From Arthrobacter stackebrandtii (GTDB lineage Bacteria; Actinomycetota; Actinomycetes; Actinomycetales; Micrococcaceae), in contig NZ_JAGIOI010000001.1 of NCBI RefSeq assembly GCF_017876675.1, forward strand, positions 2,790,001-2,854,000: a DNA stretch of 64,000 nucleotides, written 5' to 3'. The stretch's first letter is position 1; the number at the start of each line of letters is the position of its first letter. A program made the translations under genes and the position numbers. The notes below the pieces were generated by a model. It did not search any database. It saw only the letters and a program-made list of their open reading frames with translations, and was not told where the DNA came from. This document shows positions 1 through 64,000 of the stretch, one piece after another.

Positions 1-159
1 GTGTATAGGCTCGCCTGGTCCCGGCTCCAGGACGCGCCCCTGGAACAGGTCAGGGCTGCGTTTTACTACGTCGGCCAGGACAAGCTCATCCGCCCCGTGG
101 ACCTGGCAGGCCGGGAAGAGCTCGAAGCCATCGTCACCGGCGCTTACACCACGTCTTAA
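1..159 (+). CDS. C-terminal end of an ATP-dependent DNA helicase (UvrD/REP-like, probable PD-(D/E)XK nuclease tail), partial
   Basis: Only the last 52 codons are inside the window, reading from base 1 to TAA at 157-159. The peptide ends with AAFYYVGQDKLIRPVD and then a short Glu/Ala-rich helix. This resembles the extreme C-terminus of actinobacterial RecB/AddA-like helicases, which normally lie just before a phosphotransferase, nudC and uvrD2, as here. No catalytic motif is visible in the fragment, so the call rests on the tail and the neighbourhood. The gene converges on the minus-strand phosphotransferase with only 13 bases between stop codons and no room for a separate terminator. Confidence 0.6.
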   Translation: MYRLAWSRLQDAPLEQVRAAFYYVGQDKLIRPVDLAGREELEAIVTGAYTTS

Positions 160-172
160 GGAGGCGGCGGCG

Positions 173-1561
173 CTACTTGTCGAGGGGGATGACTTTCATG
201 GCCGTGGTGTCCACGTCCTCGGCAACATGCTTGCCTGTTTCGGCCGCATGGTCCGTGGCCGCCGTGTCGTCGCCGGCCTTGTCACCGGCAGGGTTGTCCG
301 CGGCATCCGCTTCCCCTGCTCCGGAGGGTGCCTCTGCGCCGGCGGGGGTGCCCTCCGCCGCATGCACCGGGCGGGCGTCGCTGCCGGATGGGCCGGCGTT
401 GTCCGTGGCCGGCGACGCTTCTGCAGCGGCCTCAGCGGGCGCGGCGTCCGGCGCCGGGATGGGGCTGGACTGCACCTTGGCCGCTGCCGCGGGGGCGGAC
501 GCCGGGGCGTCAGGTGCGCCGGATGATGTTGAGGATGCCGCGGTGCCTTCTGGTGCCGGCGCTCGGCCCGCCGCGGCGGGCCCAGTTGCGGCGGCCGGCA
601 TTGCGGCCGGGACGGGATCGTCCTCGACGCTGATGGGCTGCCCGCCGTGCTCGGCAATGTCGGCCTCGAGCGTCTTGAGCATGGATTCGGCGTCCTCCAC
701 CATGCGGGCACTGTCTGCTGCGTAGCCCTTTACCAGCCACTGGGCCAGGGCAAATTCTGCGCTCAACGCCGCCCGGCGCAGGAGGTGCGGGTCCGGGGTC
801 TCGTTGCGGGCGGCGGCGTAGGCCTGCATGACAGTGTCCACGAAATCGGGTTGGTTGATGGCCACGAGCCAGGCAAAGTCGTCGGCGGGGTCGCCCACGC
901 GCAGGTCGGTCCAGCCGATGACGGCGCTGACCTGGTCGTTGTCCAGAAGGATGTTGTCCTCATGCAGGTCGCCGTGGACCACGCAGGAGTTGAAACGCCA
1001 GAGCGCAATGTCCTCCATTGCGTGCTCCCAGCGGCGCAGCAGCGGCGGCGGGATCTTTCCGGTGGTGGCGGCCTGGTCCAGCTCGTTCAGCTTGCGCTGG
1101 CGGTATTCGTTGGCGGTGTAGCTGGGCAGGTCAAAGGTGGTGACCAATTCTTGCGGCAGGTCGTGGATGGCGGCGATCGCCCGGCCGATTTCCAGGGCCA
1201 GTGCAGCGGTGCCGGATTCCAGCTCCTCCACGGATTCGGCCTTGCCTGCAATGTGCGAGTACACGAAAGTGATCAATTCCCCCTGCCGCACGGTTCCGGC
1301 CACGCTGGGCAACAGGAACGGCAGTTCGGCCCGGATCGCGGGGGAGAAGGCACGCAGCACCTGGCGCTCGGTTTCCAGGCGGGTGCTGGCTTCGGCATGG
1401 CGGGGCGAGCGGACACGCCAGCGGCGGTTCTCGGAATCAACCAGGAGTGCGGAGGAAAAGTCGGCTGCATCGTCCGGCTCCGGCCCAAACGCGGTGACGT
1501 TGAGTCCGGGCACGGCGGCGCTGGCTATCGCGGCCAATTCAATCGCAGTCAATCTTCTCAC
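173..1561 (-). CDS. Aminoglycoside/macrolide phosphotransferase-like protein with Ala/Pro-rich tail
   Basis: A 462-residue protein of the APH/choline-kinase fold. Residues about 30-300 form the kinase-like domain. The catalytic-loop motif HGDLHEDN is at 196-203. The following metal-site segment reads VIGWTDLRVGDP (about 214-225), with Gly216 where the family normally has the Mg-binding Asp of the 'IDW' motif. From about residue 310 to the end the chain is low-complexity Ala/Pro/Glu/Asp and probably disordered. Family members phosphorylate small hydroxylated molecules; mycobacterial-type relatives beside uvrD2 have no settled substrate. The gene is monocistronic, converges on the upstream helicase, and is divergent from nudC. 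Kinase activity is uncertain because of the missing Asp. Confidence 0.8.
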   Translation of the reverse strand: MRRLTAIELAAIASAAVPGLNVTAFGPEPDDAADFSSALLVDSENRRWRVRSPRHAEASTRLETERQVLRAFSPAIRAELPFLLPSVAGTVRQGELITFVYSHIAGKAESVEELESGTAALALEIGRAIAAIHDLPQELVTTFDLPSYTANEYRQRKLNELDQAATTGKIPPPLLRRWEHAMEDIALWRFNSCVVHGDLHEDNILLDNDQVSAVIGWTDLRVGDPADDFAWLVAINQPDFVDTVMQAYAAARNETPDPHLLRRAALSAEFALAQWLVKGYAADSARMVEDAESMLKTLEADIAEHGGQPISVEDDPVPAAMPAAATGPAAAGRAPAPEGTAASSTSSGAPDAPASAPAAAAKVQSSPIPAPDAAPAEAAAEASPATDNAGPSGSDARPVHAAEGTPAGAEAPSGAGEADAADNPAGDKAGDDTAATDHAAETGKHVAEDVDTTAMKVIPLDK

Positions 1562-1656
1562 TCCTCTACCGTAGAGCGCGCAGGCGCCAACCGTCTGCCG
1601 TTGGGGCGGCGAGTCGCAAGATGCCCGTCACATGGCGACATCCTGCGTCAGGCCCG

Positions 1657-1665
1657 TTGTCCACA
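1657..1665 (+). promoter_or_regulatory. Single DnaA-box match upstream of nudC
   Basis: The nonamer TTGTCCACA at 1657-1665 equals the form commonly preferred by high-GC actinobacterial DnaA. It lies between the divergent phosphotransferase and nudC genes, about 50 bases before the nudC start. A single match can occur by chance, so function is unproven. Confidence 0.3.
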
Positions 1666-1704
1666 GCGGGCCGCGCAGGAATGTAAAAATTGGCATCCGG
1701 TGCG

Positions 1705-1710
1705 TACGGT
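1705..1710 (+). promoter_or_regulatory. -10 element for a probable leaderless nudC transcript
   Basis: TACGGT at 1705-1710 is followed by six bases and then the nudC ATG, the spacing expected when transcription begins at the start codon. No clear -35 element or ribosome binding site is visible. The same TACGGT-6-ATG arrangement precedes the YgjP-like gene at 6040. Confidence 0.45.
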
Positions 1711-1716
1711 AGAAAC

Positions 1717-2664
1717 ATGACTTTTGCCAGCCCCACGCCCGAGCCCGTGCTTGACCGCCAATGTGAACAGCGGGACGCGCCGGGGTACCTGGCGGCCGTG
1801 CTGGCCTCGGCCAGCCACCGGGTGGTGCTGTTCCACCGCGGCAAGGCCCTGCTTCAGGGGTCCGGGCTTGGCTATTTCGATCCCGCCGAGCTGCCGGAAG
1901 TGCTGCCCGCAGGCACCACCTCCGTCTTCCTCGGCCAGGTGCGCCCCGGCCAGGGCCACCCGCTGCCGGACGGCACCGACCTTGTGCTGCATGTGCTCCC
2001 CAACGACACCGAGAATCTGGACTGGGTGCCCGGGGACAGTGCCTTTGCCGGGTACCGCGACGCCGCACAGGAACTGCACAAGGGGGATGCCCAGGTCTTT
2101 ATCCAGGCCCAGGCCGTGGCCAACTGGCACCTCAGCCACACCCACTGCCCGCGCTGCGGCACCCCCACAGAGGTGGAGGCCTCAGGCTGGGTGCGCGGCT
2201 GCGCCAAGGACGGCTCGGAGCACTTTCCACGCACTGATCCGGCAGTCATCGTGGCCATCGTCGGCGCGGACGGGCGGATCCTGCTGGCCAACAACTTTGC
2301 CTGGGAGGAAAACCGCTACTCCACCGTTGCCGGCTTCGTGGAAGCGGGCGAAAGCGCCGAAGACGGTGCCGTGCGAGAAATTGCGGAGGAAGTGGGCGTG
2401 CACCTGCATTCGCTGGAGTACATCGGTTCCCAGGCCTGGCCGTTCCCCCGCTCCCTCATGCTGGGATTCATCGGCCACACCAATGACATCGATGCAGCAC
2501 CAGACAACGTGGAGGTGCGTGCCGCCCGGTGGTTCGGCCGTGAAGAATTGCAGCAGGCCGTGCTCAGCGGCGAAGCTGCCATCTCGCACCGGCAGTCCAT
2601 AGCCCGCACACTGATTGAAGAATGGTACGGCGGCCCCATCCTTGAACCTGGTGACAACGCATGA
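1717..2664 (+). CDS. nudC: NAD(+)/NADH diphosphatase (Nudix hydrolase NudC)
   Basis: The 315-residue product hydrolyses NADH or NAD+ to NMN(H) and AMP, and family members also remove NAD caps from RNA. Cys144, Cys147 and Cys162 belong to the zinc ribbon; the usual fourth Cys is absent and a His (169) follows, as in other actinobacterial versions. The Nudix box GFVEAGESAEDGAVREIAEE occupies about 206-225. The NudC signature downstream reads SQAWPFP (238-244), with Ala where most members have Pro. ATG 1717 was chosen over an upstream in-frame TTG at 1690 because a -10-like hexamer sits six bases before it. The stop overlaps the uvrD2 start (ATGA), so the two are probably cotranscribed. Confidence 0.93.
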   Translation: MTFASPTPEPVLDRQCEQRDAPGYLAAVLASASHRVVLFHRGKALLQGSGLGYFDPAELPEVLPAGTTSVFLGQVRPGQGHPLPDGTDLVLHVLPNDTENLDWVPGDSAFAGYRDAAQELHKGDAQVFIQAQAVANWHLSHTHCPRCGTPTEVEASGWVRGCAKDGSEHFPRTDPAVIVAIVGADGRILLANNFAWEENRYSTVAGFVEAGESAEDGAVREIAEEVGVHLHSLEYIGSQAWPFPRSLMLGFIGHTNDIDAAPDNVEVRAARWFGREELQQAVLSGEAAISHRQSIARTLIEEWYGGPILEPGDNA

Positions 2665-4808
2665 GCTTTGACCCGCAGCAGTCCGGACTCCCCGTCATGG
2701 ACGAGCGAACGGCCGAACAACGCATCCTGGCCGGCCTGGATGAGGAACAGCGGATGGTCGCCACCACCTTGAACGGGCCCCTGTGCGTGCTGGCCGGGGC
2801 AGGCACCGGCAAAACCCGCGCCATCACGCACCGCATCGCCTACGGCGTGCACACCGGCGTCTACAACCCCAACCGGCTGCTGGCCGTCACGTTCACGGCA
2901 CGGGCCGCGGCGGAGATGCGCACCCGGCTGCGCGACCTCGGCGTCGGCACCGTGCAGGCCCGCACCTTCCACGCCGCGGCTCTGCGGCAGCTGCAGTATT
3001 TCTGGCCCCACGCCGTCGGCGGCCAACTGCCTGGGCTGCTGGAACACAAGGCTCAGATCATCGCCGAGGCCGCACGCAGGCTGCGGCTGCCCACGGACCG
3101 GGCAGCGATCCGTGACCTGGCCGCCGAAATTGAGTGGGCCAAGGTGTCCATGCTGACGCCGGAAACCTACGTGGTGAAGGCCCAGGACCGCGGCGAGCCC
3201 GGCGGCCTGGACAAGCTGGCCGTGGGCCGGCTGTTCCAAGGCTATGAGGACGTCAAGGCGGACCGGAACCTCATCGACTTTGAGGACGTCCTGCTGATCA
3301 CGGTGGGCATCCTGCAGGAGGACCCCAGGGTGGCGGCCACGGTGCGCGAGCAGTACCGGCACTTTGTCGTCGACGAGTACCAGGATGTTTCCCCGTTGCA
3401 GCAGCGCATGCTGGACCTGTGGCTGGGCGGCCGGGACGAGCTGTGCGTTGTGGGCGACGCCAGCCAGACCATCTACTCCTTCACGGGGGCAACACCGCGG
3501 CACCTGCTGGACTTCCCGAAGCGTTACCCGGACGCCAACGTGGTGAAGCTGGTCCGGGATTACCGCTCCACCCCGCAGGTAGTGGGCCTGGCCAACTCCC
3601 TGCTGGGCAACCGGCGCAGCGGCGGGATGACGGCAGATGCGCTGTGGTCCAAGCCGCTGGAACTGGTGGCGCAGCGGCCGGGCGGCCCCGCACCCGAGTT
3701 CCTTGAATGCAGCGACGACGAGGCCGAGGCGGCCGCCGTCGCCGCCCGTATCAAGGTCCTTCTGGAACACGGGACCCAGGCCAGCGAGATTGCCGTGTTG
3801 TTCAGGACCAACGGCCAGTCGGAGGCCTATGAGCAGGCCCTGGCGGCGGCCGGGGTCGGCTACCAGCTCCGCGGCGGGGAACGCTTCTTCGCCCGCAAGG
3901 AAGTCCGCGACGCCTTGCTGCAGCTGCGGGCCGCCTCCCGCGCAGCCGACGGCGAGCCCCTCGGGCAGATGGTCCGGGACGTGCTGGGCAACCTCGGATA
4001 CCAGGCCGAGGCTCCCAAGACCGGCGGCGCGGTGCGTGAACGCTGGGAATCATTGGCAGCCATCGTGGCCCTCGCTGATGAACTGTTCCTCTCGCGCAGC
4101 ACGCCCGAGCATGAATTCACGCTGGTGGACTTCGTGGCAGAACTCCAGGACAGGTCTTCCGCGCAGCACGCCCCCACCGTGCAGGGCGTCACCCTCGCCT
4201 CACTCCACTCGGCCAAGGGCCTGGAATGGGATGCCGTGTTCCTCGTGGGCCTGAGCGAAGGCCTGATGCCGATTTCCTTCGCCGACACCCCGGAAACAGT
4301 GGACGAGGAACGCCGCCTGCTCTACGTGGGCATCACCCGCGCCCGGGAATTCCTGAACTTTTCATGGTCGACGGCGCGCACCCCCGGCGGGCGGGCCAAC
4401 CGAAAACCCTCGCGGTTCCTGGACGGGCTGCGGCCCAACTCGGTGGGCGGGGCGCCCACCGGCCCGCGGATGGCCACCACGCGAAAGTCCCGCAAGGCGG
4501 CCGGCCCCTCGGTGTGCCGGGTGTGCGGGAAGATCCTGAACACGGGAGCCGAACGCAAGGTGGGGCGCTGCGCCGACTGCCCGCCGGGCTACGACGAGGC
4601 GGTTTTTGAACAGCTGCGCCAGTGGCGGCTGGGCGAGGCCACCACTGCCGCGGTTCCGGCCTTTGTGGTGTTTACCGACGCCACCCTGATGGCCATCGCC
4701 GAGGCTGCGCCGCAGGACCTCGACGCCCTCGCATCCCTTCCGGGCGTTGGCCCGTCCAAGCTGGAACGCTATGGCGAGGCCGTGCTGGAGATTGTGGCCA
4801 ACGGCTGA
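2661..4808 (+). CDS. uvrD2: ATP-dependent DNA helicase UvrD2 with zinc motif and HRDC domain
   Basis: A 715-residue superfamily 1A 3'-5' helicase. Walker A GAGTGKT ends near residue 52, the DEYQD Walker B lies near 240, and the later motif VTLASLHSAKGLEWD and LLYVGITRA match UvrD motifs V/VI. After the motor come a four-Cys knuckle (CRVCG...CADCP, about 615-640) and a C-terminal HRDC domain (about 665-710), the combination that marks mycobacterial-type UvrD2. It acts in DNA repair and unwinding in the cytoplasm. It starts inside the nudC stop (ATGA) and its 3' end overlaps the converging ThiF-like gene by 40 bases. Confidence 0.93.
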   Translation: MSFDPQQSGLPVMDERTAEQRILAGLDEEQRMVATTLNGPLCVLAGAGTGKTRAITHRIAYGVHTGVYNPNRLLAVTFTARAAAEMRTRLRDLGVGTVQARTFHAAALRQLQYFWPHAVGGQLPGLLEHKAQIIAEAARRLRLPTDRAAIRDLAAEIEWAKVSMLTPETYVVKAQDRGEPGGLDKLAVGRLFQGYEDVKADRNLIDFEDVLLITVGILQEDPRVAATVREQYRHFVVDEYQDVSPLQQRMLDLWLGGRDELCVVGDASQTIYSFTGATPRHLLDFPKRYPDANVVKLVRDYRSTPQVVGLANSLLGNRRSGGMTADALWSKPLELVAQRPGGPAPEFLECSDDEAEAAAVAARIKVLLEHGTQASEIAVLFRTNGQSEAYEQALAAAGVGYQLRGGERFFARKEVRDALLQLRAASRAADGEPLGQMVRDVLGNLGYQAEAPKTGGAVRERWESLAAIVALADELFLSRSTPEHEFTLVDFVAELQDRSSAQHAPTVQGVTLASLHSAKGLEWDAVFLVGLSEGLMPISFADTPETVDEERRLLYVGITRAREFLNFSWSTARTPGGRANRKPSRFLDGLRPNSVGGAPTGPRMATTRKSRKAAGPSVCRVCGKILNTGAERKVGRCADCPPGYDEAVFEQLRQWRLGEATTAAVPAFVVFTDATLMAIAEAAPQDLDALASLPGVGPSKLERYGEAVLEIVANG

Positions 4809-5863
4809 GCCTGCCACTGGCAGCCGCAGTCCGGATGGGGGCTGAACTCCTGGCGGGACCAGCGCCCGTCGTCCTGGTGCAGCGTCAGCACCGCGGACCA
4901 CGAACTGGGCTGGTTGACGGCATCAAGGAACAGCAGGACCTGGGTGGCTGCCGCACCCGCCACCATCATGGCCAGCGCCGCACTCTCGGTGTGCTCGGCC
5001 CGGGGACTGCGCCCCGGCGGCATCGCGGCCTTGGCCGCCAACTGGGCGGTGATGTCGGGCCATTGCGGGTCGGCCGCGGCGCGGTGGCGGTCCACGCACT
5101 CGGCACAGGCAGTGTCCCCGGGCACCACCAGCGGACCGACTGTGCCGTCCTGCTCGCGCAGCAGCACCAGCAGGTGGGGCCGTTCGGCGGCCATGAACCG
5201 GGTGGTGCCGTAGGCGGCGGCGGTGTCGTGGCCCACCAGGATGGCCAGGTCCAGGCATTCTGGATTGGGGTTGTAGGCCCCGTCGTCATGCACCACATGG
5301 GACTGGACGCCGGAATCGATGGCCAGCAGGTGGCGCCGCACGGCGGCCGCCCTCCGCATGCCTATGTCAGCGGATGAGAAGGAACCCGGGCCGACATCGG
5401 ATGCCCTCACGGGGTTGTCATCCTCCAGGAAGATCGTGCCCAGGCCGGAACTGACCAGCACGGCGGCCAGGGCCGCGCCGGTGCGGCCCAGCCCCGCCAG
5501 GTACACGACGGCCCCCTCCCTGCGATTCAGGTAGCCTTGGCACGGGCTCCGGTACAGGCCCAGCAAGGACAGGCGTTCGGGCAGCAGGCGCTCGGCGCGA
5601 TGCCCCTGGGTGCGCAGATCGGCGTCGGTGAAGAGTGCGCCGGCGAGCTTGGCACAGATTTCCTGCGCACGCAGCGGGTCCACGCCCAGTTCGGAGGCCC
5701 GCTCCAGCACCAACTTGTCGGAGATGCCGCGGTGCAGCGCCTCAACGAACGCTGCTTCCGGTTCCTGCAGGCCTGTCAGGATCAGCCCGCCGGCACCCAG
5801 CCCGACCTGGATGCTGTGTTCATCCCTGCGGACCATGCGCAGACCTGGATTGATTGTTGCCAT
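4769..5863 (-). CDS. ThiF-family adenylyltransferase-like protein
   Basis: A 364-residue product. The N-terminal third (about 1-115) resembles the precursor-binding region found before E1-like domains. A Rossmann nucleotide-binding motif GLGRTG follows at about 124-129. CAEC near residue 235 and DCGC close to the C-terminus could supply zinc ligands, although ThiF/MoeB proteins normally use two CxxC pairs. E1-like enzymes adenylate the C-terminus of a small partner, but no such partner is encoded nearby, so the substrate is unknown. ATG 5863 was chosen because GGGAGGG lies five bases upstream; the frame stays open for 81 codons further without a better site. The gene converges on and overlaps uvrD2. 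Confidence 0.75.
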   Translation of the reverse strand: MATINPGLRMVRRDEHSIQVGLGAGGLILTGLQEPEAAFVEALHRGISDKLVLERASELGVDPLRAQEICAKLAGALFTDADLRTQGHRAERLLPERLSLLGLYRSPCQGYLNRREGAVVYLAGLGRTGAALAAVLVSSGLGTIFLEDDNPVRASDVGPGSFSSADIGMRRAAAVRRHLLAIDSGVQSHVVHDDGAYNPNPECLDLAILVGHDTAAAYGTTRFMAAERPHLLVLLREQDGTVGPLVVPGDTACAECVDRHRAAADPQWPDITAQLAAKAAMPPGRSPRAEHTESAALAMMVAGAAATQVLLFLDAVNQPSSWSAVLTLHQDDGRWSRQEFSPHPDCGCQWQAQPLATISSTASP

Positions 5864-5961
5864 GACGCCCTCCCACAATGCCGGCACCCGCCTGCCGTCT
5901 GCAGGGCCGTGCCACAACCACTGTTCCGATCTTGGCACGGTGGCGGCATTTGTGCTTGAGG

Positions 5962-5987
5962 TTATCCACAGGGAGGTGTTGTCCACA
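5962..5987 (+). promoter_or_regulatory. Two tandem DnaA-box matches in a divergent promoter region
   Basis: TTATCCACA (5962-5970, the classical consensus) and TTGTCCACA (5979-5987, the high-GC actinobacterial form) lie in the same orientation, 17 bases apart start to start. They sit between the divergent ThiF-like and YgjP-like genes, 53 bases before the latter's start. No origin-like AT-rich region or dnaA/dnaN genes are nearby, so a regulatory or DnaA-titrating role is more likely than an origin. Confidence 0.5.
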
Positions 5988-6002
5988 TTTTTGCGTTCCG
6001 GC

Positions 6003-6033
6003 TTGCCAGAAGGGGCCCGCCTTCTTGTACGGT
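6003..6033 (+). promoter_or_regulatory. Probable leaderless promoter of the YgjP-like metallopeptidase gene
   Basis: TACGGT at 6028-6033 lies exactly six bases before ATG 6040, so the transcript probably begins at the start codon. A possible -35, TTGCCA at 6003-6008, is 19 bases upstream, longer than ideal. No ribosome binding site is seen. Confidence 0.45.
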
Positions 6034-6039
6034 CGAAGC

Positions 6040-6675
6040 ATGACAGCTGCAGCATCCACCCGCAGAACCATAGGCACGGGAACACCGGGCCCACTGGGCG
6101 ATTCATTGTCCGAGCACAGGCTCAGCGACGGCAGCCAGGTGGTGGTGCGGCGCACCGCGCGGCGGAAGAACGGATTGAGTGCGTTCGAGGAGGACGGACA
6201 GGTGGTCATTGCCGTCCCTGCCCGGCTGACACTTGAAGATGAGGGCTACTGGGTGCCACTCATGGTGGCAAAGCTGGAGCAGGGCCGGCAACGCCGAACT
6301 GCTGCAGCCGGACGCAGCGATGAGGAGCTCATGCGGCGCAGCTTGGCGCTGAGCAAAAAATACCTGGGGTCGCGCGCAGTCCCCGAATCCGTCCGCTGGG
6401 TCACCAACCAGAACGGGCGCTGGGGATCTGCCACGCCGTCCCGCAGGACGATCCGCATCTCACACCATGTCCAGGGCATGCCGGATTGGGTCCTTGACTA
6501 TGTCCTGTTGCACGAACTCGCCCACCTGATCCACCCCAACCACAGCGCCGCCTTTTGGGCGGAGCTGGCCGGATATGGGCAGCTGGAGACGGCCAAGGCG
6601 TTCCTGACCGGGGCGTCCTTTGCCTCACACCGCAACCTCAGCGGCATGGGCGGGGACGACGACATCGACGGCTAG
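6040..6675 (+). CDS. YgjP/M48-like zinc metallopeptidase
   Basis: A 211-residue protein of the DUF45/YgjP (WLM-related) family. The zincin motif HELAH is at about 158-162, with the third zinc ligand His in HPNH (about 165-168). The preceding segment NGRWGSATPSRRTIRISHH is characteristic of the family. No signal peptide or membrane segment is visible, so it should act in the cytoplasm; its substrate is unknown. The start at 6040 is preferred over in-frame upstream codons because a -10 hexamer lies six bases before it. It is divergent from the ThiF-like gene, across a region with two DnaA-box matches. Confidence 0.85.
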   Translation: MTAAASTRRTIGTGTPGPLGDSLSEHRLSDGSQVVVRRTARRKNGLSAFEEDGQVVIAVPARLTLEDEGYWVPLMVAKLEQGRQRRTAAAGRSDEELMRRSLALSKKYLGSRAVPESVRWVTNQNGRWGSATPSRRTIRISHHVQGMPDWVLDYVLLHELAHLIHPNHSAAFWAELAGYGQLETAKAFLTGASFASHRNLSGMGGDDDIDG

Positions 6676-6764
6676 TTGCGCCTGCCGAAATCCATGGCTC
6701 CTGCCATGGCGATCTGCGTGCCGGCCGGCAGGGGACCCGATTCAGGGAGTCCATGGCGCGGCCG

Positions 6765-6793
6765 TTGACTGGCAGTAAATGTTCGGCAATGGT
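6765..6793 (+). promoter_or_regulatory. Possible leaderless promoter of the DUF2975-like gene
   Basis: TTGACT (6765-6770), a 17-base spacer and AATGGT (6788-6793) precede ATG 6800 by six bases. The -35 is good; the -10 matches only weakly. Confidence 0.35.
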
Positions 6794-6799
6794 TGGACC

Positions 6800-7276
6800 A
6801 TGAACAGCCAGCAGATCCTGCCCCTGCGCATAGCGATCTGCGTGCTTGCCCTGGGGGCGGCAATTGCCCAAATATTCGTGATTCCCCGCGCCGCATCGAG
6901 CTATGCGGAAGCGTATCCCGAGGTTGCGTACCTGGCCGCTCCGTACGCGGCTGCAAGCATTGTTGCGGTCGTGGGCATCGAGGTGGCGCTGCTGGCAGGC
7001 TGGCAAATTCTGTCGATTGCCAAGCGGGAGGAGAGCTTTACAAGCTCGGTGCTGGGTTGGGCCAATGTCATGGCGGCCAGCCTCGTTTTCACGGCGGCTG
7101 TGCTGGTGGGCGTCTTCGCACACGCTTTCTTCGTTGCAAACATTGGCGGACCCGCCATACTTTTCGGACTCTTCTCCTCCACCGCTTTCGGGGCAGGGGC
7201 AGTCGTCGCCAGAAGGGCAGTGACCCGGGAGATTCTGTTCGACAGCAGGGAACAGCATCCGTTCGTTGTGCCGTAG
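6800..7276 (+). CDS. Four-helix membrane protein, DUF2975-like
   Basis: A 158-residue integral membrane protein with about four hydrophobic helices (roughly residues 5-25, 45-65, 85-110 and 115-135). The arrangement and length fit the DUF2975 family, which has no known biochemical role and is usually followed by a small XRE-type regulator; none is present here. Start 6800 was chosen because TTGACT-17-AATGGT lies six bases upstream; an in-frame ATG at 6779 is the alternative. A long hairpin follows the gene, so it appears to be monocistronic. Confidence 0.6.
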   Translation: MNSQQILPLRIAICVLALGAAIAQIFVIPRAASSYAEAYPEVAYLAAPYAAASIVAVVGIEVALLAGWQILSIAKREESFTSSVLGWANVMAASLVFTAAVLVGVFAHAFFVANIGGPAILFGLFSSTAFGAGAVVARRAVTREILFDSREQHPFVVP

Positions 7277-7289
7277 CCTGCCTGGATAC

Positions 7290-7365
7290 GAAGCAAGCCC
7301 GGGGCTGCTGCCGCAATCCGCCGCTGTTGAATTGTGGCGGATTGAGGCATCAGCCCCGGGCTTCG
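7290..7365. terminator. Long inverted repeat between converging genes
   Basis: The outer arms AAGCCCGGGGCTG and CAGCCCCGGGCTT are perfectly complementary, and an inner pair (CAATCCGCC with GGCGGATTG) extends the stem across about 75 bases. It separates the DUF2975-like gene from the converging metalloprotease gene and probably stops transcription in both directions. It lacks a clear T run. Confidence 0.65.
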
Positions 7366-7423
7366 TCGTTGGCCTGCCGCTATGGCGCCGTTGACGGCGG
7401 CTGCCCCCGGCAGCTGGCCGAAA

Positions 7424-8818
7424 CTACTTGTCGCCGGTGTCCGGCCCGTCCGGGGCGGGGGTGCCGTCGTCGCCGGATGCCGGCTCGTCGAAACCGCCGT
7501 CAAGCAGTTTTGCCAAGGCCGCGTCAACGTCCGATTCCGAAGCTGCCTCTGCGCTGCGGCGGGCGCCGAAGCCTGCTGCGTCGTCGAGGTCGGCCGAGGT
7601 GGGGAGCAGGTCCGGGTGCGCCCAGATGGCATCGCGGCCCGCGATGCCGCGCTGTTCCTTGAGGGAGGACCACAGGGCGGAGGCCTCGCGGAGCCTGCGG
7701 GGGCGCAGTTCCAGCCCGACGAGCGACCCGAAGGCGTGCTCGGCGGGGCCGCCGGTGGCGCGGCGGCGGCGGATGGTTTCACGGATGGCCCCGGCCGAGG
7801 GCAGGTTTGCTGCCGCCTCGAAGGAGACCTCGTCCACCCAGCCTTCCACCAGCGCGAGTGCGGTTTCCAGCTTGGCCAGGGCGGCGTCCTGCTCCGGCGT
7901 GCGGGCGGGCATGAAGACACCCTCGGAGAGGGCGTCCTGCATCGATTCGGGGTTGCTCGGGTCAATGTTGCGGGCCAGGTCCTCAATGCGGGACATGTCG
8001 ATGTGGATGCCGCGGGCGTAGGATTCGATGGCGCCGAGCAGGTGCCCGCGCAGCCAGGGAACCTGGACGAACAGGCGGGCGTGGGCGGCCTCGCGCAGGG
8101 CAAGGAACAGGCGGATCTCCTGTTCCGGAACTTCCAGCCCCTCGCCGAAGGCCTTGACGTTGGCCGGCAGCAACGCCATCTGCAGGTCGGCCAGCGGGAT
8201 GCCGATGTCGGTGGAACCGAGAACTTCCTTGGCCAGGGCGCCGACGGCCTGGCCCAACTGGAGCCCGAACAGGGCCCCGCCCATGTTCTGCATCATGGAG
8301 GCGGCCCCGCCCATCATGGACTTCATTTCCTCGGGCAGCTGCTCGTTCATGGCCTGGGAGATGGCGAAGGCGATGCTGTTGGCCACAGGCTCGGTCAGTC
8401 GCTGCCATGTGCCCAGCGTTTCCTCCACCCACTCGGCGCGCGACCAGGCCTTGCCGATGATGGCGGTGGCCGCCAGCTCCGTGAACGGGTCAAGCCACAT
8501 TTCGGCCAGGCGCAGTGCCTCGTCCACGTCCTTCTGCTGGGCCGGGGTGATGGAGGGGTCGTCGCCTGCTGCGGCTTTCCTGGCGGCATCGCGGGCCAGC
8601 TCCCAGTTGACGGGCGTGTCCGAGGAACCGCTCATCATGGCTTGCACCTGGGAGAACATCTGGGCGAGCACATTTGGGTCCGACGGCAGGCCGGCAGCCT
8701 TCGCCAGCTCGGCCGGGTCAAAGCCTTCCATTCCCTGGCCGCCCAAGAGGTTGGCGAGCATTTCCTGAAGGGGGTCCTTCGGTGTGTCGTCGTCGTTGTT
8801 GGCTGGTGTGGAAGACAT
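7424..8818 (-). CDS. Zinc-dependent metalloprotease-like protein (DUF2342 / TIGR03624 type)
   Basis: A 464-residue protein of the actinobacterial DUF2342 family. The zincin-like signature appears as REAAHARLF near residue 245, inside a helical domain (about 90-400). The N-terminus is Met/Gly/Ala-rich and the C-terminus ends in an acidic Gly/Pro tail (TPAPDGPDTGDK), probably disordered. Activity and substrate are not established for the family. Start 8818 gives the expected MSSTPANN N-terminus; an in-frame GTG at 8857 would add 13 residues, and neither has a convincing ribosome binding site. It is divergent from the PDZ/S16 protease gene, a pairing common in actinobacteria. Confidence 0.8.
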   Translation of the reverse strand: MSSTPANNDDDTPKDPLQEMLANLLGGQGMEGFDPAELAKAAGLPSDPNVLAQMFSQVQAMMSGSSDTPVNWELARDAARKAAAGDDPSITPAQQKDVDEALRLAEMWLDPFTELAATAIIGKAWSRAEWVEETLGTWQRLTEPVANSIAFAISQAMNEQLPEEMKSMMGGAASMMQNMGGALFGLQLGQAVGALAKEVLGSTDIGIPLADLQMALLPANVKAFGEGLEVPEQEIRLFLALREAAHARLFVQVPWLRGHLLGAIESYARGIHIDMSRIEDLARNIDPSNPESMQDALSEGVFMPARTPEQDAALAKLETALALVEGWVDEVSFEAAANLPSAGAIRETIRRRRATGGPAEHAFGSLVGLELRPRRLREASALWSSLKEQRGIAGRDAIWAHPDLLPTSADLDDAAGFGARRSAEAASESDVDAALAKLLDGGFDEPASGDDGTPAPDGPDTGDK

Positions 8819-9050
8819 GATGGCCCGATCGTTGGCGTGGACGCTGAATATCTTCACGTTACCGCCGCCACGGTGCGTTGTCGCCCCATGGCGGGGCCCT
8901 GTTCGCTACAGGCAAAGGGTGCCCTTCGGCTCACGGACAACTCCCAGCACAGGCACAAGCGGGGCACATCTGAACACAGTAGGCTTAGGGCTTGGCGACT
9001 GCTTTCCGCGGCCGCCCCACAGTACGGAACCGCTTGGAAAGGCCACATCA

Positions 9051-10145
9051 TTGAGCCAGGAGACAACAGGTGCGGCGCAACCACCCGCGACGGTTCGCGA
9101 TCGCAGATTCTCCCTCATGGCAGTCTCCGGGGCACTGGCAGTGCTGCTGGCTGTGGCAGCCATGACCATCCCCGCCCCGTACGTTATTGAATCCCCGGGA
9201 CCGGCCATCAACACCATCGGCCAGCTCGACGGCAAGGACATCATCACGGTGTCCGGCCATGAAAGCTTCCCCACCACCTCGGGCACCCTGGACCTGACCA
9301 CTGTGCACATGACCGGGGGGCTGCCCGACAGCCAGATCAGCTTTGGCGAGGCGCTCGTGTCCTGGCTGACGCCGTCGCACACTGTCTACCCGGCCGAGCT
9401 CATCTATGCGCCCGGCACCAGCCAGGAAGCGGTCAACAACGAAAATTCCGCCGCCATGACCGGTTCCCAGGACAACGCCACCGCCGCCGCACTGACCGCC
9501 CTGGGCATCAAGTACCAGAGCAACCTTGCGGTGGCCACGGTGATCGGTGACGGCGCCTCCGCCGGCATTCTGAAGCCCGACGACGTACTTCTCACCATTG
9601 ACGGGCGCGCCATCAAGGACCTCCAGGTCATCCAGGACGCCCTGGCCGAAGGCAAGGGCGCCGCTGTGGAGCTGGCCGTGCGCCGCGACGGTGCGGACAT
9701 GACCGTGTCTGTGGTGCCCAAGATGGGCCCCGAAGGGAAGTACCTTCTGGGTGTTGCCCTGCAAAGTGTGTTCAAGTTTCCGTTTGAGGTGAACTTTGCC
9801 CTGGACAACATCGGCGGCCCCAGCGCCGGGATGATGTTTGCACTGGGCATCATGGACAAGCTGACGCCCGGCGACTTGACCGGGGGGAAGCCCTTCGCCG
9901 GCACCGGCACCATCGACCCGGACGGCAATGTGGGCGCCATCGGTGGCATTGCACAGAAAATGGTGGGCGCCCAGAAAGCCGGTGCGAAGTACTTCCTGGC
10001 TCCTGGAGCCAACTGCCAGGACGTCATCGGCCACATCCCCAACGGGCTTGAAGTCATTAAAGTCAATACACTCAAGGAAGCGTATGACACCGTTTCCGGG
10101 ATTGGCGCAGGCACTGCAGGCATGAAGCTGCCGCGCTGCGAGTAA
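9051..10145 (+). CDS. Membrane-anchored PDZ/S16 (Lon-like) serine protease, YlbL family
   Basis: A 364-residue protein. One N-terminal membrane anchor lies at about 23-42, so the bulk is extracytoplasmic. A PDZ domain occupies about 150-225 and a Lon-type S16 proteolytic domain the C-terminal third. The Ser of GGPSAG and the Lys in GIAQKMVGAQKAGAKY fit the Ser-Lys dyad of Lon-like proteases. The start is TTG 9051 with GGAAAGG eight bases upstream; the frame is open 89 codons further back but that stretch is not protein-like and overlaps the divergent promoter. It precedes the UPF0182 gene, and the two may form an operon. Confidence 0.87.
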   Translation: MSQETTGAAQPPATVRDRRFSLMAVSGALAVLLAVAAMTIPAPYVIESPGPAINTIGQLDGKDIITVSGHESFPTTSGTLDLTTVHMTGGLPDSQISFGEALVSWLTPSHTVYPAELIYAPGTSQEAVNNENSAAMTGSQDNATAAALTALGIKYQSNLAVATVIGDGASAGILKPDDVLLTIDGRAIKDLQVIQDALAEGKGAAVELAVRRDGADMTVSVVPKMGPEGKYLLGVALQSVFKFPFEVNFALDNIGGPSAGMMFALGIMDKLTPGDLTGGKPFAGTGTIDPDGNVGAIGGIAQKMVGAQKAGAKYFLAPGANCQDVIGHIPNGLEVIKVNTLKEAYDTVSGIGAGTAGMKLPRCE

Positions 10146-10231
10146 CGATTGAGCATCATCCGGAACGTTGTCCGCGAGCTGTTCGTGGTCCACAGTAGGT
10201 ACAAGTACATCAGTTGAGTAAGAGGTAGAGA

Positions 10232-13231
10232 GTGACATCCCGCCCATCCCCACCGCCTGGCAATGCCGTCCGGCCAAAACGCCGCAGTGCCCTCCTGCCC
10301 ACCATCCTTGTGGTGGCGGCACTGGTCATTGCGCTGGCGATCTTCTCCGGCGTCTATACAGACTTCCTATGGTTCAACCAGCTCGGCTTCTCCGGTGTGT
10401 TCTGGACCGAGCGCGTGGCCAAGCTGCTGATCTTCCTGTCAGGCTTCCTGGTCATGGCACTGGGGGTGTACTTCTCCATCAGGGCCGCCTACAAGGCACG
10501 GCCCATCTATGCCCCCGACAGTGCCCGGGATGACAATCTCAACCGCTACCAGGTGCAGCTGGAGCCGGTGCGCCGCGTCGTCATGATCGGCGTGCCCGTT
10601 GTCTTCGGCCTGTTTGCCGGCACCGCAGCCATGGCGCAGTGGGAAAAGGTCATGCTGTTCTTCTACCGCGTGCCTTTTGGCCAGGCGGACCCGGAATTCG
10701 GCATGGACATCAGCTTCTACACCAACACCCTGCCGTTCCTTGGCTTCATTGTTGGCATGCTGATTTCCGTCACCGTCATTTCCTTCATTGCCGGAATCCT
10801 CACCCATTACCTGTACGGCGCCATCCGCCTGACCGAACGCGGCATCTTCACCTCACGCCAGGCACAGATCCACATTGCTGTGCTGGCCGGCATCTTCCTG
10901 CTGCTGCTCGGCTTCAATTTCTGGCTGGGCCGCTACGCCACCCTGCAGGACAACGGCGGCTACCGTGCAGGTGCCATGTTCACCGACGTCAATGCCGTGA
11001 TCCCCACCAAGGCCATCCTGGCTGCAGCCGCCATCATCGTGGCCGTGCTGTTCATCATCGCCGCCTTCATGGGCAAGTGGAAGCTGCCGCTGATCGGCAC
11101 CGGCATGCTCGTGGTCACCGCCATTGTGGCCGGAGGCATCTACCCGTGGGCCGTGCAGGAGTGGCAGGTCAAGCCGTCGCAGGGAAACTTGGAAGCCCAG
11201 TACATCAAGCGAAACATTGACATGACCCGCCAGGCCTACGGCCTGTCCAACATGGAGGTCACGCCTTACAACGCCACGGTGACGGCCGAAGCTGGTGCCC
11301 TGCGCCAGGACGCCGACACCGCCGCCAACATCCGGCTCCTGGACCCCAACCTGCTCTCGGACACCTTCCGCGAGCTGGAACAGTACCGCCCGTACTACGA
11401 GTTCCCCAAGACCTTGAACGTTGACCGGTACACGGTTGACGGCAAGGTCCAGGACGTAGTTGTCGCGGCGCGTGAATTGAACCCCCAGGGCATAAACCAG
11501 GAACAGCAGAACTGGTACAACCAGCACCTGGTGTACACCCACGGCTACGGCATGGTGGCCGCACAGGGCAACACCGTCACCACCGACGGAAAGCCCGTGT
11601 TCATCCAGTCAGGCGTGCCCTCCGTGGGCAAGCTGGGCACTGACACCAGCTACCAGCCGCGCATCTACTTCGGCCAGTCCACCACGGACTACTCCCTGGT
11701 GGGTGCACCCGAAGGCACCGCCCCCATCGAGCTGGACCGGCCCCAAGGCACCACCGGCGCCGATGCCTCCACCGGCACCGGCTCGGAGGCGCTGACAACG
11801 TTTACCGGCGACGGCGGGCCGAGTGTTGGCAACTGGTTCAACCGGGTCATGTACGCGCTGAAGTTCCAGTCAACCGACCTGCTGTTGACCAACGGCGTCA
11901 ATGAGAAGTCGCAGGTCCTCTACGACCGCACCCCGAAGGAACGTGTGGCCAAGGTTGCCCCGTACCTGACCATTGACGGCAACCCGTACCCGGCCATCGT
12001 GGACGGCAAGGTCAAGTGGATTGTGGACGGCTACACCACCAGCGCGTACTACCCGTACTCGCAGCAGCAGCAACTGCAGGAAGCCACCACCGACTCCCTG
12101 ACCGCGGCCGGCGGCTTGGCACCCCTGCCCAACGCATCGGTGAACTACATCCGCAACTCCGTCAAGTCCACCGTCGACGCTTACGACGGCTCGGTGGAAT
12201 TGTATGCCTGGGACACGCAGGACCCCATCCTGAAGGCGTGGCAAAAGGTGTTCCCCACCAGTGTGAAGCCGTACACGGAAATGTCCGGCGACGTCATGTC
12301 GCATGTGCGCTACCCCGAGGACATCTTCAAGGTCCAGCGCGAACTGCTGGGCCAGTACCACGTGACGGACCCGGACAAGTTCTTCAAGAACACCGAGGCC
12401 TGGTCCATCCCCGACGACCCCACCACCAAGGCCGTTGACAAGCAGCCGCCGTACTACCTGTCGCTGAAGATGCCGGGGGCTGAGAAGACTGCCTTCTCAC
12501 TGACCACTGACTTCATTCCGCAAAAGGTGACGGGCAGCGATTCCCGCAACGTCCTGTATGGATTTATGGCTGCCAATGGCGACGCCGGGAACGTCAAGGG
12601 TGTCAAGAGCCCCGACTATGGCAAGCTGCAACTGCTCGAACTGCCGGTGGACACCCAGGTGCCCGGCCCCGGACAGGTGCAGAACAAGTTCCAGACGGAT
12701 CCCACCGTTTCGGAACAGTTGAACGTGCTGACCCTTGGACAATCCGAGGTCAAGAACGGCAACCTGCTGACCCTGCCTGTTGGTGGCGGCTTGCTGTATG
12801 TCCAGCCCGTCTACCTGCAGTCCACCGGGTCCACCTCTTACCCCACGCTGCAGCGGGTGCTGGTGGCCTTCGGTGACAAGATCGGCTACGCGGCAACCCT
12901 CAATGAGGCACTGGATCAGCTGTTCGGCGGTGATTCCGGGGCCACGGCAGGTGATGCGAATGTCCAGAAGGAACCCGGCACCGGCGGCTCCAGCACCACC
13001 ACACCGCCGCCGGCCAGCATCAACCAGGCACTGGCCAACGCCCTCAATGACGCCAACAGCGCCATGAAGGCCGGCCAGGAAGCACTCGCCAAGGGCGACT
13101 TCGCCGCCTACGGTGAAGCCCAGAAGCAGCTGGAGGCCTCCATCGCTGCGGCGCTGGCCGCCGAAGCTGCTGCCGGGGGACAGGCAACGCCCCAGGCCAC
13201 GCCTGAGGCGACGCCGAGCGCCAAGCCCTAG
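10232..13231 (+). CDS. UPF0182 family large membrane protein
   Basis: A 999-residue protein with about seven N-terminal membrane helices within the first 310 residues, then a large domain rich in Tyr, Asn and Thr that is likely extracytoplasmic. An acidic, Ala-rich C-terminal segment ends in a helical stretch and a Pro/Thr tail. Length and layout match UPF0182, a conserved actinobacterial family of unknown function whose mycobacterial member lies beside the PDZ protein gene. GTG 10232 is preceded by a purine-rich GAGGTAGAG. A strong hairpin follows at 13252-13285. Confidence 0.9.
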
Positions 13232-13251
13232 CTCCGCCGTAGTGCATGGAT

Positions 13252-13285
13252 AAAGGGCCCCGGATCAACCATCCGGGGCCCTTTT
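13252..13285 (+). terminator. Rho-independent terminator after the UPF0182 gene
   Basis: AAAGGGCCCCGGAT and ATCCGGGGCCCTTTT pair around a five-base loop and end in a T run: a classical intrinsic terminator 20 bases after the stop codon. Confidence 0.9.
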
Positions 13286-13359
13286 CATGAGGGGGAGATG
13301 AACGTCACGTGCCACTGGTTTTGCTTGCGAGTGAATGGGCGGTAAAGTAATAACCACAT

Positions 13360-13433
<74 letters not shown>

Positions 13434-13443
13434 CTCCACAAGG

Positions 13444-13476
13444 AAAGTCCCAGTCATCGGACTGGGGCTTTTCTGT
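13444..13476 (+). terminator. Terminator after tRNA-fMet copy 1
   Basis: AAGTCCCAGTC and GACTGGGGCTTTT form a stem with a short loop followed by a T-rich stretch, starting 11 bases after the tRNA. A related hairpin follows tRNA copy 2. Confidence 0.8.
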
Positions 13477-13491
13477 TTTAACAGCCCCCGC

Positions 13492-13499
13492 CGTTACGC
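13492..13499. repeat. Target-site duplication, left copy
   Basis: CGTTACGC directly abuts the left inverted repeat and recurs exactly at 14785-14792 beyond the right one. Eight bases is the usual duplication for IS256-group elements. Confidence 0.93.
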
Positions 13500-13536
13500 G
13501 GGTTAGCGGCCAGAATGTGTGTATGGCCCGGGCGTG

Positions 13537-14691
13537 TCATCGGCTTCTTCTGCCCCATCCTTGTTGGATTCCGTTCCCGTCTTCGGGGCTGAAGGCTGTG
13601 TCGTAGAGGGCTGGCCCGATGGGCTCTTCGATGGTTGTGCTTTGTTTTCTTTGGGGCTGCCAGTGGCTGGGTTTCACGAACGTCCAGGGGTCTTTCGGAG
13701 ACTCGCTGTGGAGGTAGAGGTACCAGTCAACGGCTCGTTTGGCGTGGTCGTCGGTGAGACCACGGTGATCGCGTAGAAGGTGCTTGAGACCGGCATTGAT
13801 TCCGCCTTCCAAGGGGCTGGTGGTGCGGTCGATCTTGTGCTCGTTGGTGGCGGCGGTGAGCCAAGTGAACAGGTGCCCATTTTTCAATACCGTGGCCAGT
13901 GTTCCGCGGGCCCGACGCAGGCGTAGATGTGTAAACCACCATTGCTGGTTCGTGCCGATATGGGAGGGCCTCTCGCCGTTCTTCTTCGCGTAGGTTCGGG
14001 TCTTCAAGAAGGACTCCCAGCGTGCTTCCCAGGAAGCGAATTCCCCGGCCCAGACAGCGGCTTGGTCAAGGTCTTGGATCGGTGTCAGGGCCTTGGCTAG
14101 TGCCAGTAATTCCTTGCCGGCATCGAGGTTTGGGCGCATCGTGAGGTGTGTTCGAATGTTCTGCTGGATATGAAAAAGACACCGTTGCACCTTCGTCTCT
14201 GGCCAGTGCTCGCGCAGCGCACTTTCCAGGCCTTTGTGCCCGTCAACGATCGCGACCGCAGGTGCCGGGATTTGTTGCAGCAGGGCAGACCAGGACGCAT
14301 TCTTTTCTCTGTCGCACCACTGCCAGGCGATGACGTGGTTGCCGGTGTAGGCGACCAGCACGCACCAGTCGTTGAAGTACGTTCCGTCAAGCATGATCTG
14401 GGGGTGTATGTCGCCGCTCACGACGGCTGTAGGGGGCACCGTCCAGCACCAGGCACTCTGACGCCTAAAGGTGCGTGCGGAGCCTGCATGGGCTTCCTGA
14501 CGGTCCTTGCCGGTGATCCAGGACAGGAACGCTGTGAACTCTGCTTTCTTGCTGACATCGACACGTGACTGGGTGCTGGAAGCACCACAGGACTTGCACC
14601 GCCACCTAGTTCTTCCCGCGCTGGTCTTGCCATTCTTTACGAGCTTCTTAGTACATACACCACACCTGGGGTGATTCTTGGGAACTGTCAC
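13537..14691 (-). CDS. IS1249-type transposase
   Basis: A 384-residue mutator/IS256-group transposase. The N-terminal zinc-ribbon-like segment has CxxC pairs (CGVC, CKSC) in the form typical of IS1249. The DDE core includes LDGTYF (first Asp), IVDGHKGLESAL (second Asp) and later TSPLEGG (Glu), with the family's CxxH-like CLFHIQQN between. GTG 14691 was chosen; the frame is open 12 codons upstream, but those run through an 11-bp palindrome (14693-14715). The gene fills nearly the whole element and is not broken. Confidence 0.92.
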   Translation of the reverse strand: MTVPKNHPRCGVCTKKLVKNGKTSAGRTRWRCKSCGASSTQSRVDVSKKAEFTAFLSWITGKDRQEAHAGSARTFRRQSAWCWTVPPTAVVSGDIHPQIMLDGTYFNDWCVLVAYTGNHVIAWQWCDREKNASWSALLQQIPAPAVAIVDGHKGLESALREHWPETKVQRCLFHIQQNIRTHLTMRPNLDAGKELLALAKALTPIQDLDQAAVWAGEFASWEARWESFLKTRTYAKKNGERPSHIGTNQQWWFTHLRLRRARGTLATVLKNGHLFTWLTAATNEHKIDRTTSPLEGGINAGLKHLLRDHRGLTDDHAKRAVDWYLYLHSESPKDPWTFVKPSHWQPQRKQSTTIEEPIGPALYDTAFSPEDGNGIQQGWGRRSR

Positions 14692-14692
14692 C

Positions 14693-14715
14693 GTACATGC
14701 TTTCAAAGCATGTAC
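14693..14715. promoter_or_regulatory. Palindrome immediately upstream of the transposase start
   Basis: Arms GTACATGCTTT and AAAGCATGTAC pair perfectly around one central base, two bases before the GTG start. In RNA read from outside the element this would fold over the start region and hinder translation; it could alternatively be a protein-binding site. Confidence 0.6.
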
Positions 14716-14784
14716 AGGGCCCTGCATCCCATATGATTACTGGCCAAAAGCCACTTTTCATACACACATTCTGGCCGCTAACCC

Positions 14785-14792
14785 CGTTACGC
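14785..14792. repeat. Target-site duplication, right copy
   Basis: CGTTACGC repeats exactly the eight bases at 13492-13499 and marks the right junction of the insertion. Confidence 0.93.
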
Positions 14793-14921
14793 CGGCCTCT
14801 GCGCGTCACATGCGGCAGGTTCAGCTCCAGCGGACCCGCCATGGGTAGGATCAACATTGGCGAGGGGTTCCCCGGGATCTGCCGCCGCCCATCCAATGGC
14901 TTTGAGAGCGGAGACTGCACC

Positions 14922-16379
14922 ATGACGATTGATCTGGAAGGGTGGGCGTGGCTGCTGCTGGCCGTCCACATAGTTCTCGGCGTCGCCGCTGTCATTTACA
15001 TTTCCGCCCGCCGGCGCCCCTCCACGGCCATTGCGTGGACGTTGGCGATCATCTTCATCCCATACGTCGGCTTTCTCGTGTTCATGCTGGTTGGGTTTTC
15101 CAGCCTCCCCAAGGCTCGGCGGGAGAAGCAGCAGTATGTCAACAACTTGATTTTGGAACGCACAGAGGGCTTTGACCAGCTCAGCCACAAGGACGAATGG
15201 CCCGACGGGCTGGCCGGGCTCGTCACCCTGAACAGCAAGCTCGGTGCGTTGCCCATGGTGGGCGGCAACTCCGTGGAGCTGCTGCCTGACTACGTCAGCT
15301 CCATCCACGCGATGGCCGCGGAGGTGGACCGGGCGGAAAAGTACGTGAACGTGCAGTTCTACATCCTGGTGGCGGATGAAACCACCACGCCGTTCTTTGA
15401 CGCGCTGGAACGGGCGGTTGCGCGCGGGGTGGTGGTCCGTGTCATGGGCGACCACCTGTCGTCGCTGATGAACCCCGGGCGGAAGGTGACCCTGGCACGC
15501 CTGGCGGCGATGGGCGCCGAATACCACGACATGCTGCCGCTGCGTCCATGGAAGGGCGACTACCAGCGCATCGACCTGCGCAACCACCGCAAATTGATGG
15601 TGGTGGACGGGGCCGTCGGGTTCACCGGCTCGCAGAACATGGTGGATTCCTCCTACAACAAGAAGTCCAACCTGAAACGGGGCCTGCGCTGGCACGACCT
15701 CATGATGCGGGTGACCGGGCCGGTGGTGCGCGAAATTGATGCCGTGTTCATCACCGACTGGTACAGCGAGACGGACGAGCTGCTGGTCCTGGACACCACC
15801 CCGGTGGTCCTCGACGCGGACCCGTCCCGGGTGGATGCCCAGATTGTGCCGAGCGGACCCAGCTTTGAAAACGACAACAACCTGAAGTTGTTTGTTTCGA
15901 TGATCCATCTCGCCACCGAGCGCGTGAGCATCACGAGCCCGTACTTTGTGCCCGAAGAATCGATCATGATGGCCATCGTCACGGCCGCCGGACGCGGGCT
16001 CTCCGTGGAGCTGTTCGTGTCCGAAATTGGCGACCAGGCCCTTGTCTACCATGCCCAGCGCTCCTACTATGAGAAGCTGCTGCGGGCCGGGGTCAAGATC
16101 TATATGTACAGGGCGCCGGAAGTGCTCCATGCCAAGCACTTCAGCGTGGACTCCGACGTTGCAGTCATCGGCTCCTCCAACATGGACGTGCGGTCTTTCT
16201 CGCTCAACATGGAAATCTCCATGATGGTCCACAGCGAAAAGTTTGTGCAGGAGCTGCGCGAAATTGAGGACGGCTACCGGGCCAACAGCAAGGAGCTCAA
16301 GCTCCAGGAGTGGATCAACCGGCCCGCCAAGCAAAAGTTCTGGGACAGCGCAGCCAGGCTGACCTCCTACCTGCAATAG
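14922..16379 (+). CDS. cls: Cardiolipin synthase
   Basis: A 485-residue phospholipase-D-superfamily enzyme that condenses phosphatidylglycerols to cardiolipin at the membrane. Two N-terminal membrane helices (about 5-25 and 35-58) precede two PLD domains with HxKxxxxD motifs: HRKLMVVD near 221 and HAKHFSVD near 404, each followed by the expected Gly/Ser-Asn segment (GSQN, GSSN). ATG 14922 follows a GAGAGCGGAG ribosome binding site; the open frame upstream to 14697 runs into the insertion sequence and is not coding. It is a single gene, convergent with the SLC13-type transporter 33 bases on. Confidence 0.93.
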   Translation: MTIDLEGWAWLLLAVHIVLGVAAVIYISARRRPSTAIAWTLAIIFIPYVGFLVFMLVGFSSLPKARREKQQYVNNLILERTEGFDQLSHKDEWPDGLAGLVTLNSKLGALPMVGGNSVELLPDYVSSIHAMAAEVDRAEKYVNVQFYILVADETTTPFFDALERAVARGVVVRVMGDHLSSLMNPGRKVTLARLAAMGAEYHDMLPLRPWKGDYQRIDLRNHRKLMVVDGAVGFTGSQNMVDSSYNKKSNLKRGLRWHDLMMRVTGPVVREIDAVFITDWYSETDELLVLDTTPVVLDADPSRVDAQIVPSGPSFENDNNLKLFVSMIHLATERVSITSPYFVPEESIMMAIVTAAGRGLSVELFVSEIGDQALVYHAQRSYYEKLLRAGVKIYMYRAPEVLHAKHFSVDSDVAVIGSSNMDVRSFSLNMEISMMVHSEKFVQELREIEDGYRANSKELKLQEWINRPAKQKFWDSAARLTSYLQ

Positions 16380-16412
16380 CGCTGCCGCACTGCCACCAAC
16401 TGCGGGCCGGTT

Positions 16413-18233
16413 CTAGAACGGCCAAAAGACAGGGACAAGGAAGACGGCAACCGCCAGGTAGAGGACCATGATGACGGCGCCGAACTTCCAGTAGTCCCCG
16501 AACTTGTAGCCGGCCGGGAGCATGATCATCATGTTGGCCGGGGTGGCGATGGGGGTCAGCAGTGCTGCGGACGAGGCCACGCTGACGCACATGAGCACCG
16601 TCAGTGGGGAGAGTCCCGCCTCCGTGGCCACGGACATCGAAATGGGGATGATGATCAGTGCCGTGGCCGTGTTGCTGATGAGTTGGCCCAGCACTGCCGT
16701 GACGACGAAGATGCCGGCGAGGAGCAGGTAGGGGCTGCCGCCGCCCGTGAGAGAGACGATGCCGTCGGCCAGCATTTTCGCCGTGCCGGTCTGCGTGATG
16801 GCGGCCGACAGCGGGATCATCCCTCCCACCAGGATCAGGGTCTGCCACGCCATGGAACGGTGCGCCTGGCCGATGGTCACCAACCGGGCCAGGACCATGG
16901 CCATGGCCGCCAGCAGGGCTGCAACGGCCGCGGGAACAATGTTGGTGGTCATCATGATGACCATCGCGGCCAGGATGGCCAATGCCGGAATGGCGCCGGG
17001 GCCCAGTGGCACGGTCTGGCGACGGATGGCATCGGGGGAGTCCACCAGCAGCACATCCGCATCCAGCGTGTGCTTGTCGAGCGCACCCCAGCTGCCCTGC
17101 AGGAGGAGCGTGTCGCCTGACTTGACCTCGGTGGGTGCCGCCGCCAAGGAGGTGCCGCCCGCTGCCTTGCCGGCCCGCTGGTGGGCAAGCACCACGAGGG
17201 AACCGCTTTCGGTCACCATGCCGGGATAAACACTTGTTCCGATTAGGTTGGAGCGCGGTGCCACAAGCACTTCCGCCACGCCAAAGGACTTGCTGACGAG
17301 TCCGCAGGCGATGCCACCTTCGCCGGTGGCCTCCACGGTCATCTCATGCTCAACTGCGAAATCCGCAATGTCCGAGGCTGTTCCGCGGACCACCAGGTAG
17401 TTTCCGGCGTCAAGCGTGTCTTCGGTCAGTGGCTTGCCAGAGGCGCTTTGGACGCTGATCAGGTGGACCTGCCCCCGGACCGCCGGCAGTACTCCGGCAA
17501 TCGTGTGCCCTGCGTGGCTGCTGGCTGGCGGAATATGCAGGCGGGCAAGTTCATGCTCGTCGGGCCAGTAGTGGCTCAAGAGGACACGTGGATGGTTGCT
17601 GAGGTCCTTGGGCACGGACTCGGGAACCCTTTTCGGCAGCAGCTTCGGACCCAGGTAAATGGCAATCAAGACGGTGCCGAGGAGCAGCGGAAGCCCCACC
17701 ATGCCGAACTCAAAAAATCCAATGTTCTCCCCTGAATCAATCGCCGCCTCAAGGATGAGGATGTTGACGGGGGAGCCGGTTAACACCAGCAATGATCCTG
17801 CGTGGGCCGCAAAGGCCATGGGCATGAGCAGCTGGCCGGGTTCTCTTCCCAGGCGCACTGCCAGCACCACCACCATCGGCAGCAGGGCTGCCACTGCCCC
17901 ATTCACGCTGATCACGGCCGTCAGCAGTGCGGTAAACAGCATGATCAGGGCAATGAGCCGGGGTCGGCTGTCACCGGCAAAGCGCACCAACAGCCCGCCT
18001 ATCCAGGTGGTGATTCCGGCGGCATCGATGGCCTCCGCAACAACAAACAGCGCGGCGATGAGGACGACTGTCTGGGAACCGAAGCCTGAAAAGGTCTCGT
18101 CGATGGTGACAATGCCGGTGGCAAAGAGCAGCAGGGCCACCCCGATTGCCACGATTTCAACGGGAATCTTGTTCCAGACAAATACGGCAACAGTGGCTGC
18201 CAGGATCAAGAGCATCAATGTTGATTCAGCCAT
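16413..18233 (-). CDS. SLC13/DASS-family anion permease with TrkA-C domains
   Basis: A 606-residue membrane protein with about five helices in the first 190 residues, a soluble middle (about 200-400) carrying two RCK/TrkA-C-like segments (HLISVQSASGKPLTEDTLDAGNYLVV and a second after EVLVAPRSNLIGTSV), and a second helical half to the C-terminus. This split-permease layout is typical of SLC13 relatives that import sulfate, carboxylates or other anions with Na+ or H+. The SxT-type motifs TGSPVN and PIATPANMM fall at the expected places. It is the last gene of a probable abgT-pepA-permease operon; substrate unknown. Confidence 0.85.
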   Translation of the reverse strand: MAESTLMLLILAATVAVFVWNKIPVEIVAIGVALLLFATGIVTIDETFSGFGSQTVVLIAALFVVAEAIDAAGITTWIGGLLVRFAGDSRPRLIALIMLFTALLTAVISVNGAVAALLPMVVVLAVRLGREPGQLLMPMAFAAHAGSLLVLTGSPVNILILEAAIDSGENIGFFEFGMVGLPLLLGTVLIAIYLGPKLLPKRVPESVPKDLSNHPRVLLSHYWPDEHELARLHIPPASSHAGHTIAGVLPAVRGQVHLISVQSASGKPLTEDTLDAGNYLVVRGTASDIADFAVEHEMTVEATGEGGIACGLVSKSFGVAEVLVAPRSNLIGTSVYPGMVTESGSLVVLAHQRAGKAAGGTSLAAAPTEVKSGDTLLLQGSWGALDKHTLDADVLLVDSPDAIRRQTVPLGPGAIPALAILAAMVIMMTTNIVPAAVAALLAAMAMVLARLVTIGQAHRSMAWQTLILVGGMIPLSAAITQTGTAKMLADGIVSLTGGGSPYLLLAGIFVVTAVLGQLISNTATALIIIPISMSVATEAGLSPLTVLMCVSVASSAALLTPIATPANMMIMLPAGYKFGDYWKFGAVIMVLYLAVAVFLVPVFWPF

Positions 18234-18305
18234 TGCCGCACTCCTGCAACCGGTCCCCGGGCCGGCACCCCCGGATGGTCGCCATGGCAGTGTCCATGGA
18301 TTTGG

Positions 18306-19799
18306 TCAGCCGGCGGTGGGGGCGCGGAACCCGAGAGCCAGTTCCGCCAGCAGCCGGGTGCCGAAGGCCGTGGGGCCGCGCGGAATCCACCTGCTGGACG
18401 CCGGCGCCTGTGCCGTCCCGGCGATATCGATGTGGGCCCATGGCTTTCCCGCGACAAATTCCTGCAGGAAAAGCCCTGCAGTGATGGATCCGGCGTTCAC
18501 GCCGCCAATGTTTTTGATGTCGGCAATGTCCGAGTCGAGCTCGGCGCGCAGGCCCGGCGGCAGCGGCAGGCGCCACACGGGTTCGTCTGTGGCCGCGGCG
18601 GCGGCCTCAACCTGTGCCAGAATGCCTTCGTTGTTGCCCATCAGACCGGCAATTTCCGTACCGAAGGTGCGCAGGCAGGCTCCCGTCAGCGTGGCAATGT
18701 CCACGATGGCGTCCGCCCCTGCCTCGACTGCCAGCACGAGCGCATCCGACATGACCAGTCGGCCCTCGGCGTCGGTGTTTAGCACCTCGACGGTCTTGCC
18801 GCCGCGGGTGACCAACACGTCACCGAGCTGCATGGCGGATCCGGAAGGCATGTTGTCCGTGCACATGAGGAATGCCGTGACCTGGGCAGGGCAGCCGAGG
18901 GTGGCGAGCGTCGTCATCGCCCCGAGAATATCGGCAGCACCCGTCATGTCGTTTTTCATCTGGGAGTGCGAGAGGTCCCCGGGCTTGAGGCTGATGCCGC
19001 CGGAGTCGTACATGATGCCCTTGCCCACGAGTGCCAGATGCCCGGTTGATTTGCCGGTGGGCCGGTAGCGCATCACGATCATGCGTGGCGGCTCCACCGA
19101 GCCCTTGTTCACGCCCAGCAGCCCGCCGCAGCCTAGCTCCACCAATGCTTCCTTGTCGAAAACCTCAACATCAAAGTCGAATTCCGCACTAAGGGACACG
19201 GCGACTTCCGCCATCCGGGTTGCCGTCAGCATCCCGGCCGGGGCTGTGGCCAGGTCGCGTGCCAGCATGGCGGCGCGTGCCGTAACTCGGCCGCGGTCCG
19301 CCCCCGCCTGAGCGGCGGCGGCGTCAGCGCTGTCGACGACGAGCAGAATTTCCTCGACAGGAACACTCGCCGCGGGTGTGGTCCGCAGGTCAAAGCGGTA
19401 GCGGGCCAGCATGATTCCTTCGACAACAGCGGCCGCAGCCGCTCCCGCAGCCACTGTGGTCAGGCCTCCCAGCTGAAATGCCAGCCGCCGTGAGGTTGAG
19501 GTGGCCAAGGCAAAGGCGGCAGCCGCGTTGCGCAGCCCGGCCGCATCGAGGGAACCGGCGTCGCCGACACCGGTGGCGACTACCGTGACAGGCACTTTGG
19601 GCAGTGTGAGGACGGAGCCGATCTTGGCGGTGAAGCCCGCCCGTGACAGGGCCTCAGCGTCAAAACCGATGGATTCGTGGGCAGGCAGCCCGGTCAGCAC
19701 CGGAACGCCAATGGCGTCGACGTCCGGGGAATCGCTGCTGATCACGTGGACCGTGAATGGTGCTGTATGGGTGGGAATGACGTTGGCTGTGGGGGTCAT
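18306..19799 (-). CDS. pepA: Leucyl aminopeptidase (M17 family)
   Basis: A 497-residue M17 aminopeptidase. The N-terminal macro-like domain (about 1-170) is followed by the catalytic domain with dimetal ligands in GKGIMYDSGGISLKP, MKNDMTGAAD and the signature NTDAEGRL. The enzyme removes N-terminal residues from peptides in the cytoplasm and usually forms hexamers. It is 54 bases downstream of an AbgT transporter gene, so dipeptides or aminobenzoyl-glutamate brought in by AbgT are plausible substrates (inference). Confidence 0.93.
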   Translation of the reverse strand: MTPTANVIPTHTAPFTVHVISSDSPDVDAIGVPVLTGLPAHESIGFDAEALSRAGFTAKIGSVLTLPKVPVTVVATGVGDAGSLDAAGLRNAAAAFALATSTSRRLAFQLGGLTTVAAGAAAAAVVEGIMLARYRFDLRTTPAASVPVEEILLVVDSADAAAAQAGADRGRVTARAAMLARDLATAPAGMLTATRMAEVAVSLSAEFDFDVEVFDKEALVELGCGGLLGVNKGSVEPPRMIVMRYRPTGKSTGHLALVGKGIMYDSGGISLKPGDLSHSQMKNDMTGAADILGAMTTLATLGCPAQVTAFLMCTDNMPSGSAMQLGDVLVTRGGKTVEVLNTDAEGRLVMSDALVLAVEAGADAIVDIATLTGACLRTFGTEIAGLMGNNEGILAQVEAAAAATDEPVWRLPLPPGLRAELDSDIADIKNIGGVNAGSITAGLFLQEFVAGKPWAHIDIAGTAQAPASSRWIPRGPTAFGTRLLAELALGFRAPTAG

Positions 19800-19853
19800 G
19801 GGGCGAGCCTTTCAAGGTGTTCGGACAGGGAATCACGGGCTGCGTTCGAGAGG

Positions 19854-21548
19854 TCACATGGAGACAGGTGCGCCGGGGCCCCAGGGGATGCCCAGCAGGA
19901 ACCACGCTGTGAAGAGCGCAGTCCAAGCGACCAGGATCCACATGGCGTAGGGAATCATCAGGGCAATCACGGTGCCGATCCCGGCGTCCTTCTTGTATCG
20001 CTGGGCGATTGTCACGATGAAGGGCAGGTAGACCATGAGGGGCGTGAGCACGTTCATGGGCGAGTCGCCAACCCGGTAGGCGGCCAACAATGTCTGCGGC
20101 GCGACGTCGAGTGAGGCGAAAATTGGCAGGAAAATGGGGGCGAAGATGGCCCACTTTGGCACCAACCCCGGCAGGATGATGTCCAGTATGAATATCACCA
20201 GGATGAAGGCGATCAACAACAGCACCGGAGGAATACTGGCCTGTTCGAGGAGTTGGGCCGCTTCAACGGCGGCGACCGTGGGCAGGTTGGTCCAGTTGAA
20301 GAGGGCGATGAACTGCGAGATCATCAGGAACATGATGAGCAGCCCGCCGAGGCTGCCGAACGTCTTGGCAATTGCCCCGACCACTTCGTCACCGCCACGC
20401 AGGGTCTTTGCGCCCATGCCGTAGAAAATGCCGCAGACGAGGAATGCCAGCGAGATGATGAAGATCAGGCTTGCCATGAACGGTGTGGCCCCGATCAGCT
20501 GACCAGTTTCCGTGTCGCGCAAGGGAGCGCCCGGCGGCAGGGAGATGGCGAGGATGACGGCCGCCACCGCGACGAAGGACCAGAGGGCGAATTTCAGGCC
20601 ACGGGCCTCAGCCGCCGCATCAAATTCCTCGTCCGAGTTAGTCGCCAGGGGATCAGACATCTCATACTTGCCAAGGCGCGGCTCCACGATTCTTGTGGTG
20701 ACCAAAACAGCCACAAGTGTCAGGACGATCGACGCGACGATGCTGAAGTAGAAGTTGGCTGTGACTGAGAGAGGTGCCGCGCCAATGTTCCCGAGCGCTT
20801 CATTGGTGATCTCCGTCATCATGGAGTCGGACGGTGTGATGAGCAGGTTGACACCGAATATGGCGCCCACACCTGCGAAAGCTGCCGCCATGCCGGCCAG
20901 CGGGTGTCTGCCGACAGAAAGGAACGCTGCAGCTGAGAGCGGGATCAAGATCAAATACCCGGCATCGGAGGCAACCGAAGACAGCACACCGACGAAGATC
21001 AGGATGAAAGCCAGTGACCAGCGCGGGGCAATATTGACGATTTTTCGAATCAGGGCGGCCATCAGTCCGGCATGTTCGGCTACGCCAACACCTGCCATGG
21101 CGACCAGTACGACCGCGACCACACTGAACGCCGCAAAGTTGTCCACGAACGAAGAGAAGAAGACCTGAATACCGTCGGCTGAGAGCAGGTTGTGGACGGC
21201 GAATGTTTGTTCGCTCACCGTATAGTCCGGAAGGCTGACTGCTTGGCCGGTTGAGGTGTCAAACGGCACGAGCGTGCCGCCGAAGGCGTCGTTGAGATGC
21301 TGGAGCTGTTCTGTCGGGACCGGCGTCATTACTGTGTCGGTGACCTTGACGTTGGCCCATGACAAGATGGCCGACAGGACAGCGACGAGTCCTATCAGGT
21401 AGACGAACATGATGGTTGGGTTCGGTATTCGATTGCCCAAACGTTCAATTGCATTGAGAAAACGGCCGGATTCGGGGCTGCTGCCTGAATCTTTGACGTT
21501 GGCCGATTTGTCCTTCTTGGCCGTGTTCTTTCCCCCACCTGCTGACAC
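19854..21548 (-). CDS. abgT: AbgT-family transporter (p-aminobenzoyl-glutamate type)
   Basis: A 564-residue membrane protein with a charged 30-residue N-terminal tail and about ten to twelve helices. The segment NRIPNPTIMFVYLIGLVAVLS is characteristic of AbgT, as are the re-entrant region NLLITPSDSMM and the C-terminal PMNVLTPLMVYLPFI. Known relatives import p-aminobenzoyl-glutamate or export sulfonamides by the proton gradient. GTG 21548 is preceded by CAGGAGCG. First gene of the probable operon with pepA and the SLC13 permease. An inverted repeat lies 23 bases upstream and may be its operator. Confidence 0.9.
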   Translation of the reverse strand: MSAGGGKNTAKKDKSANVKDSGSSPESGRFLNAIERLGNRIPNPTIMFVYLIGLVAVLSAILSWANVKVTDTVMTPVPTEQLQHLNDAFGGTLVPFDTSTGQAVSLPDYTVSEQTFAVHNLLSADGIQVFFSSFVDNFAAFSVVAVVLVAMAGVGVAEHAGLMAALIRKIVNIAPRWSLAFILIFVGVLSSVASDAGYLILIPLSAAAFLSVGRHPLAGMAAAFAGVGAIFGVNLLITPSDSMMTEITNEALGNIGAAPLSVTANFYFSIVASIVLTLVAVLVTTRIVEPRLGKYEMSDPLATNSDEEFDAAAEARGLKFALWSFVAVAAVILAISLPPGAPLRDTETGQLIGATPFMASLIFIISLAFLVCGIFYGMGAKTLRGGDEVVGAIAKTFGSLGGLLIMFLMISQFIALFNWTNLPTVAAVEAAQLLEQASIPPVLLLIAFILVIFILDIILPGLVPKWAIFAPIFLPIFASLDVAPQTLLAAYRVGDSPMNVLTPLMVYLPFIVTIAQRYKKDAGIGTVIALMIPYAMWILVAWTALFTAWFLLGIPWGPGAPVSM

Positions 21549-21570
21549 GGAGCGCTCCTGACATTATTTA

Positions 21571-21592
21571 GGCACTTTTGATATTAGGTGCC
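21571..21592. promoter_or_regulatory. Imperfect inverted repeat upstream of abgT, possible operator
   Basis: GGCAC and GTGCC arms with a further symmetric T...A and AT centre span 22 bases, 23 bases before the abgT start. The region is much more AT-rich than its surroundings, as promoters in this genome would be. No regulator gene is adjacent. Confidence 0.4.
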
Positions 21593-21974
21593 ATTTGATT
21601 TTTTGGGCCTTGTGTTTGTCAGTCTAAGAGTGTCGATGGCCGTCCACAAGGGTTTCTGTAATGATTCCCCAGATGACGTACAGAGGCTGCTATCGTGACG
21701 AAATGTTCAAACCGCTTGCCGGGCTCCGGGCTGAGGGCTCGGTGGGCAGTGGCGTGTGGACTGGTTACCGCATGTTTCAACAGGGCCTTGCCGATTTTAT
21801 GCGTAAAACTCATTTCCCGCGGATGCCCAAGGGGATGATCAATATATATTTTGGCTTCAAAGAATTATTCAGAAGCGCGCCGGTATATAGTGCACTTTTC
21901 CTAACTGCTGTCATATTCGAACCTCAGGCCTCAGGTCGTGGCGGCCTGGGAAGGCGCCGCCCGCCGTCGGGCAT
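21593..21974. other. AT-rich intergenic stretch without a supported gene
   Basis: Between abgT and the AI-2E-family gene. The part from about 21595 to 21900 is noticeably A/T-rich (for example around 21840-21860 and 21885-21920). Short open frames exist on both strands (such as 21619-21813 minus) but none has a ribosome binding site or a recognisable sequence. It may be a degraded gene or imported DNA. Confidence 0.5.
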
Positions 21975-22000
21975 GAAAAGGCTGTTTCCTGTGAAACAGT
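21975..22000 (-). terminator. Terminator after the AI-2E-family gene
   Basis: On the minus strand CTGTTTC and GAAACAG form a seven-base stem with a four-base loop, followed by CCTTTTC, just past the stop at 22008. Confidence 0.7.
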
Positions 22001-22007
22001 GGCGGTG

Positions 22008-23141
22008 TCAGTCCTTTGCGGCCCTGGCGGGTTTGGCGGCCTTGGCTTTCGCGCGTTGATCCGCGAGCATGGCCTTGGATTCGCCGATGTCGCCAATGAA
22101 CGGCTTGAGCCAGGCGGACTGCGGGTGGGAGTCAACCAGGATGGCCCGGGCGAACAGTGACAGCGGCACGGCCATGAGGGCGCCAAGCGGGCCCAGCAGC
22201 GCCGACCAGAAAATGACGGAGAGGAACGTCAACGTCATGTTCAGGTTGACCGTGCCGGAGACGAACTTGGGCTGGATGACCGACTGGATCAGGGAATTGA
22301 TGACGCCGTAGAAGGCCACGACGCCGATGAAGGTGGGCAGTCCGCCGGCGAGCAGGGCCATGATGGCGGCCGGGACCAGCGAAATCCAAAAGCCGATGAA
22401 CGGAATGAAACCGCACACGAAGGACAACAACGCCCACAGCCCGGCGCCGGGGACGTCCAGGACCACCAGCAGGATGAGGTTCAGCGTGGCCACGATGGCG
22501 CCAAAGACCGTGGTCATGACCATGAAGGAGCGGGACAGCTTGGCGAAGTTGGCCAGGGCATCAACGACAGGTGCACGCTTTTCCTTCACGACCGCCATGA
22601 TCGTGGGGTAGTACGTGGCGTCGATCCCCATGAACATGACCAGCAGCAGCAGGAAAATGACGCCCGAGCCGATGTTCATGGCGCTGCCGAGCAAGTTGAA
22701 GACGGTGTCGAACAGGAACTGCAGGTCGATTGAATCCACGATGGCGCGGACCTGGTCATCTCCGATGCCCAGGGTGTCGTGCAGGAACACGCGCAGGTCG
22801 GAGCGCAGCACGGCTATCTGCGGAGTGTATTGCGGCAGAAGCCGTGTGAGCTGGACGGCGGAGACCCACAGCGCGGCGACCAACGCGGCGACCATGGCAT
22901 AGACGGAGAGGATGGTGGCCAGCCCGGCCAGGACGGATGGAACTCCGCGGGCCATGAGCCGCTGCTTGACGGGGTGGACGCAAATCGTCAGGACAAGGGC
23001 CAGGAACACCGGCCCCACGATGGAAGAAATGCGGCTGATGCCGATCAGGACAACAACGGCCGCCATGAGGCTCATCAGCACCCTGGTCCCTGAGGATCCG
23101 GTGCCCGGCTCTTGTTGAGGGTTGGTCGCTGCTGCGTTCAT
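22008..23141 (-). CDS. AI-2E family transporter (PerM/YdiK/TqsA type)
   Basis: A 377-residue membrane protein with about eight helices: two near the N-terminus, one at about 60-90, then after a soluble stretch (about 110-150) the remainder. The segment FIPFIGFWISLVPAAIMAL and the conserved PKFVSGTVNLNMTLTFLSV are typical of the PF01594 family. Members have been linked to AI-2 or ion/peptide export, but roles vary. A basic Ala/Lys tail ends the protein. ATG 23141 is preferred; an in-frame ATG at 23171 would add ten residues. Single gene with its own terminator. Confidence 0.88.
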   Translation of the reverse strand: MNAAATNPQQEPGTGSSGTRVLMSLMAAVVVLIGISRISSIVGPVFLALVLTICVHPVKQRLMARGVPSVLAGLATILSVYAMVAALVAALWVSAVQLTRLLPQYTPQIAVLRSDLRVFLHDTLGIGDDQVRAIVDSIDLQFLFDTVFNLLGSAMNIGSGVIFLLLLVMFMGIDATYYPTIMAVVKEKRAPVVDALANFAKLSRSFMVMTTVFGAIVATLNLILLVVLDVPGAGLWALLSFVCGFIPFIGFWISLVPAAIMALLAGGLPTFIGVVAFYGVINSLIQSVIQPKFVSGTVNLNMTLTFLSVIFWSALLGPLGALMAVPLSLFARAILVDSHPQSAWLKPFIGDIGESKAMLADQRAKAKAAKPARAAKD

Positions 23142-23199
23142 TGTGTGCCCGTTTCGCCTTTGCCGACCCATGCCCCAATGGCACTGCCTTGATACTATC

Positions 23200-23295
23200 C
23201 GGCGCCGTCACCTGGCAGATGCGATCGCGTTGCGGAAAAACTGGCAATTGCTGCGACAGCGTCGGGGAAAACGGGGTCAGAGGTGATGCCGCGTC
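23200..23295 (-). repeat. 32-bp repeat array 1 (three units, sense with the TetR gene)
   Basis: On the minus strand, units start at 23295, 23263 and 23231. Unit 1 is type B (GACGCGGCATCA), unit 2 type A (GACGCTGTCGCAGCAAT), unit 3 degraded (AACGCGATCGCA). Units 1 and 2 each carry a T run after the core. The array begins two bases after the TAG of the TetR gene. It shows that types A and B share one register and are variants of one repeat. Confidence 0.85.
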
Positions 23296-23296
23296 G

Positions 23297-23914
23297 CTAA
23301 GGGGTGGGGGATTCCGCAGCGATGATGGACTCCAGCTCGACGCACCAGGCGTCGAGCACCCAAGTGCGGCGGCCGGCGTCGTCTGTGAGGATGTTGGCAA
23401 GTCCGAGCCCGCGGCCAAGGTCAAGGGTTGCGGCGACGATCGCACGCAGCCGCGGATTGTCCCGGTTGATTTTCAGCAGCGTCGAGGCGAGCCGGAACGC
23501 CTCCCTGGCCACCACCTGCTCCAGCGGGATGACGTGCTCGCGCACCACGGGGTCAACGGCGGCGGCGTTCCACACCTGCAGCGCCGCCCGAAACAGCGGG
23601 CCGGTATACAGGCCGACGATGGATTCCAGCACTTCGCGCACCGGGACGGGGCCGTCGCCGTGGGCGGCGAGAGTGGCCTTGGCTTCATTCACGCGGGCCA
23701 CGGTCATGTGCTCTATGGCGGCCGTGAAGAGGTCGTCGCGGGTGGGGAAGTGGTGCTGTGCGGCGCCGCGCGACACTCCTGCGTGGGTGGCCACGGTGGT
23801 GACAGTGGTGTTGTTCCAGCCGGTCTCCGACAGCAGCGTGACGGCACTTTCCAACAGCCGTTCCCGCGTGGCACGGCTGCGGTCCTGCTGGGGTTCGATG
23901 ACTGTTCTGCTCAC
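23297..23914 (-). CDS. TetR-family transcriptional regulator of the AtuA-type operon
   Basis: A 205-residue repressor. The N-terminal helix-turn-helix reads TVTTVATHAGVSRGAAQHHFPTR from about residue 32, followed by an all-helical ligand-binding domain. GTG 23914 was selected because TACCGT lies six bases upstream, implying a leaderless mRNA; upstream in-frame codons run through the operator. It is divergent from the TIGR03084/AtuA operon, and the 18-bp palindrome between them covers the -35 regions of both promoters, so it most likely represses both itself and the operon until an acyl-CoA or terpenoid-like ligand binds (inference). Confidence 0.88.
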   Translation of the reverse strand: MSRTVIEPQQDRSRATRERLLESAVTLLSETGWNNTTVTTVATHAGVSRGAAQHHFPTRDDLFTAAIEHMTVARVNEAKATLAAHGDGPVPVREVLESIVGLYTGPLFRAALQVWNAAAVDPVVREHVIPLEQVVAREAFRLASTLLKINRDNPRLRAIVAATLDLGRGLGLANILTDDAGRRTWVLDAWCVELESIIAAESPTP

Positions 23915-23920
23915 ATCAGG

Positions 23921-23926
23921 ACGGTA
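23921..23926 (-). promoter_or_regulatory. -10 element for a leaderless TetR transcript
   Basis: TACCGT on the minus strand ends six bases before GTG 23914. Seventeen bases further upstream the -35 position (GCTTGC) falls inside the palindrome at 23942-23959. Confidence 0.45.
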
Positions 23927-23941
23927 GCACGAAATTGAAAC

Positions 23942-23959
23942 AAGCAAGCATGCTTGCTT
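23942..23959. promoter_or_regulatory. Perfect 18-bp palindrome, probable TetR operator
   Basis: AAGCAAGCATGCTTGCTT is a perfect palindrome midway between the divergent TetR and TIGR03084 genes. It includes the -35 hexamers for both directions, the position expected for a repressor that blocks both promoters. Confidence 0.85.
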
Positions 23960-23982
23960 TTTTATGATGCAGCTCACATACT
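23954..23982 (+). promoter_or_regulatory. Promoter of the AtuA-type operon
   Basis: TTGCTT (23954-23959), a 17-base spacer and CATACT (23977-23982) point right. The -35 is the right half of the palindrome, so bound repressor would exclude polymerase. Confidence 0.6.
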
Positions 23983-24022
23983 GGATCTAAATGTACTGCC
24001 CGGTAACAAAGGAGTTCAGCAA

Positions 24023-24871
24023 ATGGTGGATGTGGCGGACGTTCTTGCCGACTACGAGGGCGAAGCACAGGCGCTTGACGGGCTCGTTGCTGGCCTTCCT
24101 GCGGGGGACTGGGCGTTGGCAACGCCGGCACCCGGCTGGAGCATTGCCCACCAGATCGGCCACCTTGCCTGGACGGACGCTGTCGTCATCGATGCCGCGG
24201 CCGCAGCCAACGGTCAGCCCGCTGCGTTCACCTCACTCGTTGCCGGCATCGCGTCCGGGGCCGCCACGATCGACGGTGCCGCCGCGGAGTTGGCCGCCCT
24301 GCCACCGGCCGGGCTGCTGGAACGGTGGCGGGATGGACGACGCCGGATGGCGGCTTCCCTGCGCGAGGTCGCCCCGGGCGCCAAGCTCCCCTGGTTCGGC
24401 CCGCCCATGAGCCCGGCCTCGATGGCGACGGCGCGCATCATGGAGACCTGGGCGCACGGGCAGGACGTTGCCGATGCCCTGGGTGTTGTCCGTGAGCCAA
24501 CGGAGCGGCTGCGGCACATTGCCCACCTGGCCGTGCGCACCCGAAACTTTGCCTTCAAAACCAACCAGTTGGATGTTCCGGTGGAAGAATTCCGGGTTGA
24601 ACTGGAAGGCCCGGGCGGTGAAATCTGGACCTGGGGCCCCGAAGACGCTGCCGAAAAGGTCAGCGGCACTGCCGAGGAATTCTGCCTGCTTGCCACCCGC
24701 CGCCGGCACCGCGACGACCTCTCGCTCACGGCCGTGGGCGCAAATGCGGAGACGTGGCTGGACATTGTGCAGGCCTTCGCCGGACCACCCGGTGAAGGGC
24801 GCAAACCCGTCAATCCCCTCAATCCCGTCAACGAAACTGCCGCCCACGTCGCCGAAGGAACCTCCGCATGA
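24023..24871 (+). CDS. TIGR03084 family metal-binding protein (DinB/maleylpyruvate-isomerase-like)
   Basis: A 282-residue protein of the DinB-like fold. Metal-ligand positions appear as His in GWSIAHQIGHLAWTD (about 50) and in METWAHGQDVADALG (about 145), the usual spacing for mycothiol-dependent isomerase-like proteins. TIGR03084 members have no proven reaction but frequently precede AtuA-type genes in actinobacteria. AAAGGAG lies eight bases before ATG 24023. The stop overlaps the AtuA start (ATGA). First gene of the operon under the adjacent TetR repressor. Confidence 0.85.
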   Translation: MVDVADVLADYEGEAQALDGLVAGLPAGDWALATPAPGWSIAHQIGHLAWTDAVVIDAAAAANGQPAAFTSLVAGIASGAATIDGAAAELAALPPAGLLERWRDGRRRMAASLREVAPGAKLPWFGPPMSPASMATARIMETWAHGQDVADALGVVREPTERLRHIAHLAVRTRNFAFKTNQLDVPVEEFRVELEGPGGEIWTWGPEDAAEKVSGTAEEFCLLATRRRHRDDLSLTAVGANAETWLDIVQAFAGPPGEGRKPVNPLNPVNETAAHVAEGTSA

Positions 24872-26574
24872 GCGTGTTGCGCGTCGCCAACGCCTCCGGG
24901 TTCTACGGCGACCGGGCCGGTGCGTTCAGGGAGATGCTGGAGGGAGGCCCGGTGGATGTCATCACCGGCGACTACCTGGCCGAACTGACCATGCTGATCC
25001 TGGCCCGCGACCGCGCCAAGGACCCTGAAACCGGCTACGCCAAGACGTTCCTGCTGGAAATGCGCGACAGCCTGGCACTGGCCATGGACAAGGGCGTGAA
25101 GATCGTGGTCAACGCCGGCGGACTCAACCCCGCCGGGTTGGCCGCCAAGCTGCAGGAGCTGGCGGCCACCCTCGACGTGGAGGCAAAAATTGCCCACGTC
25201 CACGGCGACGACCTCATCGACCGCGCAGAAGAGCTGAACCTGACAACCCGCAACGGAAAACCACTCTCCGCCAATGCTTACCTGGGCGGCTGGGGCATCG
25301 CCGCAGCCCTGAAGGCAGGCTCAGACATCGTCGTCACCGGCCGCGTCACGGACGCCTCCCTCGTGGTGGGCGCCGCCGCACACCACTTCGGCTGGGCCGA
25401 AACCGACTACGACCAGATCGCCGGCGCCATGGCTGCCGGGCACGTCATCGAATGCGGCACGCAGGCCACGGGCGGAAACTACGCCTTCTTCGACTCGATT
25501 AAGGACATGCGCCGCCCCGGCTTCCCCATCGCGGAAATCGAAAAAGACGGTTCCAGCGTGATCACCAAGCACCCCGGCACCGGCGGCGCCGTCACGAAAG
25601 GCACCGTCACGGCCCAGCTGGTCTATGAAATCACCGGCGCCCGCTATGCCGGACCCGACGCGATCCTGCGCCTGGACAGCATCGACATTGCAGACGACGG
25701 CCCCGACCGCGTCCGCCTCTCCGGCGTGCGCGGGGAAGCCCCGCCGGACACGCTGAAGGTCTCCATCAACGCCCTCGGCGGATTCCGCAACGAGGTCACC
25801 TTTGTCCTCACCGGCCTGGACATCGACAAAAAGGCAGCGCTCATCCAAAGCCAAATCGGGCGGGACGTCCCGGAGGGAACCACCTGGACCCTGGCCCGCA
25901 CCGACCGCGAGGACGCCGCGACGGAGGAGGAGGCCAGCGCCATGCTCCACTGCGTGGCCCGCGGCCAGGACCCCAAGATCGTGGGACGCGCCTTCTCCAA
26001 CGCCGCCGTCCAGATCGGCCTGGCCAGCTACCCCGGATTCCACCTGACCGCCCCGCCCGGAGACGCAGCACCCTACGGCGTCTACACGCCCGGCTTGGTC
26101 CGCGCCGCCGAGGTCCCGCACCTCGTCACGTTGCCCGACGGCACCACGGCGGGAGTCCCGCTGAACAGCGGAACTGTGCCATCCGCCGTCGCCCTTGCCC
26201 CTGTGGAGGAACCAACCCTCCCGCCGCTGCCCAGCCCAAGCACGACGGCGCGTGCCCCGCTTGGGCGCGTTGCGGCGGCCCGCAGCGGTGACAAGGGCGG
26301 CGACGCGAATGTGGGCGTATGGGTGGAGCGCGAAGACGCCTGGCCGTGGCTCGTGAACACCCTCACGGTGGACAAGCTTAGGGAGCTGCTGCCGGAAACC
26401 CGCACGCTGGAAATTGAACGGCATGTGCTGCCCAAGCTGCACGCCGTGAACTTTGTCATCCGAGGCCTGCTCGGTGAAGGCGTGGCGTCCAACGCCCGCT
26501 TTGACGCGCAGGCAAAGGCCCTGGGCGAATGGCTCCGTGCCCGCCACCTCGACATTCCGGAGGAATTCCTGTGA
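24868..26574 (+). CDS. atuA: Acyclic terpene utilization AtuA-family protein (DUF1446)
   Basis: A 568-residue protein. The DUF1446 domain covers about 1-440, beginning with RVANASGFYGDRAGAFREML and including VNAGGLNPAGL, TGRVTDASLVVG and ATGGNYAFF. A separate C-terminal domain (about 460-565) begins after a Pro-rich linker with GRVAAARSGDKGGDANVGV, the AtuA-like ferredoxin-fold segment. In Pseudomonas AtuA is required for citronellol/geraniol growth but its reaction is unsettled. It is flanked by TIGR03084 and the carboxylase genes with 4-base overlaps on both sides, so it belongs to the same transcript and pathway. Confidence 0.9.
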   Translation: MSVLRVANASGFYGDRAGAFREMLEGGPVDVITGDYLAELTMLILARDRAKDPETGYAKTFLLEMRDSLALAMDKGVKIVVNAGGLNPAGLAAKLQELAATLDVEAKIAHVHGDDLIDRAEELNLTTRNGKPLSANAYLGGWGIAAALKAGSDIVVTGRVTDASLVVGAAAHHFGWAETDYDQIAGAMAAGHVIECGTQATGGNYAFFDSIKDMRRPGFPIAEIEKDGSSVITKHPGTGGAVTKGTVTAQLVYEITGARYAGPDAILRLDSIDIADDGPDRVRLSGVRGEAPPDTLKVSINALGGFRNEVTFVLTGLDIDKKAALIQSQIGRDVPEGTTWTLARTDREDAATEEEASAMLHCVARGQDPKIVGRAFSNAAVQIGLASYPGFHLTAPPGDAAPYGVYTPGLVRAAEVPHLVTLPDGTTAGVPLNSGTVPSAVALAPVEEPTLPPLPSPSTTARAPLGRVAAARSGDKGGDANVGVWVEREDAWPWLVNTLTVDKLRELLPETRTLEIERHVLPKLHAVNFVIRGLLGEGVASNARFDAQAKALGEWLRARHLDIPEEFL

Positions 26575-28166
26575 CAGCATTGCGCACCACGATCGACCCG
26601 CACAGCGCGGAATTCACCGCCAACAAGGCTGCCATGGAGGAGAAGCTGGCCGAACTGGACGGCGAATACGCCAAGGTCCTGGCCAGCGGCGGCGAGAAGG
26701 CGGTGGAGCGGCACCGCAGGCGCGGCAAGCTGCTGGCCCGGGAACGGGTGGAAATGCTCGTGGACCGCGACTCCCCGTTCCTGGAACTCTCGGCACTGGC
26801 GGCCTGGGGCACCAAGTTCCATGTGGGTGGCAGCGCCGTGAGCGGCATCGGGGTGGTGGAAGGCGTGGAATGCATGATCATCGCGCACGAACCCACCGTC
26901 AAGGGCGGCACCTCCAACCCGTACACCACCAAGAAGATCTTCCGCGCCCTGGACATCGCCCGCGAAAACCGGCTGCCCGTCATCTCGCTCGTGGAATCCG
27001 GCGGCGCCGACCTTCCCACGCAGAGCGAGATCTTCATCCCCGGCGGCAAGCTGTTCCGCGACCTGACCAGGCTCTCCGCCGCCGGCATCCCCACGATTGC
27101 GCTCGTGTTTGGCAACTCCACGGCCGGCGGTGCCTATGTCCCGGGCATGAGCGACCACATCGTCATGATCAAGGAACGCTCCAAGGTGTTTTTGGCCGGC
27201 CCGCCGCTGGTGAAGATGGCCACGGGGGAGGAGTCCGACGACGAATCCCTGGGCGGTGCCGACATGCACGCCCGCGTCTCCGGCCTGGCCGACTACTACG
27301 CGCTCGACGAGATGGACGCCCTGCGGATCGGCCGCCGGATCGTGGCCCGGCTCAACTGGGTTAAAAAGGGTGCCGCCCCCGCGCCCACTGTAGAGCCCCG
27401 ATTCGACGAGGAGGAGCTCCTGGGCATTGTCCCGAGCGACCTCAAGGTCCCCTTCGACCCCCGCGAGGTCATCGGCCGCGTGGTGGACGGCAGCGACTTC
27501 GATGAGTTCAAGTCCCTGTACGGCAGCTCCCTGGTCACCGGCTGGGCCCGCATCCACGGCCACCCCGTGGGCATCCTGGCCAACGCCCGCGGCGTGCTGT
27601 TCTCCCAGGAGGCGCAAAAGGCCGCCCAGTTCATCCAGCTCGCCAACGCCTCCAACACCCCGCTGCTGTTCCTGCACAACACCACCGGCTACATGGTGGG
27701 CAAGGAATACGAGCAGGCAGGCATCATCAAGCACGGCTCCATGATGATCAACGCCGTCTCCAACTCCACCGTCCCGCACCTCTCCGTTCTCATGGGCGCC
27801 TCCTTCGGCGCCGGCCACTACGGCATGTGCGGGCGCGCCTTCGATCCCCGCTTCCTGTTCTCCTGGCCCTCCGCCCGCTCCTCCGTCATGGGGGCAGCGC
27901 AGCTGGCCGGCGTCATGTCGATCGTGGGACGGGCCGCCGCGGCGTCTACCGGGCGCGATTTCGACGAGGACGCCGACGCCATGATGCGCGCCGCCGTCGA
28001 GGCCCAAATCGAGGCCGAATCGCTGCCCACCTTCCTCTCCGGAAAGCTCTACGACGACGGCATCATCGACCCCCGAGACACCCGCACCGTGCTGGGAATG
28101 GCGCTCTCCGCCATCGCCACCACCCCGATCAAGGGCGCCGAAGGCTTCGGCGTCTTCCGGATGTGA
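26571..28166 (+). CDS. Acyl-CoA carboxylase, carboxyltransferase (beta) subunit, methylcrotonoyl/geranyl-CoA type
   Basis: A 531-residue carboxyltransferase that moves CO2 from biotin to an acyl-CoA. Two crotonase-fold halves are evident: the N half with VESGGADLPTQSEIF and NSTAGGAYVPGMSDH, the C half with NTTGYMVGKEYEQAGIIKHG and GASFGAGHYGMCGRAF. The stretch FLAGPPLVKMATGEE matches the methylcrotonoyl/geranyl-CoA branch rather than propionyl-CoA carboxylase. GTG 26571 overlaps the AtuA stop (GTGA) with GGAGG seven bases upstream. With the next gene it should form the biotin-dependent complex; gamma-carboxylation of a 3-methyl-branched enoyl-CoA is the expected reaction. Confidence 0.92.
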   Translation: MTALRTTIDPHSAEFTANKAAMEEKLAELDGEYAKVLASGGEKAVERHRRRGKLLARERVEMLVDRDSPFLELSALAAWGTKFHVGGSAVSGIGVVEGVECMIIAHEPTVKGGTSNPYTTKKIFRALDIARENRLPVISLVESGGADLPTQSEIFIPGGKLFRDLTRLSAAGIPTIALVFGNSTAGGAYVPGMSDHIVMIKERSKVFLAGPPLVKMATGEESDDESLGGADMHARVSGLADYYALDEMDALRIGRRIVARLNWVKKGAAPAPTVEPRFDEEELLGIVPSDLKVPFDPREVIGRVVDGSDFDEFKSLYGSSLVTGWARIHGHPVGILANARGVLFSQEAQKAAQFIQLANASNTPLLFLHNTTGYMVGKEYEQAGIIKHGSMMINAVSNSTVPHLSVLMGASFGAGHYGMCGRAFDPRFLFSWPSARSSVMGAAQLAGVMSIVGRAAAASTGRDFDEDADAMMRAAVEAQIEAESLPTFLSGKLYDDGIIDPRDTRTVLGMALSAIATTPIKGAEGFGVFRM

Positions 28167-28173
28167 GCCCCCC

Positions 28174-30192
28174 ATGACCATCAATTCCGTACTGGTTGCC
28201 AACCGCGGCGAGATTGCCCGCCGCGTCTTCCACTCCTGCCGCGAGCGCGGCATCTCCACCGTGGCCGTATATTCCACGCCCGACGCCGGAGCCCCCTTTG
28301 TTCTGGACGCGGACACCGCGGTGCACCTGCCCGGGACGGCCGCCTCGGAGACATATCTGCGCGGGGATCTTGTCATTGCCGCGGCGCTGAAGGCCGGTGC
28401 AGATGCCATCCACCCCGGCTACGGCTTCCTCTCCGAGAACGCCGGATTTGCCCGGGCCGTGCAGGCGGCAGGGCTGACCTGGATCGGGCCGCCGCCTGAG
28501 GCGATCGATTTCATGGGCTCCAAGATCGAGTCCAAGCTACTGGTCGCCGTCGGGGGTGTCCCGGTCCTGACGGAACTGGACCCGGCCTCCGTGACCGAGG
28601 AGCAGCTGCCCGTGCTCATCAAGGCCTCGGCTGGAGGCGGCGGGCGCGGCATGCGCATCGTGCGTGCCCTGGCAGATTTGCCCGCCGAGCTGGAGGCCGC
28701 CCGCACCGAGGCTGCGAGCGCCTTTGGCGACGGCACGGTGTTCTGCGAGCCGTACCTGGAAACCGGCCACCACGTGGAAGTCCAGGTCATGGCGGACACC
28801 CATGGCACTGTCTGGGCCGTGGGGGAGCGCGAATGCTCCATCCAGCGCCGCCACCAAAAAGTGGTGGAGGAGGCGCCCTCGCCGCTGGTGGAACGCACCC
28901 TCGGCATGCGCGAGAAATTGTTCGAGGCTGCCGTGGCCGCGGCGAAGGCCGTCAACTATGTGGGTGCCGGAACCGTGGAGTTCCTGGCCGACGAGACCGG
29001 GCGCTTCTACTTCCTGGAGATGAACACGCGCCTGCAGGTGGAGCACCCCGTCACAGAGTGCACCACGGGCCTTGACCTGGTGGCCCTGCAGCTTGAGGTG
29101 GCCGCGGGCGGGAAGCTGCCGCAGGTACAGCCTGCCGCACCCACCTTTTTGGCTGGCGGCTCCTCCATCGAGGTGCGCCTCTACGCCGAGGACCCGGCCT
29201 CCGGCTGGGCGCCCCAGACCGGAACCGTGCAGCGCTTCCAGGTGGACGGGCTCGCGGAATCATTCGCCCTGCCTGTCCGCGAACGCGGGCTGCGGCTGGA
29301 CTCCTCCGTCGAGGCGGGCAGCTCCGTCTCCATCCACTACGACCCCATGCTGGCCAAGCTCATCGCCTGGGCCCCCACCCGCACCGAGGCTGCGCGCATC
29401 CTTGCCAAGGCCCTCGCAACGGCCCGCATCCACGGCGTGCGCACCAACCGAGATTTGTTGGTCAACATCCTGCGCCACCCCGCCTTCCAGGCCGGGGACA
29501 CCGACACCGCATTCCTCGGCACCCACGGCCTGGAAACCCTGGCGGCACCCGTGGCCGGCCCGGAGGAGGAGAAGCTGGCAGCGCTCGCCGCCGCCCTGGC
29601 CGGTGCCGCGCTGCGCCGGGACCAGGCCCGCAACCATGGCGTCTTGGGTGGCATGCCCAGCGGCTGGCGGAACCTGCCCTCCGTGCGGCACACCACCACA
29701 CTGTCGGGGCCGGCAGGGGAGCACCCCATCCGGTATGCCCTGGGACGCCGCGGACTGGAGGCGGAAGGCTTTGGGGGAACCGGCGTCGTGCATCTCAGCG
29801 CCGACAGGGTGAGCCTTGACGTGGACGGGCTGGTGCGCACGTGGCAGGTGGCGCACTACGCAACGAACCCCGGCAACGTGCTCGAGGTGGACACCAGCGC
29901 GGGATCCGTCAGCTTCACCGAGGTGGAGCGCTTCCCGGACCCCAGCCTGGCGGTGGCGGAGGGCTCACTCACCGCTCCCATGCCCGGCGCCGTGGTCAGC
30001 GTGCACGTGCAGGCCGGCGATGCCGTCACGGCTGGGCAGGCGCTGCTGGTGCTGGAAGCCATGAAGATGCTGCACACCATCGGGGCGCCCGCCGACGGAA
30101 CGGTGGTTGAGCTGCCCGTGGCGGTGGGGCAGAACGTGGACGTGGGCATGGTGCTGGCCGTGGTCAACGCCGCCGAGTCCGCCGCCGAGTAA
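28174..30192 (+). CDS. Acyl-CoA carboxylase, biotin carboxylase + BCCP (alpha) subunit
   Basis: A 672-residue fusion. The biotin carboxylase domain (about 1-450) has VANRGEIARR at the N-terminus, the Gly-rich ATP loop ASAGGGGRGMRI, the catalytic EMNTRLQVEHPVTE and the C-domain RLYAEDP. A linker region leads to the C-terminal biotinyl domain with the attachment site EAMKM near residue 630. It supplies carboxybiotin to the beta subunit encoded seven bases upstream. The alpha subunits of geranyl- and methylcrotonoyl-CoA carboxylases have the same layout and length, in line with the beta-subunit call. Confidence 0.92.
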   Translation: MTINSVLVANRGEIARRVFHSCRERGISTVAVYSTPDAGAPFVLDADTAVHLPGTAASETYLRGDLVIAAALKAGADAIHPGYGFLSENAGFARAVQAAGLTWIGPPPEAIDFMGSKIESKLLVAVGGVPVLTELDPASVTEEQLPVLIKASAGGGGRGMRIVRALADLPAELEAARTEAASAFGDGTVFCEPYLETGHHVEVQVMADTHGTVWAVGERECSIQRRHQKVVEEAPSPLVERTLGMREKLFEAAVAAAKAVNYVGAGTVEFLADETGRFYFLEMNTRLQVEHPVTECTTGLDLVALQLEVAAGGKLPQVQPAAPTFLAGGSSIEVRLYAEDPASGWAPQTGTVQRFQVDGLAESFALPVRERGLRLDSSVEAGSSVSIHYDPMLAKLIAWAPTRTEAARILAKALATARIHGVRTNRDLLVNILRHPAFQAGDTDTAFLGTHGLETLAAPVAGPEEEKLAALAAALAGAALRRDQARNHGVLGGMPSGWRNLPSVRHTTTLSGPAGEHPIRYALGRRGLEAEGFGGTGVVHLSADRVSLDVDGLVRTWQVAHYATNPGNVLEVDTSAGSVSFTEVERFPDPSLAVAEGSLTAPMPGAVVSVHVQAGDAVTAGQALLVLEAMKMLHTIGAPADGTVVELPVAVGQNVDVGMVLAVVNAAESAAE

Positions 30193-30232
30193 GAAGAAAT
30201 CAATGACTGGAACACTCAACGAGGAGAAGCAG

Positions 30233-31390
30233 ATGAGCATTGTCGAAACAGAGGAACAGCAGGCGCTGCGGTCGGCGGTGCGGGACATTGTGGGCCGCTA
30301 CGGCCCCGAATATGCCACCAAGCATTCCCGCGCCGGGGAGTCCATGACGGAGCTGTGGACGGAGCTCGGCGAGGCCGGATTCCTGGGCGTCTCGGTGCCG
30401 GAGGAATATGGCGGCGGCGGGCAGGGCATCTATGAGCTGGCGGCCGTGCTGGAGGAATCCTCGGCGCTGGGCGCGTCCATGATCATGATGGTGGTCTCGC
30501 CCGCCATCTGCGGCACGATCATCGCCAAGTACGGCACGGAAGAGCAGAAGCGGGCCTGGCTGCCAGGCTTTGCCGACGGCTCGATCGTCATGGCCTTCGG
30601 CATCACCGAGCCCGACGCCGGCTCGAACTCGCACAACATCTCCACCGTGGCCCGCCGCGACGGCGACGACTGGGTGCTCAACGGCCGCAAGGTCTTCGTC
30701 ACCGGCGTCAACAACGCCGACTACGTGCTGATCGTGGCCCGCACCGTGGATGAGCGCAGCGGCCGGTTGCGCCCGGCCATGTTCGTGCTGCCCCGCGAAA
30801 CCCACGGCTTTGAATACCGGGAAGTGGAAATGGACATCATCGAATCGGAGAAGCAGTACCTGCTGTTCCTTGACGACGTCCGCCTCCCCTCTTCAGCCCT
30901 GGTGGGCGGTGCCGATGCACCCCTGGAAGCCCTGTTTGCCGGGCTGAATCCGGAACGCATCATGGCCTCCGCCATCGCCGTGGGCACGGGCCGCTACGCC
31001 ATCGACAAGGCCGTGGACTATGTGAAGGAGCGGGAGGTCTGGGGCCAGCCCATCGGCGCCCACCAGGGCATCGCGCACCCGCTGGCCAAGGCGCACATCG
31101 AGGTGGAGCTGAGCCGGCTCATGATGCTCCGTGCCGCGGCCCTGTACGACGCCGGTGAGGACAAGGCCGCGGGAGAGGCCGCCAACATGGCCAAATACTC
31201 CGGAGCCGAGGCCAGCATCAACGCCCTCGACGTGGCCATCCATTCCATGGGCGGCAATGGCCTGAGCAAGGAGTACGGCCTGGCACAGATGCTGGGTCTG
31301 GCCCGCATTGGCCGGGTGGCCCCCGTCAGCCGCGAGATGGTGCTGAACTTTGTGGCCCAGCACTCGCTCGGCCTGCCGAAGAGCTACTAG
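30233..31390 (+). CDS. Acyl-CoA dehydrogenase (AtuD-like)
   Basis: A 385-residue flavoprotein that forms the alpha-beta double bond of an acyl-CoA and hands electrons to ETF. Family motifs are AFGITEPDAGSNSHN (FAD/acyl contact, about 123-137), GRKVFVTGVNNAD, NPERIMASAIAVGTGRYAIDKAVDYVKER and SMGGNGLSKEYGL near the C-terminus. ATG 30233 has GAGGAG six bases upstream; an in-frame ATG at 30203 is less likely. In the Atu scheme it would oxidise the branched substrate before carboxylation. Its stop overlaps the hydratase start by one base. Confidence 0.9.
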   Translation: MSIVETEEQQALRSAVRDIVGRYGPEYATKHSRAGESMTELWTELGEAGFLGVSVPEEYGGGGQGIYELAAVLEESSALGASMIMMVVSPAICGTIIAKYGTEEQKRAWLPGFADGSIVMAFGITEPDAGSNSHNISTVARRDGDDWVLNGRKVFVTGVNNADYVLIVARTVDERSGRLRPAMFVLPRETHGFEYREVEMDIIESEKQYLLFLDDVRLPSSALVGGADAPLEALFAGLNPERIMASAIAVGTGRYAIDKAVDYVKEREVWGQPIGAHQGIAHPLAKAHIEVELSRLMMLRAAALYDAGEDKAAGEAANMAKYSGAEASINALDVAIHSMGGNGLSKEYGLAQMLGLARIGRVAPVSREMVLNFVAQHSLGLPKSY

Positions 31391-32199
31391 TGGCGGCGCC
31401 TGAAACCGCACCTGCTGCCGGGTCTTCCCCCACCGAACTGGTCCACTACGCCGTGGAGTCGGGAATCGCCACCATCACCCTGGACTCGCCGGGCAACCGC
31501 AACGCCCTGTCCCGGCAGCTTGTCACCGAGCTCGTGGCCGGGCTGGAACGGGCGGCGCTCGCAGCCGGTACCGGGCAGGTCCGCGGCATCCTGCTCACCC
31601 ACACCGGCAGCGTGTTTTGCGCCGGGGCGGACCTCAAGGAAGCCGGCGCCCACGGCGTCGAGGCCGGCGCCCGGGACCTGGTGCAGATCCTCCGCACCAT
31701 CCTGACCGTGCCCGTTCCCGTCATTGCCAGGGTCGACGGCGTTGCCCGGGCGGGCGGGCTGGGCATCCTGGGTGCCTGCGACATTGTCGTGGCCCACTCC
31801 TCTGCCACGTTCGCCTTCTCAGAGGTGCGGATCGGGCTGGGACCGGCGATCATTTCGCTGACCACGATGCCTCGGATGAGTAGCCGCGCCGTGTCCCGGT
31901 ACTACCTGACCGGCGAGGCGTTCGGCGCCGCGGAGGCGCAGGCCAACGGGCTCATCACGGCAGCCGCCGATGACGTGGATTCCACCCTGGCCCCCATTCT
32001 CGAAGGCGTCCGCCAAGGCTCCCCGCAGGGCCTGGCCGAGAGCAAGAAGATGGCAGCCGCCACCATGCTGGCGGCCCTCAACGAGGGTGCCGAAACGATG
32101 GTGGCACTCTCCTCGCGGCTCTTCACCACCGACGAGGCCAAGGAGGGCATGGCGGCGTTCCTGGAGCGCCGAAAGCCGTCCTGGCGCCTCCCTTCTTAG
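31390..32199 (+). CDS. Enoyl-CoA hydratase of the methylglutaconyl/isohexenylglutaconyl type (AtuE-like)
   Basis: A 269-residue crotonase. The oxyanion-hole segment CAGADLKEAG is near 75. The first catalytic Glu of classical hydratases is replaced (RAGGLGILGACDI), whereas FSEVRIGLGPAIIS keeps the second; this pattern matches LiuC/AtuE hydratases acting on 3-methylglutaconyl-type CoA esters, which follow the carboxylation step. GTG 31390 shares one base with the preceding stop, consistent with translational coupling. The final G of the TAG stop is also base 1 of a three-unit 32-bp repeat array. Confidence 0.88.
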   Translation: MAAPETAPAAGSSPTELVHYAVESGIATITLDSPGNRNALSRQLVTELVAGLERAALAAGTGQVRGILLTHTGSVFCAGADLKEAGAHGVEAGARDLVQILRTILTVPVPVIARVDGVARAGGLGILGACDIVVAHSSATFAFSEVRIGLGPAIISLTTMPRMSSRAVSRYYLTGEAFGAAEAQANGLITAAADDVDSTLAPILEGVRQGSPQGLAESKKMAAATMLAALNEGAETMVALSSRLFTTDEAKEGMAAFLERRKPSWRLPS

Positions 32200-32294
32200 A
32201 CCCTGTCGCAGCAATGGCCGCTTAATACCCGACGTCCTCGCAGCAATGGCCAATTAATACCCAACGCTCTCGCAGTTTTTCCCTGACAACACCG
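32199..32294 (+). repeat. 32-bp repeat array 2 (three units, sense with the AtuE-like gene)
   Basis: Units start at 32199, 32231 and 32263. Units 1 and 2 keep the core TCGCAGCAATGGC followed by TTAATACCC in place of the usual T run. Unit 3 (AACGCTCTCGCAG) has lost part of the core and goes directly into TTTTTCCCTGAC. The array overlaps the last base of the gene's stop codon and fills the gap before the ligase gene. Confidence 0.88.
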
Positions 32295-32329
32295 CCTGCA
32301 ATGCCGCCGGCGCACCAGAAAGGCAAAAC

Positions 32330-33943
32330 ATGACCCTCGACACCCTTGCACCGCCAGTCTTCCTCCAGGACAGGCTCGACCACTGGGCACGGCACAATCC
32401 TGACGGGGAAGCCGTGGCCTTTGGGGACGCCAGCTACACCTGGTCCCTATGGCAGGAACGGATCCACAAGCTCACTGATGCACTCAGAAAGGCCGGCATC
32501 AAGCGCGGGGATCGGATCCTGACCTTTGAGTTGAACCATCTGGCCATTGTTGAGGCGACCTTTGCGGCCGCCGCCCTCGGCGCCGGCACCGTGGTGGGCA
32601 ACTTCCGCCTGGCACCGGGACAGCTGAAATACATTTTGGAGGATTCAGCCCCGAAGGTTGTGTTCTGTGGTGCGGGCCTGAAAGCGGTCCTGCAGACGGC
32701 CTCGGCGGAAGCCCCCGTGCTGCGGACCATCATCGTCGGCGGCGACGCCGACGAATATGAGCCGTTCCTCAACTCGGGCCAGCCCCCGGCCGCCGGAGCG
32801 GCGGAAGGAGGCACCGGCGTCGAGCATGGACATAGCGTGCGCGGGGCGGATGTGGACCCGGATGACACCGTTCTCATCATGTATACCTCAGGCACCACCG
32901 GCCGGCCCAAGGGCGTGGAGCTGACCCACCGCAGCGTCAATGTGCACAGTGCCGTGTCGAACGCGGGGTTCAAAATGGTGCCCGGCGACGTCAATATGGT
33001 GGGCATGCCGATGTTCCACGTGGGCGGATCGTGCTACTTCCAGGCCGGGATCTACGCCGGCGCCAGGACCATCTACCTGCGCGATCCCGCCGGGCCGTCC
33101 ATGATGGCGGCCATTGCCGACGGCGCCACGCACGCCTTCCTCGTCCCGGCCGTCATCCAGGCGGTGCTGGCCGCGGGTCCGGAAGCCGCAGCCGCCGTCG
33201 CGCCGCTGAAGAAGATTGCGTACGGGGCTTCGCCCATGCCGCTGCCGCTGCTGCAGAAGACGCTCAACGCCTGGCCGAACACGGAACTGGCGCACGTGTT
33301 CGGTATGACGGAAATGTCCGGCATCGGCACCATGATGCAGGATTCCGACCACCGGAACCCGCCGCGGCCGGAGGCGCTGCAGTCCGTGGGGCGGCCTCTG
33401 CCGGGACTGGAAGTGCGGATTGCTGACCCCGTCACGCATGAGCCGCTGCCCACCGGCACCAATGGCGAAATCCAGGTCCGCGGCGCCCAAAACATGAAAG
33501 GCTACCTCAACAAGCCCGAGGCCACGGCGGCGGCATTCACGGCGGACGGGTTCCTGTGTTCGGGCGACATCGGCCACCTCGATGGGGACGGCTACCTCTA
33601 CATGGTGGACCGGCTCAAGGACATGATCATCTCCGGCGGCGAGAACATTTACAGCCCCGAGGTGGAGAATATCCTCATGGCCGCGCCCGGAGTTGCCGAG
33701 GGAATTGTCATCGGCGTGCCGGACCCCAAGTGGGTGGAGACGGTCAAGGCAGTGGTGGTCCGGGAGCCCGGCAGCGAGGCCACGGAGGCGGACATCATCG
33801 CCTTCTGCCGCGATCGCCTGGCCCACTACCAGTGCCCCACCTCGGTGGATTTTGTGGAGGAACTGCCGCGCAATGCGACGGGGAAAATTTTGAAGCGCGA
33901 GCTGCGCGAACCGTATTGGAGGGGTCATGACAGGGACATCTAA
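32330..33943 (+). CDS. Acyl-CoA synthetase (AMP-forming, FadD-like)
   Basis: A 537-residue ANL-superfamily ligase that activates a carboxylic acid to its CoA thioester using ATP. The P-loop YTSGTTGRPKG lies near 184, the adenylation motif VFGMTEMSG near 325, the hinge DGYLYMVDRLKDMIISGGENIYSPEVE about 420-448, and the catalytic Lys in NATGKILKREL close to the C-terminus. It follows a repeat array and precedes the SDR gene, which it overlaps by 17 bases. AGAAAGG precedes the ATG. Substrate not evident; branched or terpenoid acids would fit the context. Confidence 0.92.
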   Translation: MTLDTLAPPVFLQDRLDHWARHNPDGEAVAFGDASYTWSLWQERIHKLTDALRKAGIKRGDRILTFELNHLAIVEATFAAAALGAGTVVGNFRLAPGQLKYILEDSAPKVVFCGAGLKAVLQTASAEAPVLRTIIVGGDADEYEPFLNSGQPPAAGAAEGGTGVEHGHSVRGADVDPDDTVLIMYTSGTTGRPKGVELTHRSVNVHSAVSNAGFKMVPGDVNMVGMPMFHVGGSCYFQAGIYAGARTIYLRDPAGPSMMAAIADGATHAFLVPAVIQAVLAAGPEAAAAVAPLKKIAYGASPMPLPLLQKTLNAWPNTELAHVFGMTEMSGIGTMMQDSDHRNPPRPEALQSVGRPLPGLEVRIADPVTHEPLPTGTNGEIQVRGAQNMKGYLNKPEATAAAFTADGFLCSGDIGHLDGDGYLYMVDRLKDMIISGGENIYSPEVENILMAAPGVAEGIVIGVPDPKWVETVKAVVVREPGSEATEADIIAFCRDRLAHYQCPTSVDFVEELPRNATGKILKRELREPYWRGHDRDI

Positions 33944-34850
33944 GGACTTGGGAAGCACTGATTTGGGCGGCACGGGAAGCACGACGCCGGAGGGCGGCTT
34001 GGGTGCTTCCGGCACCCCTGCGCCGGGGAACCTTGGCGGAAAAACGATTCTCATGTCCGGAGGCTCGCGCGGCATCGGCCTGGCCATCGCCGAGCGGGCC
34101 GCGCGCGACGGCGCCAACGTGGTGCTGATCGCGAAGACGGACAACCCCGACCCCCGGCTGGAGGGCACGATCCACACGGCGGCCGCAGCCATTGAGGCCG
34201 CCGGCGGGAAGGTCCTTGCCGTGGTGGGCGACGTCCGCGACGACGACACCATTGCCTCCGCCGTGGCCCAGGCCGTCTCCACGTTTGGCGGGATCGACAT
34301 CGTGGTGAACAACGCCTCCGTCATTTCCCTTGACGGCACGCTGAAGGTTTCACAGAAACGCTACGACCTCATGCAGGACGTCAACGTGCGCGGCACCTTC
34401 ATGCTCTCCAAGGCGGCGCTGCCACACCTGCTCGAGGCGGAAAATCCGCACATCCTCACGCTCAGCCCGCCGCTGAACTTCGACCCGAAGTGGATGGGCG
34501 CCAACCCGGCCTACACCTTGGCGAAGTACGGCATGACGCTGACGGCGCTGGGCTTTGCCGCCGAGTTTGCCAAGCAGGGCGTTGCCTCCAACGCGCTGTG
34601 GCCGCGCACGACGATTGCAACAGCTGCCGTGGCGAACATCCTGGGCGGGGACGAGATGATCCGGCGCTCACGCACGCCGGCCATCATGGCAGATGCCGCG
34701 CACGCGATCCTCACCTCGCCGAGCAGGGAACTGACGGGGCAGGCGATCATTGACGAGGAGCTGCTGCGGACCCGCGGCATGGAGGACTTCTCCGGGTATG
34801 CCGTGGACCCCACGGCGGAATTGATGATCGACCTCTACGTGGACAAGTAG
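33927..34850 (+). CDS. Short-chain dehydrogenase/reductase (HSDL2/AtuG-like)
   Basis: A 307-residue NAD(P)-dependent oxidoreductase. After an unusual 36-residue Gly/Ser/Thr-rich N-terminal extension comes the Rossmann motif SGGSRGIG (about 44-51), then NNAS near 130 and the active-site YTLAK near 195, with an upstream Leu-Ser-Pro-Pro where the catalytic Ser falls. The AtuG position in Pseudomonas atu clusters is filled by a comparable SDR. GGAGGGG lies just before ATG 33927 inside the ligase gene, so the two are translationally coupled. The gene converges on a TetR regulator across two opposing repeat arrays. Confidence 0.87.
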   Translation: MTGTSKDLGSTDLGGTGSTTPEGGLGASGTPAPGNLGGKTILMSGGSRGIGLAIAERAARDGANVVLIAKTDNPDPRLEGTIHTAAAAIEAAGGKVLAVVGDVRDDDTIASAVAQAVSTFGGIDIVVNNASVISLDGTLKVSQKRYDLMQDVNVRGTFMLSKAALPHLLEAENPHILTLSPPLNFDPKWMGANPAYTLAKYGMTLTALGFAAEFAKQGVASNALWPRTTIATAAVANILGGDEMIRRSRTPAIMADAAHAILTSPSRELTGQAIIDEELLRTRGMEDFSGYAVDPTAELMIDLYVDK

Positions 34851-34867
34851 CCGCCCGCCACCTCCAT

Positions 34868-34963
34868 GACGCTGTCGCAGCAATGGCGGGTTTTTCTGCC
34901 ACGCCAGCGCAGCAATGGCTGGTTTTCCGGCGACGCTGTCGCGCTCCGTGACGGGAGCTGCGA
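34868..34963 (+). repeat. 32-bp repeat array 3f (three units, sense with the SDR gene)
   Basis: Units start at 34868, 34900 and 34932. Unit 1 is the full consensus GACGCTGTCGCAGCAATGGC followed by a T5 run; unit 2 has CGCAGCAATGGC and a T4 run; unit 3 keeps only GACGCTGTCGC and merges with the opposing array. Confidence 0.88.
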
Positions 34964-34970
34964 CAGCGTT
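34932..34970. terminator. Stem-loop formed where two opposing repeat arrays meet
   Basis: ACGCTGTCGC plus GCTCC on the left pairs with GGAGC and GCGACAGCGT on the right, with one bulged T and a six-base loop. It is symmetrical between convergent genes and is a plausible bidirectional terminator. Confidence 0.6.
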
Positions 34971-35034
34971 CGCTGGCATCGAGCCATTGCTGCGACAGCG
35001 TCCAGGGGAAAGCTGCCATTGCTGCGACAGCGTC
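34939..35034 (-). repeat. 32-bp repeat array 3r (three units, sense with the TetR gene at 35053)
   Basis: On the minus strand units start at 35034, 35002 and 34970. The first two keep the full core GACGCTGTCGCAGCAATGGC; the third keeps AACGCTGTCGCAGC and pairs with the plus-strand array. Confidence 0.88.
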
Positions 35035-35052
35035 GAGGGGTGGGGCAAGGGG

Positions 35053-35733
35053 TCAGATGGCGGGGACGGCCTTTTCCACGATGACTGCCAGGGTGCTGGA
35101 CAGCAGGGCATGCACCTGCGGGCGGGTCAGCGTCTTGCGCAGCAGCCATTCGCGCGCACCGCTGCGGGCCAGCTGCGCGTAGACGCGGAACATGGCCTTG
35201 ATGTCCTCGCGCCCGTTGCGCCGCCCGGCCAGCCCGCAGGCCTCAATGAGCAGCTCAACCGACTCGTTCTCGGCCGCGATCAGGATCTTCTCCAGGTCGG
35301 GGTCGCGCCCCATGCTGCCGCCGCCAAAACTCAGCCACGAACCGCCGGACTTCTCCAGCGAGTCCAGAAACCAGGTCACCGCCTGGTCGATGCGCTCCTC
35401 CAGCGTCCCGTCCGGCAGCGCCGCAACCGCAACAGCGGACACGGTGGAACTGACCTTGACCACTTCCAGGTACAGCCCCCGCTTGTTGCCGAAATAGTGG
35501 TTGATGAGCCCGCGCGCCACGCCCGCCTCGGCGGCAATGTCGGTGGCCGACACCTCCTCGTACGCGCGTTCGTTGAACAGCTTCTGCGCGCACACAAAAA
35601 TCTGCTGTCGCCGCTCATCAGGGGCCAGCCGCTGGCGCCTCGGCTCCGCGCCGTCCGCGCCATGTCCGACGCCGGCCGCCTCCTCCGGTGGGGCGGCGGC
35701 GCCCGGGTGCGGGGCCGGGCCGGCGGACGTCAC
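35053..35733 (-). CDS. TetR-family transcriptional regulator of the beta-oxidation operon
   Basis: A 226-residue regulator. A Pro/Ala-rich N-terminus (about 35 residues) precedes the helix-turn-helix VSATDIAAEAGVARGLINHYF (about 62-82) and a helical effector domain. GTG 35733 overlaps the stop of the crotonase gene upstream (GTGA) with AGAAAGG eight bases before, so the two form an operon. A 21-bp perfect inverted repeat lies upstream of that operon, over the -35 of the divergent acyl-CoA dehydrogenase promoter, and is the likely operator. Followed by a sense-oriented repeat array. Confidence 0.88.
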   Translation of the reverse strand: MTSAGPAPHPGAAAPPEEAAGVGHGADGAEPRRQRLAPDERRQQIFVCAQKLFNERAYEEVSATDIAAEAGVARGLINHYFGNKRGLYLEVVKVSSTVSAVAVAALPDGTLEERIDQAVTWFLDSLEKSGGSWLSFGGGSMGRDPDLEKILIAAENESVELLIEACGLAGRRNGREDIKAMFRVYAQLARSGAREWLLRKTLTRPQVHALLSSTLAVIVEKAVPAI

Positions 35734-36593
35734 GGCGTGCCTTTCTGCTCCAGCCACGGCAGCCACTGTGGCAGGTCGTCCGGCACTGTGAGCGGGAATT
35801 GCGGGGCCCGCTTTTCAAGGAACGACTTCACGCCCTCCACGGTGTCAGCATGTGAAGGCAGCCCCGCGATCAAGCGGGAGTCCAGGGCGTGGACGGGGAT
35901 GGGTGAGTCCAGCCCGCTCAGGTGGTTCAGCATGCCCTTGATGACCGCCGTGGACACCTCGGAGGTGTTCGCGATGATGTCCCGGGCCAGCGCGTAGGCA
36001 GCGTCCAAGACGGCGTCGGGCTCGTGCACAGAGGTGACCAGTCCGGCGTCGAGCGCCTCGTCCGCACCAAAAAGGCGGCCCGTCAGCATCCAGTCGGCGG
36101 CCTTGGAAACCCCCACGAGGCGGGGCAGGTACCAGACTGAAGCACCCTCGGGAAAGATGCCGCGGCGGCTGAACGGAAAGGAAAAGCGGGAATCGGTGGA
36201 GGCCAGGCGGAAGTCGCAGGAGAGCGTGATGGTCATGCCGCCGCCCACCGAAACCCCGCGCAGGGCCGCAATGACGGGCTTGTTCATCCCGAAGATGGTC
36301 TTGGAACAGCGCCCGGCCGGCTCCTGCCAGTCCGCCGCCGCATTGGTCATGGACATGTCGAAGCCGCCGCCGCTGAGGTCCGCTCCAACGGAGAAGTCCT
36401 TGCCCGCACAGGTGAACACCACCACCTGCACATCGGGGTCGGCGTCGGCGGCGAGGAAGGCATGCTCCAGCTCGTGCGCCATGGCGAGGGTGTAGCCGTT
36501 GCGGGCCTCGGGCCGGTTCAGCGAAACGGTCGCGATCCGCCCCTCCACGCCGTAGGTGATGGCGGTGTAGGGGAGGGTGGTCTCATCGCTCAT
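35730..36593 (-). CDS. Crotonase/enoyl-CoA hydratase family protein
   Basis: A 287-residue crotonase. FSVGADLSGGG supplies one oxyanion-hole strand and VSVGGGMTITLSCDFRLA the other; the position of the first catalytic Glu holds Thr (GGGMTITL), and FSRRGIFPEGASVW covers the second site. It may therefore be an isomerase or another crotonase reaction rather than classical hydration. ATG 36593 starts MSDETTL; an in-frame GTG at 36635 is possible but would begin in the operator region. It is cotranscribed with the TetR gene and divergent from the acyl-CoA dehydrogenase gene. Confidence 0.83.
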   Translation of the reverse strand: MSDETTLPYTAITYGVEGRIATVSLNRPEARNGYTLAMAHELEHAFLAADADPDVQVVVFTCAGKDFSVGADLSGGGFDMSMTNAAADWQEPAGRCSKTIFGMNKPVIAALRGVSVGGGMTITLSCDFRLASTDSRFSFPFSRRGIFPEGASVWYLPRLVGVSKAADWMLTGRLFGADEALDAGLVTSVHEPDAVLDAAYALARDIIANTSEVSTAVIKGMLNHLSGLDSPIPVHALDSRLIAGLPSHADTVEGVKSFLEKRAPQFPLTVPDDLPQWLPWLEQKGTP

Positions 36594-36635
36594 GGCCTGC
36601 CGCTTTCGTGGAGGGAAAGTAAAGACTCGTGCCAC

Positions 36636-36656
36636 CTATTGACACGCTGTCAATAG
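36636..36656. promoter_or_regulatory. Perfect inverted repeat, probable operator of the 35 kb TetR
   Basis: TATTGACACGCTGTCAATA, extended by one C-G pair at the ends, is perfectly symmetrical around CGC. A TTGACA -35 hexamer is present on each strand inside it, so a bound repressor would cover both divergent promoters. Confidence 0.8.
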
Positions 36657-36667
36657 TTCTGCACTAT
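36639..36667 (+). promoter_or_regulatory. Leaderless promoter of the beta-oxidation operon
   Basis: TTGACA (36639-36644), 17 bases, CACTAT (36662-36667), then seven bases to ATG 36675. This is the best sigma-70-like promoter in the window, and no ribosome binding site lies before the ATG. Confidence 0.65.
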
Positions 36668-36674
36668 TGGCGGT

Positions 36675-37832
36675 ATGTCAACAACTGAGTTTTCATCCCC
36701 GTGGATCGATGAGGATCTGCACGACGTCGCCGCCCTTGCCAAGGAATTCTTCACCAAGGAAGTGTCCCCGCTTGAGCCCAAGGCCAAGGCACAGGGCTTC
36801 CCGGACAAGGCCCTTTATGCCCGCGCCGGCGAGCTGGGGCTGTGCGGCATGTCCATCCCGGAGGAGTACGGCGGCGGCGGAGGCACCTTCGCGAACCTGG
36901 CCGTGCTGCTGCAGGAGCAAACCAAGGCCGACGCCGGCAGCCTGGGTTTTGCCGTCAGCGAGGGCATTGTGGCCCATTACCTTTTGGCCTACGCCAGCGA
37001 GGAGCAGAAGAAGCGCTGGCTCCCCAAGCTGTGCAGCGGCGAATGGGTGGGCGCCGTTGCCATGACAGAGCCCGGCACCGGTTCCGACCTGCAGGCTGTC
37101 ACCACCCGTGCCGTGCGCGACGGCGGGGACTACCTCGTCACCGGCTCCAAGATCTTCATCTCCAACGGCCAGCTGTGCGACCTCGTCATCATCGTGGCAA
37201 AAACGGACACGAGCCAGGGCGCCAAGGGCATCTCGCTGCTGGTTGCCGAGGTCGACGGCGAAACACCCGGATTCCAGCGTGGCAGCAACCTGGAGAAGGT
37301 CGGCATGAAGGGCCAGGACACTTCGGAGCTGTTCTTTGACAACCTCCGTGTCCCGGCCGGGAACGTGCTTGGCGGGCAGGAGGGCCAGGGCTTTTACCAG
37401 CTCATGCAGCAGCTGCCGCAGGAGCGCCTCATCACCGCCATCCTGGCCCAGTCCATGAGCGAGGCAGCCGTGGCCGCCACCCTCGAGTACACCAAGACCC
37501 GCGAGGCATTCGGAAAGCCGCTCTTTGAACTGCAGAACACCCGCTTTGAACTGGCGGAATGCGCCACGATCACCCGCGTCAACCGGGTGTTCCTGGATGA
37601 CTGCATCTCCCGCCACGCCAACGGCGGCCTGGATGCCGCCACGGCGTCCATGGCCAAGTACTGGATCACGGACCGCACCTCCGAGGTGGTGGACCGCTGC
37701 CAGCAGCTCTTCGGCGGCTACGGCTACATGATGGAGTACCCGATCGCCGGCATGTACCTCGACAACCGTGTGCTGCGCGTGCTGGCAGGGGCCAACGAGG
37801 TCATGAAAGAGCTCATCGCCCGCTCCCTCTGA
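36675..37832 (+). CDS. Acyl-CoA dehydrogenase
   Basis: A 385-residue flavoprotein carrying the first step of beta-oxidation. Motifs: [18 protein letters not shown] (about 126-143), [55 protein letters not shown] and [37 protein letters not shown] at the C-terminus. The nearest described groups are medium/long-chain and citronellyl/isovaleryl-type dehydrogenases; the exact substrate cannot be read. First gene of the operon leading to thiolase, FadB and on, controlled by the operator at 36636-36656. Its reductant should pass to the ETF encoded at 46.9-48.6 kb. Confidence 0.92.
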
Positions 37833-37921
37833 CCGCCCCAGCCAAGCCTCCAATGAACAAAAGCAGTTTTGAACCGTCACACCGGCATCGACGTGGGTGT
37901 GATGACAATGGAAGGAACCAC

Positions 37922-39148
<1,227 letters not shown>

Positions 39149-39150
39149 CG

Positions 39151-41331
39151 ATGAGCGAGGAAAACGTGAACCACACAAGCACCATCCGCTGGGACCGGGA
39201 CGAGGACGGCATCGTCATCCTGACCATGGATGACCCCAAGCAGTCGGCCAACACCATGAATGGCGACTACATCGACTCGATGCAGGCCGTGGTGGAGCGT
39301 CTCGCGGCAGAGAAGGAGAGCATTTCCGGCGTCGTGCTGACGAGCGCGAAGAAGACCTTCTTCGCCGGCGGCGACCTCAAGGACCTCATCTCCGCCACGC
39401 CCGCGGACGCACAGCGCATCTTTGACCTTGGCCAAAAAATCAAGGCCCAGCTGCGCACCCTGGAAACCCTGGGCAAGCCCGTGGTGGCAGCCATCAACGG
39501 CGCGGCGCTGGGCGGCGGGCTGGAAATCGCCCTGGCCGCGCACCACCGCATCGCAGCGGACACGCGCGGCTCTGTCATCGGCCTGCCCGAGGTCACCCTG
39601 GGCCTGCTGCCCGGCGGCGGCGGCATTGTGCGCACAGTCCGGCTCATGGGCATTGCCGACGCCACCATGAAGGTGCTGCTCCAGGGCCAGAAGTACAAGC
39701 CGCGAAAGGCACTGGAAGTGGGGCTCATCCACGAGGTCGTGGACACGGTGGAGGAGCTTCTCCCCGCAGCCAGGGCCTGGATCAAGTCGAACCGGGAGGC
39801 CGTGCAGCCGTGGGACGTGCCCAAGTACCGGATCCCCGGCGGCACCCCCACCACGCCGGCGCTGGCCGCGAACCTTCCGGCGTTCCCGGCCAACCTGCGC
39901 AAGCAGCTCAAGGGCGCCAACTACCCGGCCCCGCGCGCCATCCTGGCCGCCGCCGTGGAAAGCACGCAGGTGGACTTTGACACGGCGCTGGAGATCGAGT
40001 CGCGCTATTTTGTGGAGCTCGTGACCGGGCAGGTTTCCACCAACATGATCAAGGCATTCTTCTTCGACATGGGCCACATCAGTGCCGGCGGCAGCCGCCC
40101 GGCAGGCTTCGAGAAGTACACGGCCAAGAAGGTCGCCGTCCTGGGCGCGGGCATGATGGGCGCGGGCATCGCCTATGTGTGCGCCCGCGGCGGCATGGAC
40201 GTGGTGCTCAAGGACGTCTCCCTGGAAGCGGCAGAGCGCGGCAAGAACTACTCCAAGACACTGACGGACAAGGCGGTGGCCCGCGGCCAGTCGACGCAGG
40301 AGGCCGCGGACGCGCTCCTTGCACAGATCACCCCCACAGCCGATGCCGCGGACGTGGCCGGGGCGGACCTGGTCATCGAGGCCGTGTTCGAAAACGTGGA
40401 AGTGAAGCAGAAGGCGTTCGCCGAAATCCAGGACCTGCTCGGCGAAAACGCCGTGCTCGGCTCCAACACCTCCACCCTGCCCATCACCGCGCTCGCCGAG
40501 GGGGTCCGGGAGCAGGAGAACTTCATCGGCCTGCACTTCTTCTCCCCGGTGGACAAGATGCCGCTGCTGGAAATCATCGCCGGGGCGAACACCTCGGATG
40601 AGACGCTGGCCAAGGCCTTCGACATTGCCCAGCAGATCAAGAAGACGCCCATTGTGGTCAACGATTCCCGAGGATTCTTCACCTCCCGCGTGATCGGCAC
40701 GTTCATGAACGAGGCGATCGCCATGCTCGGCGAAGGCATTGCCGCCTCGTCCATCGAGCAGGCAGGGCTGCAGGCAGGCTACCCGGCCGCGCCGCTGCAG
40801 CTGGCGGACGAGCTGAACCTGACGCTCATGTCCAAGATCCAGAAGGAGACCAAGGCGGGCCTGGAAGCCGACGGCGGCGTGCAAAAGTACCAGCACCACG
40901 CCTCCTACGCCATCGTGGACAGGATGATCGAGGAGTTCGGGCGCAAGGGCAAGCTCGCCGGCGCCGGCTTCTACAACTACGCCGACGGCCACCGCACCGG
41001 GCTCTGGGAAGGGCTGAAACAAAACTACGGAGGCACGGCCGAAATCCCCTTCGAGGACATGCTGGAGCGCATGCTCTTCGCCGAATCGCTCGAGACCGTC
41101 AAGTGCCTGGACGAGGGCGTGCTGCGCAGCGTGGAGGACGCCAACATCGGCTCCATCCTGGGCATCGGCTTCCCGGCCTGGACAGGCGGCGTGCTCCAGT
41201 ACATCAACGGGTACGACGGCGGCCTGGCAGGTTTTGTGGCCAGGTCCCGTGAGCTTGCGGCCAGGTATGGCGAACATTTCATCCCGCCTGCGTCGCTGGT
41301 CGCCAAGGCGGAGAAGGGCGGGAAATACTGA
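39151..41331 (+). CDS. fadB: FadB-like bifunctional enoyl-CoA hydratase / 3-hydroxyacyl-CoA dehydrogenase
   Basis: A 726-residue multifunctional protein. The crotonase domain (about 1-200) has FFAGGDLKDL, LGGGLEIAL and GLPEVTLGLLPGGGG with both catalytic Glu residues. The NAD-binding dehydrogenase domain starts at VLGAGMMGAG near 330 and includes SNTSTLPIT and GLHFFSPVDKMPLLEII; the C-terminal helical domains reach the end. It hydrates enoyl-CoA and oxidises the 3-hydroxyacyl-CoA, giving thiolase substrate. The stop overlaps the next start by one base. Confidence 0.94.
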   Translation: MSEENVNHTSTIRWDRDEDGIVILTMDDPKQSANTMNGDYIDSMQAVVERLAAEKESISGVVLTSAKKTFFAGGDLKDLISATPADAQRIFDLGQKIKAQLRTLETLGKPVVAAINGAALGGGLEIALAAHHRIAADTRGSVIGLPEVTLGLLPGGGGIVRTVRLMGIADATMKVLLQGQKYKPRKALEVGLIHEVVDTVEELLPAARAWIKSNREAVQPWDVPKYRIPGGTPTTPALAANLPAFPANLRKQLKGANYPAPRAILAAAVESTQVDFDTALEIESRYFVELVTGQVSTNMIKAFFFDMGHISAGGSRPAGFEKYTAKKVAVLGAGMMGAGIAYVCARGGMDVVLKDVSLEAAERGKNYSKTLTDKAVARGQSTQEAADALLAQITPTADAADVAGADLVIEAVFENVEVKQKAFAEIQDLLGENAVLGSNTSTLPITALAEGVREQENFIGLHFFSPVDKMPLLEIIAGANTSDETLAKAFDIAQQIKKTPIVVNDSRGFFTSRVIGTFMNEAIAMLGEGIAASSIEQAGLQAGYPAAPLQLADELNLTLMSKIQKETKAGLEADGGVQKYQHHASYAIVDRMIEEFGRKGKLAGAGFYNYADGHRTGLWEGLKQNYGGTAEIPFEDMLERMLFAESLETVKCLDEGVLRSVEDANIGSILGIGFPAWTGGVLQYINGYDGGLAGFVARSRELAARYGEHFIPPASLVAKAEKGGKY

Positions 41332-42224
41332 TGAACACCGTGGCCGCAGCCGGGCACGCAACCGGGCCAAACACCCAGGGGCCCGCCTTCACCCAGCCCT
41401 GGTCAGCGTTCACGGTGGCGCAGGCACCCCAGCCGGGTGTCGCCGTCGTGCATCTGGCCGGGCCGGGCCGCGGGAACATGATGGGGCTCGCCTTTTGGGA
41501 GGAGCTGCCCCGGGTTTTTGCGGCCCTGGATGCGGACCCGTCGGTGCGCGCCGTGGTGCTGGCCGGTTCCGGCAACCATTTCAGCACGGGGCTGGACGTG
41601 CAGGAGGTACTCGGGGCATGGCTGGGAAAGCTGGGGCCCGGCGCGCCCGCGCAGGCCGCCGCGCGCACCGAACTGCTCGGCGTGATCAGAAGCCTGCAGG
41701 ATGCCATCAGCTCGGTGGCCGCCTGCCGGAAACCCGTCATTGCCGCCGTCCACGGCTGGTGCATCGGCGGCGGTGTTGACCTGGTCAGTGCCGCCGATGT
41801 GCGCCTGGCCAGTGCGGACGCCAAGTTCAGCATCCGGGAGGCGCGGCTGGCGATCGTGGCCGACGTCGGAAGCCTCCAGCGCCTGCGCGGAATCATCGGC
41901 GAGGGTGCGCTGCGTGAACTGGCGCTGACGGCCAAGGACATCGATGCCAACAGGGCGGAGAAGATTGGCCTGGTCAACGACGTGTACGCAGACCAGGGCG
42001 AACTCATGGCGGCGGCGCTGGGCATGGCGGGGGAGATGGCAGCCAACTCCCCGCTGGCCGTGGCCGGCACCAAGGCCGTCCTGAACGAGGGCCGTGAGGA
42101 GGACATTGCGCGCGGGCTCCGGCACGTGGCGCTGTGGAATTCATCATTTTTGCACAGTGAGGATTTGCTCGAGGCCGTGACGGCGATGGGGGAGCGCCGC
42201 CCGGCAACATTCACCGGCAAGTAA
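41331..42224 (+). CDS. Delta3,5-delta2,4-dienoyl-CoA isomerase-like crotonase (ECH1 type)
   Basis: A 297-residue crotonase with an Ala/Gly-rich N-terminus. HFSTGLDVQEVL and IGGGVDLVSAADVRL form the oxyanion hole; the first carries Asp (GGGVDL) rather than Glu. REARLAIVADVGSLQRL holds the Glu and Asp that, with that Asp, define the dienoyl-CoA isomerases (rat ECH1 Asp176, Glu196, Asp204). Such enzymes shift conjugated double bonds when unsaturated acids with odd-position double bonds are oxidised. It is coupled to fadB by a TGATG junction. Confidence 0.85.
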   Translation: MNTVAAAGHATGPNTQGPAFTQPWSAFTVAQAPQPGVAVVHLAGPGRGNMMGLAFWEELPRVFAALDADPSVRAVVLAGSGNHFSTGLDVQEVLGAWLGKLGPGAPAQAAARTELLGVIRSLQDAISSVAACRKPVIAAVHGWCIGGGVDLVSAADVRLASADAKFSIREARLAIVADVGSLQRLRGIIGEGALRELALTAKDIDANRAEKIGLVNDVYADQGELMAAALGMAGEMAANSPLAVAGTKAVLNEGREEDIARGLRHVALWNSSFLHSEDLLEAVTAMGERRPATFTGK

Positions 42225-42314
42225 TTTTTCGCCGGCACCACCAGCTTGGAATTCCCTGTTTGAAAGCATGTCCGAATTAAAAGTCAGCGTCGATTTTTTA
42301 CATAAGGAGCCACC

Positions 42315-43847
42315 ATGTACATGACCCAAGGCCTGCACCGTTCCCTGCAGAGCGACCCCCAGGGCATCGCCACCATTTTCAAGGACCGCGTGCGCACCTA
42401 TGAGGAGCATGTGGACCGGATTGCCCGCTTCGCCGGCGCCCTGCAGGGCCTGGGCGTGCAGGCCGGGGACAGGGTGGGGATTCTGTCCATGAACAGTGAC
42501 AGGTACGCCGAATACCTGCTCGCCGTGCCGTGGGCAGGGGCTGCCGTGAACCCGGTCAACATCCGGTGGAGCCCGGCCGAGGTGGCCTACTCCATGACCG
42601 ATTCAGGGACCCGCGTGCTGCTCATCGACGACGCCTTCCTCCCCATGGCGCCGCTGCTGCTGGAAAAGGCGCCGGTGCTGACAACGCTCATCCACTGCGG
42701 CGACGGTCCCACCCCGGAGGGCATGCTCTCCTACGAAACACTCGTGGCGGAGAACGAACCCGTCGTGGATGCCTACCGCAGCGGTGACGACCTGGCCGGG
42801 GTGTACTACACCGGCGGCACCACAGGCTTCCCCAAGGGCGTCATGCTCAGCCACACCAACTTCGTCTCCTCGTCCCTGGGCACGGTGGCCACGGGCCAGC
42901 TCCTGAAGGCCGGCTCGCGGCTGCTGCACGCGGCGCCCATGTTCCACCTGGCCGACCTTGCCGCATGGTGCGGGCTGACCATCATGGGCGGCACCCACAT
43001 CATGGTGCCGTACTTTGAACCCACCTCGGTGTTCAAGGCCATGGAGGAGCACAAGCCCACCGACGTGCTGCTGGTGCCCACCATGATCCAGATCCTCGTG
43101 GACCACCCCGACTCCAACAATTACGACCTCTCCTCCATGGAGCGGATGCTCTACGGCGGCTCCGTCATTTCCGAGGGTGTGCTCAACCGGACCAAGGCCC
43201 GTTTTCCCGGGCTGCGCCTGACCCAGGCCTACGGCCAGACCGAGGCCTCACCGGTCATCACCCTGCTGCTGCCGGATGACCACGAGGGCGACCGCATGCG
43301 TTCCGGCGGGCGGGCCGCCCCGCACTGCCAGGTGGCCATCCTGGACCTGGACGGCAAGGAGGCTGCCACCGGCGAGGTCGGCGAGATCTGTGCCAAGGGA
43401 GCCCACGTCATGCAGGGCTACTGGAACAACCCCGAAGCCACGGCCGAGGCCCTGCGCGGCGGCTGGCTGCACACCGGGGACCTGGGCTACATGGACGCCG
43501 ACGGCTTCGTGTTCGTGGTGGACCGGCTCAAGGACATGATTGTGACCGGCAGCGAGAACGTGTACTCCGCCGAGGTGGAGAACGCCCTGAGCAAGCATCC
43601 CGCCGTCGCCTCCTCCGCCGTCATTGGCGTCCCGGATGAGAAGTATGGCGAGCGGGTGCATGCAGTCATTGTGCTGGCGGCCGGGCAGAATCCCACGGCG
43701 GAGGAACTGCAGGCGCACTGCAGGGAACACATCGCCGGGTACAAGGTGCCACGCAGCTTTGAGTTCCCGGAGGCGCTTCCCATGTCCGGCGCGGGCAAGA
43801 TCCTCAAGCGGGACCTGCGCGACAGCTACGCCGCGGCGCAGAACTAG
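42315..43847 (+). CDS. Acyl-CoA synthetase (AMP-forming)
   Basis: A 510-residue ANL ligase. P-loop YYTGGTTGFPKG near 165 (one residue from the usual TSGTTG form), QAYGQTEASPV near 308, DADGFVFVVDRLKDMIVTGSENVYSAEVE around 394-422, and the C-terminal Lys in GAGKILKRDL. ATAAGGAG precedes ATG 42315. The 90-base gap upstream is A/T-rich in its right half and may hold a promoter. It activates an acid for the beta-oxidation enzymes encoded just upstream. Confidence 0.91.
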   Translation: MYMTQGLHRSLQSDPQGIATIFKDRVRTYEEHVDRIARFAGALQGLGVQAGDRVGILSMNSDRYAEYLLAVPWAGAAVNPVNIRWSPAEVAYSMTDSGTRVLLIDDAFLPMAPLLLEKAPVLTTLIHCGDGPTPEGMLSYETLVAENEPVVDAYRSGDDLAGVYYTGGTTGFPKGVMLSHTNFVSSSLGTVATGQLLKAGSRLLHAAPMFHLADLAAWCGLTIMGGTHIMVPYFEPTSVFKAMEEHKPTDVLLVPTMIQILVDHPDSNNYDLSSMERMLYGGSVISEGVLNRTKARFPGLRLTQAYGQTEASPVITLLLPDDHEGDRMRSGGRAAPHCQVAILDLDGKEAATGEVGEICAKGAHVMQGYWNNPEATAEALRGGWLHTGDLGYMDADGFVFVVDRLKDMIVTGSENVYSAEVENALSKHPAVASSAVIGVPDEKYGERVHAVIVLAAGQNPTAEELQAHCREHIAGYKVPRSFEFPEALPMSGAGKILKRDLRDSYAAAQN

Positions 43848-43865
43848 CCGCCAGGGAAGGAACAA

Positions 43866-44954
43866 ATGGTGGGTGGTCCGTTGCAGGGATTGAAGGTGGT
43901 GGAGCTTTCCGCCATGGGCCCGGCCCCGCATGCCGCCATGATGCTGGCGGACTTGGGGGCGGAGGTGGTGCGGGTGGTTGGGCCCGCGCCGCCGGTTGGC
44001 GGGTACGACGTCGGCACCCACCTGCAGCGCGGCCGCACCACTGTCCGGGCGAACCTGAAAGACCCCGCGCACCTTGAGGGGGTGCGGGGGCTGGTTGCCG
44101 CGGCCGACGTTTTCCTGGAGGGTTTCCGCCCCGGCACCACCGAGCGGCTTGGTTTGGGGCCGGAGGAGTGCCTGGCCTTGAATCCGCGCCTTGTGTATGG
44201 GCGGATGACGGGGTGGGGGCAGGACGGGCCGTTGGCGCAGCGGGCCGGGCACGACATCAACTACATGGCGCTCACAGGCGCCCTGCATGCCATCGGCCCG
44301 GCCGAGCGGCCCGTGCCGCCCCTGAACCTCGTGGGCGACTTTGGCGGCGGATCGATGTTTGTCCTCACCGGCATTCTCGCCGCCCTGTGGGAACGGGAAC
44401 GCTCCGGGCTGGGGCAGGTGGTGGATGCGGCCATGGTGGACGGGGTCAGCGTGCTCTCCCAGATCATCCTCGAACTGCGCTCGGTCAACCTGTGGAACGA
44501 CACCCGCGCCGCCAACCTGCTGGACGGCGCCGCCCCCTTCTACCGGACGTATGAAACATCCGACGGCAGACACGTCGCCGTGGGTGCCATCGAGCCCCAG
44601 TTCTATGCGCTGCTCATCGACGGGCTGGGGCTTTCCGCCGGGGAGTTGCCGGACCGGGACGACCCCCGCCAGTGGCCGGCCCTGGAGGCCTTGCTGGCCG
44701 GGGCCTTTGCCGCCAGGACCCGGGATGAATGGGCGGATGTGTTCGACGGCGTAGATGCGTGCGTCACCCCCGTGCTGACGTACGCCGAGGCCGCGAAAAA
44801 CACGCACATTGCCGCCCGTGGGGCGCTCTCCGGAAGCGGCAGGCATGTCGTGGCCGCCCCGGCCCCGCGCTTTTCCCGCACCGCATCCGTGGCACGGGAT
44901 CCGGCGGGCGAGACAGATTTTGAAACCATATTGAGCTCTTGGAGGGCATCTTGA
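43866..44954 (+). CDS. mcr: Alpha-methylacyl-CoA racemase-like CoA transferase family III enzyme
   Basis: A 362-residue CaiB/BaiF-fold protein. The segment [21 protein letters not shown] matches the His-Asp active-site stretch of alpha-methylacyl-CoA racemase (AMACR/MCR) more than formyl-CoA transferase, and GQDGPLAQR precedes it as in that group. The enzyme interconverts 2R and 2S methyl-branched acyl-CoAs so that the stereospecific dehydrogenase can act. Its presence in a beta-oxidation operon points to methyl-branched or isoprenoid-like substrates. GGAAGGAAC lies before ATG 43866; the stop overlaps the following TTG start (TTGA). Confidence 0.86.
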
Positions 44955-46006
44955 TCACCGTAACGGCAGAGGAACAGTTCCAGGCGTGGAAGGCCAAGGT
45001 CATGCCGCCCGTGGAGCAGGTCCGGCCCTGCGTCTGGTCAATCCCCGTGCCGTTTGTGGGCAACCCCATGCGCTACACGCTCTGCTATGTGCTCATCGGG
45101 GAGGATGTTGGCGGGCGCCGCGAAGTGGCCCTGGTGGATCCCGGCTGGGACTCGGACGAGGGCTGGGAGGTGCTCACGGAGGGGCTCGCAACCGCCGGCC
45201 TCGCGCCGTCGGACATCACCGGCATTGTGGTGACCCACTTCCACCCCGACCACCTGGGCATGGCGGCGCGGCTGCGCGAGGCGTCCGGCGCCTGGGTGGC
45301 GCTGGGGGAGCACGAGCCGCTGCCGGAACACTGGCGCGGGGACCCGTCGCAGTTTGTTGCCGAGGACCGGTCCCAGTTTGCCGACTGGGGCGTGCCGGAC
45401 GAGTACCTGGACGAGGTCAGCTTCCAAAAGCAGACGTGGGCGCAGATGACAGGCATTGCGGCACCGCAGCGGCGCCTGGCCGATGGCGAATTGCTGCCAA
45501 TTGCCGGGCTGCAGGTCCGGGTCTTGTCCACGCCCGGGCACACTCCGGGGAGCATCTGCCTGGTGGACGAGGCGAACCAGCTTTTCCTGACGGGCGACCA
45601 CGTGCTGCCCAAGATCACCCCGCACGTTTCCCTGGAGGCCGCCAATCACGTGAACCCGTTGGGCGACTACTTCAACTCATTGGAGATCCTGGGCGCCGGT
45701 GCCGACATGGAGGTGCTGCCTGCGCACGAATACCGTTTCCGGGGGTTGCTGGAACGTGCTGCCGAACTGAAGGAACACACGCTGGAACGGTCGCGGGAGG
45801 TCATGGCGGTGCTGGATGCGGGGGAGGCGGGAAGCGTGTGGGATGTGTCGAAGGAGCTGACGTGGTCGCGGGGCTTCGACTCCCTGCGCGGCTTCACGCT
45901 GCGGCTGGCGCTCGCCGAAACTGCCAGCCACCTGGTGTACCTGGCGGCACAGGGCAGGGACATGAACATTGAGGTTTCCAGGGGCACCCCAACCCCGGCC
46001 CGCTGA
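44951..46006 (+). CDS. MBL-fold metallo-hydrolase
   Basis: A 351-residue metallo-beta-lactamase-fold protein. [11 protein letters not shown] near 96 is the HxHxDH dimetal motif; [16 protein letters not shown] and [11 protein letters not shown] supply later ligands, and HEYRF the C-terminal His. Relatives act as glyoxalase II-like or thioesterase-like hydrolases; position at the end of a beta-oxidation operon suggests thioester hydrolysis, which is inference. TTG 44951 overlaps the racemase stop and has GGAGGG four bases upstream; an in-frame TTG at 44939 is the alternative. The operon ends in a repeat array. Confidence 0.84.
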
Positions 46007-46015
46007 CCACCCCTC

Positions 46016-46111
46016 GACGCTGTCGCAGCAATGGCGGCTTTTTCACGGATCCTGTCGCAGCAATGGCAGGTTTTTCCCGGACCCTCTCGCAATCGCCGGC
46101 AGCACCCAGGG
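46016..46111 (+). repeat. 32-bp repeat array 4f (three units, sense with the MBL gene)
   Basis: Units start at 46016, 46048 and 46080. Units 1 and 2 hold CTGTCGCAGCAATGGC and T5 runs; unit 3 (GACCCTCTCGCAA) decays. Period exactly 32 between all starts. Confidence 0.88.
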
Positions 46112-46203
46112 AGCAGCTGACGGTCGCTGCGACAGCGATTCTAAATTTTCAACCAGTGCTGCGAGAGCGTTGCAAGCAAACCAGCCAGTGCTGCGACAGG
46201 GTT
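46108..46203 (-). repeat. 32-bp repeat array 4r (three units, sense with the MarR gene)
   Basis: On the minus strand units start at 46203, 46171 and 46139 with cores TGTCGCAGCACTGGC, TCTCGCAGCACTGG and TGTCGCAGCGACC. The core has AC for AA (CAGCACTGG), shared by the first two units of this array only, indicating local homogenisation. It ends against the plus-strand array. Confidence 0.85.
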
Positions 46204-46222
46204 GCTTGGTTGCTTGGATGCC

Positions 46223-46756
46223 TTAGAGCGGTTCCGGATATTCGACCGGGTCGGTGAAGTCGCCGGACTCCCGGCGGAAGCGGGCCAGGATCGCCGTCAT
46301 GGTTTGCAGGTCGGACGCCGGGATTCCGGGCTTGGCGAAGACCTCGGTGTTCAGCACTGCCGTGGCTTTCTCCACCAGTTCCCGCCCGGCACCGGTCATG
46401 ACCACGAGCGTGGCCCGGCCGTCGGTGGGATGGGCCTCCCGGCGCACCATCCCGTCCTTTTCCAGCCGGTCCACGACGCTTGTCACGGAAGTCGGGTGCA
46501 CCTGAAGGCGGGCGCTTGCACTGGCCATCGGCAGGGCGCCGTCGCGTGTGAACGACAGCAGCCTCAGCAGTTCCAGCCGGGCATAGGAGAGTCCCAGCGG
46601 CTTCAAAACCGCATCGACGCGGTTGTACATGAGCTGATGGGCGCGCATGACGGAGGAATAGGCGGCCATGGCGTCGGCGGCATCGGCCCAGCCGTGGGCG
46701 ATCCACTGGCGCCTGGCCTCGGCAATCGGGTCCATGGGCAGCGGGGAAGTGGCCAT
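46223..46756 (-). CDS. MarR-family transcriptional regulator
   Basis: A 177-residue winged-helix protein. The recognition helix falls in SASARLQVHPTSVTSVVDRLEKDG and the wing in REAHPTDGRATLVVMTGAG (about 75-125), both standard for MarR. ATG 46756 follows AAAGGA by six bases; in-frame upstream ATGs at 46771 and 46795 are less well placed. It is divergent from etfBA, and an imperfect 22-bp palindrome with TAGTA-type half sites lies in between, so it probably controls the electron-transfer flavoprotein genes and itself. Acyl-CoA or aromatic ligands are typical for the family. Confidence 0.87.
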   Translation of the reverse strand: MATSPLPMDPIAEARRQWIAHGWADAADAMAAYSSVMRAHQLMYNRVDAVLKPLGLSYARLELLRLLSFTRDGALPMASASARLQVHPTSVTSVVDRLEKDGMVRREAHPTDGRATLVVMTGAGRELVEKATAVLNTEVFAKPGIPASDLQTMTAILARFRRESGDFTDPVEYPEPL

Positions 46757-46795
46757 GGCGCATCCTTTCATCGGCAACACCAACAGAAACAACAA

Positions 46796-46817
46796 TTTAC
46801 TTGGGATACCTAGTAAA
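46796..46817. promoter_or_regulatory. Imperfect palindrome, probable MarR operator
   Basis: TTTACT-n-GG and CC-n-AGTAAA arms are symmetrical over 22 bases. The half site TACCTAGTA recurs once more 21 bases to the right (starting at 46808 and 46829 by the TACC), giving two spaced sites before etfB. Confidence 0.6.
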
Positions 46818-46879
46818 TGCTAGTGGTACCTAGTATTCTTCCAGTGAGACCTGAAACACAAAACTTGAAGGGGCCATCA

Positions 46880-47647
46880 ATGAAGATCGTCGTACTCATC
46901 AAACAAGTGCCGGACACGGCGGAGGAGCGCACGCTCGATCCGGACACCGGCTGGCTTGACCGGGACGCCGCCGACAACGTGGTGGACGAGATCAATGAGC
47001 GGGCCCTCGAGGTGGCGCTGCGCGTGAAGGATGCGGACAAGTCCACCGAGATCGTGGTCCTGGCCATGGGCCCGGAGGAGGCGTCGAAGGCCATCCGCAA
47101 GGCCCTGTCCATGGGTGCGGATTCCGGCATTCACGTGCTCGACGGCGGATTGGCCGGCTCCGATGCCATGCGCACCGCCGCGGTGCTCGCCGCGGCGTTG
47201 CGCGGGACGGGTGCCGATGTCATCCTTGCCGGCAACGAGTCCACCGACGGCCGAGGCGGCGTGGTCCCGGCCATGATCGCCGAACACCTGGGCCTGCCGC
47301 TGGTGGGCGGGCTCAACGCCGTCAACCTTGGTAGCGGCACCGTCAGCGGCGAGCGCTCGGCGGACTCCGGGTCGATGGATGTCACGGCCGCCCTGCCCGC
47401 CGTTGTCACCGTCACGGAGCGCACGGCCGAGGCCCGCTTCCCCAACTTCAAGGGCATCCTGACGGCCAAGCGCAAGCCGGTCGCCACGGTGGCCGCCGCC
47501 GATCTGGACGTGGCCGCCACCCCGGCCCGCGCCGTCGTGCTCTCCCACAGCGAGCGCCCCGCCCGCGAAGCCGGACGCAAGATCGAAGACGACGGCACAG
47601 CCGGCACGCAGCTGGCCGCATACCTCATTGAAAACCGCTTGGTCTAG
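46880..47647 (+). CDS. etfB: Electron transfer flavoprotein beta subunit
   Basis: A 255-residue subunit of the soluble ETF dimer, which collects electrons from acyl-CoA dehydrogenases. [44 protein letters not shown] at the start is typical, [22 protein letters not shown] and [24 protein letters not shown] carry the AMP-site core, and [13 protein letters not shown] the recognition-loop end. GAAGGGG precedes ATG 46880. It leads etfA by 14 bases. Confidence 0.95.
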
Positions 47648-47661
47648 GAAGGGCACTCGCG

Positions 47662-48636
47662 ATGGCGAACATTCTTGTACTTGTTGAATCCACCCCCGCC
47701 GGCGGCGTCGCCGGATCTGCCAAGGGACTGCTGGCCGCGGCCGCTTCACTGGGGACGCCCGTGGCCGTGGTGGCCGGGGCCGGTGAACTGGGCCCGGAAG
47801 CCACGGCGGCACTGGGCCAGGCCGGCGCCGCCGTGGTCTACCGGGCCATTGGCGCACAGGCCGGCGCAACGCTAACCGGCCCGGCCGTGGAGGCCCTCGA
47901 AGCCGCCGTGGCCGCCTACGCGCCGGCCGCCGTCGTGGTATCCAACTCGGCGGACGGCCGCGAAATCGCCGGCCGGCTGGCCGTCCGTGTGGGAGGGGCC
48001 CTGCTGGCGGATGCCGTCTCAGTCCGCCTGGACGGGGACCGGATCGTGGCCGGACACTCGATCTTTGGCGGAGCCTACGACGTGGAATCCACGGTGGAGG
48101 GCGGGCTGCCCATCGTCACCGTCCGGCAGGGCGCCATCGACGGCGTCCCCACCGAAGGGGGCGGCGCCGTGGAAATCGTCACTGCCCAGCTCAGCGGCAC
48201 GGTGCCCGGTGCGCAGGTCACCGCCGTCCATGACGCCCCTGCCACCAGTGCCCGCCCGGAGCTTCGCACGGCCAAGACCGTGGTCTCCGGCGGGCGCGGC
48301 CTGGGTTCCAAGGAAAACTTCGTCCTGGTGGAACAGTTGGCGGACGCGCTCGGGGCGGCCATCGGCGCCTCCCGCGCCGCCGTTGACGCCGGCTACGTTG
48401 ACCAGCACGCGCAAGTGGGCCAGACAGGCGTCAGCGTCTCCCCGCAGCTCTACATTGCGCTCGGCATTTCCGGGGCCATCCAGCACCGGGCCGGCATGCA
48501 GACCGCAAAGACCATTGTGGCCATCAACAAGGACGGGGATTCGCCCATTTTTGAGGTGGCCGACTTCGGCATTGTGGGCGACGTGTTCACGGTGGTGCCC
48601 CAGCTGATCGAGTCCCTCGCGGCGCGGCCCCGGTAG
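47662..48636 (+). CDS. etfA: Electron transfer flavoprotein alpha subunit
   Basis: A 324-residue FAD-binding ETF subunit. The C-terminal FAD domain shows [56 protein letters not shown] and [19 protein letters not shown], all standard ETF-alpha motifs. It pairs with EtfB to transfer electrons from several dehydrogenases in this island to the respiratory chain. No ETF:quinone oxidoreductase gene is in the window. The next gene downstream is a cytochrome-b protein, 206 bases away. Confidence 0.95.
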
Positions 48637-48842
48637 CAGCCGCGCCGCGGGCGCGGCGGCACGGCCGTGGGCCCCAAACCCCGGCCCCGCGCCGCCGCGC
48701 ACCGGAAGTGCCAGCCTCCGTGGCCCCGCATGACGGAGAATGGAGGGAATCGCCCCGGCACCTGTTACAAATAAAGTTGCACAACGGCAGCGCCACCAGC
48801 TGGACGCTTCCGCAGGAAGTTATGTGAAAGAGGTTTTCCAGA
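48637..48842. other. Gap between etfA and the cytochrome-b gene
   Basis: A GC-rich stem (CCGCGCC-GCG-GGCGCGG, near 48642-48658) follows the etfA stop without a T run. Further on the sequence becomes A/T-richer (about 48770-48785) and could contain a weak promoter for the next gene; no clear hexamers. Confidence 0.35.
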
Positions 48843-49796
48843 ATGTCGACACCCAAGACCACGCAGTCGCCCGGCCTTGCTGAGCGCTGGAACGGCCTCG
48901 GCCTGTGGGCCAGAATCGGCGTCTCGGCGGGCGCCCTCATCATTCTCCTCGGCATCGGCGTCCTGGTGGCGCGCCTTCTGACGGGCCTCGCCCCGGTGCA
49001 GGACTTCATGGAAACCTACCCGGGCGAGTCCCACCTTCCGGCCGGCGCGCCCGTGGGCCTGCCCGCCTGGCTGGGCTGGCAGCACTTCCTGAACATGTTC
49101 TTCATCCTCCTGATCATCCGCTCCGGCTGGGCGGTCCGCACCACCAAGCGCCCCGCCGCGCACTGGATCCGCAACAACAAGGGCCTGGTCAAAACCAAGG
49201 GCAGCCCCACCAAGATCAGCCTCGACCTCTGGTTCCACCTCACCCTCGACGCCCTCTGGGTGCTCAACGGAGCCGTCTTCATCGTGGTCCTGTTCGCCAC
49301 CGGCCAGTGGATGCGCATCGTGCCCACCAGCTGGGACGTCTTCCCCAACGCCATCTCCGCCGGCCTGCAATACCTCTCCCTCGACTGGCCCACCGACAAC
49401 GGCTGGGTCAACTACAACGGCCTGCAGCTGCTGACCTACTTCATCACAGTCTTCATCGCCGCACCCCTGGCCATCGCCACCGGGCTGCGCATGTCAGGCG
49501 CCTGGCCCAAAAACGCCACCACGCTGAACAAGATCTACCCCATCACCGCGGCCCGCGCCCTGCACTTCCCGGTCATGATCTACTTCGTGGTCTTCATCGT
49601 CATCCACGTCACCCTGGTCCTGGCCACCGGCGCCCTGCGCAACCTCAACCACATGTACGCCTCGTCCGACGCCGTGAACTGGTGGGGCTTTGGAATCTTC
49701 GCCGCGTCCCTGGTGGTCATGGCAGGCGCCTGGTTCCTGGCCCAGCCGCTCTTCCTTCGCCCCGTCGCATCCCTGATGGGCAAGGTCACCAAATAG
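48843..49796 (+). CDS. Cytochrome b/b6-type membrane protein
   Basis: A 317-residue integral membrane protein with about five to six helices. Candidate haem ligands are the His residues in GWQHFLNMFFILLIIRSGW (about 80), WFHLTLDALWVLNG (about 130) and HFPVMIYFVVFIVIHVTLVLATGALRNL (two His about 240-255), the arrangement of b561/formate-dehydrogenase-gamma-like di-haem proteins. Usually such proteins are paired with a molybdo- or flavo-oxidoreductase encoded alongside; here the neighbours are etfBA upstream and acyl-CoA dehydrogenase downstream. A role in passing electrons from ETF to quinone is attractive but inferred. Confidence 0.8.
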   Translation: MSTPKTTQSPGLAERWNGLGLWARIGVSAGALIILLGIGVLVARLLTGLAPVQDFMETYPGESHLPAGAPVGLPAWLGWQHFLNMFFILLIIRSGWAVRTTKRPAAHWIRNNKGLVKTKGSPTKISLDLWFHLTLDALWVLNGAVFIVVLFATGQWMRIVPTSWDVFPNAISAGLQYLSLDWPTDNGWVNYNGLQLLTYFITVFIAAPLAIATGLRMSGAWPKNATTLNKIYPITAARALHFPVMIYFVVFIVIHVTLVLATGALRNLNHMYASSDAVNWWGFGIFAASLVVMAGAWFLAQPLFLRPVASLMGKVTK

Positions 49797-49802
49797 AAGT
49801 AC

Positions 49803-49833
49803 GACGCCGGCACCCCCCCCGGGTGCCGACGTC
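49803..49833. terminator. Hairpin after the cytochrome-b gene
   Basis: CGGCACCC and GGGTGCCG form a strong stem around a C-rich loop, with outer GACG/CGTC pairs. It lacks a T run, so termination is uncertain. Confidence 0.45.
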
Positions 49834-49978
49834 GCCGCAGGCGCCGCCTTCCCAGGGAGGGGGCGCATGCAGGGCCCACAATCCCCGGGCCCGTCACCTT
49901 GGGCGGCTGCCGCCGCCCGGGGGTGGCCACCCGCCACCCCGGCACCGAGGCCGCAACGATGCGGCAAAAGGAGGCACC

Positions 49979-51118
49979 ATGTTCCAGCCAACCCCCGAGC
50001 AAGAGGCGGTGGTGGAGATGGTGCGCGACTTTGCCGCCACCGCCCTGGCCCCGCACACTGCCGACTGGGATGAGAACAAGCACTTCCCCGTGGACGTGCT
50101 GGCCGAGGCCGGAGCACTGGGCATGGGCGGAATCTATGTGGGGGAGGAGCACGGAGGCTCCGGGCTGAGCCGCGCCGACGCCGTGCTGGTCTTTGAGGAA
50201 CTGGCCGCCGTGGACCCCACCATCGCCGCCTACATCTCCATCCACAACATGGTCGCCTGGATGATCGACGCCTTCGGCAACGACGAACAGCGCAGCAAGT
50301 GGCTGCCCGGCATCACCGCCATGACCGAGCTGACCAGCTACTGCCTCTCCGAACCGGGCGTGGGCTCCGACGCCGCCGCCATCACCACCCGCGCCGTCCG
50401 CGACGGCGACGAGTACGTCATCAACGGGACCAAGCAGTTCATCTCCGGCGCCGGCGCCTCCGCCTGGTACCTGGTGATGGTCCGCACAGCGGACAAGGGT
50501 GCCCGGGGGATCACCGCCGTCGTGGTTCCCCATGACGCGGCAGGCCTTAGTTTCGGCGCAAACGAGAAGAAAATGGGCTGGCGTGCCCAGCCCACCCGCC
50601 AGGTGGTTTTTGAGGACGTGCGCATCCCCGTGGCCAACCGGCTCGGCGAGGAGGGCGACGGCTTCGGCATCGCCATGAAGGGCCTCAACGGCGGCCGCGT
50701 CAACATCGGCGCGTGCTCGCTCGGCGGCGGGCGCCTGGCGCTGGAGAAGTCCATTGCCTACCTGAAGGAGCGGCAGGCGTTTGGCGGCCCGCTCATCGAC
50801 AAGCAGCACCTGCTGTTTGCGATTGCCGAGATGGACACCGACCTGGAGCTCTCCCGGACCATGCTCATGCGGGCCGCGGAAGCCCTGGACAACGGCTCAC
50901 CGGACACCGTCAAGCTGTGCGCCATGGCGAAAATGGTGGCCACGGATGCCGGCTTTGACGTGGCCAACCGGGCCCTGCAGCTGCACGGCGGCTACGGGTA
51001 CCTCAGCGAGTACGGCCTGGAAAAACTGGTCCGGGACCTGCGCGTGCACCAAATTCTTGAAGGCAGCAACGAAATCATGCGCTTGATCATTGGCCGTCTG
51101 GCCGTCGAGCGCCAATAA
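49979..51118 (+). CDS. Acyl-CoA dehydrogenase, probably isobutyryl-CoA dehydrogenase
   Basis: A 379-residue flavoprotein. LSEPGVGSDAAAITTRA (about 123-139), GTKQFISGAGAS, GLNGGRVNIGACSLGGGRLALEKSIAYLKERQAFG and QLHGGYGYLSEYGLEKLVRDLRVHQILEGSNEIMR are all present. The local order with HIBYL-CoA hydrolase, MmsB and a hydratase fits valine degradation, so isobutyryl-CoA to methacrylyl-CoA is the likely reaction. AAAGGAGG precedes ATG 49979; the frame stays open far upstream in the shadow of the cytochrome gene but is not coding there. First gene of a four-gene operon. Confidence 0.88.
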   Translation: MFQPTPEQEAVVEMVRDFAATALAPHTADWDENKHFPVDVLAEAGALGMGGIYVGEEHGGSGLSRADAVLVFEELAAVDPTIAAYISIHNMVAWMIDAFGNDEQRSKWLPGITAMTELTSYCLSEPGVGSDAAAITTRAVRDGDEYVINGTKQFISGAGASAWYLVMVRTADKGARGITAVVVPHDAAGLSFGANEKKMGWRAQPTRQVVFEDVRIPVANRLGEEGDGFGIAMKGLNGGRVNIGACSLGGGRLALEKSIAYLKERQAFGGPLIDKQHLLFAIAEMDTDLELSRTMLMRAAEALDNGSPDTVKLCAMAKMVATDAGFDVANRALQLHGGYGYLSEYGLEKLVRDLRVHQILEGSNEIMRLIIGRLAVERQ

Positions 51119-51133
51119 GTGGAGGATGGGTTT

Positions 51134-52207
51134 ATGGACAACAACGACGTTCTCATGCAGCGCACCGGGACGCTGGGACACCTGGTGCTCAACCGCCCCG
51201 AGGCCATCAACGCGCTCAACCACGGCATGGTCCAGGCTGTTGCCGCCGCCCTGGACGAGTGGGAGCAGGATCGCGGCGTTGCAACTGTCCTCATTTCGGG
51301 CGCCGGGGAACGGGGGCTTTGTGCCGGCGGAGACATCGTCTCCATCTACCACGACGCCCGCAACGGCGGCCATGAAAGCGAACAATTCTGGCGCGACGAG
51401 TACCACCTCAACGCCCGCATCGCCCGCTACCCCAAGCCCGTCGTGACCCTCATGGACGGGGTGGTGCTGGGCGGCGGCGTGGGCATTTCCGCACACGCCT
51501 CACACCGGATCGTCACCGAGCGCTCCCGGATCGGCATGCCGGAAACAGGCATCGGCTTCGTCCCCGACGTAGGCGGGCTGTGGCTGCTCTCCCGCGCACC
51601 GGGTGAGCTGGGCACGCATGCCGCGCTCACCGGCGGCATGGTCAGCGGCGCCGACGCCGTTGCCATGGGACTGGCCAGCCACTACATGGATTCCGCGGTC
51701 CTGCCCACGCTGGTGGCCGAGCTGGCCGAACGCAATGCAGGCGCCGCCGTCGCCCGCTACGGGCAGGTGCCGCCGGAGTCCGCGCTGGCCGCGCAGCGCT
51801 GGTGGATTGACGAATGCTACGCCCCGGACGACGCCGGAACAATCCTCGGGCGGTTGGCCCGCGTGGGCGATCCAGCGGCTGACGCGGCTGCGGCGGCCAT
51901 TGCGGCCAAGTCGCCCACGGCGGTCACCGTGACGCTTGCCGCGCTGCGCCGGGCCCGTGCGCTGGGGTCGCTGGAAGCTGTGCTGAACCAGGATTTGCGG
52001 GTGTCGCTGCGGGCCCTGCGCTGGCCGGACTTTGCCGAGGGCATCAGGGCCCAGCTCGTGGACAAGGACCGCAACCCGGCGTGGCGCCCCGCGTCGCTGG
52101 CCGAGGTGCCGGCGGACGTGGTCCGGGAGGCCTTTGCGGACCTGGGCGGGCTGGAGCTGGGACTGGCGCAGCCCGCCGTCGAAAACGTTGGATCAGTGCT
52201 GTTGTGA
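51134..52207 (+). CDS. 3-hydroxyisobutyryl-CoA hydrolase (HIBCH-like)
   Basis: A 357-residue crotonase longer than classical hydratases, as HIBCH enzymes are. GLCAGGDIVSIYHDARNG near 60, LGGGVGISAHASHRI and SRIGMPETGIGFVPDVGGLWLLSR match the hydrolase branch, including the Glu and Asp of PETGIGFVPDVG. It releases free 3-hydroxyisobutyrate from its CoA ester for MmsB. ATG 51134 has GGAGG eight bases upstream; a GTG at 51119, one base after the previous stop, is an alternative. Confidence 0.87.
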   Translation: MDNNDVLMQRTGTLGHLVLNRPEAINALNHGMVQAVAAALDEWEQDRGVATVLISGAGERGLCAGGDIVSIYHDARNGGHESEQFWRDEYHLNARIARYPKPVVTLMDGVVLGGGVGISAHASHRIVTERSRIGMPETGIGFVPDVGGLWLLSRAPGELGTHAALTGGMVSGADAVAMGLASHYMDSAVLPTLVAELAERNAGAAVARYGQVPPESALAAQRWWIDECYAPDDAGTILGRLARVGDPAADAAAAAIAAKSPTAVTVTLAALRRARALGSLEAVLNQDLRVSLRALRWPDFAEGIRAQLVDKDRNPAWRPASLAEVPADVVREAFADLGGLELGLAQPAVENVGSVLL

Positions 52208-52228
52208 CGATGAGAAAAGGAAACTGCC

Positions 52229-53209
52229 ATGAGCTACGAATCATCTGAGCGTCCCGCAACCGGGGCCGCCGCCGACACCTCCAACCCCGCCGGCACCAAG
52301 GTGGCCTTCATCGGCCTGGGCCACATGGGCGGGCCCATGGCCGCCAACCTGGTGGCCGCAGGGTACTCGGTCACCGGGTTCGACGTGGTGCCCGCGGCGT
52401 TGGAGGCCGCGGCCGGGGCCGGTGTGGCCGTGGCGCCCTCCAGTGCTGCCGCTGCCGACGGCGCCGACGTCATCATCACCATGCTGCCCGCCGGCAAACA
52501 TGTCTTTGCCGCGTTTGAGGGGGAGGGGCCCGGGGGCGGGCTGCTGGCTGCGGCCAAGCCGGGCGCCCTGTTCCTGGAATGCTCCACGATCTCCGTCGAG
52601 GACGCCCGCACCGCCCACGAGATGGTCGTGGCCAGCGGCCACCGTGGCCTGGACGCGCCGGTCTCCGGCGGCGTCATGGGTGCCGAGGCCGGCACCCTGA
52701 CGTTCATGGTGGGCGGCGCCGAAGAGGACTTCGCCGCGGCCGGGCCGCTCTTTGAGGTCATGGGCCGGCGCATTGTGCTGTGCGGCGGGCCCGGTGCCGG
52801 GCAGGCCGCCAAGGTGTGCAACAACATGATCCTTGGCGTGTCCATGATCGCCGTCAGCGAGGCCTTTGTGCTCGGCGAAAAGCTGGGGCTGAGCAACCAG
52901 GCACTGTACGACGTCGCCGCCAACGCCTCCGGGCAGTGCTGGTCGCTGACCACCAACTGCCCCGTCCCCGGGCCCGTCCCCGCGAGCCCCGCCAACCGCG
53001 ACTACCAGCCCGGATTCGCCGGGGCCCTCATGGCCAAGGACCTCGGCCTTGCCGTCGAGGCGCTCAACGCCACCGGCGTCGACGCCGTGCTGGGCCGCTC
53101 CGCGGAGGAGATCTACCGCGAATTCGCCCTGCACGGCGGAGCCGGGACGGACTTCTCCGGCATCATCAACACCATTCGCGCCGCCAGCCAGGGCGCCGGA
53201 TCCGACTAG
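52229..53209 (+). CDS. mmsB: 3-hydroxyisobutyrate dehydrogenase
   Basis: A 326-residue beta-hydroxyacid dehydrogenase. After a 22-residue variable N-terminus comes the NAD-binding VAFIGLGHMGGPMAANL (about 25-41). The substrate motif APVSGG lies near 150 and the catalytic Lys in GAGQAAKVCNNMILG near 195. It oxidises 3-hydroxyisobutyrate to methylmalonate semialdehyde, the next step of valine breakdown. The usual partner mmsA (semialdehyde dehydrogenase) is not in this window. Confidence 0.92.
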   Translation: MSYESSERPATGAAADTSNPAGTKVAFIGLGHMGGPMAANLVAAGYSVTGFDVVPAALEAAAGAGVAVAPSSAAAADGADVIITMLPAGKHVFAAFEGEGPGGGLLAAAKPGALFLECSTISVEDARTAHEMVVASGHRGLDAPVSGGVMGAEAGTLTFMVGGAEEDFAAAGPLFEVMGRRIVLCGGPGAGQAAKVCNNMILGVSMIAVSEAFVLGEKLGLSNQALYDVAANASGQCWSLTTNCPVPGPVPASPANRDYQPGFAGALMAKDLGLAVEALNATGVDAVLGRSAEEIYREFALHGGAGTDFSGIINTIRAASQGAGSD

Positions 53210-53272
53210 CCGGGCCGCCTGCCCCGGCCCGCCGCACGGCGGCCCCTTCCCGAACCGAACGGAACCATCTTC

Positions 53273-54049
53273 ATGACGCAGTACTCCTTCATCCTGACCG
53301 AACAGCGCGGCCGGGTCGGCCTGATCACGCTCAACCGGCCCGAGGCCCTCAACGCCCTCAGTGACGCCATGGGGCATGAGATCCTCGCCGCCGCACAGGT
53401 GTACGACGACGATGCCGGCATCGGCGCCATCGTCATCACCGGCTCCTCCCGCGCCTTTGCAGCCGGCGCCGACATTAAGGAAATGGCGCACATGTCATCC
53501 GTTGAGATGTACCAGGCCAACTGGTTCTCCGTCTGGGATGAGCTGGCCCGGGTCCGCACGCCCATTGTCGCCGCCGTGGCGGGGCACGCCCTGGGCGGCG
53601 GCTGCGAACTCGCCATGATCGCCGACTTCATCATCGCTGCCGACAACGCCAAGTTTGGCCAGCCGGAAATCAAGCTCGGCGTCATCCCCGGCATGGGCGG
53701 CACACAGCGGCTGACCCGCGCCGTCGGCAAGGCCAAGGCCATGGAAATGATGCTGACGGGCCGCGTCATGGGCGCCGTTGAGGCCGAACAGTCCGGGCTG
53801 GTGGCGCGGGTGGTCCCGCTGGATTCGCTGCTGGAGGACGCCATGGCCACGGCCGATGCCATTGCCTCGATGTCCAAGACCGTGGCGATGATTGCCAAGG
53901 AGGCCGTCAACGCGGCCTTTGAGACCACCCTGGCGGAAGGCGTCCGGCACGAGCGCCGCGGCATCTACTCCTGCTTCGCCACGGAAGACCAAAAGGAAGG
54001 CATGGCCGCGTTCATGGAAAAGCGGGCCGCCAACTTCAAGCACCGCTAA
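53273..54049 (+). CDS. Enoyl-CoA hydratase (short-chain type)
   Basis: A 258-residue crotonase with both catalytic glutamates: [12 protein letters not shown] and [31 protein letters not shown] provides the other oxyanion-hole strand. It is closest in form to ECHS1/EchA8-type crotonases and in this operon probably hydrates methacrylyl-CoA between the dehydrogenase and the HIBYL-CoA hydrolase. Last gene of the valine segment, followed by a type-B repeat array. Confidence 0.91.
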
Positions 54050-54072
54050 CCCCCACACCCCTCCCACCTTCC

Positions 54073-54168
54073 GACGCGGCATCAGATAAGTCGCTGTTTT
54101 CATGAACGCGGCATCAGATAAGTGGCATTTTTGGCCGACGCCGCACCAGTGGCGGGACGGCGGGGCCT
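54073..54168 (+). repeat. 32-bp repeat array 5, type B (three units, sense with the hydratase gene)
   Basis: Units start at 54073, 54105 and 54137 with cores GACGCGGCATCAGATAAG, AACGCGGCATCAGATAAG and GACGCCGCACCAG; units 1 and 2 carry T4-T5 runs. Same 32-bp period and same GACGC start as type A. Confidence 0.86.
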
Positions 54169-54213
54169 CCGAGTTGGTGTTTCCGGCAAACGCATGTACT
54201 GTTGAGGACGCAA

Positions 54214-54287
54214 CGCGGGGTGGAGCAGCTCGGTAGCTCGCCGGGCTCATAACCCGGAGGTCATAGGTTCAAATCCTATCCCCGCAA
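54214..54287 (+). tRNA. Initiator tRNA-fMet (CAT), copy 2
   Basis: Same cloverleaf and initiator features as copy 1 (C1/A72 mismatch, three G-C pairs in the anticodon stem). It differs by one D-loop base and by a compensated pair in the T stem (C-G to T-A), so both copies appear functional. CCA is not encoded. Confidence 0.97.
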
Positions 54288-54297
54288 CTTGATGAGG

Positions 54298-54327
54298 AAA
54301 TCCCTCGGCCATTGGCCGGGGGCTTTC
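54298..54327 (+). terminator. Terminator after tRNA-fMet copy 2
   Basis: CCCTCGGCC and GGCCGGGGGC pair around a three-base loop and run into CTTTCC. It starts 11 bases after the tRNA, as in copy 1. Confidence 0.75.
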
Positions 54328-54359
54328 CGACTTAAAGCCCAATATTTGGAGTCTGTGCG

Positions 54360-54917
54360 ATGACCGGAACCGAACCGCCGCCGCGGCCGCGCCTCGAAGC
54401 GTCGATGGATGCGGATGAATTCTCCCGCTGGTACTGGTTGAAAACGGAACTTGCAGATTTTGCCAGGGCCAACGGGCTGTCTGCCACCGGAGGCAAGGAA
54501 CATCTGGCTGGGCGGATCATGGCCCTCCTGGACGGCAGACCCCAGCCGGCCGCTCCGCCTGCGAAGCGGGCCTCAAGGCAACTCGCCAACCCGCTGTCGG
54601 CGGACACCCTGATTCCGGCAGGCCAGCGTTGCAGCCAGATTCTGCGCGCGTGGTTTGAAGGGCAGCTCGGCAGTGGATTCCACTTCGATGCCCACATGCG
54701 GGACTTCATCGCCTCCGCAGACGGAACCTCCACCCTCGCGGATGCGTTGGCGCACTGGAGTTCCACCCGAAACGCCCCTGCGCCGGAGGTCGGAGCGCAA
54801 TTCGAGCTCAATCGATTCACCAGGGACTGGTTTGCAGCTAATGCAGACGGCACCCGCGAGGACATGATTGCGGCATGGAAACGGCATCGTTCCCTGCCCA
54901 AAGACTTGCGTCCCTGA
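54360..54917 (+). CDS. SAP/DUF6434-like protein
   Basis: A 185-residue soluble protein. Residues about 15-60 look like a SAP-type helix-extended loop-helix (YWLKTELADFARANGLSATGGKEHLAGRIMALL), a fold that often binds nucleic acid. The C-terminal part (about 85-185) ends in RFTRDWFAANADGTREDMIAAWKRHRSLP, which resembles DUF6434. Function is not known. It is a single gene after tRNA-fMet; its stop codon lies under the decayed end of the opposite-strand repeat array. Confidence 0.65.
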   Translation: MTGTEPPPRPRLEASMDADEFSRWYWLKTELADFARANGLSATGGKEHLAGRIMALLDGRPQPAAPPAKRASRQLANPLSADTLIPAGQRCSQILRAWFEGQLGSGFHFDAHMRDFIASADGTSTLADALAHWSSTRNAPAPEVGAQFELNRFTRDWFAANADGTREDMIAAWKRHRSLPKDLRP

Positions 54918-55011
54918 CCAGCCCGCCGGCACGGGTGATGCGGCGTCAGGGAAAACACCCATTTATCTGATGCGGCGTCAGGGAAAAACGGGCGTTATGT
55001 GATGCCGCGTC
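54916..55011 (-). repeat. 32-bp repeat array 6, type B (three units, sense with modC)
   Basis: On the minus strand units start at 55011, 54979 and 54947 with cores GACGCGGCATCACATAA, GACGCCGCATCAGATAA and GACGCCGCATCACCCG; units 1 and 2 have T runs and CCCT before the next unit. Just upstream TCTGGAGGGG is tandemly doubled next to the modC stop. Confidence 0.86.
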
Positions 55012-55029
55012 TGGAGGGGTCTGGAGGGG

Positions 55030-56154
55030 TCAGGCGGGGTAGAGGCGGACCTCCGCCGCCTTGACCACGAAGAACACTTCCGCGCCCGGTGCCAGTCCCA
55101 GCTCGGCCACGGCGGCGGGGGAGACGTCGGCCGCGAGGGCCCCGGCCCGGACACGGATGTGCCCGCCCTGCGGTTCCAGCTGGTCCACCACCACGGCAAA
55201 GCAGTTCCGCGGGCTCCCCGCCGGTGGTGCCAGGAACACTGACACGGCCGACGGCGGGAATGCGGCCATGCCTTCCGGCCCGCCTTCCGCCCGGGGTGCT
55301 TCGGCAGCCAACCCCTGGGTGTGCAGCCCCGCGAACCCGTCACCCACGGGAGTCCCGCCCGGGCCGGCGGCAGGCTGGCCGGCGACCCGCCCGCCGTCGG
55401 ACATCATGAGGGTGGTGCCGGACAGGGTGCCGGTGAGCACGTTCAGGCCCGCCAGCGAAGCCGCGAAACTGCTGCGCGGGTGCGCCAGCACGGCGGCCGT
55501 TGGGCCCGATTCCACGATCCGCCCGCCCTCCATGACGATGATGCGGTCGGCGAGCATGAGGGCGTCGAGGACGTCGTGCGTGACGATGATGGCGCGGCGC
55601 CCGGCCAGCACCCGCTTGAGCAGGCTGCGCAGGAACGGGGTGCTGTTGACGTCGAGCGCGGCCATGGGCTCGTCGAGCAGCAGCAGCGACGGTTCGGTGG
55701 CGAGCGCCCGGGCCAGCGCCACCCGCTGCGCCTGCCCGCCGGAGAGTTCCGCGGGCATCCGCCGGGCAAGTTCGACGGCGTCCACCTCGCCCAGCCAGCG
55801 GCGCGCAGCCTCGCGGCTTTCACGCCGGGAAGCGCCGCGGCTGCGCGGGCCAAACGCCACATTGTCCAGCACATTCAGGTGCGGGAACAGCAGCGGCTCC
55901 TGCGCCAGGACGCCGACGCCGCGGGCGTGCGGGGGCAGCCACCTGCCGGGTCCTGCGCCGGAAAGCTCGAAGAGGGTGGTGCCGTCGAGGACGGCCCGGC
56001 CGGAGTCGGGCTTGAGCAGCCCGGCGAGGGACTGCACCACGGACGACTTGCCCGCGCCGTTGGGGCCCATGACGGCCACTGTTTCCCCCGGTTCCACGTG
56101 CAAGGAGACATCCACGTTGCGGGCGGCCAGGACGGCCTCCAGTGTCAGGCTCAC
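55030..56154 (-). CDS. modC: Molybdate ABC transporter ATP-binding protein
   Basis: A 374-residue ATPase. Walker [10 protein letters not shown] (about 31-39), Q-loop region, signature [15 protein letters not shown] (about 138-152) and Walker [13 protein letters not shown] are intact. The extra C-terminal domain (about 240-374) ends in a TOBE/MOP fold ([40 protein letters not shown]), the mark of molybdate transporters. It overlaps modB (ATGA-type) and is the last gene of the operon. Confidence 0.92.
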
Positions 56155-57104
56155 GGCGCGACCTCCTCGGCCGTACCGGACATCCGCCCCGAAGCGAGTG
56201 CCCGCAGCGGGGATTTCGGCACCCGGTACGTCACGGCCACCACCACGACGGCCACGGCAATCAGCAGAAAGGACAGGGCCACGGCCGCTTCGGGCGAGGT
56301 TTCGCGCTGCAGGTAGATCTCCAGCGGCATGGTCCGGGTGACCCCCTGCAGGCTGCCGGCAAAAGTCAGGGTTGCGCCAAACTCGCCCAGGCTGCGGGCA
56401 AAGGCCAGCACCGCGCCGGAGATGAGTCCCGGCAGCACGAGCGGCAGCGTGATCCGGCGCAGCACCGTGCCGGGCCGGGCGCCCAGTGTGGCGGCCACGG
56501 CCTCATACTTCTGTCCGGCGGTGCGCAGGGAGCCCTCCAGGCTGAGCACCAGGAACGGCAGGGCCACAAACGTCTGGGCCATGACCACGGCCGTGGTGGA
56601 AAACGCGATGCTGATGCCGGCCAGCTCCAGCGAGCGCCCAATGAGCCCCTGCCGGCCAAAGGTGTAGAGCAGCGCCAGCCCGCCCACCACGGGCGGCACC
56701 ACGAGCGGCAGCAGGATCAGGGCACGCAGGATCCGCTGCCCGAAAAACTGCGCCCGCGCGAGCACCAGCGCCAGGGGGACGCCAAAAAGAATGCACAGCA
56801 CGGTGCTCGCGGCGGCCGTCCGCAGGCTCAGCAGCAGGGCGGCCACCGATGACTCCGAGCTCACCAGCCCCCAAAATTGCCCCCACTGCACCTGCGCCAC
56901 CATGCCGGCCAGCGGCAGCAGGATGAACAGCGCGCCGAGCGCCGCCACAACGTAAATCCAGGCTGGCACCCCCGTGTACTGCCAAGGACGACGGCGCGTC
57001 CCCCGGCGGGTGCGCCCGTCACTCGGGCGGGTGGCGGCGGAAGCCGCCGCCGGGGCACCCGGGCGCGCCCCGCCGTCGTGCTTCCCGGAATCAGGGGGCG
57101 CCAA
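56151..57104 (-). CDS. modB: Molybdate ABC transporter permease
   Basis: A 317-residue permease with about six helices from residue 47 on. The EAA-type cytoplasmic loop reads [46 protein letters not shown], typical of ModB. The first 45 residues are basic and Pro/Ala-rich. The start assigned is TTG 57104, which overlaps modA by 14 bases; later in-frame starts would still keep all helices, so the N-terminus is uncertain. Confidence 0.9.
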
Positions 57105-57951
57105 AGCCGGCGTCCTGGAGAACCTTCTGCCCCTCGGCGCCCGACACGAGATTGATAAATCCCTGGGCCAGCTCCGGCGCCTTGGTGCCCTTGACCTCGG
57201 CGATCGGGTAGAGGTTGACGGTGGGCTTGTCGAGCCCGAGGGGGATGGCCTTGACCTTGTCCCCGGCAGTCTTGGCGTCGGTGACGTAGACCAGCCCGGC
57301 GTCGGCCTCGCCCGAGCTGACCTTGCCCAGGACGCTGGTGACGTTCAGTTCCTCGCTGACGGGGGTGAGCGTGAGCCCGGTGGCCTTGGCGTCGGACGCG
57401 CTGGCGGCGCCGCACGGGACCTGCGGGGCGCAGATGACCAGCTTTACGCCCGGCTTGGCGGCGTCGGCGAACGAGGTGATGTTCGCGGGATTGTCCGCCG
57501 GCACCACCAGCGTCAGGACGTTGCTGGCGAAGTCCCTCGGCGTGCCCGCCACGAGGCCGGCGTCGCTGAGCTTGGCCATGTTGGCCTGGTCCGCGGAGGC
57601 AAAAACGTCCGCGGGGGCACCCTCCTTGATCTGGGTGACCAGGGTGGAGGAGCCGTCAAAGCTCAGCGACACCTTGACCTTGGGGTTTGCCTGCTCGAAT
57701 TGGGCGGCCAGTTCGGTGAAGGTGCCCTTCAGGGAGGCTGCCGCGAAGACGTTGAGGGTGCCGGCCAGCTCTGCCGGCGCGCTGGGGGACGACGGCGGCT
57801 GGGTGGCGCCGGGTGCGTTGTCCCCGGCGGGTGCGCAGGCGGCCAGGGCCAGCGCCAGCACGGCGCCCAGTGCGGCGAGGCGGCGGTATGGGCGCCGTTT
57901 GGCGGTCAGAGCCGGCGGCTGCGCGGCCTGTAGGTTTTCGGACTGGTTCAT
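57091..57951 (-). CDS. modA: Molybdate ABC transporter substrate-binding lipoprotein
   Basis: A 286-residue protein. A signal sequence ends in a lipobox (LALAACAP, Cys near 39), so it should be anchored on the outer face of the membrane. [50 protein letters not shown] and [15 protein letters not shown] are typical of ModA. It delivers molybdate (or tungstate) to ModBC. ATG 57951 overlaps the TOBE-gene stop (ATGA). Confidence 0.93.
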
Positions 57952-58358
57952 GAGGGATTCCCCTTTGCCGGAACTTCGATGATGACGTTCGTTGACTTGA
58001 CCACGGCGGTGGCGACCGATCCGGGCTCCAGGCCCAGGTCACGGACGGCTTCGCTGCTCATGAGCGAGACCACGCGGAATGGGCCGCACTGCAGCTCCAC
58101 CTGGGCCATGACCTTGTCCATGACAATGTTCGTCACGAGCCCCACCATGCGGTTCCGGGCGGAACTGCCCACGCCCGCGGGATCGTTGGGTAGCTGGGAC
58201 TGTTTCTTGGCAAGTGCGGCCAGCTCGACGCCGTCCACCACCATCCGCCCCTGCCCGTCCTTGGCGCCGTGGAGCGTGCCGTTCTCCAACCAGCGGCGCA
58301 CGGTGTCGTTGCTGACGCCCAAAAAGCGGGCCGCCTCGGAAACGCGAATCTGTGTCAT
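57948..58358 (-). CDS. HTH/TOBE molybdate-binding protein (Mop-like regulator)
   Basis: A 136-residue protein with an excisionase/MerR-like helix-turn-helix at the N-terminus (VSEAARFLGVSNDTVRRWLENG, about 5-26) and a TOBE/Mop domain at about 66-130 (RNRMVGLVTNIVMDKVMAQVEL...). Such proteins bind molybdate and are thought to sense or store it. ATG 58358 was chosen because TATAGT lies seven bases before it, implying a leaderless mRNA; the frame is open 35 codons upstream but that part is not protein-like. First gene of the modABC operon, so autoregulation by molybdate is plausible. Confidence 0.86.
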   Translation of the reverse strand: MTQIRVSEAARFLGVSNDTVRRWLENGTLHGAKDGQGRMVVDGVELAALAKKQSQLPNDPAGVGSSARNRMVGLVTNIVMDKVMAQVELQCGPFRVVSLMSSEAVRDLGLEPGSVATAVVKSTNVIIEVPAKGNPS

Positions 58359-58365
58359 ATGACCG

Positions 58366-58371
58366 ACTATA
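58366..58371 (-). promoter_or_regulatory. -10 element for a leaderless Mop-like gene transcript
   Basis: TATAGT on the minus strand is followed by seven bases and ATG 58358. No good -35 is seen. Confidence 0.5.
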
Positions 58372-58974
58372 GACGCATTTGCGGAGCATTGTGCAGAAAA
58401 TCGTCTCTTATGACTCTTTCGTGGGAGCGGTGCTGATGTCGCGGTCCACCGCGTTTTCGGCACAAGGCCGTGCGTCGAGACAGGGGCAAAACTTCATGCA
58501 GCGTGGCCCGTATCGCCGAAAATGGGCCAAACACGCGAGGGAGGTGCACTACCTACACCTATCTCGCGGTCTTTGCCCCGGGTCGGTGATGACGGCGGGT
58601 ACGCGCGGCGCGTTTGGCCCCGGCTCGGCGCCCGGGTCAGCGGAAGAGTCGCACGAGCCAAAAGATCCGTGCACCCCTGGCGCGGCCGGGCCATTCCCAG
58701 CACCGCGGCCAAGAGCTGCGCAACGGAGAGGTGCTTCTTCGCAGGCCGGTCCGCCGGCGCCCCGCGGGTCGGGTTCAGGAGTCCGGCCCGCTCACCACGC
58801 GTAGTCTCCCGGTGCGGTCTTGGGGCGGGGAAGCTCTGGTTCGGCCTGGCAAGGGACGCTTCATCGAGCGAAACCTCCAGGGCGTGAAGCCCTGCCGCCA
58901 TTTGGGCGGGCGGTGCCTGGGAGCGCAGGGCCGGCAAGGGCGGGCCGCGGGCTCCAGGGCACCAATGCGCAGGA

Positions 58975-58980
58975 TAGGTT
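58975..58980 (+). promoter_or_regulatory. -10 element for a leaderless transcript of the small gene at 58987
   Basis: TAGGTT at 58975-58980 lies six bases before ATG 58987. No ribosome binding site is present. Confidence 0.4.
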
Positions 58981-58986
58981 TGCACA

Positions 58987-59346
58987 ATGGGAAAACGCTG
59001 CCGGGACGTGCTGGCCATTGCTGTTTCCGTGCTGGCGGTTGCCTGGGCGGCCAATTGTGGCATGGCCTTCTTGGACGAGGGGAGAACGCCTCCCGACGCG
59101 GCGTTCCCAGCCCTCCCTGGTCAGGCCGTCGTGAAGGGTATATCGAAGGACTGCGGTTCGGGAGGATGCTGGAGCGAAATGGCCGTTGACGTCGGCTCGG
59201 CCGATGCAGCCGGCAAACTTATCGAGGCGCTGAACCTGTCTCAGGAGCACTGCAGCCCGAGGAGCCTGCTGACATTGAACCGGACGTGCACCGGTGCCAG
59301 CCAGATGGGTGGCGAGGTGCGTGTTTTCCTGCGTTACTCGTATTGA
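58987..59346 (+). CDS. Small exported or membrane-anchored protein of unknown function
   Basis: A 119-residue protein. A hydrophobic N-terminal segment (about 8-26, LAIAVSVLAVAWAANCGMA) follows basic residues and may be a signal or anchor. The remaining domain has six Cys (including NCG, DCGSGGC, HCSP, RTC) that could form disulphide bonds outside the cell. I recognise no family. The start is supported by TAGGTT six bases upstream. It converges on the lipoprotein gene 27 bases on. Confidence 0.6.
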   Translation: MGKRCRDVLAIAVSVLAVAWAANCGMAFLDEGRTPPDAAFPALPGQAVVKGISKDCGSGGCWSEMAVDVGSADAAGKLIEALNLSQEHCSPRSLLTLNRTCTGASQMGGEVRVFLRYSY

Positions 59347-59373
59347 TTGGTTTCGCGGTGCCGAGGGCCCGCC

Positions 59374-60051
59374 TCAGTAGCCGGCTGCAGGCGCCTGTTC
59401 GATGTAGTTGATGATGAGGAAGCCGTCGAAGGGCACCAGTTCCACGTACCAGCGGGTGGGTTTGGCCAGCCCGGCCCAGTCCGTGGGATCCGCCGGTGTG
59501 CCAGGAGCCGGGTGGTAGATGGCGTCGAACTTCAGGAATGTGCCGTTCTCCGTGGCACTGGAGGAGATTTCCTTGAGCAGCTCAAAGCGCCCCGGCGAAA
59601 CTTGTTCCCCGGTGCCGGCCGCCAATGAATGGCGCAGGGATTGGGCCGTGAGCTCCTGCTGCCCGGCGTAGTAATCCTGCCAGGCCGCGTCGGTGTGCGT
59701 TGTGAAAATTGTTTCCGAGTAGGCAATCCGGGCTTCTTGCGCCAGCCCGTCCACGCATTTGTCAGCCTCGGAGCCGTTTGTGCCTGCCCAGCCCTTGACG
59801 ATGTCTGTCCCTGCATTCACCCATGAACTATAGGATGCCAAGACATTGGCGATTGATTGCTCTGGGGTGCCTTCGGGGATCCTGGTGGCCTTGACCGGGT
59901 CCGGGGGCAGCACCGGACAGCCGGTGCCAAGGATCGATTCCGGGGTTTGGCTTGGCAGCGGCAGCTCCGGGCCTGGCGTGCATCCGCCCAGCCCGCCCAC
60001 CAGCGCAAGGCCGAGCACCGCCGTCGTCATTGTCTTGAAAAAACTGCCCAC
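59374..60051 (-). CDS. Putative lipoprotein of unknown function
   Basis: A 225-residue protein with a signal peptide ending in the lipobox GGLGGC (Cys near 24), then a Pro-rich stretch. The mature part holds a helical region and a C-terminal beta-rich domain ending RWYVELVPFDGFLIINYIEQ, compatible with an NTF2-like or Mce-associated fold, which is only a suggestion. Expected outside the membrane, anchored by lipid. Single gene downstream of the pspA terminator. Confidence 0.7.
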   Translation of the reverse strand: MGSFFKTMTTAVLGLALVGGLGGCTPGPELPLPSQTPESILGTGCPVLPPDPVKATRIPEGTPEQSIANVLASYSSWVNAGTDIVKGWAGTNGSEADKCVDGLAQEARIAYSETIFTTHTDAAWQDYYAGQQELTAQSLRHSLAAGTGEQVSPGRFELLKEISSSATENGTFLKFDAIYHPAPGTPADPTDWAGLAKPTRWYVELVPFDGFLIINYIEQAPAAGY

Positions 60052-60091
60052 TGTTCCCTTTTTCCATAAAACATGGTGCCTGCAAAAAACT

Positions 60092-60121
60092 GGCGGCCCC
60101 GGACAAAAGTCCGGGGCCGCC
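60092..60121 (-). terminator. Strong terminator after pspA
   Basis: GGCGGCCCCGGAC and GTCCGGGGCCGCC pair perfectly (13 bases) around AAAA; on the minus strand a T6 run follows within three bases, as expected for an intrinsic terminator. Confidence 0.92.
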
Positions 60122-60161
60122 CGTGCGAAAAGCTCAAGCCACGGCGCAAGGCGCCAAAAAC

Positions 60162-60938
60162 CTACAGCTTGTCGAAGTCGGCTTCGTTGATTGCAGCCGG
60201 GGCGTTCAGCGCTGCGGGTGTCGGCGAGCCGCCGGCCTTCAGGGCCGCAAGGCGTGCCTCGATCTCGGTCTGCTCGCCGAGGTCTTCCAGGGAGTTGAAC
60301 TGGGCGTCCAGGCTGGAGGCGGCGAGTTCCTGCTGGCCGCGCACCTTGGCCTCTTCCCGGCGGATCTTTTCCTCGAAGCGGCTGACCTCGCTGGTGGGGT
60401 CCATGATGTCGATGCTCTTGAGGGCGTCGTGCACCTGGGTCTGGGCGGCGGCCGTCTTGGAGCGGGCGATCAACTCATTGCGCTTGCCGGCAAGTTCGTT
60501 GAGCTTGCCCTGCATCTGCTGCAGCCCGGTCTTGAGCTTGTCCACGACCTCGGTCTGTGCGGCGATGTTCGGCTGGGCTGCACGGGCCTCGCTCTCGGCA
60601 GACATCTGGCGCTGCAGGGCCACCTTCGCCAGGTTGTCGAACTTCTGGGCGTCGGCGTCATTGCCGGCGGCACGGAACTCGTCGGCCTTGCGGCTTGCGG
60701 CAAGTGCCTTCGAGCCCCAGTCCTGCGAGGCCTTGACGTCCTCGTTGTAGTCTTCCTCGAGCATTCGCAGGTTGCCGATGGTCTGGGCCACGGCCGTCTC
60801 GGCTTCCGAGATGTTGGCCTTGTAGTCGCGCACCATCTGGTCAAGCATCTTCTGCGGGTCCTCGGCGGAATCCAGCAGCGCGTTGATGTTGGCCTTCGCC
60901 AACTGCGCGATCCGGCCGAAAATTGACTGCTTTGCCAT
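60162..60938 (-). CDS. pspA: PspA/IM30 family membrane-stress protein
   Basis: A 258-residue, almost entirely helical protein. MAKQSIFGRIAQLAKANINALLDSAEDPQKMLDQMVRDY is the standard N-terminal amphipathic helix and first coiled-coil turn; long coiled coils run to about 220 and a flexible Ala/Pro tail follows. PspA forms membrane-bound scaffolds that protect the envelope under stress. ATG 60938 is preceded by AAAGGGG. Its neighbour upstream encodes a TPM-domain membrane protein on the same strand, 260 bases away; both may serve the envelope. Confidence 0.93.
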   Translation of the reverse strand: MAKQSIFGRIAQLAKANINALLDSAEDPQKMLDQMVRDYKANISEAETAVAQTIGNLRMLEEDYNEDVKASQDWGSKALAASRKADEFRAAGNDADAQKFDNLAKVALQRQMSAESEARAAQPNIAAQTEVVDKLKTGLQQMQGKLNELAGKRNELIARSKTAAAQTQVHDALKSIDIMDPTSEVSRFEEKIRREEAKVRGQQELAASSLDAQFNSLEDLGEQTEIEARLAALKAGGSPTPAALNAPAAINEADFDKL

Positions 60939-61198
60939 TCTTTTCCCCTTTGTTCTTACTCGAAACATCTACTAAATCCCAGAATCAGCTGTCAGGTACG
61001 TCGGTGAAGCACTTTGAGTCTAAAGGACCTGCTGCCATTCTTGCTTGACATGACATGCCGGTGCAATAGTGCCGTGTACGACGCCGGATCCCGCCTTGGG
61101 TGCCCGGCGCCGCCTGCCGCCGCGGTTGCGGAAAGGACGGCTTCGCATCGGCGGCCAGGCGGGCCGGGAACCGGCTGACCCCCTGCCGGCACCGCCGG
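60939..61198. other. Gap between pspA and the TPM-domain gene
   Basis: No gene or clear terminator seen. The pspA-proximal part (about 60960-61060) is less GC-rich and could hold its promoter; the rest is very GC-rich with short complementary GCCGGC segments. Confidence 0.3.
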
Positions 61199-63229
61199 CT
61201 AGAAGTTGCCGCCGCTGCCGCCAAAGCCGCCGCCGCCACCTCCGCCGCCACCTCCGCCACCACCGAAGCCGCCGCCGCCTCCGCCGCCGAAGCCGCCCCC
61301 TCCGCTGAAGCCCCCTCCGCCACCGCCGGAGAGCATGCCGCCGATGATGCCGCCGAGGATGGCCCCGCCCATGCCGCCACCCATGGATCCGCGGCCGCCA
61401 CCGTAGCCCCCGCCGCCGCCGAAGCTGTCCACGTCATTCTGCGCGTATTGGATGGCCTGTTGTGCCAGCTGCTGTGCCTGCTGCGCATAAACAAGGGCGT
61501 TGACGGGGTCGGTGCCGGCGATGGACACCGCGTACTCAAAGTTGCGCTCGGCCTCGGACATCCTGGTCCGGGCCGCCGAGCCCACGCCGCCGCGGCGGGC
61601 CGCAATGAAGTCCTTGGCTGCGGAAATGTTGGCCTGTGCCCCGGCAAGTGCCTGCTGCAGTGCCGCCTGTGCCCGCAGCGCCTGCTGCTGCTGGTCGCGG
61701 ATGCCGGTGAGGAGTTCGTCGAGCTGGCCGTGCGCTGCCTGCACGGCGGCCAGCGCCACCAGCGGGTCGGTGCGGCCCGTGGCGTCCATGCGCACCTCGT
61801 TGAGGCTTTGTTCCGCGCCCTGGACGGTGGGGGAGTAGCGGGCAAACTGCTCCGAGGCCACCATGGACTTCGCCTGCTCGAGGTCGGCCAGTGCGGCCGG
61901 GAGCGCCGTCGCCAGGGTTGCCGCGGCCTGATCCAGGCTGGCTTCCGTGTTGGCGATCGCCTCGAGGAGGACCCCGCACTGCAGCAGGCTTTCCTGTGCG
62001 GCCCGGACGGCCACGGCGGCCGAGGCGGTGTCGGCTGCTGCCAGCTTTTCATCGGCATTCGCGGCAGCAGTCTGCACAAAGTCAAGGCGTTCACGCGCCT
62101 GGGTGATGTTGTCGCGGACCGGTTCCACGGCGGAGTCGGCATACTTTTGGGCGAGGGTCGCCAGCTTGGATTCGGCCGCGGCCAGCGCACCGCCCATCTG
62201 GGCATGCTCTGTGCGGATGCCGGCCAGGACCTGCCCCGCCGTGCGCTCGAGCTCGCGCAAACCGTCAAAGGAGGCCTTCTCGGCGTCGAGCGCGGCGTTG
62301 GCCTCTTCGCTGCGGGCGATGATCTCGCCCAGCCACGACCGCTGCTCCTCAATGGTGTCCGGAATTTCATCGTCGAGCTGCTGCTGGAGCTTGAACGACT
62401 CGCTCAGGTGCGCCTTGGCGCTGTCGAGCGCAGCCTGGAACGGCTTGACGGCCTCCTCGCCGTAGGACGCCTGGGCAAATCCAACCTCGTGCTCGCTGAC
62501 CTTGATGGCGTCGTCCGCGGCGATGAGCAGCGAGCCGGCCTTCGTGCGCAGTTCCTCAATGGTCATCCCGGCGTTCGGATCCAGTGCCTGCCCGTCGCTG
62601 CCGTAGCCCTTCGCCGTGGCCTCGGCCGCGGACTTTTTCCGCCGGCTGCGCATGTACAGGGCCGTTCCCGCACCGCCAACCACGACGGCGCCGCCGACTC
62701 CCAGCGCCACGTAGCCGCCGGTGGTGTTCGGCACGTTCCCCTTGCCGCCGCCGGCGGCATCGCCCAGGGCCCCGGCCGTGTCAATGGCGGCCTGTGCCCA
62801 TTCCTTGGAGGACAGGCGCGGCTTGAGCACATTGGTCTGGATGTACTGGTTCTTTGACTCAGGCACCATGCCGGTGTCGGCAAACAGGGCGTACTTGCCG
62901 TCGTTGACGGCCACCACCATCAGCGCATCGCCTGTGCCCAGCTGCTTCTTCTCGGCGACCTGGGTGCCCCACTCCTCACCGGTCTGTCCGTCAAAGGAAT
63001 CCACGTAAACCACGAAGAAGGTCATGCCGTGGTCCTGCGCCAGCTTCGCGATGGCGGCCTGGACTGCTGTCTTGTCAGACCCGAGCACATTGGCGTTGTC
63101 AACGATGTAGCTGCCGTTGGGAATGTCAACAGGGGGTTCGGCAGTGGCGGCGCCGGCCGGGCCCAGCATCAGAAATGCCAGGGCAAGCGCCGCCAGCAAG
63201 TGGGAAAACCTCTTCAACCGTGCAAACAT
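61199..63229 (-). CDS. TPM-domain membrane protein with coiled coil and Gly-rich tail
   Basis: A 676-residue protein. A signal peptide (about 1-30) is followed by a TPM domain (about 35-165: IVDNANVLGSDKTAVQAAIAKLAQDHGMTFFVVYVDSF...), a membrane helix (about 180-203, YVALGVGGAVVVGGAGTALYM), a long cytoplasmic coiled coil (about 235-570) and a C-terminal region of about 75 residues made almost wholly of Gly with Phe/Ser. Thus the TPM part should lie outside and the coiled coil inside. TPM proteins have been tied to photosystem repair and phosphatase activity in plants, but bacterial roles are unclear. AAGGTGAGC precedes ATG 63229. Confidence 0.88.
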   Translation of the reverse strand: MFARLKRFSHLLAALALAFLMLGPAGAATAEPPVDIPNGSYIVDNANVLGSDKTAVQAAIAKLAQDHGMTFFVVYVDSFDGQTGEEWGTQVAEKKQLGTGDALMVVAVNDGKYALFADTGMVPESKNQYIQTNVLKPRLSSKEWAQAAIDTAGALGDAAGGGKGNVPNTTGGYVALGVGGAVVVGGAGTALYMRSRRKKSAAEATAKGYGSDGQALDPNAGMTIEELRTKAGSLLIAADDAIKVSEHEVGFAQASYGEEAVKPFQAALDSAKAHLSESFKLQQQLDDEIPDTIEEQRSWLGEIIARSEEANAALDAEKASFDGLRELERTAGQVLAGIRTEHAQMGGALAAAESKLATLAQKYADSAVEPVRDNITQARERLDFVQTAAANADEKLAAADTASAAVAVRAAQESLLQCGVLLEAIANTEASLDQAAATLATALPAALADLEQAKSMVASEQFARYSPTVQGAEQSLNEVRMDATGRTDPLVALAAVQAAHGQLDELLTGIRDQQQQALRAQAALQQALAGAQANISAAKDFIAARRGGVGSAARTRMSEAERNFEYAVSIAGTDPVNALVYAQQAQQLAQQAIQYAQNDVDSFGGGGGYGGGRGSMGGGMGGAILGGIIGGMLSGGGGGGFSGGGGFGGGGGGGFGGGGGGGGGGGGGFGGSGGNF

Positions 63230-63499
63230 TGCTCACCTTAGACATGGAACCGTTGTGGATATCGGCCTGCGTGCTTAATACGAATACACCACACGATACT
63301 ATGGCCCTGTTAGCCACGGTGGCCTTGTGAAACTGTGCCGTGAAATTGCCTGCCAGGCCCCGGTATTGCGCCATACTGAAGGGGTGCGAACCTTCACAGC
63401 TGACTTCCAGCGAACGTTCGTCAAGGCTCCAGCTGCAGCCGACAAGATGAATATCAATCAAGCAATTCATCACCGAGGTTTTCAATGAAGGGGAAACTG
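63230..63499. other. Divergent intergenic region
   Basis: Separates the TPM gene (minus) from the Ala/Pro-rich gene (plus). Its left part is relatively A/T-rich (about 63275-63310, with TTAATACGAATACACC and GATACTATGG) and probably carries the TPM promoter; CATACT at 63371-63376 could be a -10 for the right-hand gene. No symmetric operator seen. Confidence 0.35.
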
Positions 63500-64000
63500 A
63501 TGAACCAGAACAACGGAGACCAGAACATCAACAATGGCGAGCAGCCCGAGGCCACCACACCCGCGACCCCGGCTCAGGATGCCGATGCCGTGAACGCTGC
63601 GGCACAAGATATCTCCGGCGAAAATACAGCAGCTGCGGACACGTCGGCCACCTCGGTTCTGCCGCACCCGGCACCTGAGTCTGCGGACACGTCGGCCACC
63701 TCCGTGCTGCCGCACCCCGCTGCCGAAGCCTGGCAGCCCGCAGCGCCCGCCCAGCCTGCCGCCACGAACCAGCCCTTCGAAAGCCCGGCAGCCCAGGACG
63801 CCCCCGCTGGATACCCGGCCCCGGCCACACAGCCCTTTGAGGCACCCGCAGCCCACGCCGCCCCGGCAGCCTACCCGTCGGCCCCGGCACACTCGCCGGC
63901 CCACTCATCCCCGGGCACAAACACGGCCGGGGCCGTCCCAGCCCCCGCCGCACCTGCAGGAACCCCGGCCGCAGCCTACGCGGCACATGCAGCCGCACAG
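63500..64000 (+). CDS. N-terminus of an Ala/Pro-rich protein, cut by the window end
   Basis: Open from ATG 63500 to the last base (167 codons) with AAGGGG six bases upstream. The visible part begins MNQNNGDQNINNGEQPEATT and is Ala/Pro/Thr-rich and presumably disordered. It includes two copies of ADTSATSVLPHPA in tandem at about residues 44-72 and repeated NQPFESPAA/TQPFEAPAA. In Arthrobacter relatives such an N-terminus commonly precedes a membrane helix and trypsin-like (HtrA/DegP) domain; this is a guess because the rest is outside the window. Confidence 0.55.
   Translation, partial: MNQNNGDQNINNGEQPEATTPATPAQDADAVNAAAQDISGENTAAADTSATSVLPHPAPESADTSATSVLPHPAAEAWQPAAPAQPAATNQPFESPAAQDAPAGYPAPATQPFEAPAAHAAPAAYPSAPAHSPAHSSPGTNTAGAVPAPAAPAGTPAAAYAAHAAAQ

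What the first reader, a model, noticed from the sequence alone, without database searches (positions are those of the whole stretch)
23200..55011. Orientation-locked triple repeats with an exact 32-bp period after the last genes of transcription units
Eight arrays (23200-23295, 32199-32294, 34868-34963, 34939-35034, 46016-46111, 46108-46203, 54073-54168, 54916-55011) each contain three units starting exactly 32 bp apart, with the unit farthest from the gene usually decayed. The unit is GACGCTGTCGCAGCAATGGC (type A) or GACGCSGCATCAGATAAG (type B), followed at fixed distance by a T run and CCC. All 24 units are in the sense strand of the gene directly upstream. 32 bp is close to three helical turns, which would place every unit on the same DNA face. 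No spacers, no cas genes and no coding potential. I do not recognise the family.
Basis: seen in the sequence. Interest (0 to 1): 0.9.

Follow-up and report, generated by a model that had tools for sequence, protein, structure and literature searches.

The report
Mirrored 32-bp repeats ending genes
In two related groups of soil bacteria, many genes are followed by a short DNA element built of repeats set almost always 32 letters apart, often mirrored around a hairpin and spelled differently in different species; it most likely stops transcription, by a design we did not find described.

Summary
The arrays are real; all eight lie where stated. The unit is a 13-nt box (RACGC-N5-CAS) plus a 19-nt spacer with a T-run about ten nt after the box. 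In 25 genomes, 1869 box pairs lie at lag 32 and 222 at the six neighbouring lags (about 114 of those chance). Sense orientation at convergent ends is therefore partly automatic: single arrays between codirectional genes are 16 sense to 7 antisense. The family occurs in 2 of 32 genera sampled, and the N5 differs between species: 3' of mnmA, 11 of 23 species carry an element in about seven spellings. In this genome elements favour convergent gaps (16 of 70) over divergent ones (3 of 107). In codirectional gaps the T-runs of both halves lie on the gene's sense strand (20 elements against 1). Best explanation: transcription-unit-end terminators, often bidirectional, perhaps with an unidentified factor reading the box. 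No experiment supports this, and some strand tests were not significant. REP-like repeats share the location but fail membership tests.

The parts
23200..23295 (-). Single array: type B unit (box 23283-23295), type A unit (box 23251-23263), last box 23219-23231
   Evidence: In phase, 1 nt after the stop codon of the minus-strand gene 23297-23914; counted as mixed BA
32199..32294 (+). Single type A array: boxes at 32199, 32231 and 32263; no T-run in the two complete spacers, but TTTTT directly after the last box
   Evidence: starts at the stop codon of 31390-32199 (enoyl-CoA hydratase family). RNA fold weaker than shuffles, z +1.5
34868..34944 (+). Forward half of mirrored type A element: boxes at 34868, 34900 and 34932-34944
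   Evidence: 17 nt after the stop of 34053-34850
34958..35034 (-). Inverted half of the same element: boxes 35022-35034, 34990-35002 and 34958-34970
   Evidence: 18 nt after the stop of the minus-strand gene 35053-35733
34932..34970 (.). Central hairpin: last forward box, loop, last inverted box
   Evidence: The whole of 34868-35034 folds as one long hairpin, -130.3 kcal/mol against a shuffled mean of -71.5, z -13.3
46016..46092 (+). Forward half of mirrored type A element: boxes at 46016, 46048 and 46080-46092
   Evidence: 9 nt after the stop of 44951-46006
46127..46203 (-). Inverted half: boxes 46191-46203, 46159-46171 and 46127-46139
   Evidence: fold of 46016-46203 z -4.8. The orthologous gap holds a tandem element in 7 of the 19 genomes that have the gene, this one included
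54073..54168 (+). Single type B array: boxes at 54073, 54105 and 54137-54149, upstream of tRNA-Met 54214-54288
   Evidence: 23 nt after the stop of 53273-54049
54916..55011 (-). Single type B array: boxes 54999-55011, 54967-54979 and 54935-54947
   Evidence: 18 nt after the stop of the minus-strand gene 55030-56154

Best explanation
A family of transcription-unit-end elements that stop RNA polymerase, often in both directions. Each unit is a 13-nt box followed after about 10 nt by a T-run. When polymerase reaches the end of the T-run, the box lies about 15 nt behind the RNA 3' end, which is about where RNA leaves the polymerase (established knowledge, recalled). The inferred steps are that the box is then bound, as RNA or as DNA, by an unidentified sequence-specific factor, that polymerase stops over the weak U-tract, and that two to four tandem units give repeated chances. 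Where the last box faces an inverted box, the RNA also forms a hairpin. In codirectional gaps the spacers after the hairpin tend to carry T on the sense strand too, as in an intrinsic terminator. At convergent ends the mirrored half serves the opposite gene. Shown here: phase, location, mirror symmetry, strand bias of the T-runs, species-specific spelling. Inferred: termination, the factor, and why the distance is 32.
For: Location: in this genome 16 of 70 convergent gaps, 13 of 247 codirectional and 3 of 107 divergent gaps of at least 60 bp hold an element. In codirectional gaps the element starts a median of about 14 nt after the stop codon and ends a median of about 78 nt before the next start (86 elements). 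T-runs: in single arrays the slot after the box is T in 42, neither in 7 and A in 0 of 49 array halves. In mirrored elements between codirectional genes the forward half is 16 T to 1 A and the inverted half 6 T to 10 A in own orientation, p 0.0008. Over all loci after removing duplicates, T on the sense strand in both halves: 20 elements; on the antisense strand in both: 1; p 2e-5; mixed: 4 (25 of 49 such elements could be classed in both halves). This comparison is not biased by how the loci were chosen. Hairpin: 35 of 52 forward-to-inverted junctions have a gap of 3-6 nt modulo 32; of the 24 with a gap of 2-12 nt, 21 have at most 2 mismatches between the two boxes. Retention with changed spelling: mnmA 3' end 11 of 23 species, MBL/MarR gap 7 of 19; in two species without the array at the latter gap there is a plain long hairpin (G015, G016). 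Same species, two loci, read by eye: G005, G006, G011 and G020 have sense-strand T in the inverted half at codirectional mnmA and A-runs there at the convergent locus. Phase: 1869 box pairs at lag 32 and 222 at lags 29-31 and 33-35, of which about 114 by control, although adjacent boxes differ at 188 sites in 85 comparisons and adjacent spacers at 157 sites in 30.
Against: No transcript data. Two species (G000, G012) break the cross-locus T-run rule. The comparison of inverted halves in convergent and codirectional gaps is not significant, p 0.19. Directly after the central hairpin, T-runs are no commoner on the sense than on the opposite strand in codirectional gaps: 4 and 3 of 11. Convergent elements classed in both halves are 4 TT, 3 TA and 3 AT, not mainly TT. 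Single codirectional arrays are antisense in 7 of 23. Six of 52 elements in two g10 genomes lie in divergent gaps. A strict hairpin-plus-T scan finds a terminator in only 0 of 12 and 10% of 21 array ends, and in 7-9% of array-free ends, so the arrays cannot be shown to replace intrinsic terminators. No factor was found.
Confidence: 0.58

Rival explanations
1. REP-like or MITE-like palindromic repeats that spread and turn over, tolerated at 3' ends and without a function of their own there. Spellings are subfamilies with lineage-specific expansion.
For: Patchy counts: 48+48 type A pairs in this genome, 22+22 in G012, 0-3 in each of the other same-genus genomes searched. Spellings recur in species that are not sisters on the mnmA+mshA tree. 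Published REPs sit at the same places: between convergent and unidirectional genes, close to 3' ends (PMC3733652, abstract and passages).
Against: Strand rule of the T-runs. The same gaps keep an element in many species. The Y1 transposase family of RAYTs is in 2 of 23 genus genomes and not in this one. No other mobilising enzyme was looked for.
Confidence: 0.25
2. RNA-level 3' protection or processing: the long hairpin blocks exonucleases or is cut by a double-strand RNase, and termination happens elsewhere.
For: The mirrored element 34868-35034 folds with z -13.3.
Against: Single arrays do not fold consistently: z +1.5, -2.2, -2.9, -0.2. It does not explain the T-runs in single arrays or the fixed period.
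Confidence: 0.1
3. DNA-level array of binding sites for a cooperative protein (nucleoid, gyrase-like or roadblock), with no termination at the T-run.
For: Fixed 32-bp distance, about three helical turns; different spellings share one register within an array.
Against: Only lag 32 (and 64) is seen, not 21/22 or 42/43. The T-run strand follows gene direction. HA-domain proteins (PF03457), one candidate reader tested, are absent from this genome and from array-rich G012, G006, G011, G404, G452, G449 and G451.
Confidence: 0.12
4. DNA uptake signals, as in Neisseriaceae, whose DUS also has dialects and inverted pairs at terminators.
For: Species-specific spelling with a constant part; inverted pairs at gene ends (PMC3630211, passages).
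Against: High-scoring copies lie between genes: real array units score 25-43, single matches inside genes 13-23, apart from one at a gene start that I take for a gene-calling error. Copy numbers are in the hundreds at most, not thousands. Period 32 is unexplained.
Confidence: 0.02

Closest known systems
CGTC-tagged and GTAG-tagged REPs and BIMEs (Di Nocera et al. 2013, PMC3733652)
   Same: Dispersed, intergenic, species-specific families; between convergent and unidirectional genes; close to upstream stop codons; opposite units can fold together; CGTC-REPs have no known dedicated transposase
   Different: A REP is itself a 20-40 bp stem-loop with an unpaired tag, and same-direction dimers are negligible among CGTC-REPs. 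Here the unit is no palindrome, same-direction tandem repeats at 32 bp are the rule, and T-runs follow gene direction
DNA uptake sequence dialects, Neisseriaceae (Frye et al. 2013, PMC3630211)
   Same: Species-specific spelling around a constant core; inverted pairs at terminators
   Different: Thousands of copies, commonly also inside genes, no fixed tandem period
Intrinsic (Rho-independent) and bidirectional terminators
   Same: Hairpin and T-run just after a gene, often between convergent genes
   Different: Classical ones have one hairpin with the T-run behind it. Here T-runs follow every box, single arrays need no hairpin, and extra left arms are repeated upstream at 32 nt
Mycobacterial interspersed repetitive units (recalled; my search returned no paper on them)
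   Same: Interspersed and tandem, intergenic, orientation related to genes
   Different: Longer units (recalled), no species spelling of a 13-nt box, no mirrored hairpin

Membership tests
REP (GTAG or CGTC) | Each unit is a stem-loop of 20-40 bp | tested here: not met
   Single arrays fold at z +1.5, -2.2, -2.9 and -0.2. A 4-bp stem can be drawn in the type A box but is broken in about half of the type A units (C at position 5) and absent from type B
REP (GTAG or CGTC) | Opposite-orientation dimers predominate, same-direction ones negligible (for CGTC-REPs) | tested here: not met
   Same-direction pairs at lag 32: 1869 in 25 genomes
REP (GTAG or CGTC) | Location near 3' ends, convergent and unidirectional gaps | tested here: met
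REP with RAYT | Y1 tyrosine transposase in the genome | tested here: not met
   PF01797 in 2 of 23 genus genomes, none in G000
Intrinsic terminator | Hairpin directly followed by a T-run | tested here: inconclusive
   Strict scan: 0 of 12 and 10% of 21 array ends; plain hairpin plus T at mnmA in G014; post-hairpin T 4 and 3 of 11
Terminator, any kind | Transcripts end there | not testable with these tools
   No transcript data held
DNA uptake sequence | Many single copies, also inside genes | tested here: not met
   No high-scoring single copy inside genes in 864 kb apart from one at a gene start taken as a calling error
DNA uptake sequence | Favours uptake of DNA | not testable with these tools
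   Needs transformation
Described RNA families (Rfam 15) | Match at gathering score | tested here: not met
   Only two tRNAs in the window
CRISPR | Repeats with variable spacers and cas genes | tested here: not met
   Spacers share a consensus; cas genes were not searched for

The most novel reading that the evidence does not exclude
A factor-dependent termination system restricted to two related genera: an unknown sequence-specific factor reads 13-nt boxes at fixed 32-nt steps just as they leave RNA polymerase and releases the transcript at T-runs. Factor and boxes co-evolve, so the spelling of the terminators is replaced species by species while their places in the genome stay.
Probability: 0.25. 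Interest if true: 0.87.

Novelty: new variant of a known kind. Interest (0 to 1): 0.62.

Why it matters
If right, these genera end many transcripts with an element that is neither a simple hairpin nor a known factor site, and its spelling turns over while its places are kept. That gives a natural experiment on how a genome-wide cis signal is rewritten, and makes a search for the reading factor practical. The elements would also be ready-made bidirectional terminators for Arthrobacter genetics. Even if they are only repeats, a tandem, phase-held, mirrored class is not described in the REP papers that I looked at.

Tried and rejected
RAYT-driven REPs: Y1 family in 2 of 23 genomes, absent here. 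HA-domain proteins as reader: 25 of 58 genomes have a match, but array-rich genomes including this one have none. Uptake sequences: no true copies inside genes. Plasmid homologues: 28 records, E-values 2-8, no Arthrobacter among the 28 rows listed. Type A box as a small RNA hairpin: variants break it. Reversed sequence as control for lag 32: not independent, because arrays are periodic in reverse too (18; 235 over 25 genomes, of which 136 in G000), so I relied on other lags and shuffles. Replacement of intrinsic terminators: scan too rarely positive to decide. A wider 'other genera with other boxes' survey was not done. Paper searches (open-access library only) showed no description of this element; absence from print is claimed only for those searches.

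My PWM for type B first drifted onto type A and was rebuilt. Script one search stopped with an error after printing its first part; one search failed and was rerun. Genes were called with a simple codon-usage script of my own, so a few contexts may be wrong. The second G016 paralogue (L445) was dropped from the 20 MBL loci. One search read minus-strand hits in the wrong orientation and was replaced. Spellings and presence at the three orthologous loci were assigned by eye.
Full report
WHAT WAS CHECKED. The eight arrays are present as described. A motif-blind lag scan over 864 kb of the genome finds 44 near-repeats at lag 32, against 2 at lag 31 and 1 at lag 34; lag 33 (28) is at the level of other multiples of three. 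A position-weight model of type A finds 71 units against 0 in reversed sequence at threshold 11; type B finds 32 against 0 at threshold 15. All 45 lags between successive strong hits on one strand, up to 110 nt, are 32. Box-only pairs: 54 at lag 32, 23 at lag 64, 7 at all other lags from 14 to 95 together.

THE UNIT. Box RACGC-N5-CA[C/G] (13 nt), then 19 nt ending in a T-run at about positions 23-27 and C-rich bases. In this genome T is found at positions 24 and 25 in 88% and 84% of units chosen without regard to T. The third unit of an array is usually the box alone: 23 of 40 arrays of two or more units have a recognisable partial third box. Mixed arrays put B before A in 5 of 5 cases, in one register.

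THE ELEMENT. Arrays stand alone or mirrored: forward units, a last forward box, a short loop, an inverted box, inverted units. Of 52 forward-to-inverted junctions, 35 have a gap of 3-6 nt modulo 32; of the 24 with a gap of 2-12 nt, 21 have at most two mismatches between the arms. The mirrored element at 34868-35034 folds at -130.3 kcal/mol, z -13.3; that at 46016-46203 has z -4.8. Single arrays do not fold consistently.

PERIOD. In 25 genomes of two genera there are 1869 box pairs at lag 32 and 2091 at lags 29-35, so 222 off 32; the backward control gives 114 off 32. About 5% of spacings are therefore really off by a little, and by-eye examples of 31 and 33 occur. Adjacent boxes differ at 188 sites in 85 comparisons and adjacent spacers at 157 sites in 30; units within an array are more alike than units of different arrays (boxes 2.2 against 3.8 differences, spacers 5.2 against 9.5). 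Many substitutions with few length changes suggests that the distance is selected; the neutral indel rate is recalled, not measured.

DISTRIBUTION. General pattern: 80 of 395 genomes of the family, 2 of 32 genera, up to 95 matches in one genome, with one match to the backward control that I saw in the table; 21 of 23 genomes of the window's own genus. Class sample: 3 of 394 genomes, 2 of 138 genera, own genome included. Two of the 29 (a Sporosarcina assembly) carry type B and type A arrays in 67% G+C DNA and look like contamination.

SPELLING. The N5 differs between species: TGTCG, CATCG, TCTCG (A) and CGCAT, GGCAT (B) here; TCTCT in G309 and mainly in G404; TCCTG in G016; CCGCT, TCGCT and CCGGT in G452 and G448; CCCAT in the listed matches of G395 and G316. 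Downstream of mnmA, 11 of 23 genus genomes carry an element in about seven spellings and 12 have none, mostly with a short gap. At the window's own convergent gap (46016-46203), 19 genomes have the gene: 7 carry a tandem element, each spelled differently or with a variant; 1 has a single inverted type A-like unit; 2 have a plain long hairpin; 4 show no element; 2 have no readable gap; 3 have another neighbour. Downstream of mshA, G000, G016 and G004 of 23 have tandem arrays. On a tree of mnmA+mshA (supports 37-100) spellings recur in non-sister species. This fits either replacement in place or repeated re-insertion; I cannot separate the two.

GENE CONTEXT. In this genome elements are in 16 of 70 convergent, 13 of 247 codirectional and 3 of 107 divergent gaps of at least 60 bp; in G016, 3 of 24, 4 of 73 and 0 of 40. 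In the G452 and G448 loci, 6 of 52 are divergent. Single arrays between codirectional genes: 16 sense, 7 antisense in stretches not chosen for T-runs; 20 and 7 in loci chosen by pattern.

STRAND OF THE T-RUNS. Single arrays: 42 T, 7 neither, 0 A. Mirrored elements in codirectional gaps, duplicates removed: T on the sense strand in both halves 20, antisense in both 1, mixed 4; 24 of 49 not classed in both halves (9 to 1 of these in unselected loci). Convergent: 4 with T on each half's own strand, 3 and 3 on one strand. Results against: convergent versus codirectional inverted halves p 0.19; post-hairpin T in codirectional gaps 4 against 3 of 11; G000 and G012 at mnmA.

INTERPRETATION. An element that knows the direction of the gene beside it, hugs stop codons, prefers convergent gaps and carries T-runs on the transcribed side is best read as a terminator. 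Single arrays without a hairpin suggest that the box-plus-T unit does something by itself. At the end of the T-run the box is about 15 nt behind the RNA 3' end, which fits binding as it leaves the polymerase. A DNA roadblock at the next box would stop polymerase further upstream than the T-run (footprint recalled). A dedicated factor is inferred and none was found (searches are negative for two guesses).

COMPARISON. REPs share location and species-specificity but are single stem-loops with negligible same-direction dimers in the CGTC class (PMC3733652: abstract, sections on CGTC families, dimers and DNA analyses, and passages; no mention of Arthrobacter or 'Actinobact' in its text). RepRanger (PMC12306157: abstract and passages) lists an Arthrobacter genome in a table of counts. 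DUS dialects (PMC3630211: passages) are the nearest parallel for spelling. PMC1590033: passages only.

Noticed in passing
L037:15266: Another repeat with lag 32 but a different sequence (around TTTTGTAACTC), seen once in the sampled stretches.
   Followed up: no
L201 and L208: Scaffolds titled Sporosarcina beigongshangi REN13 carry type B and type A arrays in 67% G+C DNA, probably contamination by a relative of the window's species.
   Followed up: partly
window 54073-54288: A type B array stands between an enoyl-CoA hydratase gene and a tRNA-Met gene; a second tRNA-Met lies at 13360-13434.
   Followed up: no
window 31390-54049: Arrays punctuate a region with fatty-acid or acyl-CoA degradation genes (enoyl-CoA hydratases, FadJ/FadB-like protein) and TetR- and MarR-like regulators.
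   Followed up: partly
L034:14013, L050:7047, L060:6514: Three array elements of this genome lie in divergent gaps by my gene calls, with no clear upstream sense gene.
   Followed up: partly
L300-L342, downstream of mnmA in G005: The forward units of G005 at mnmA lack the usual T-run, while its inverted units carry TTTT on the sense strand.
   Followed up: no
G014:C2: 19 matches to the HA domain (PF03457), nine or more of them on the smaller contig, far more than in the other genomes searched.
   Followed up: no
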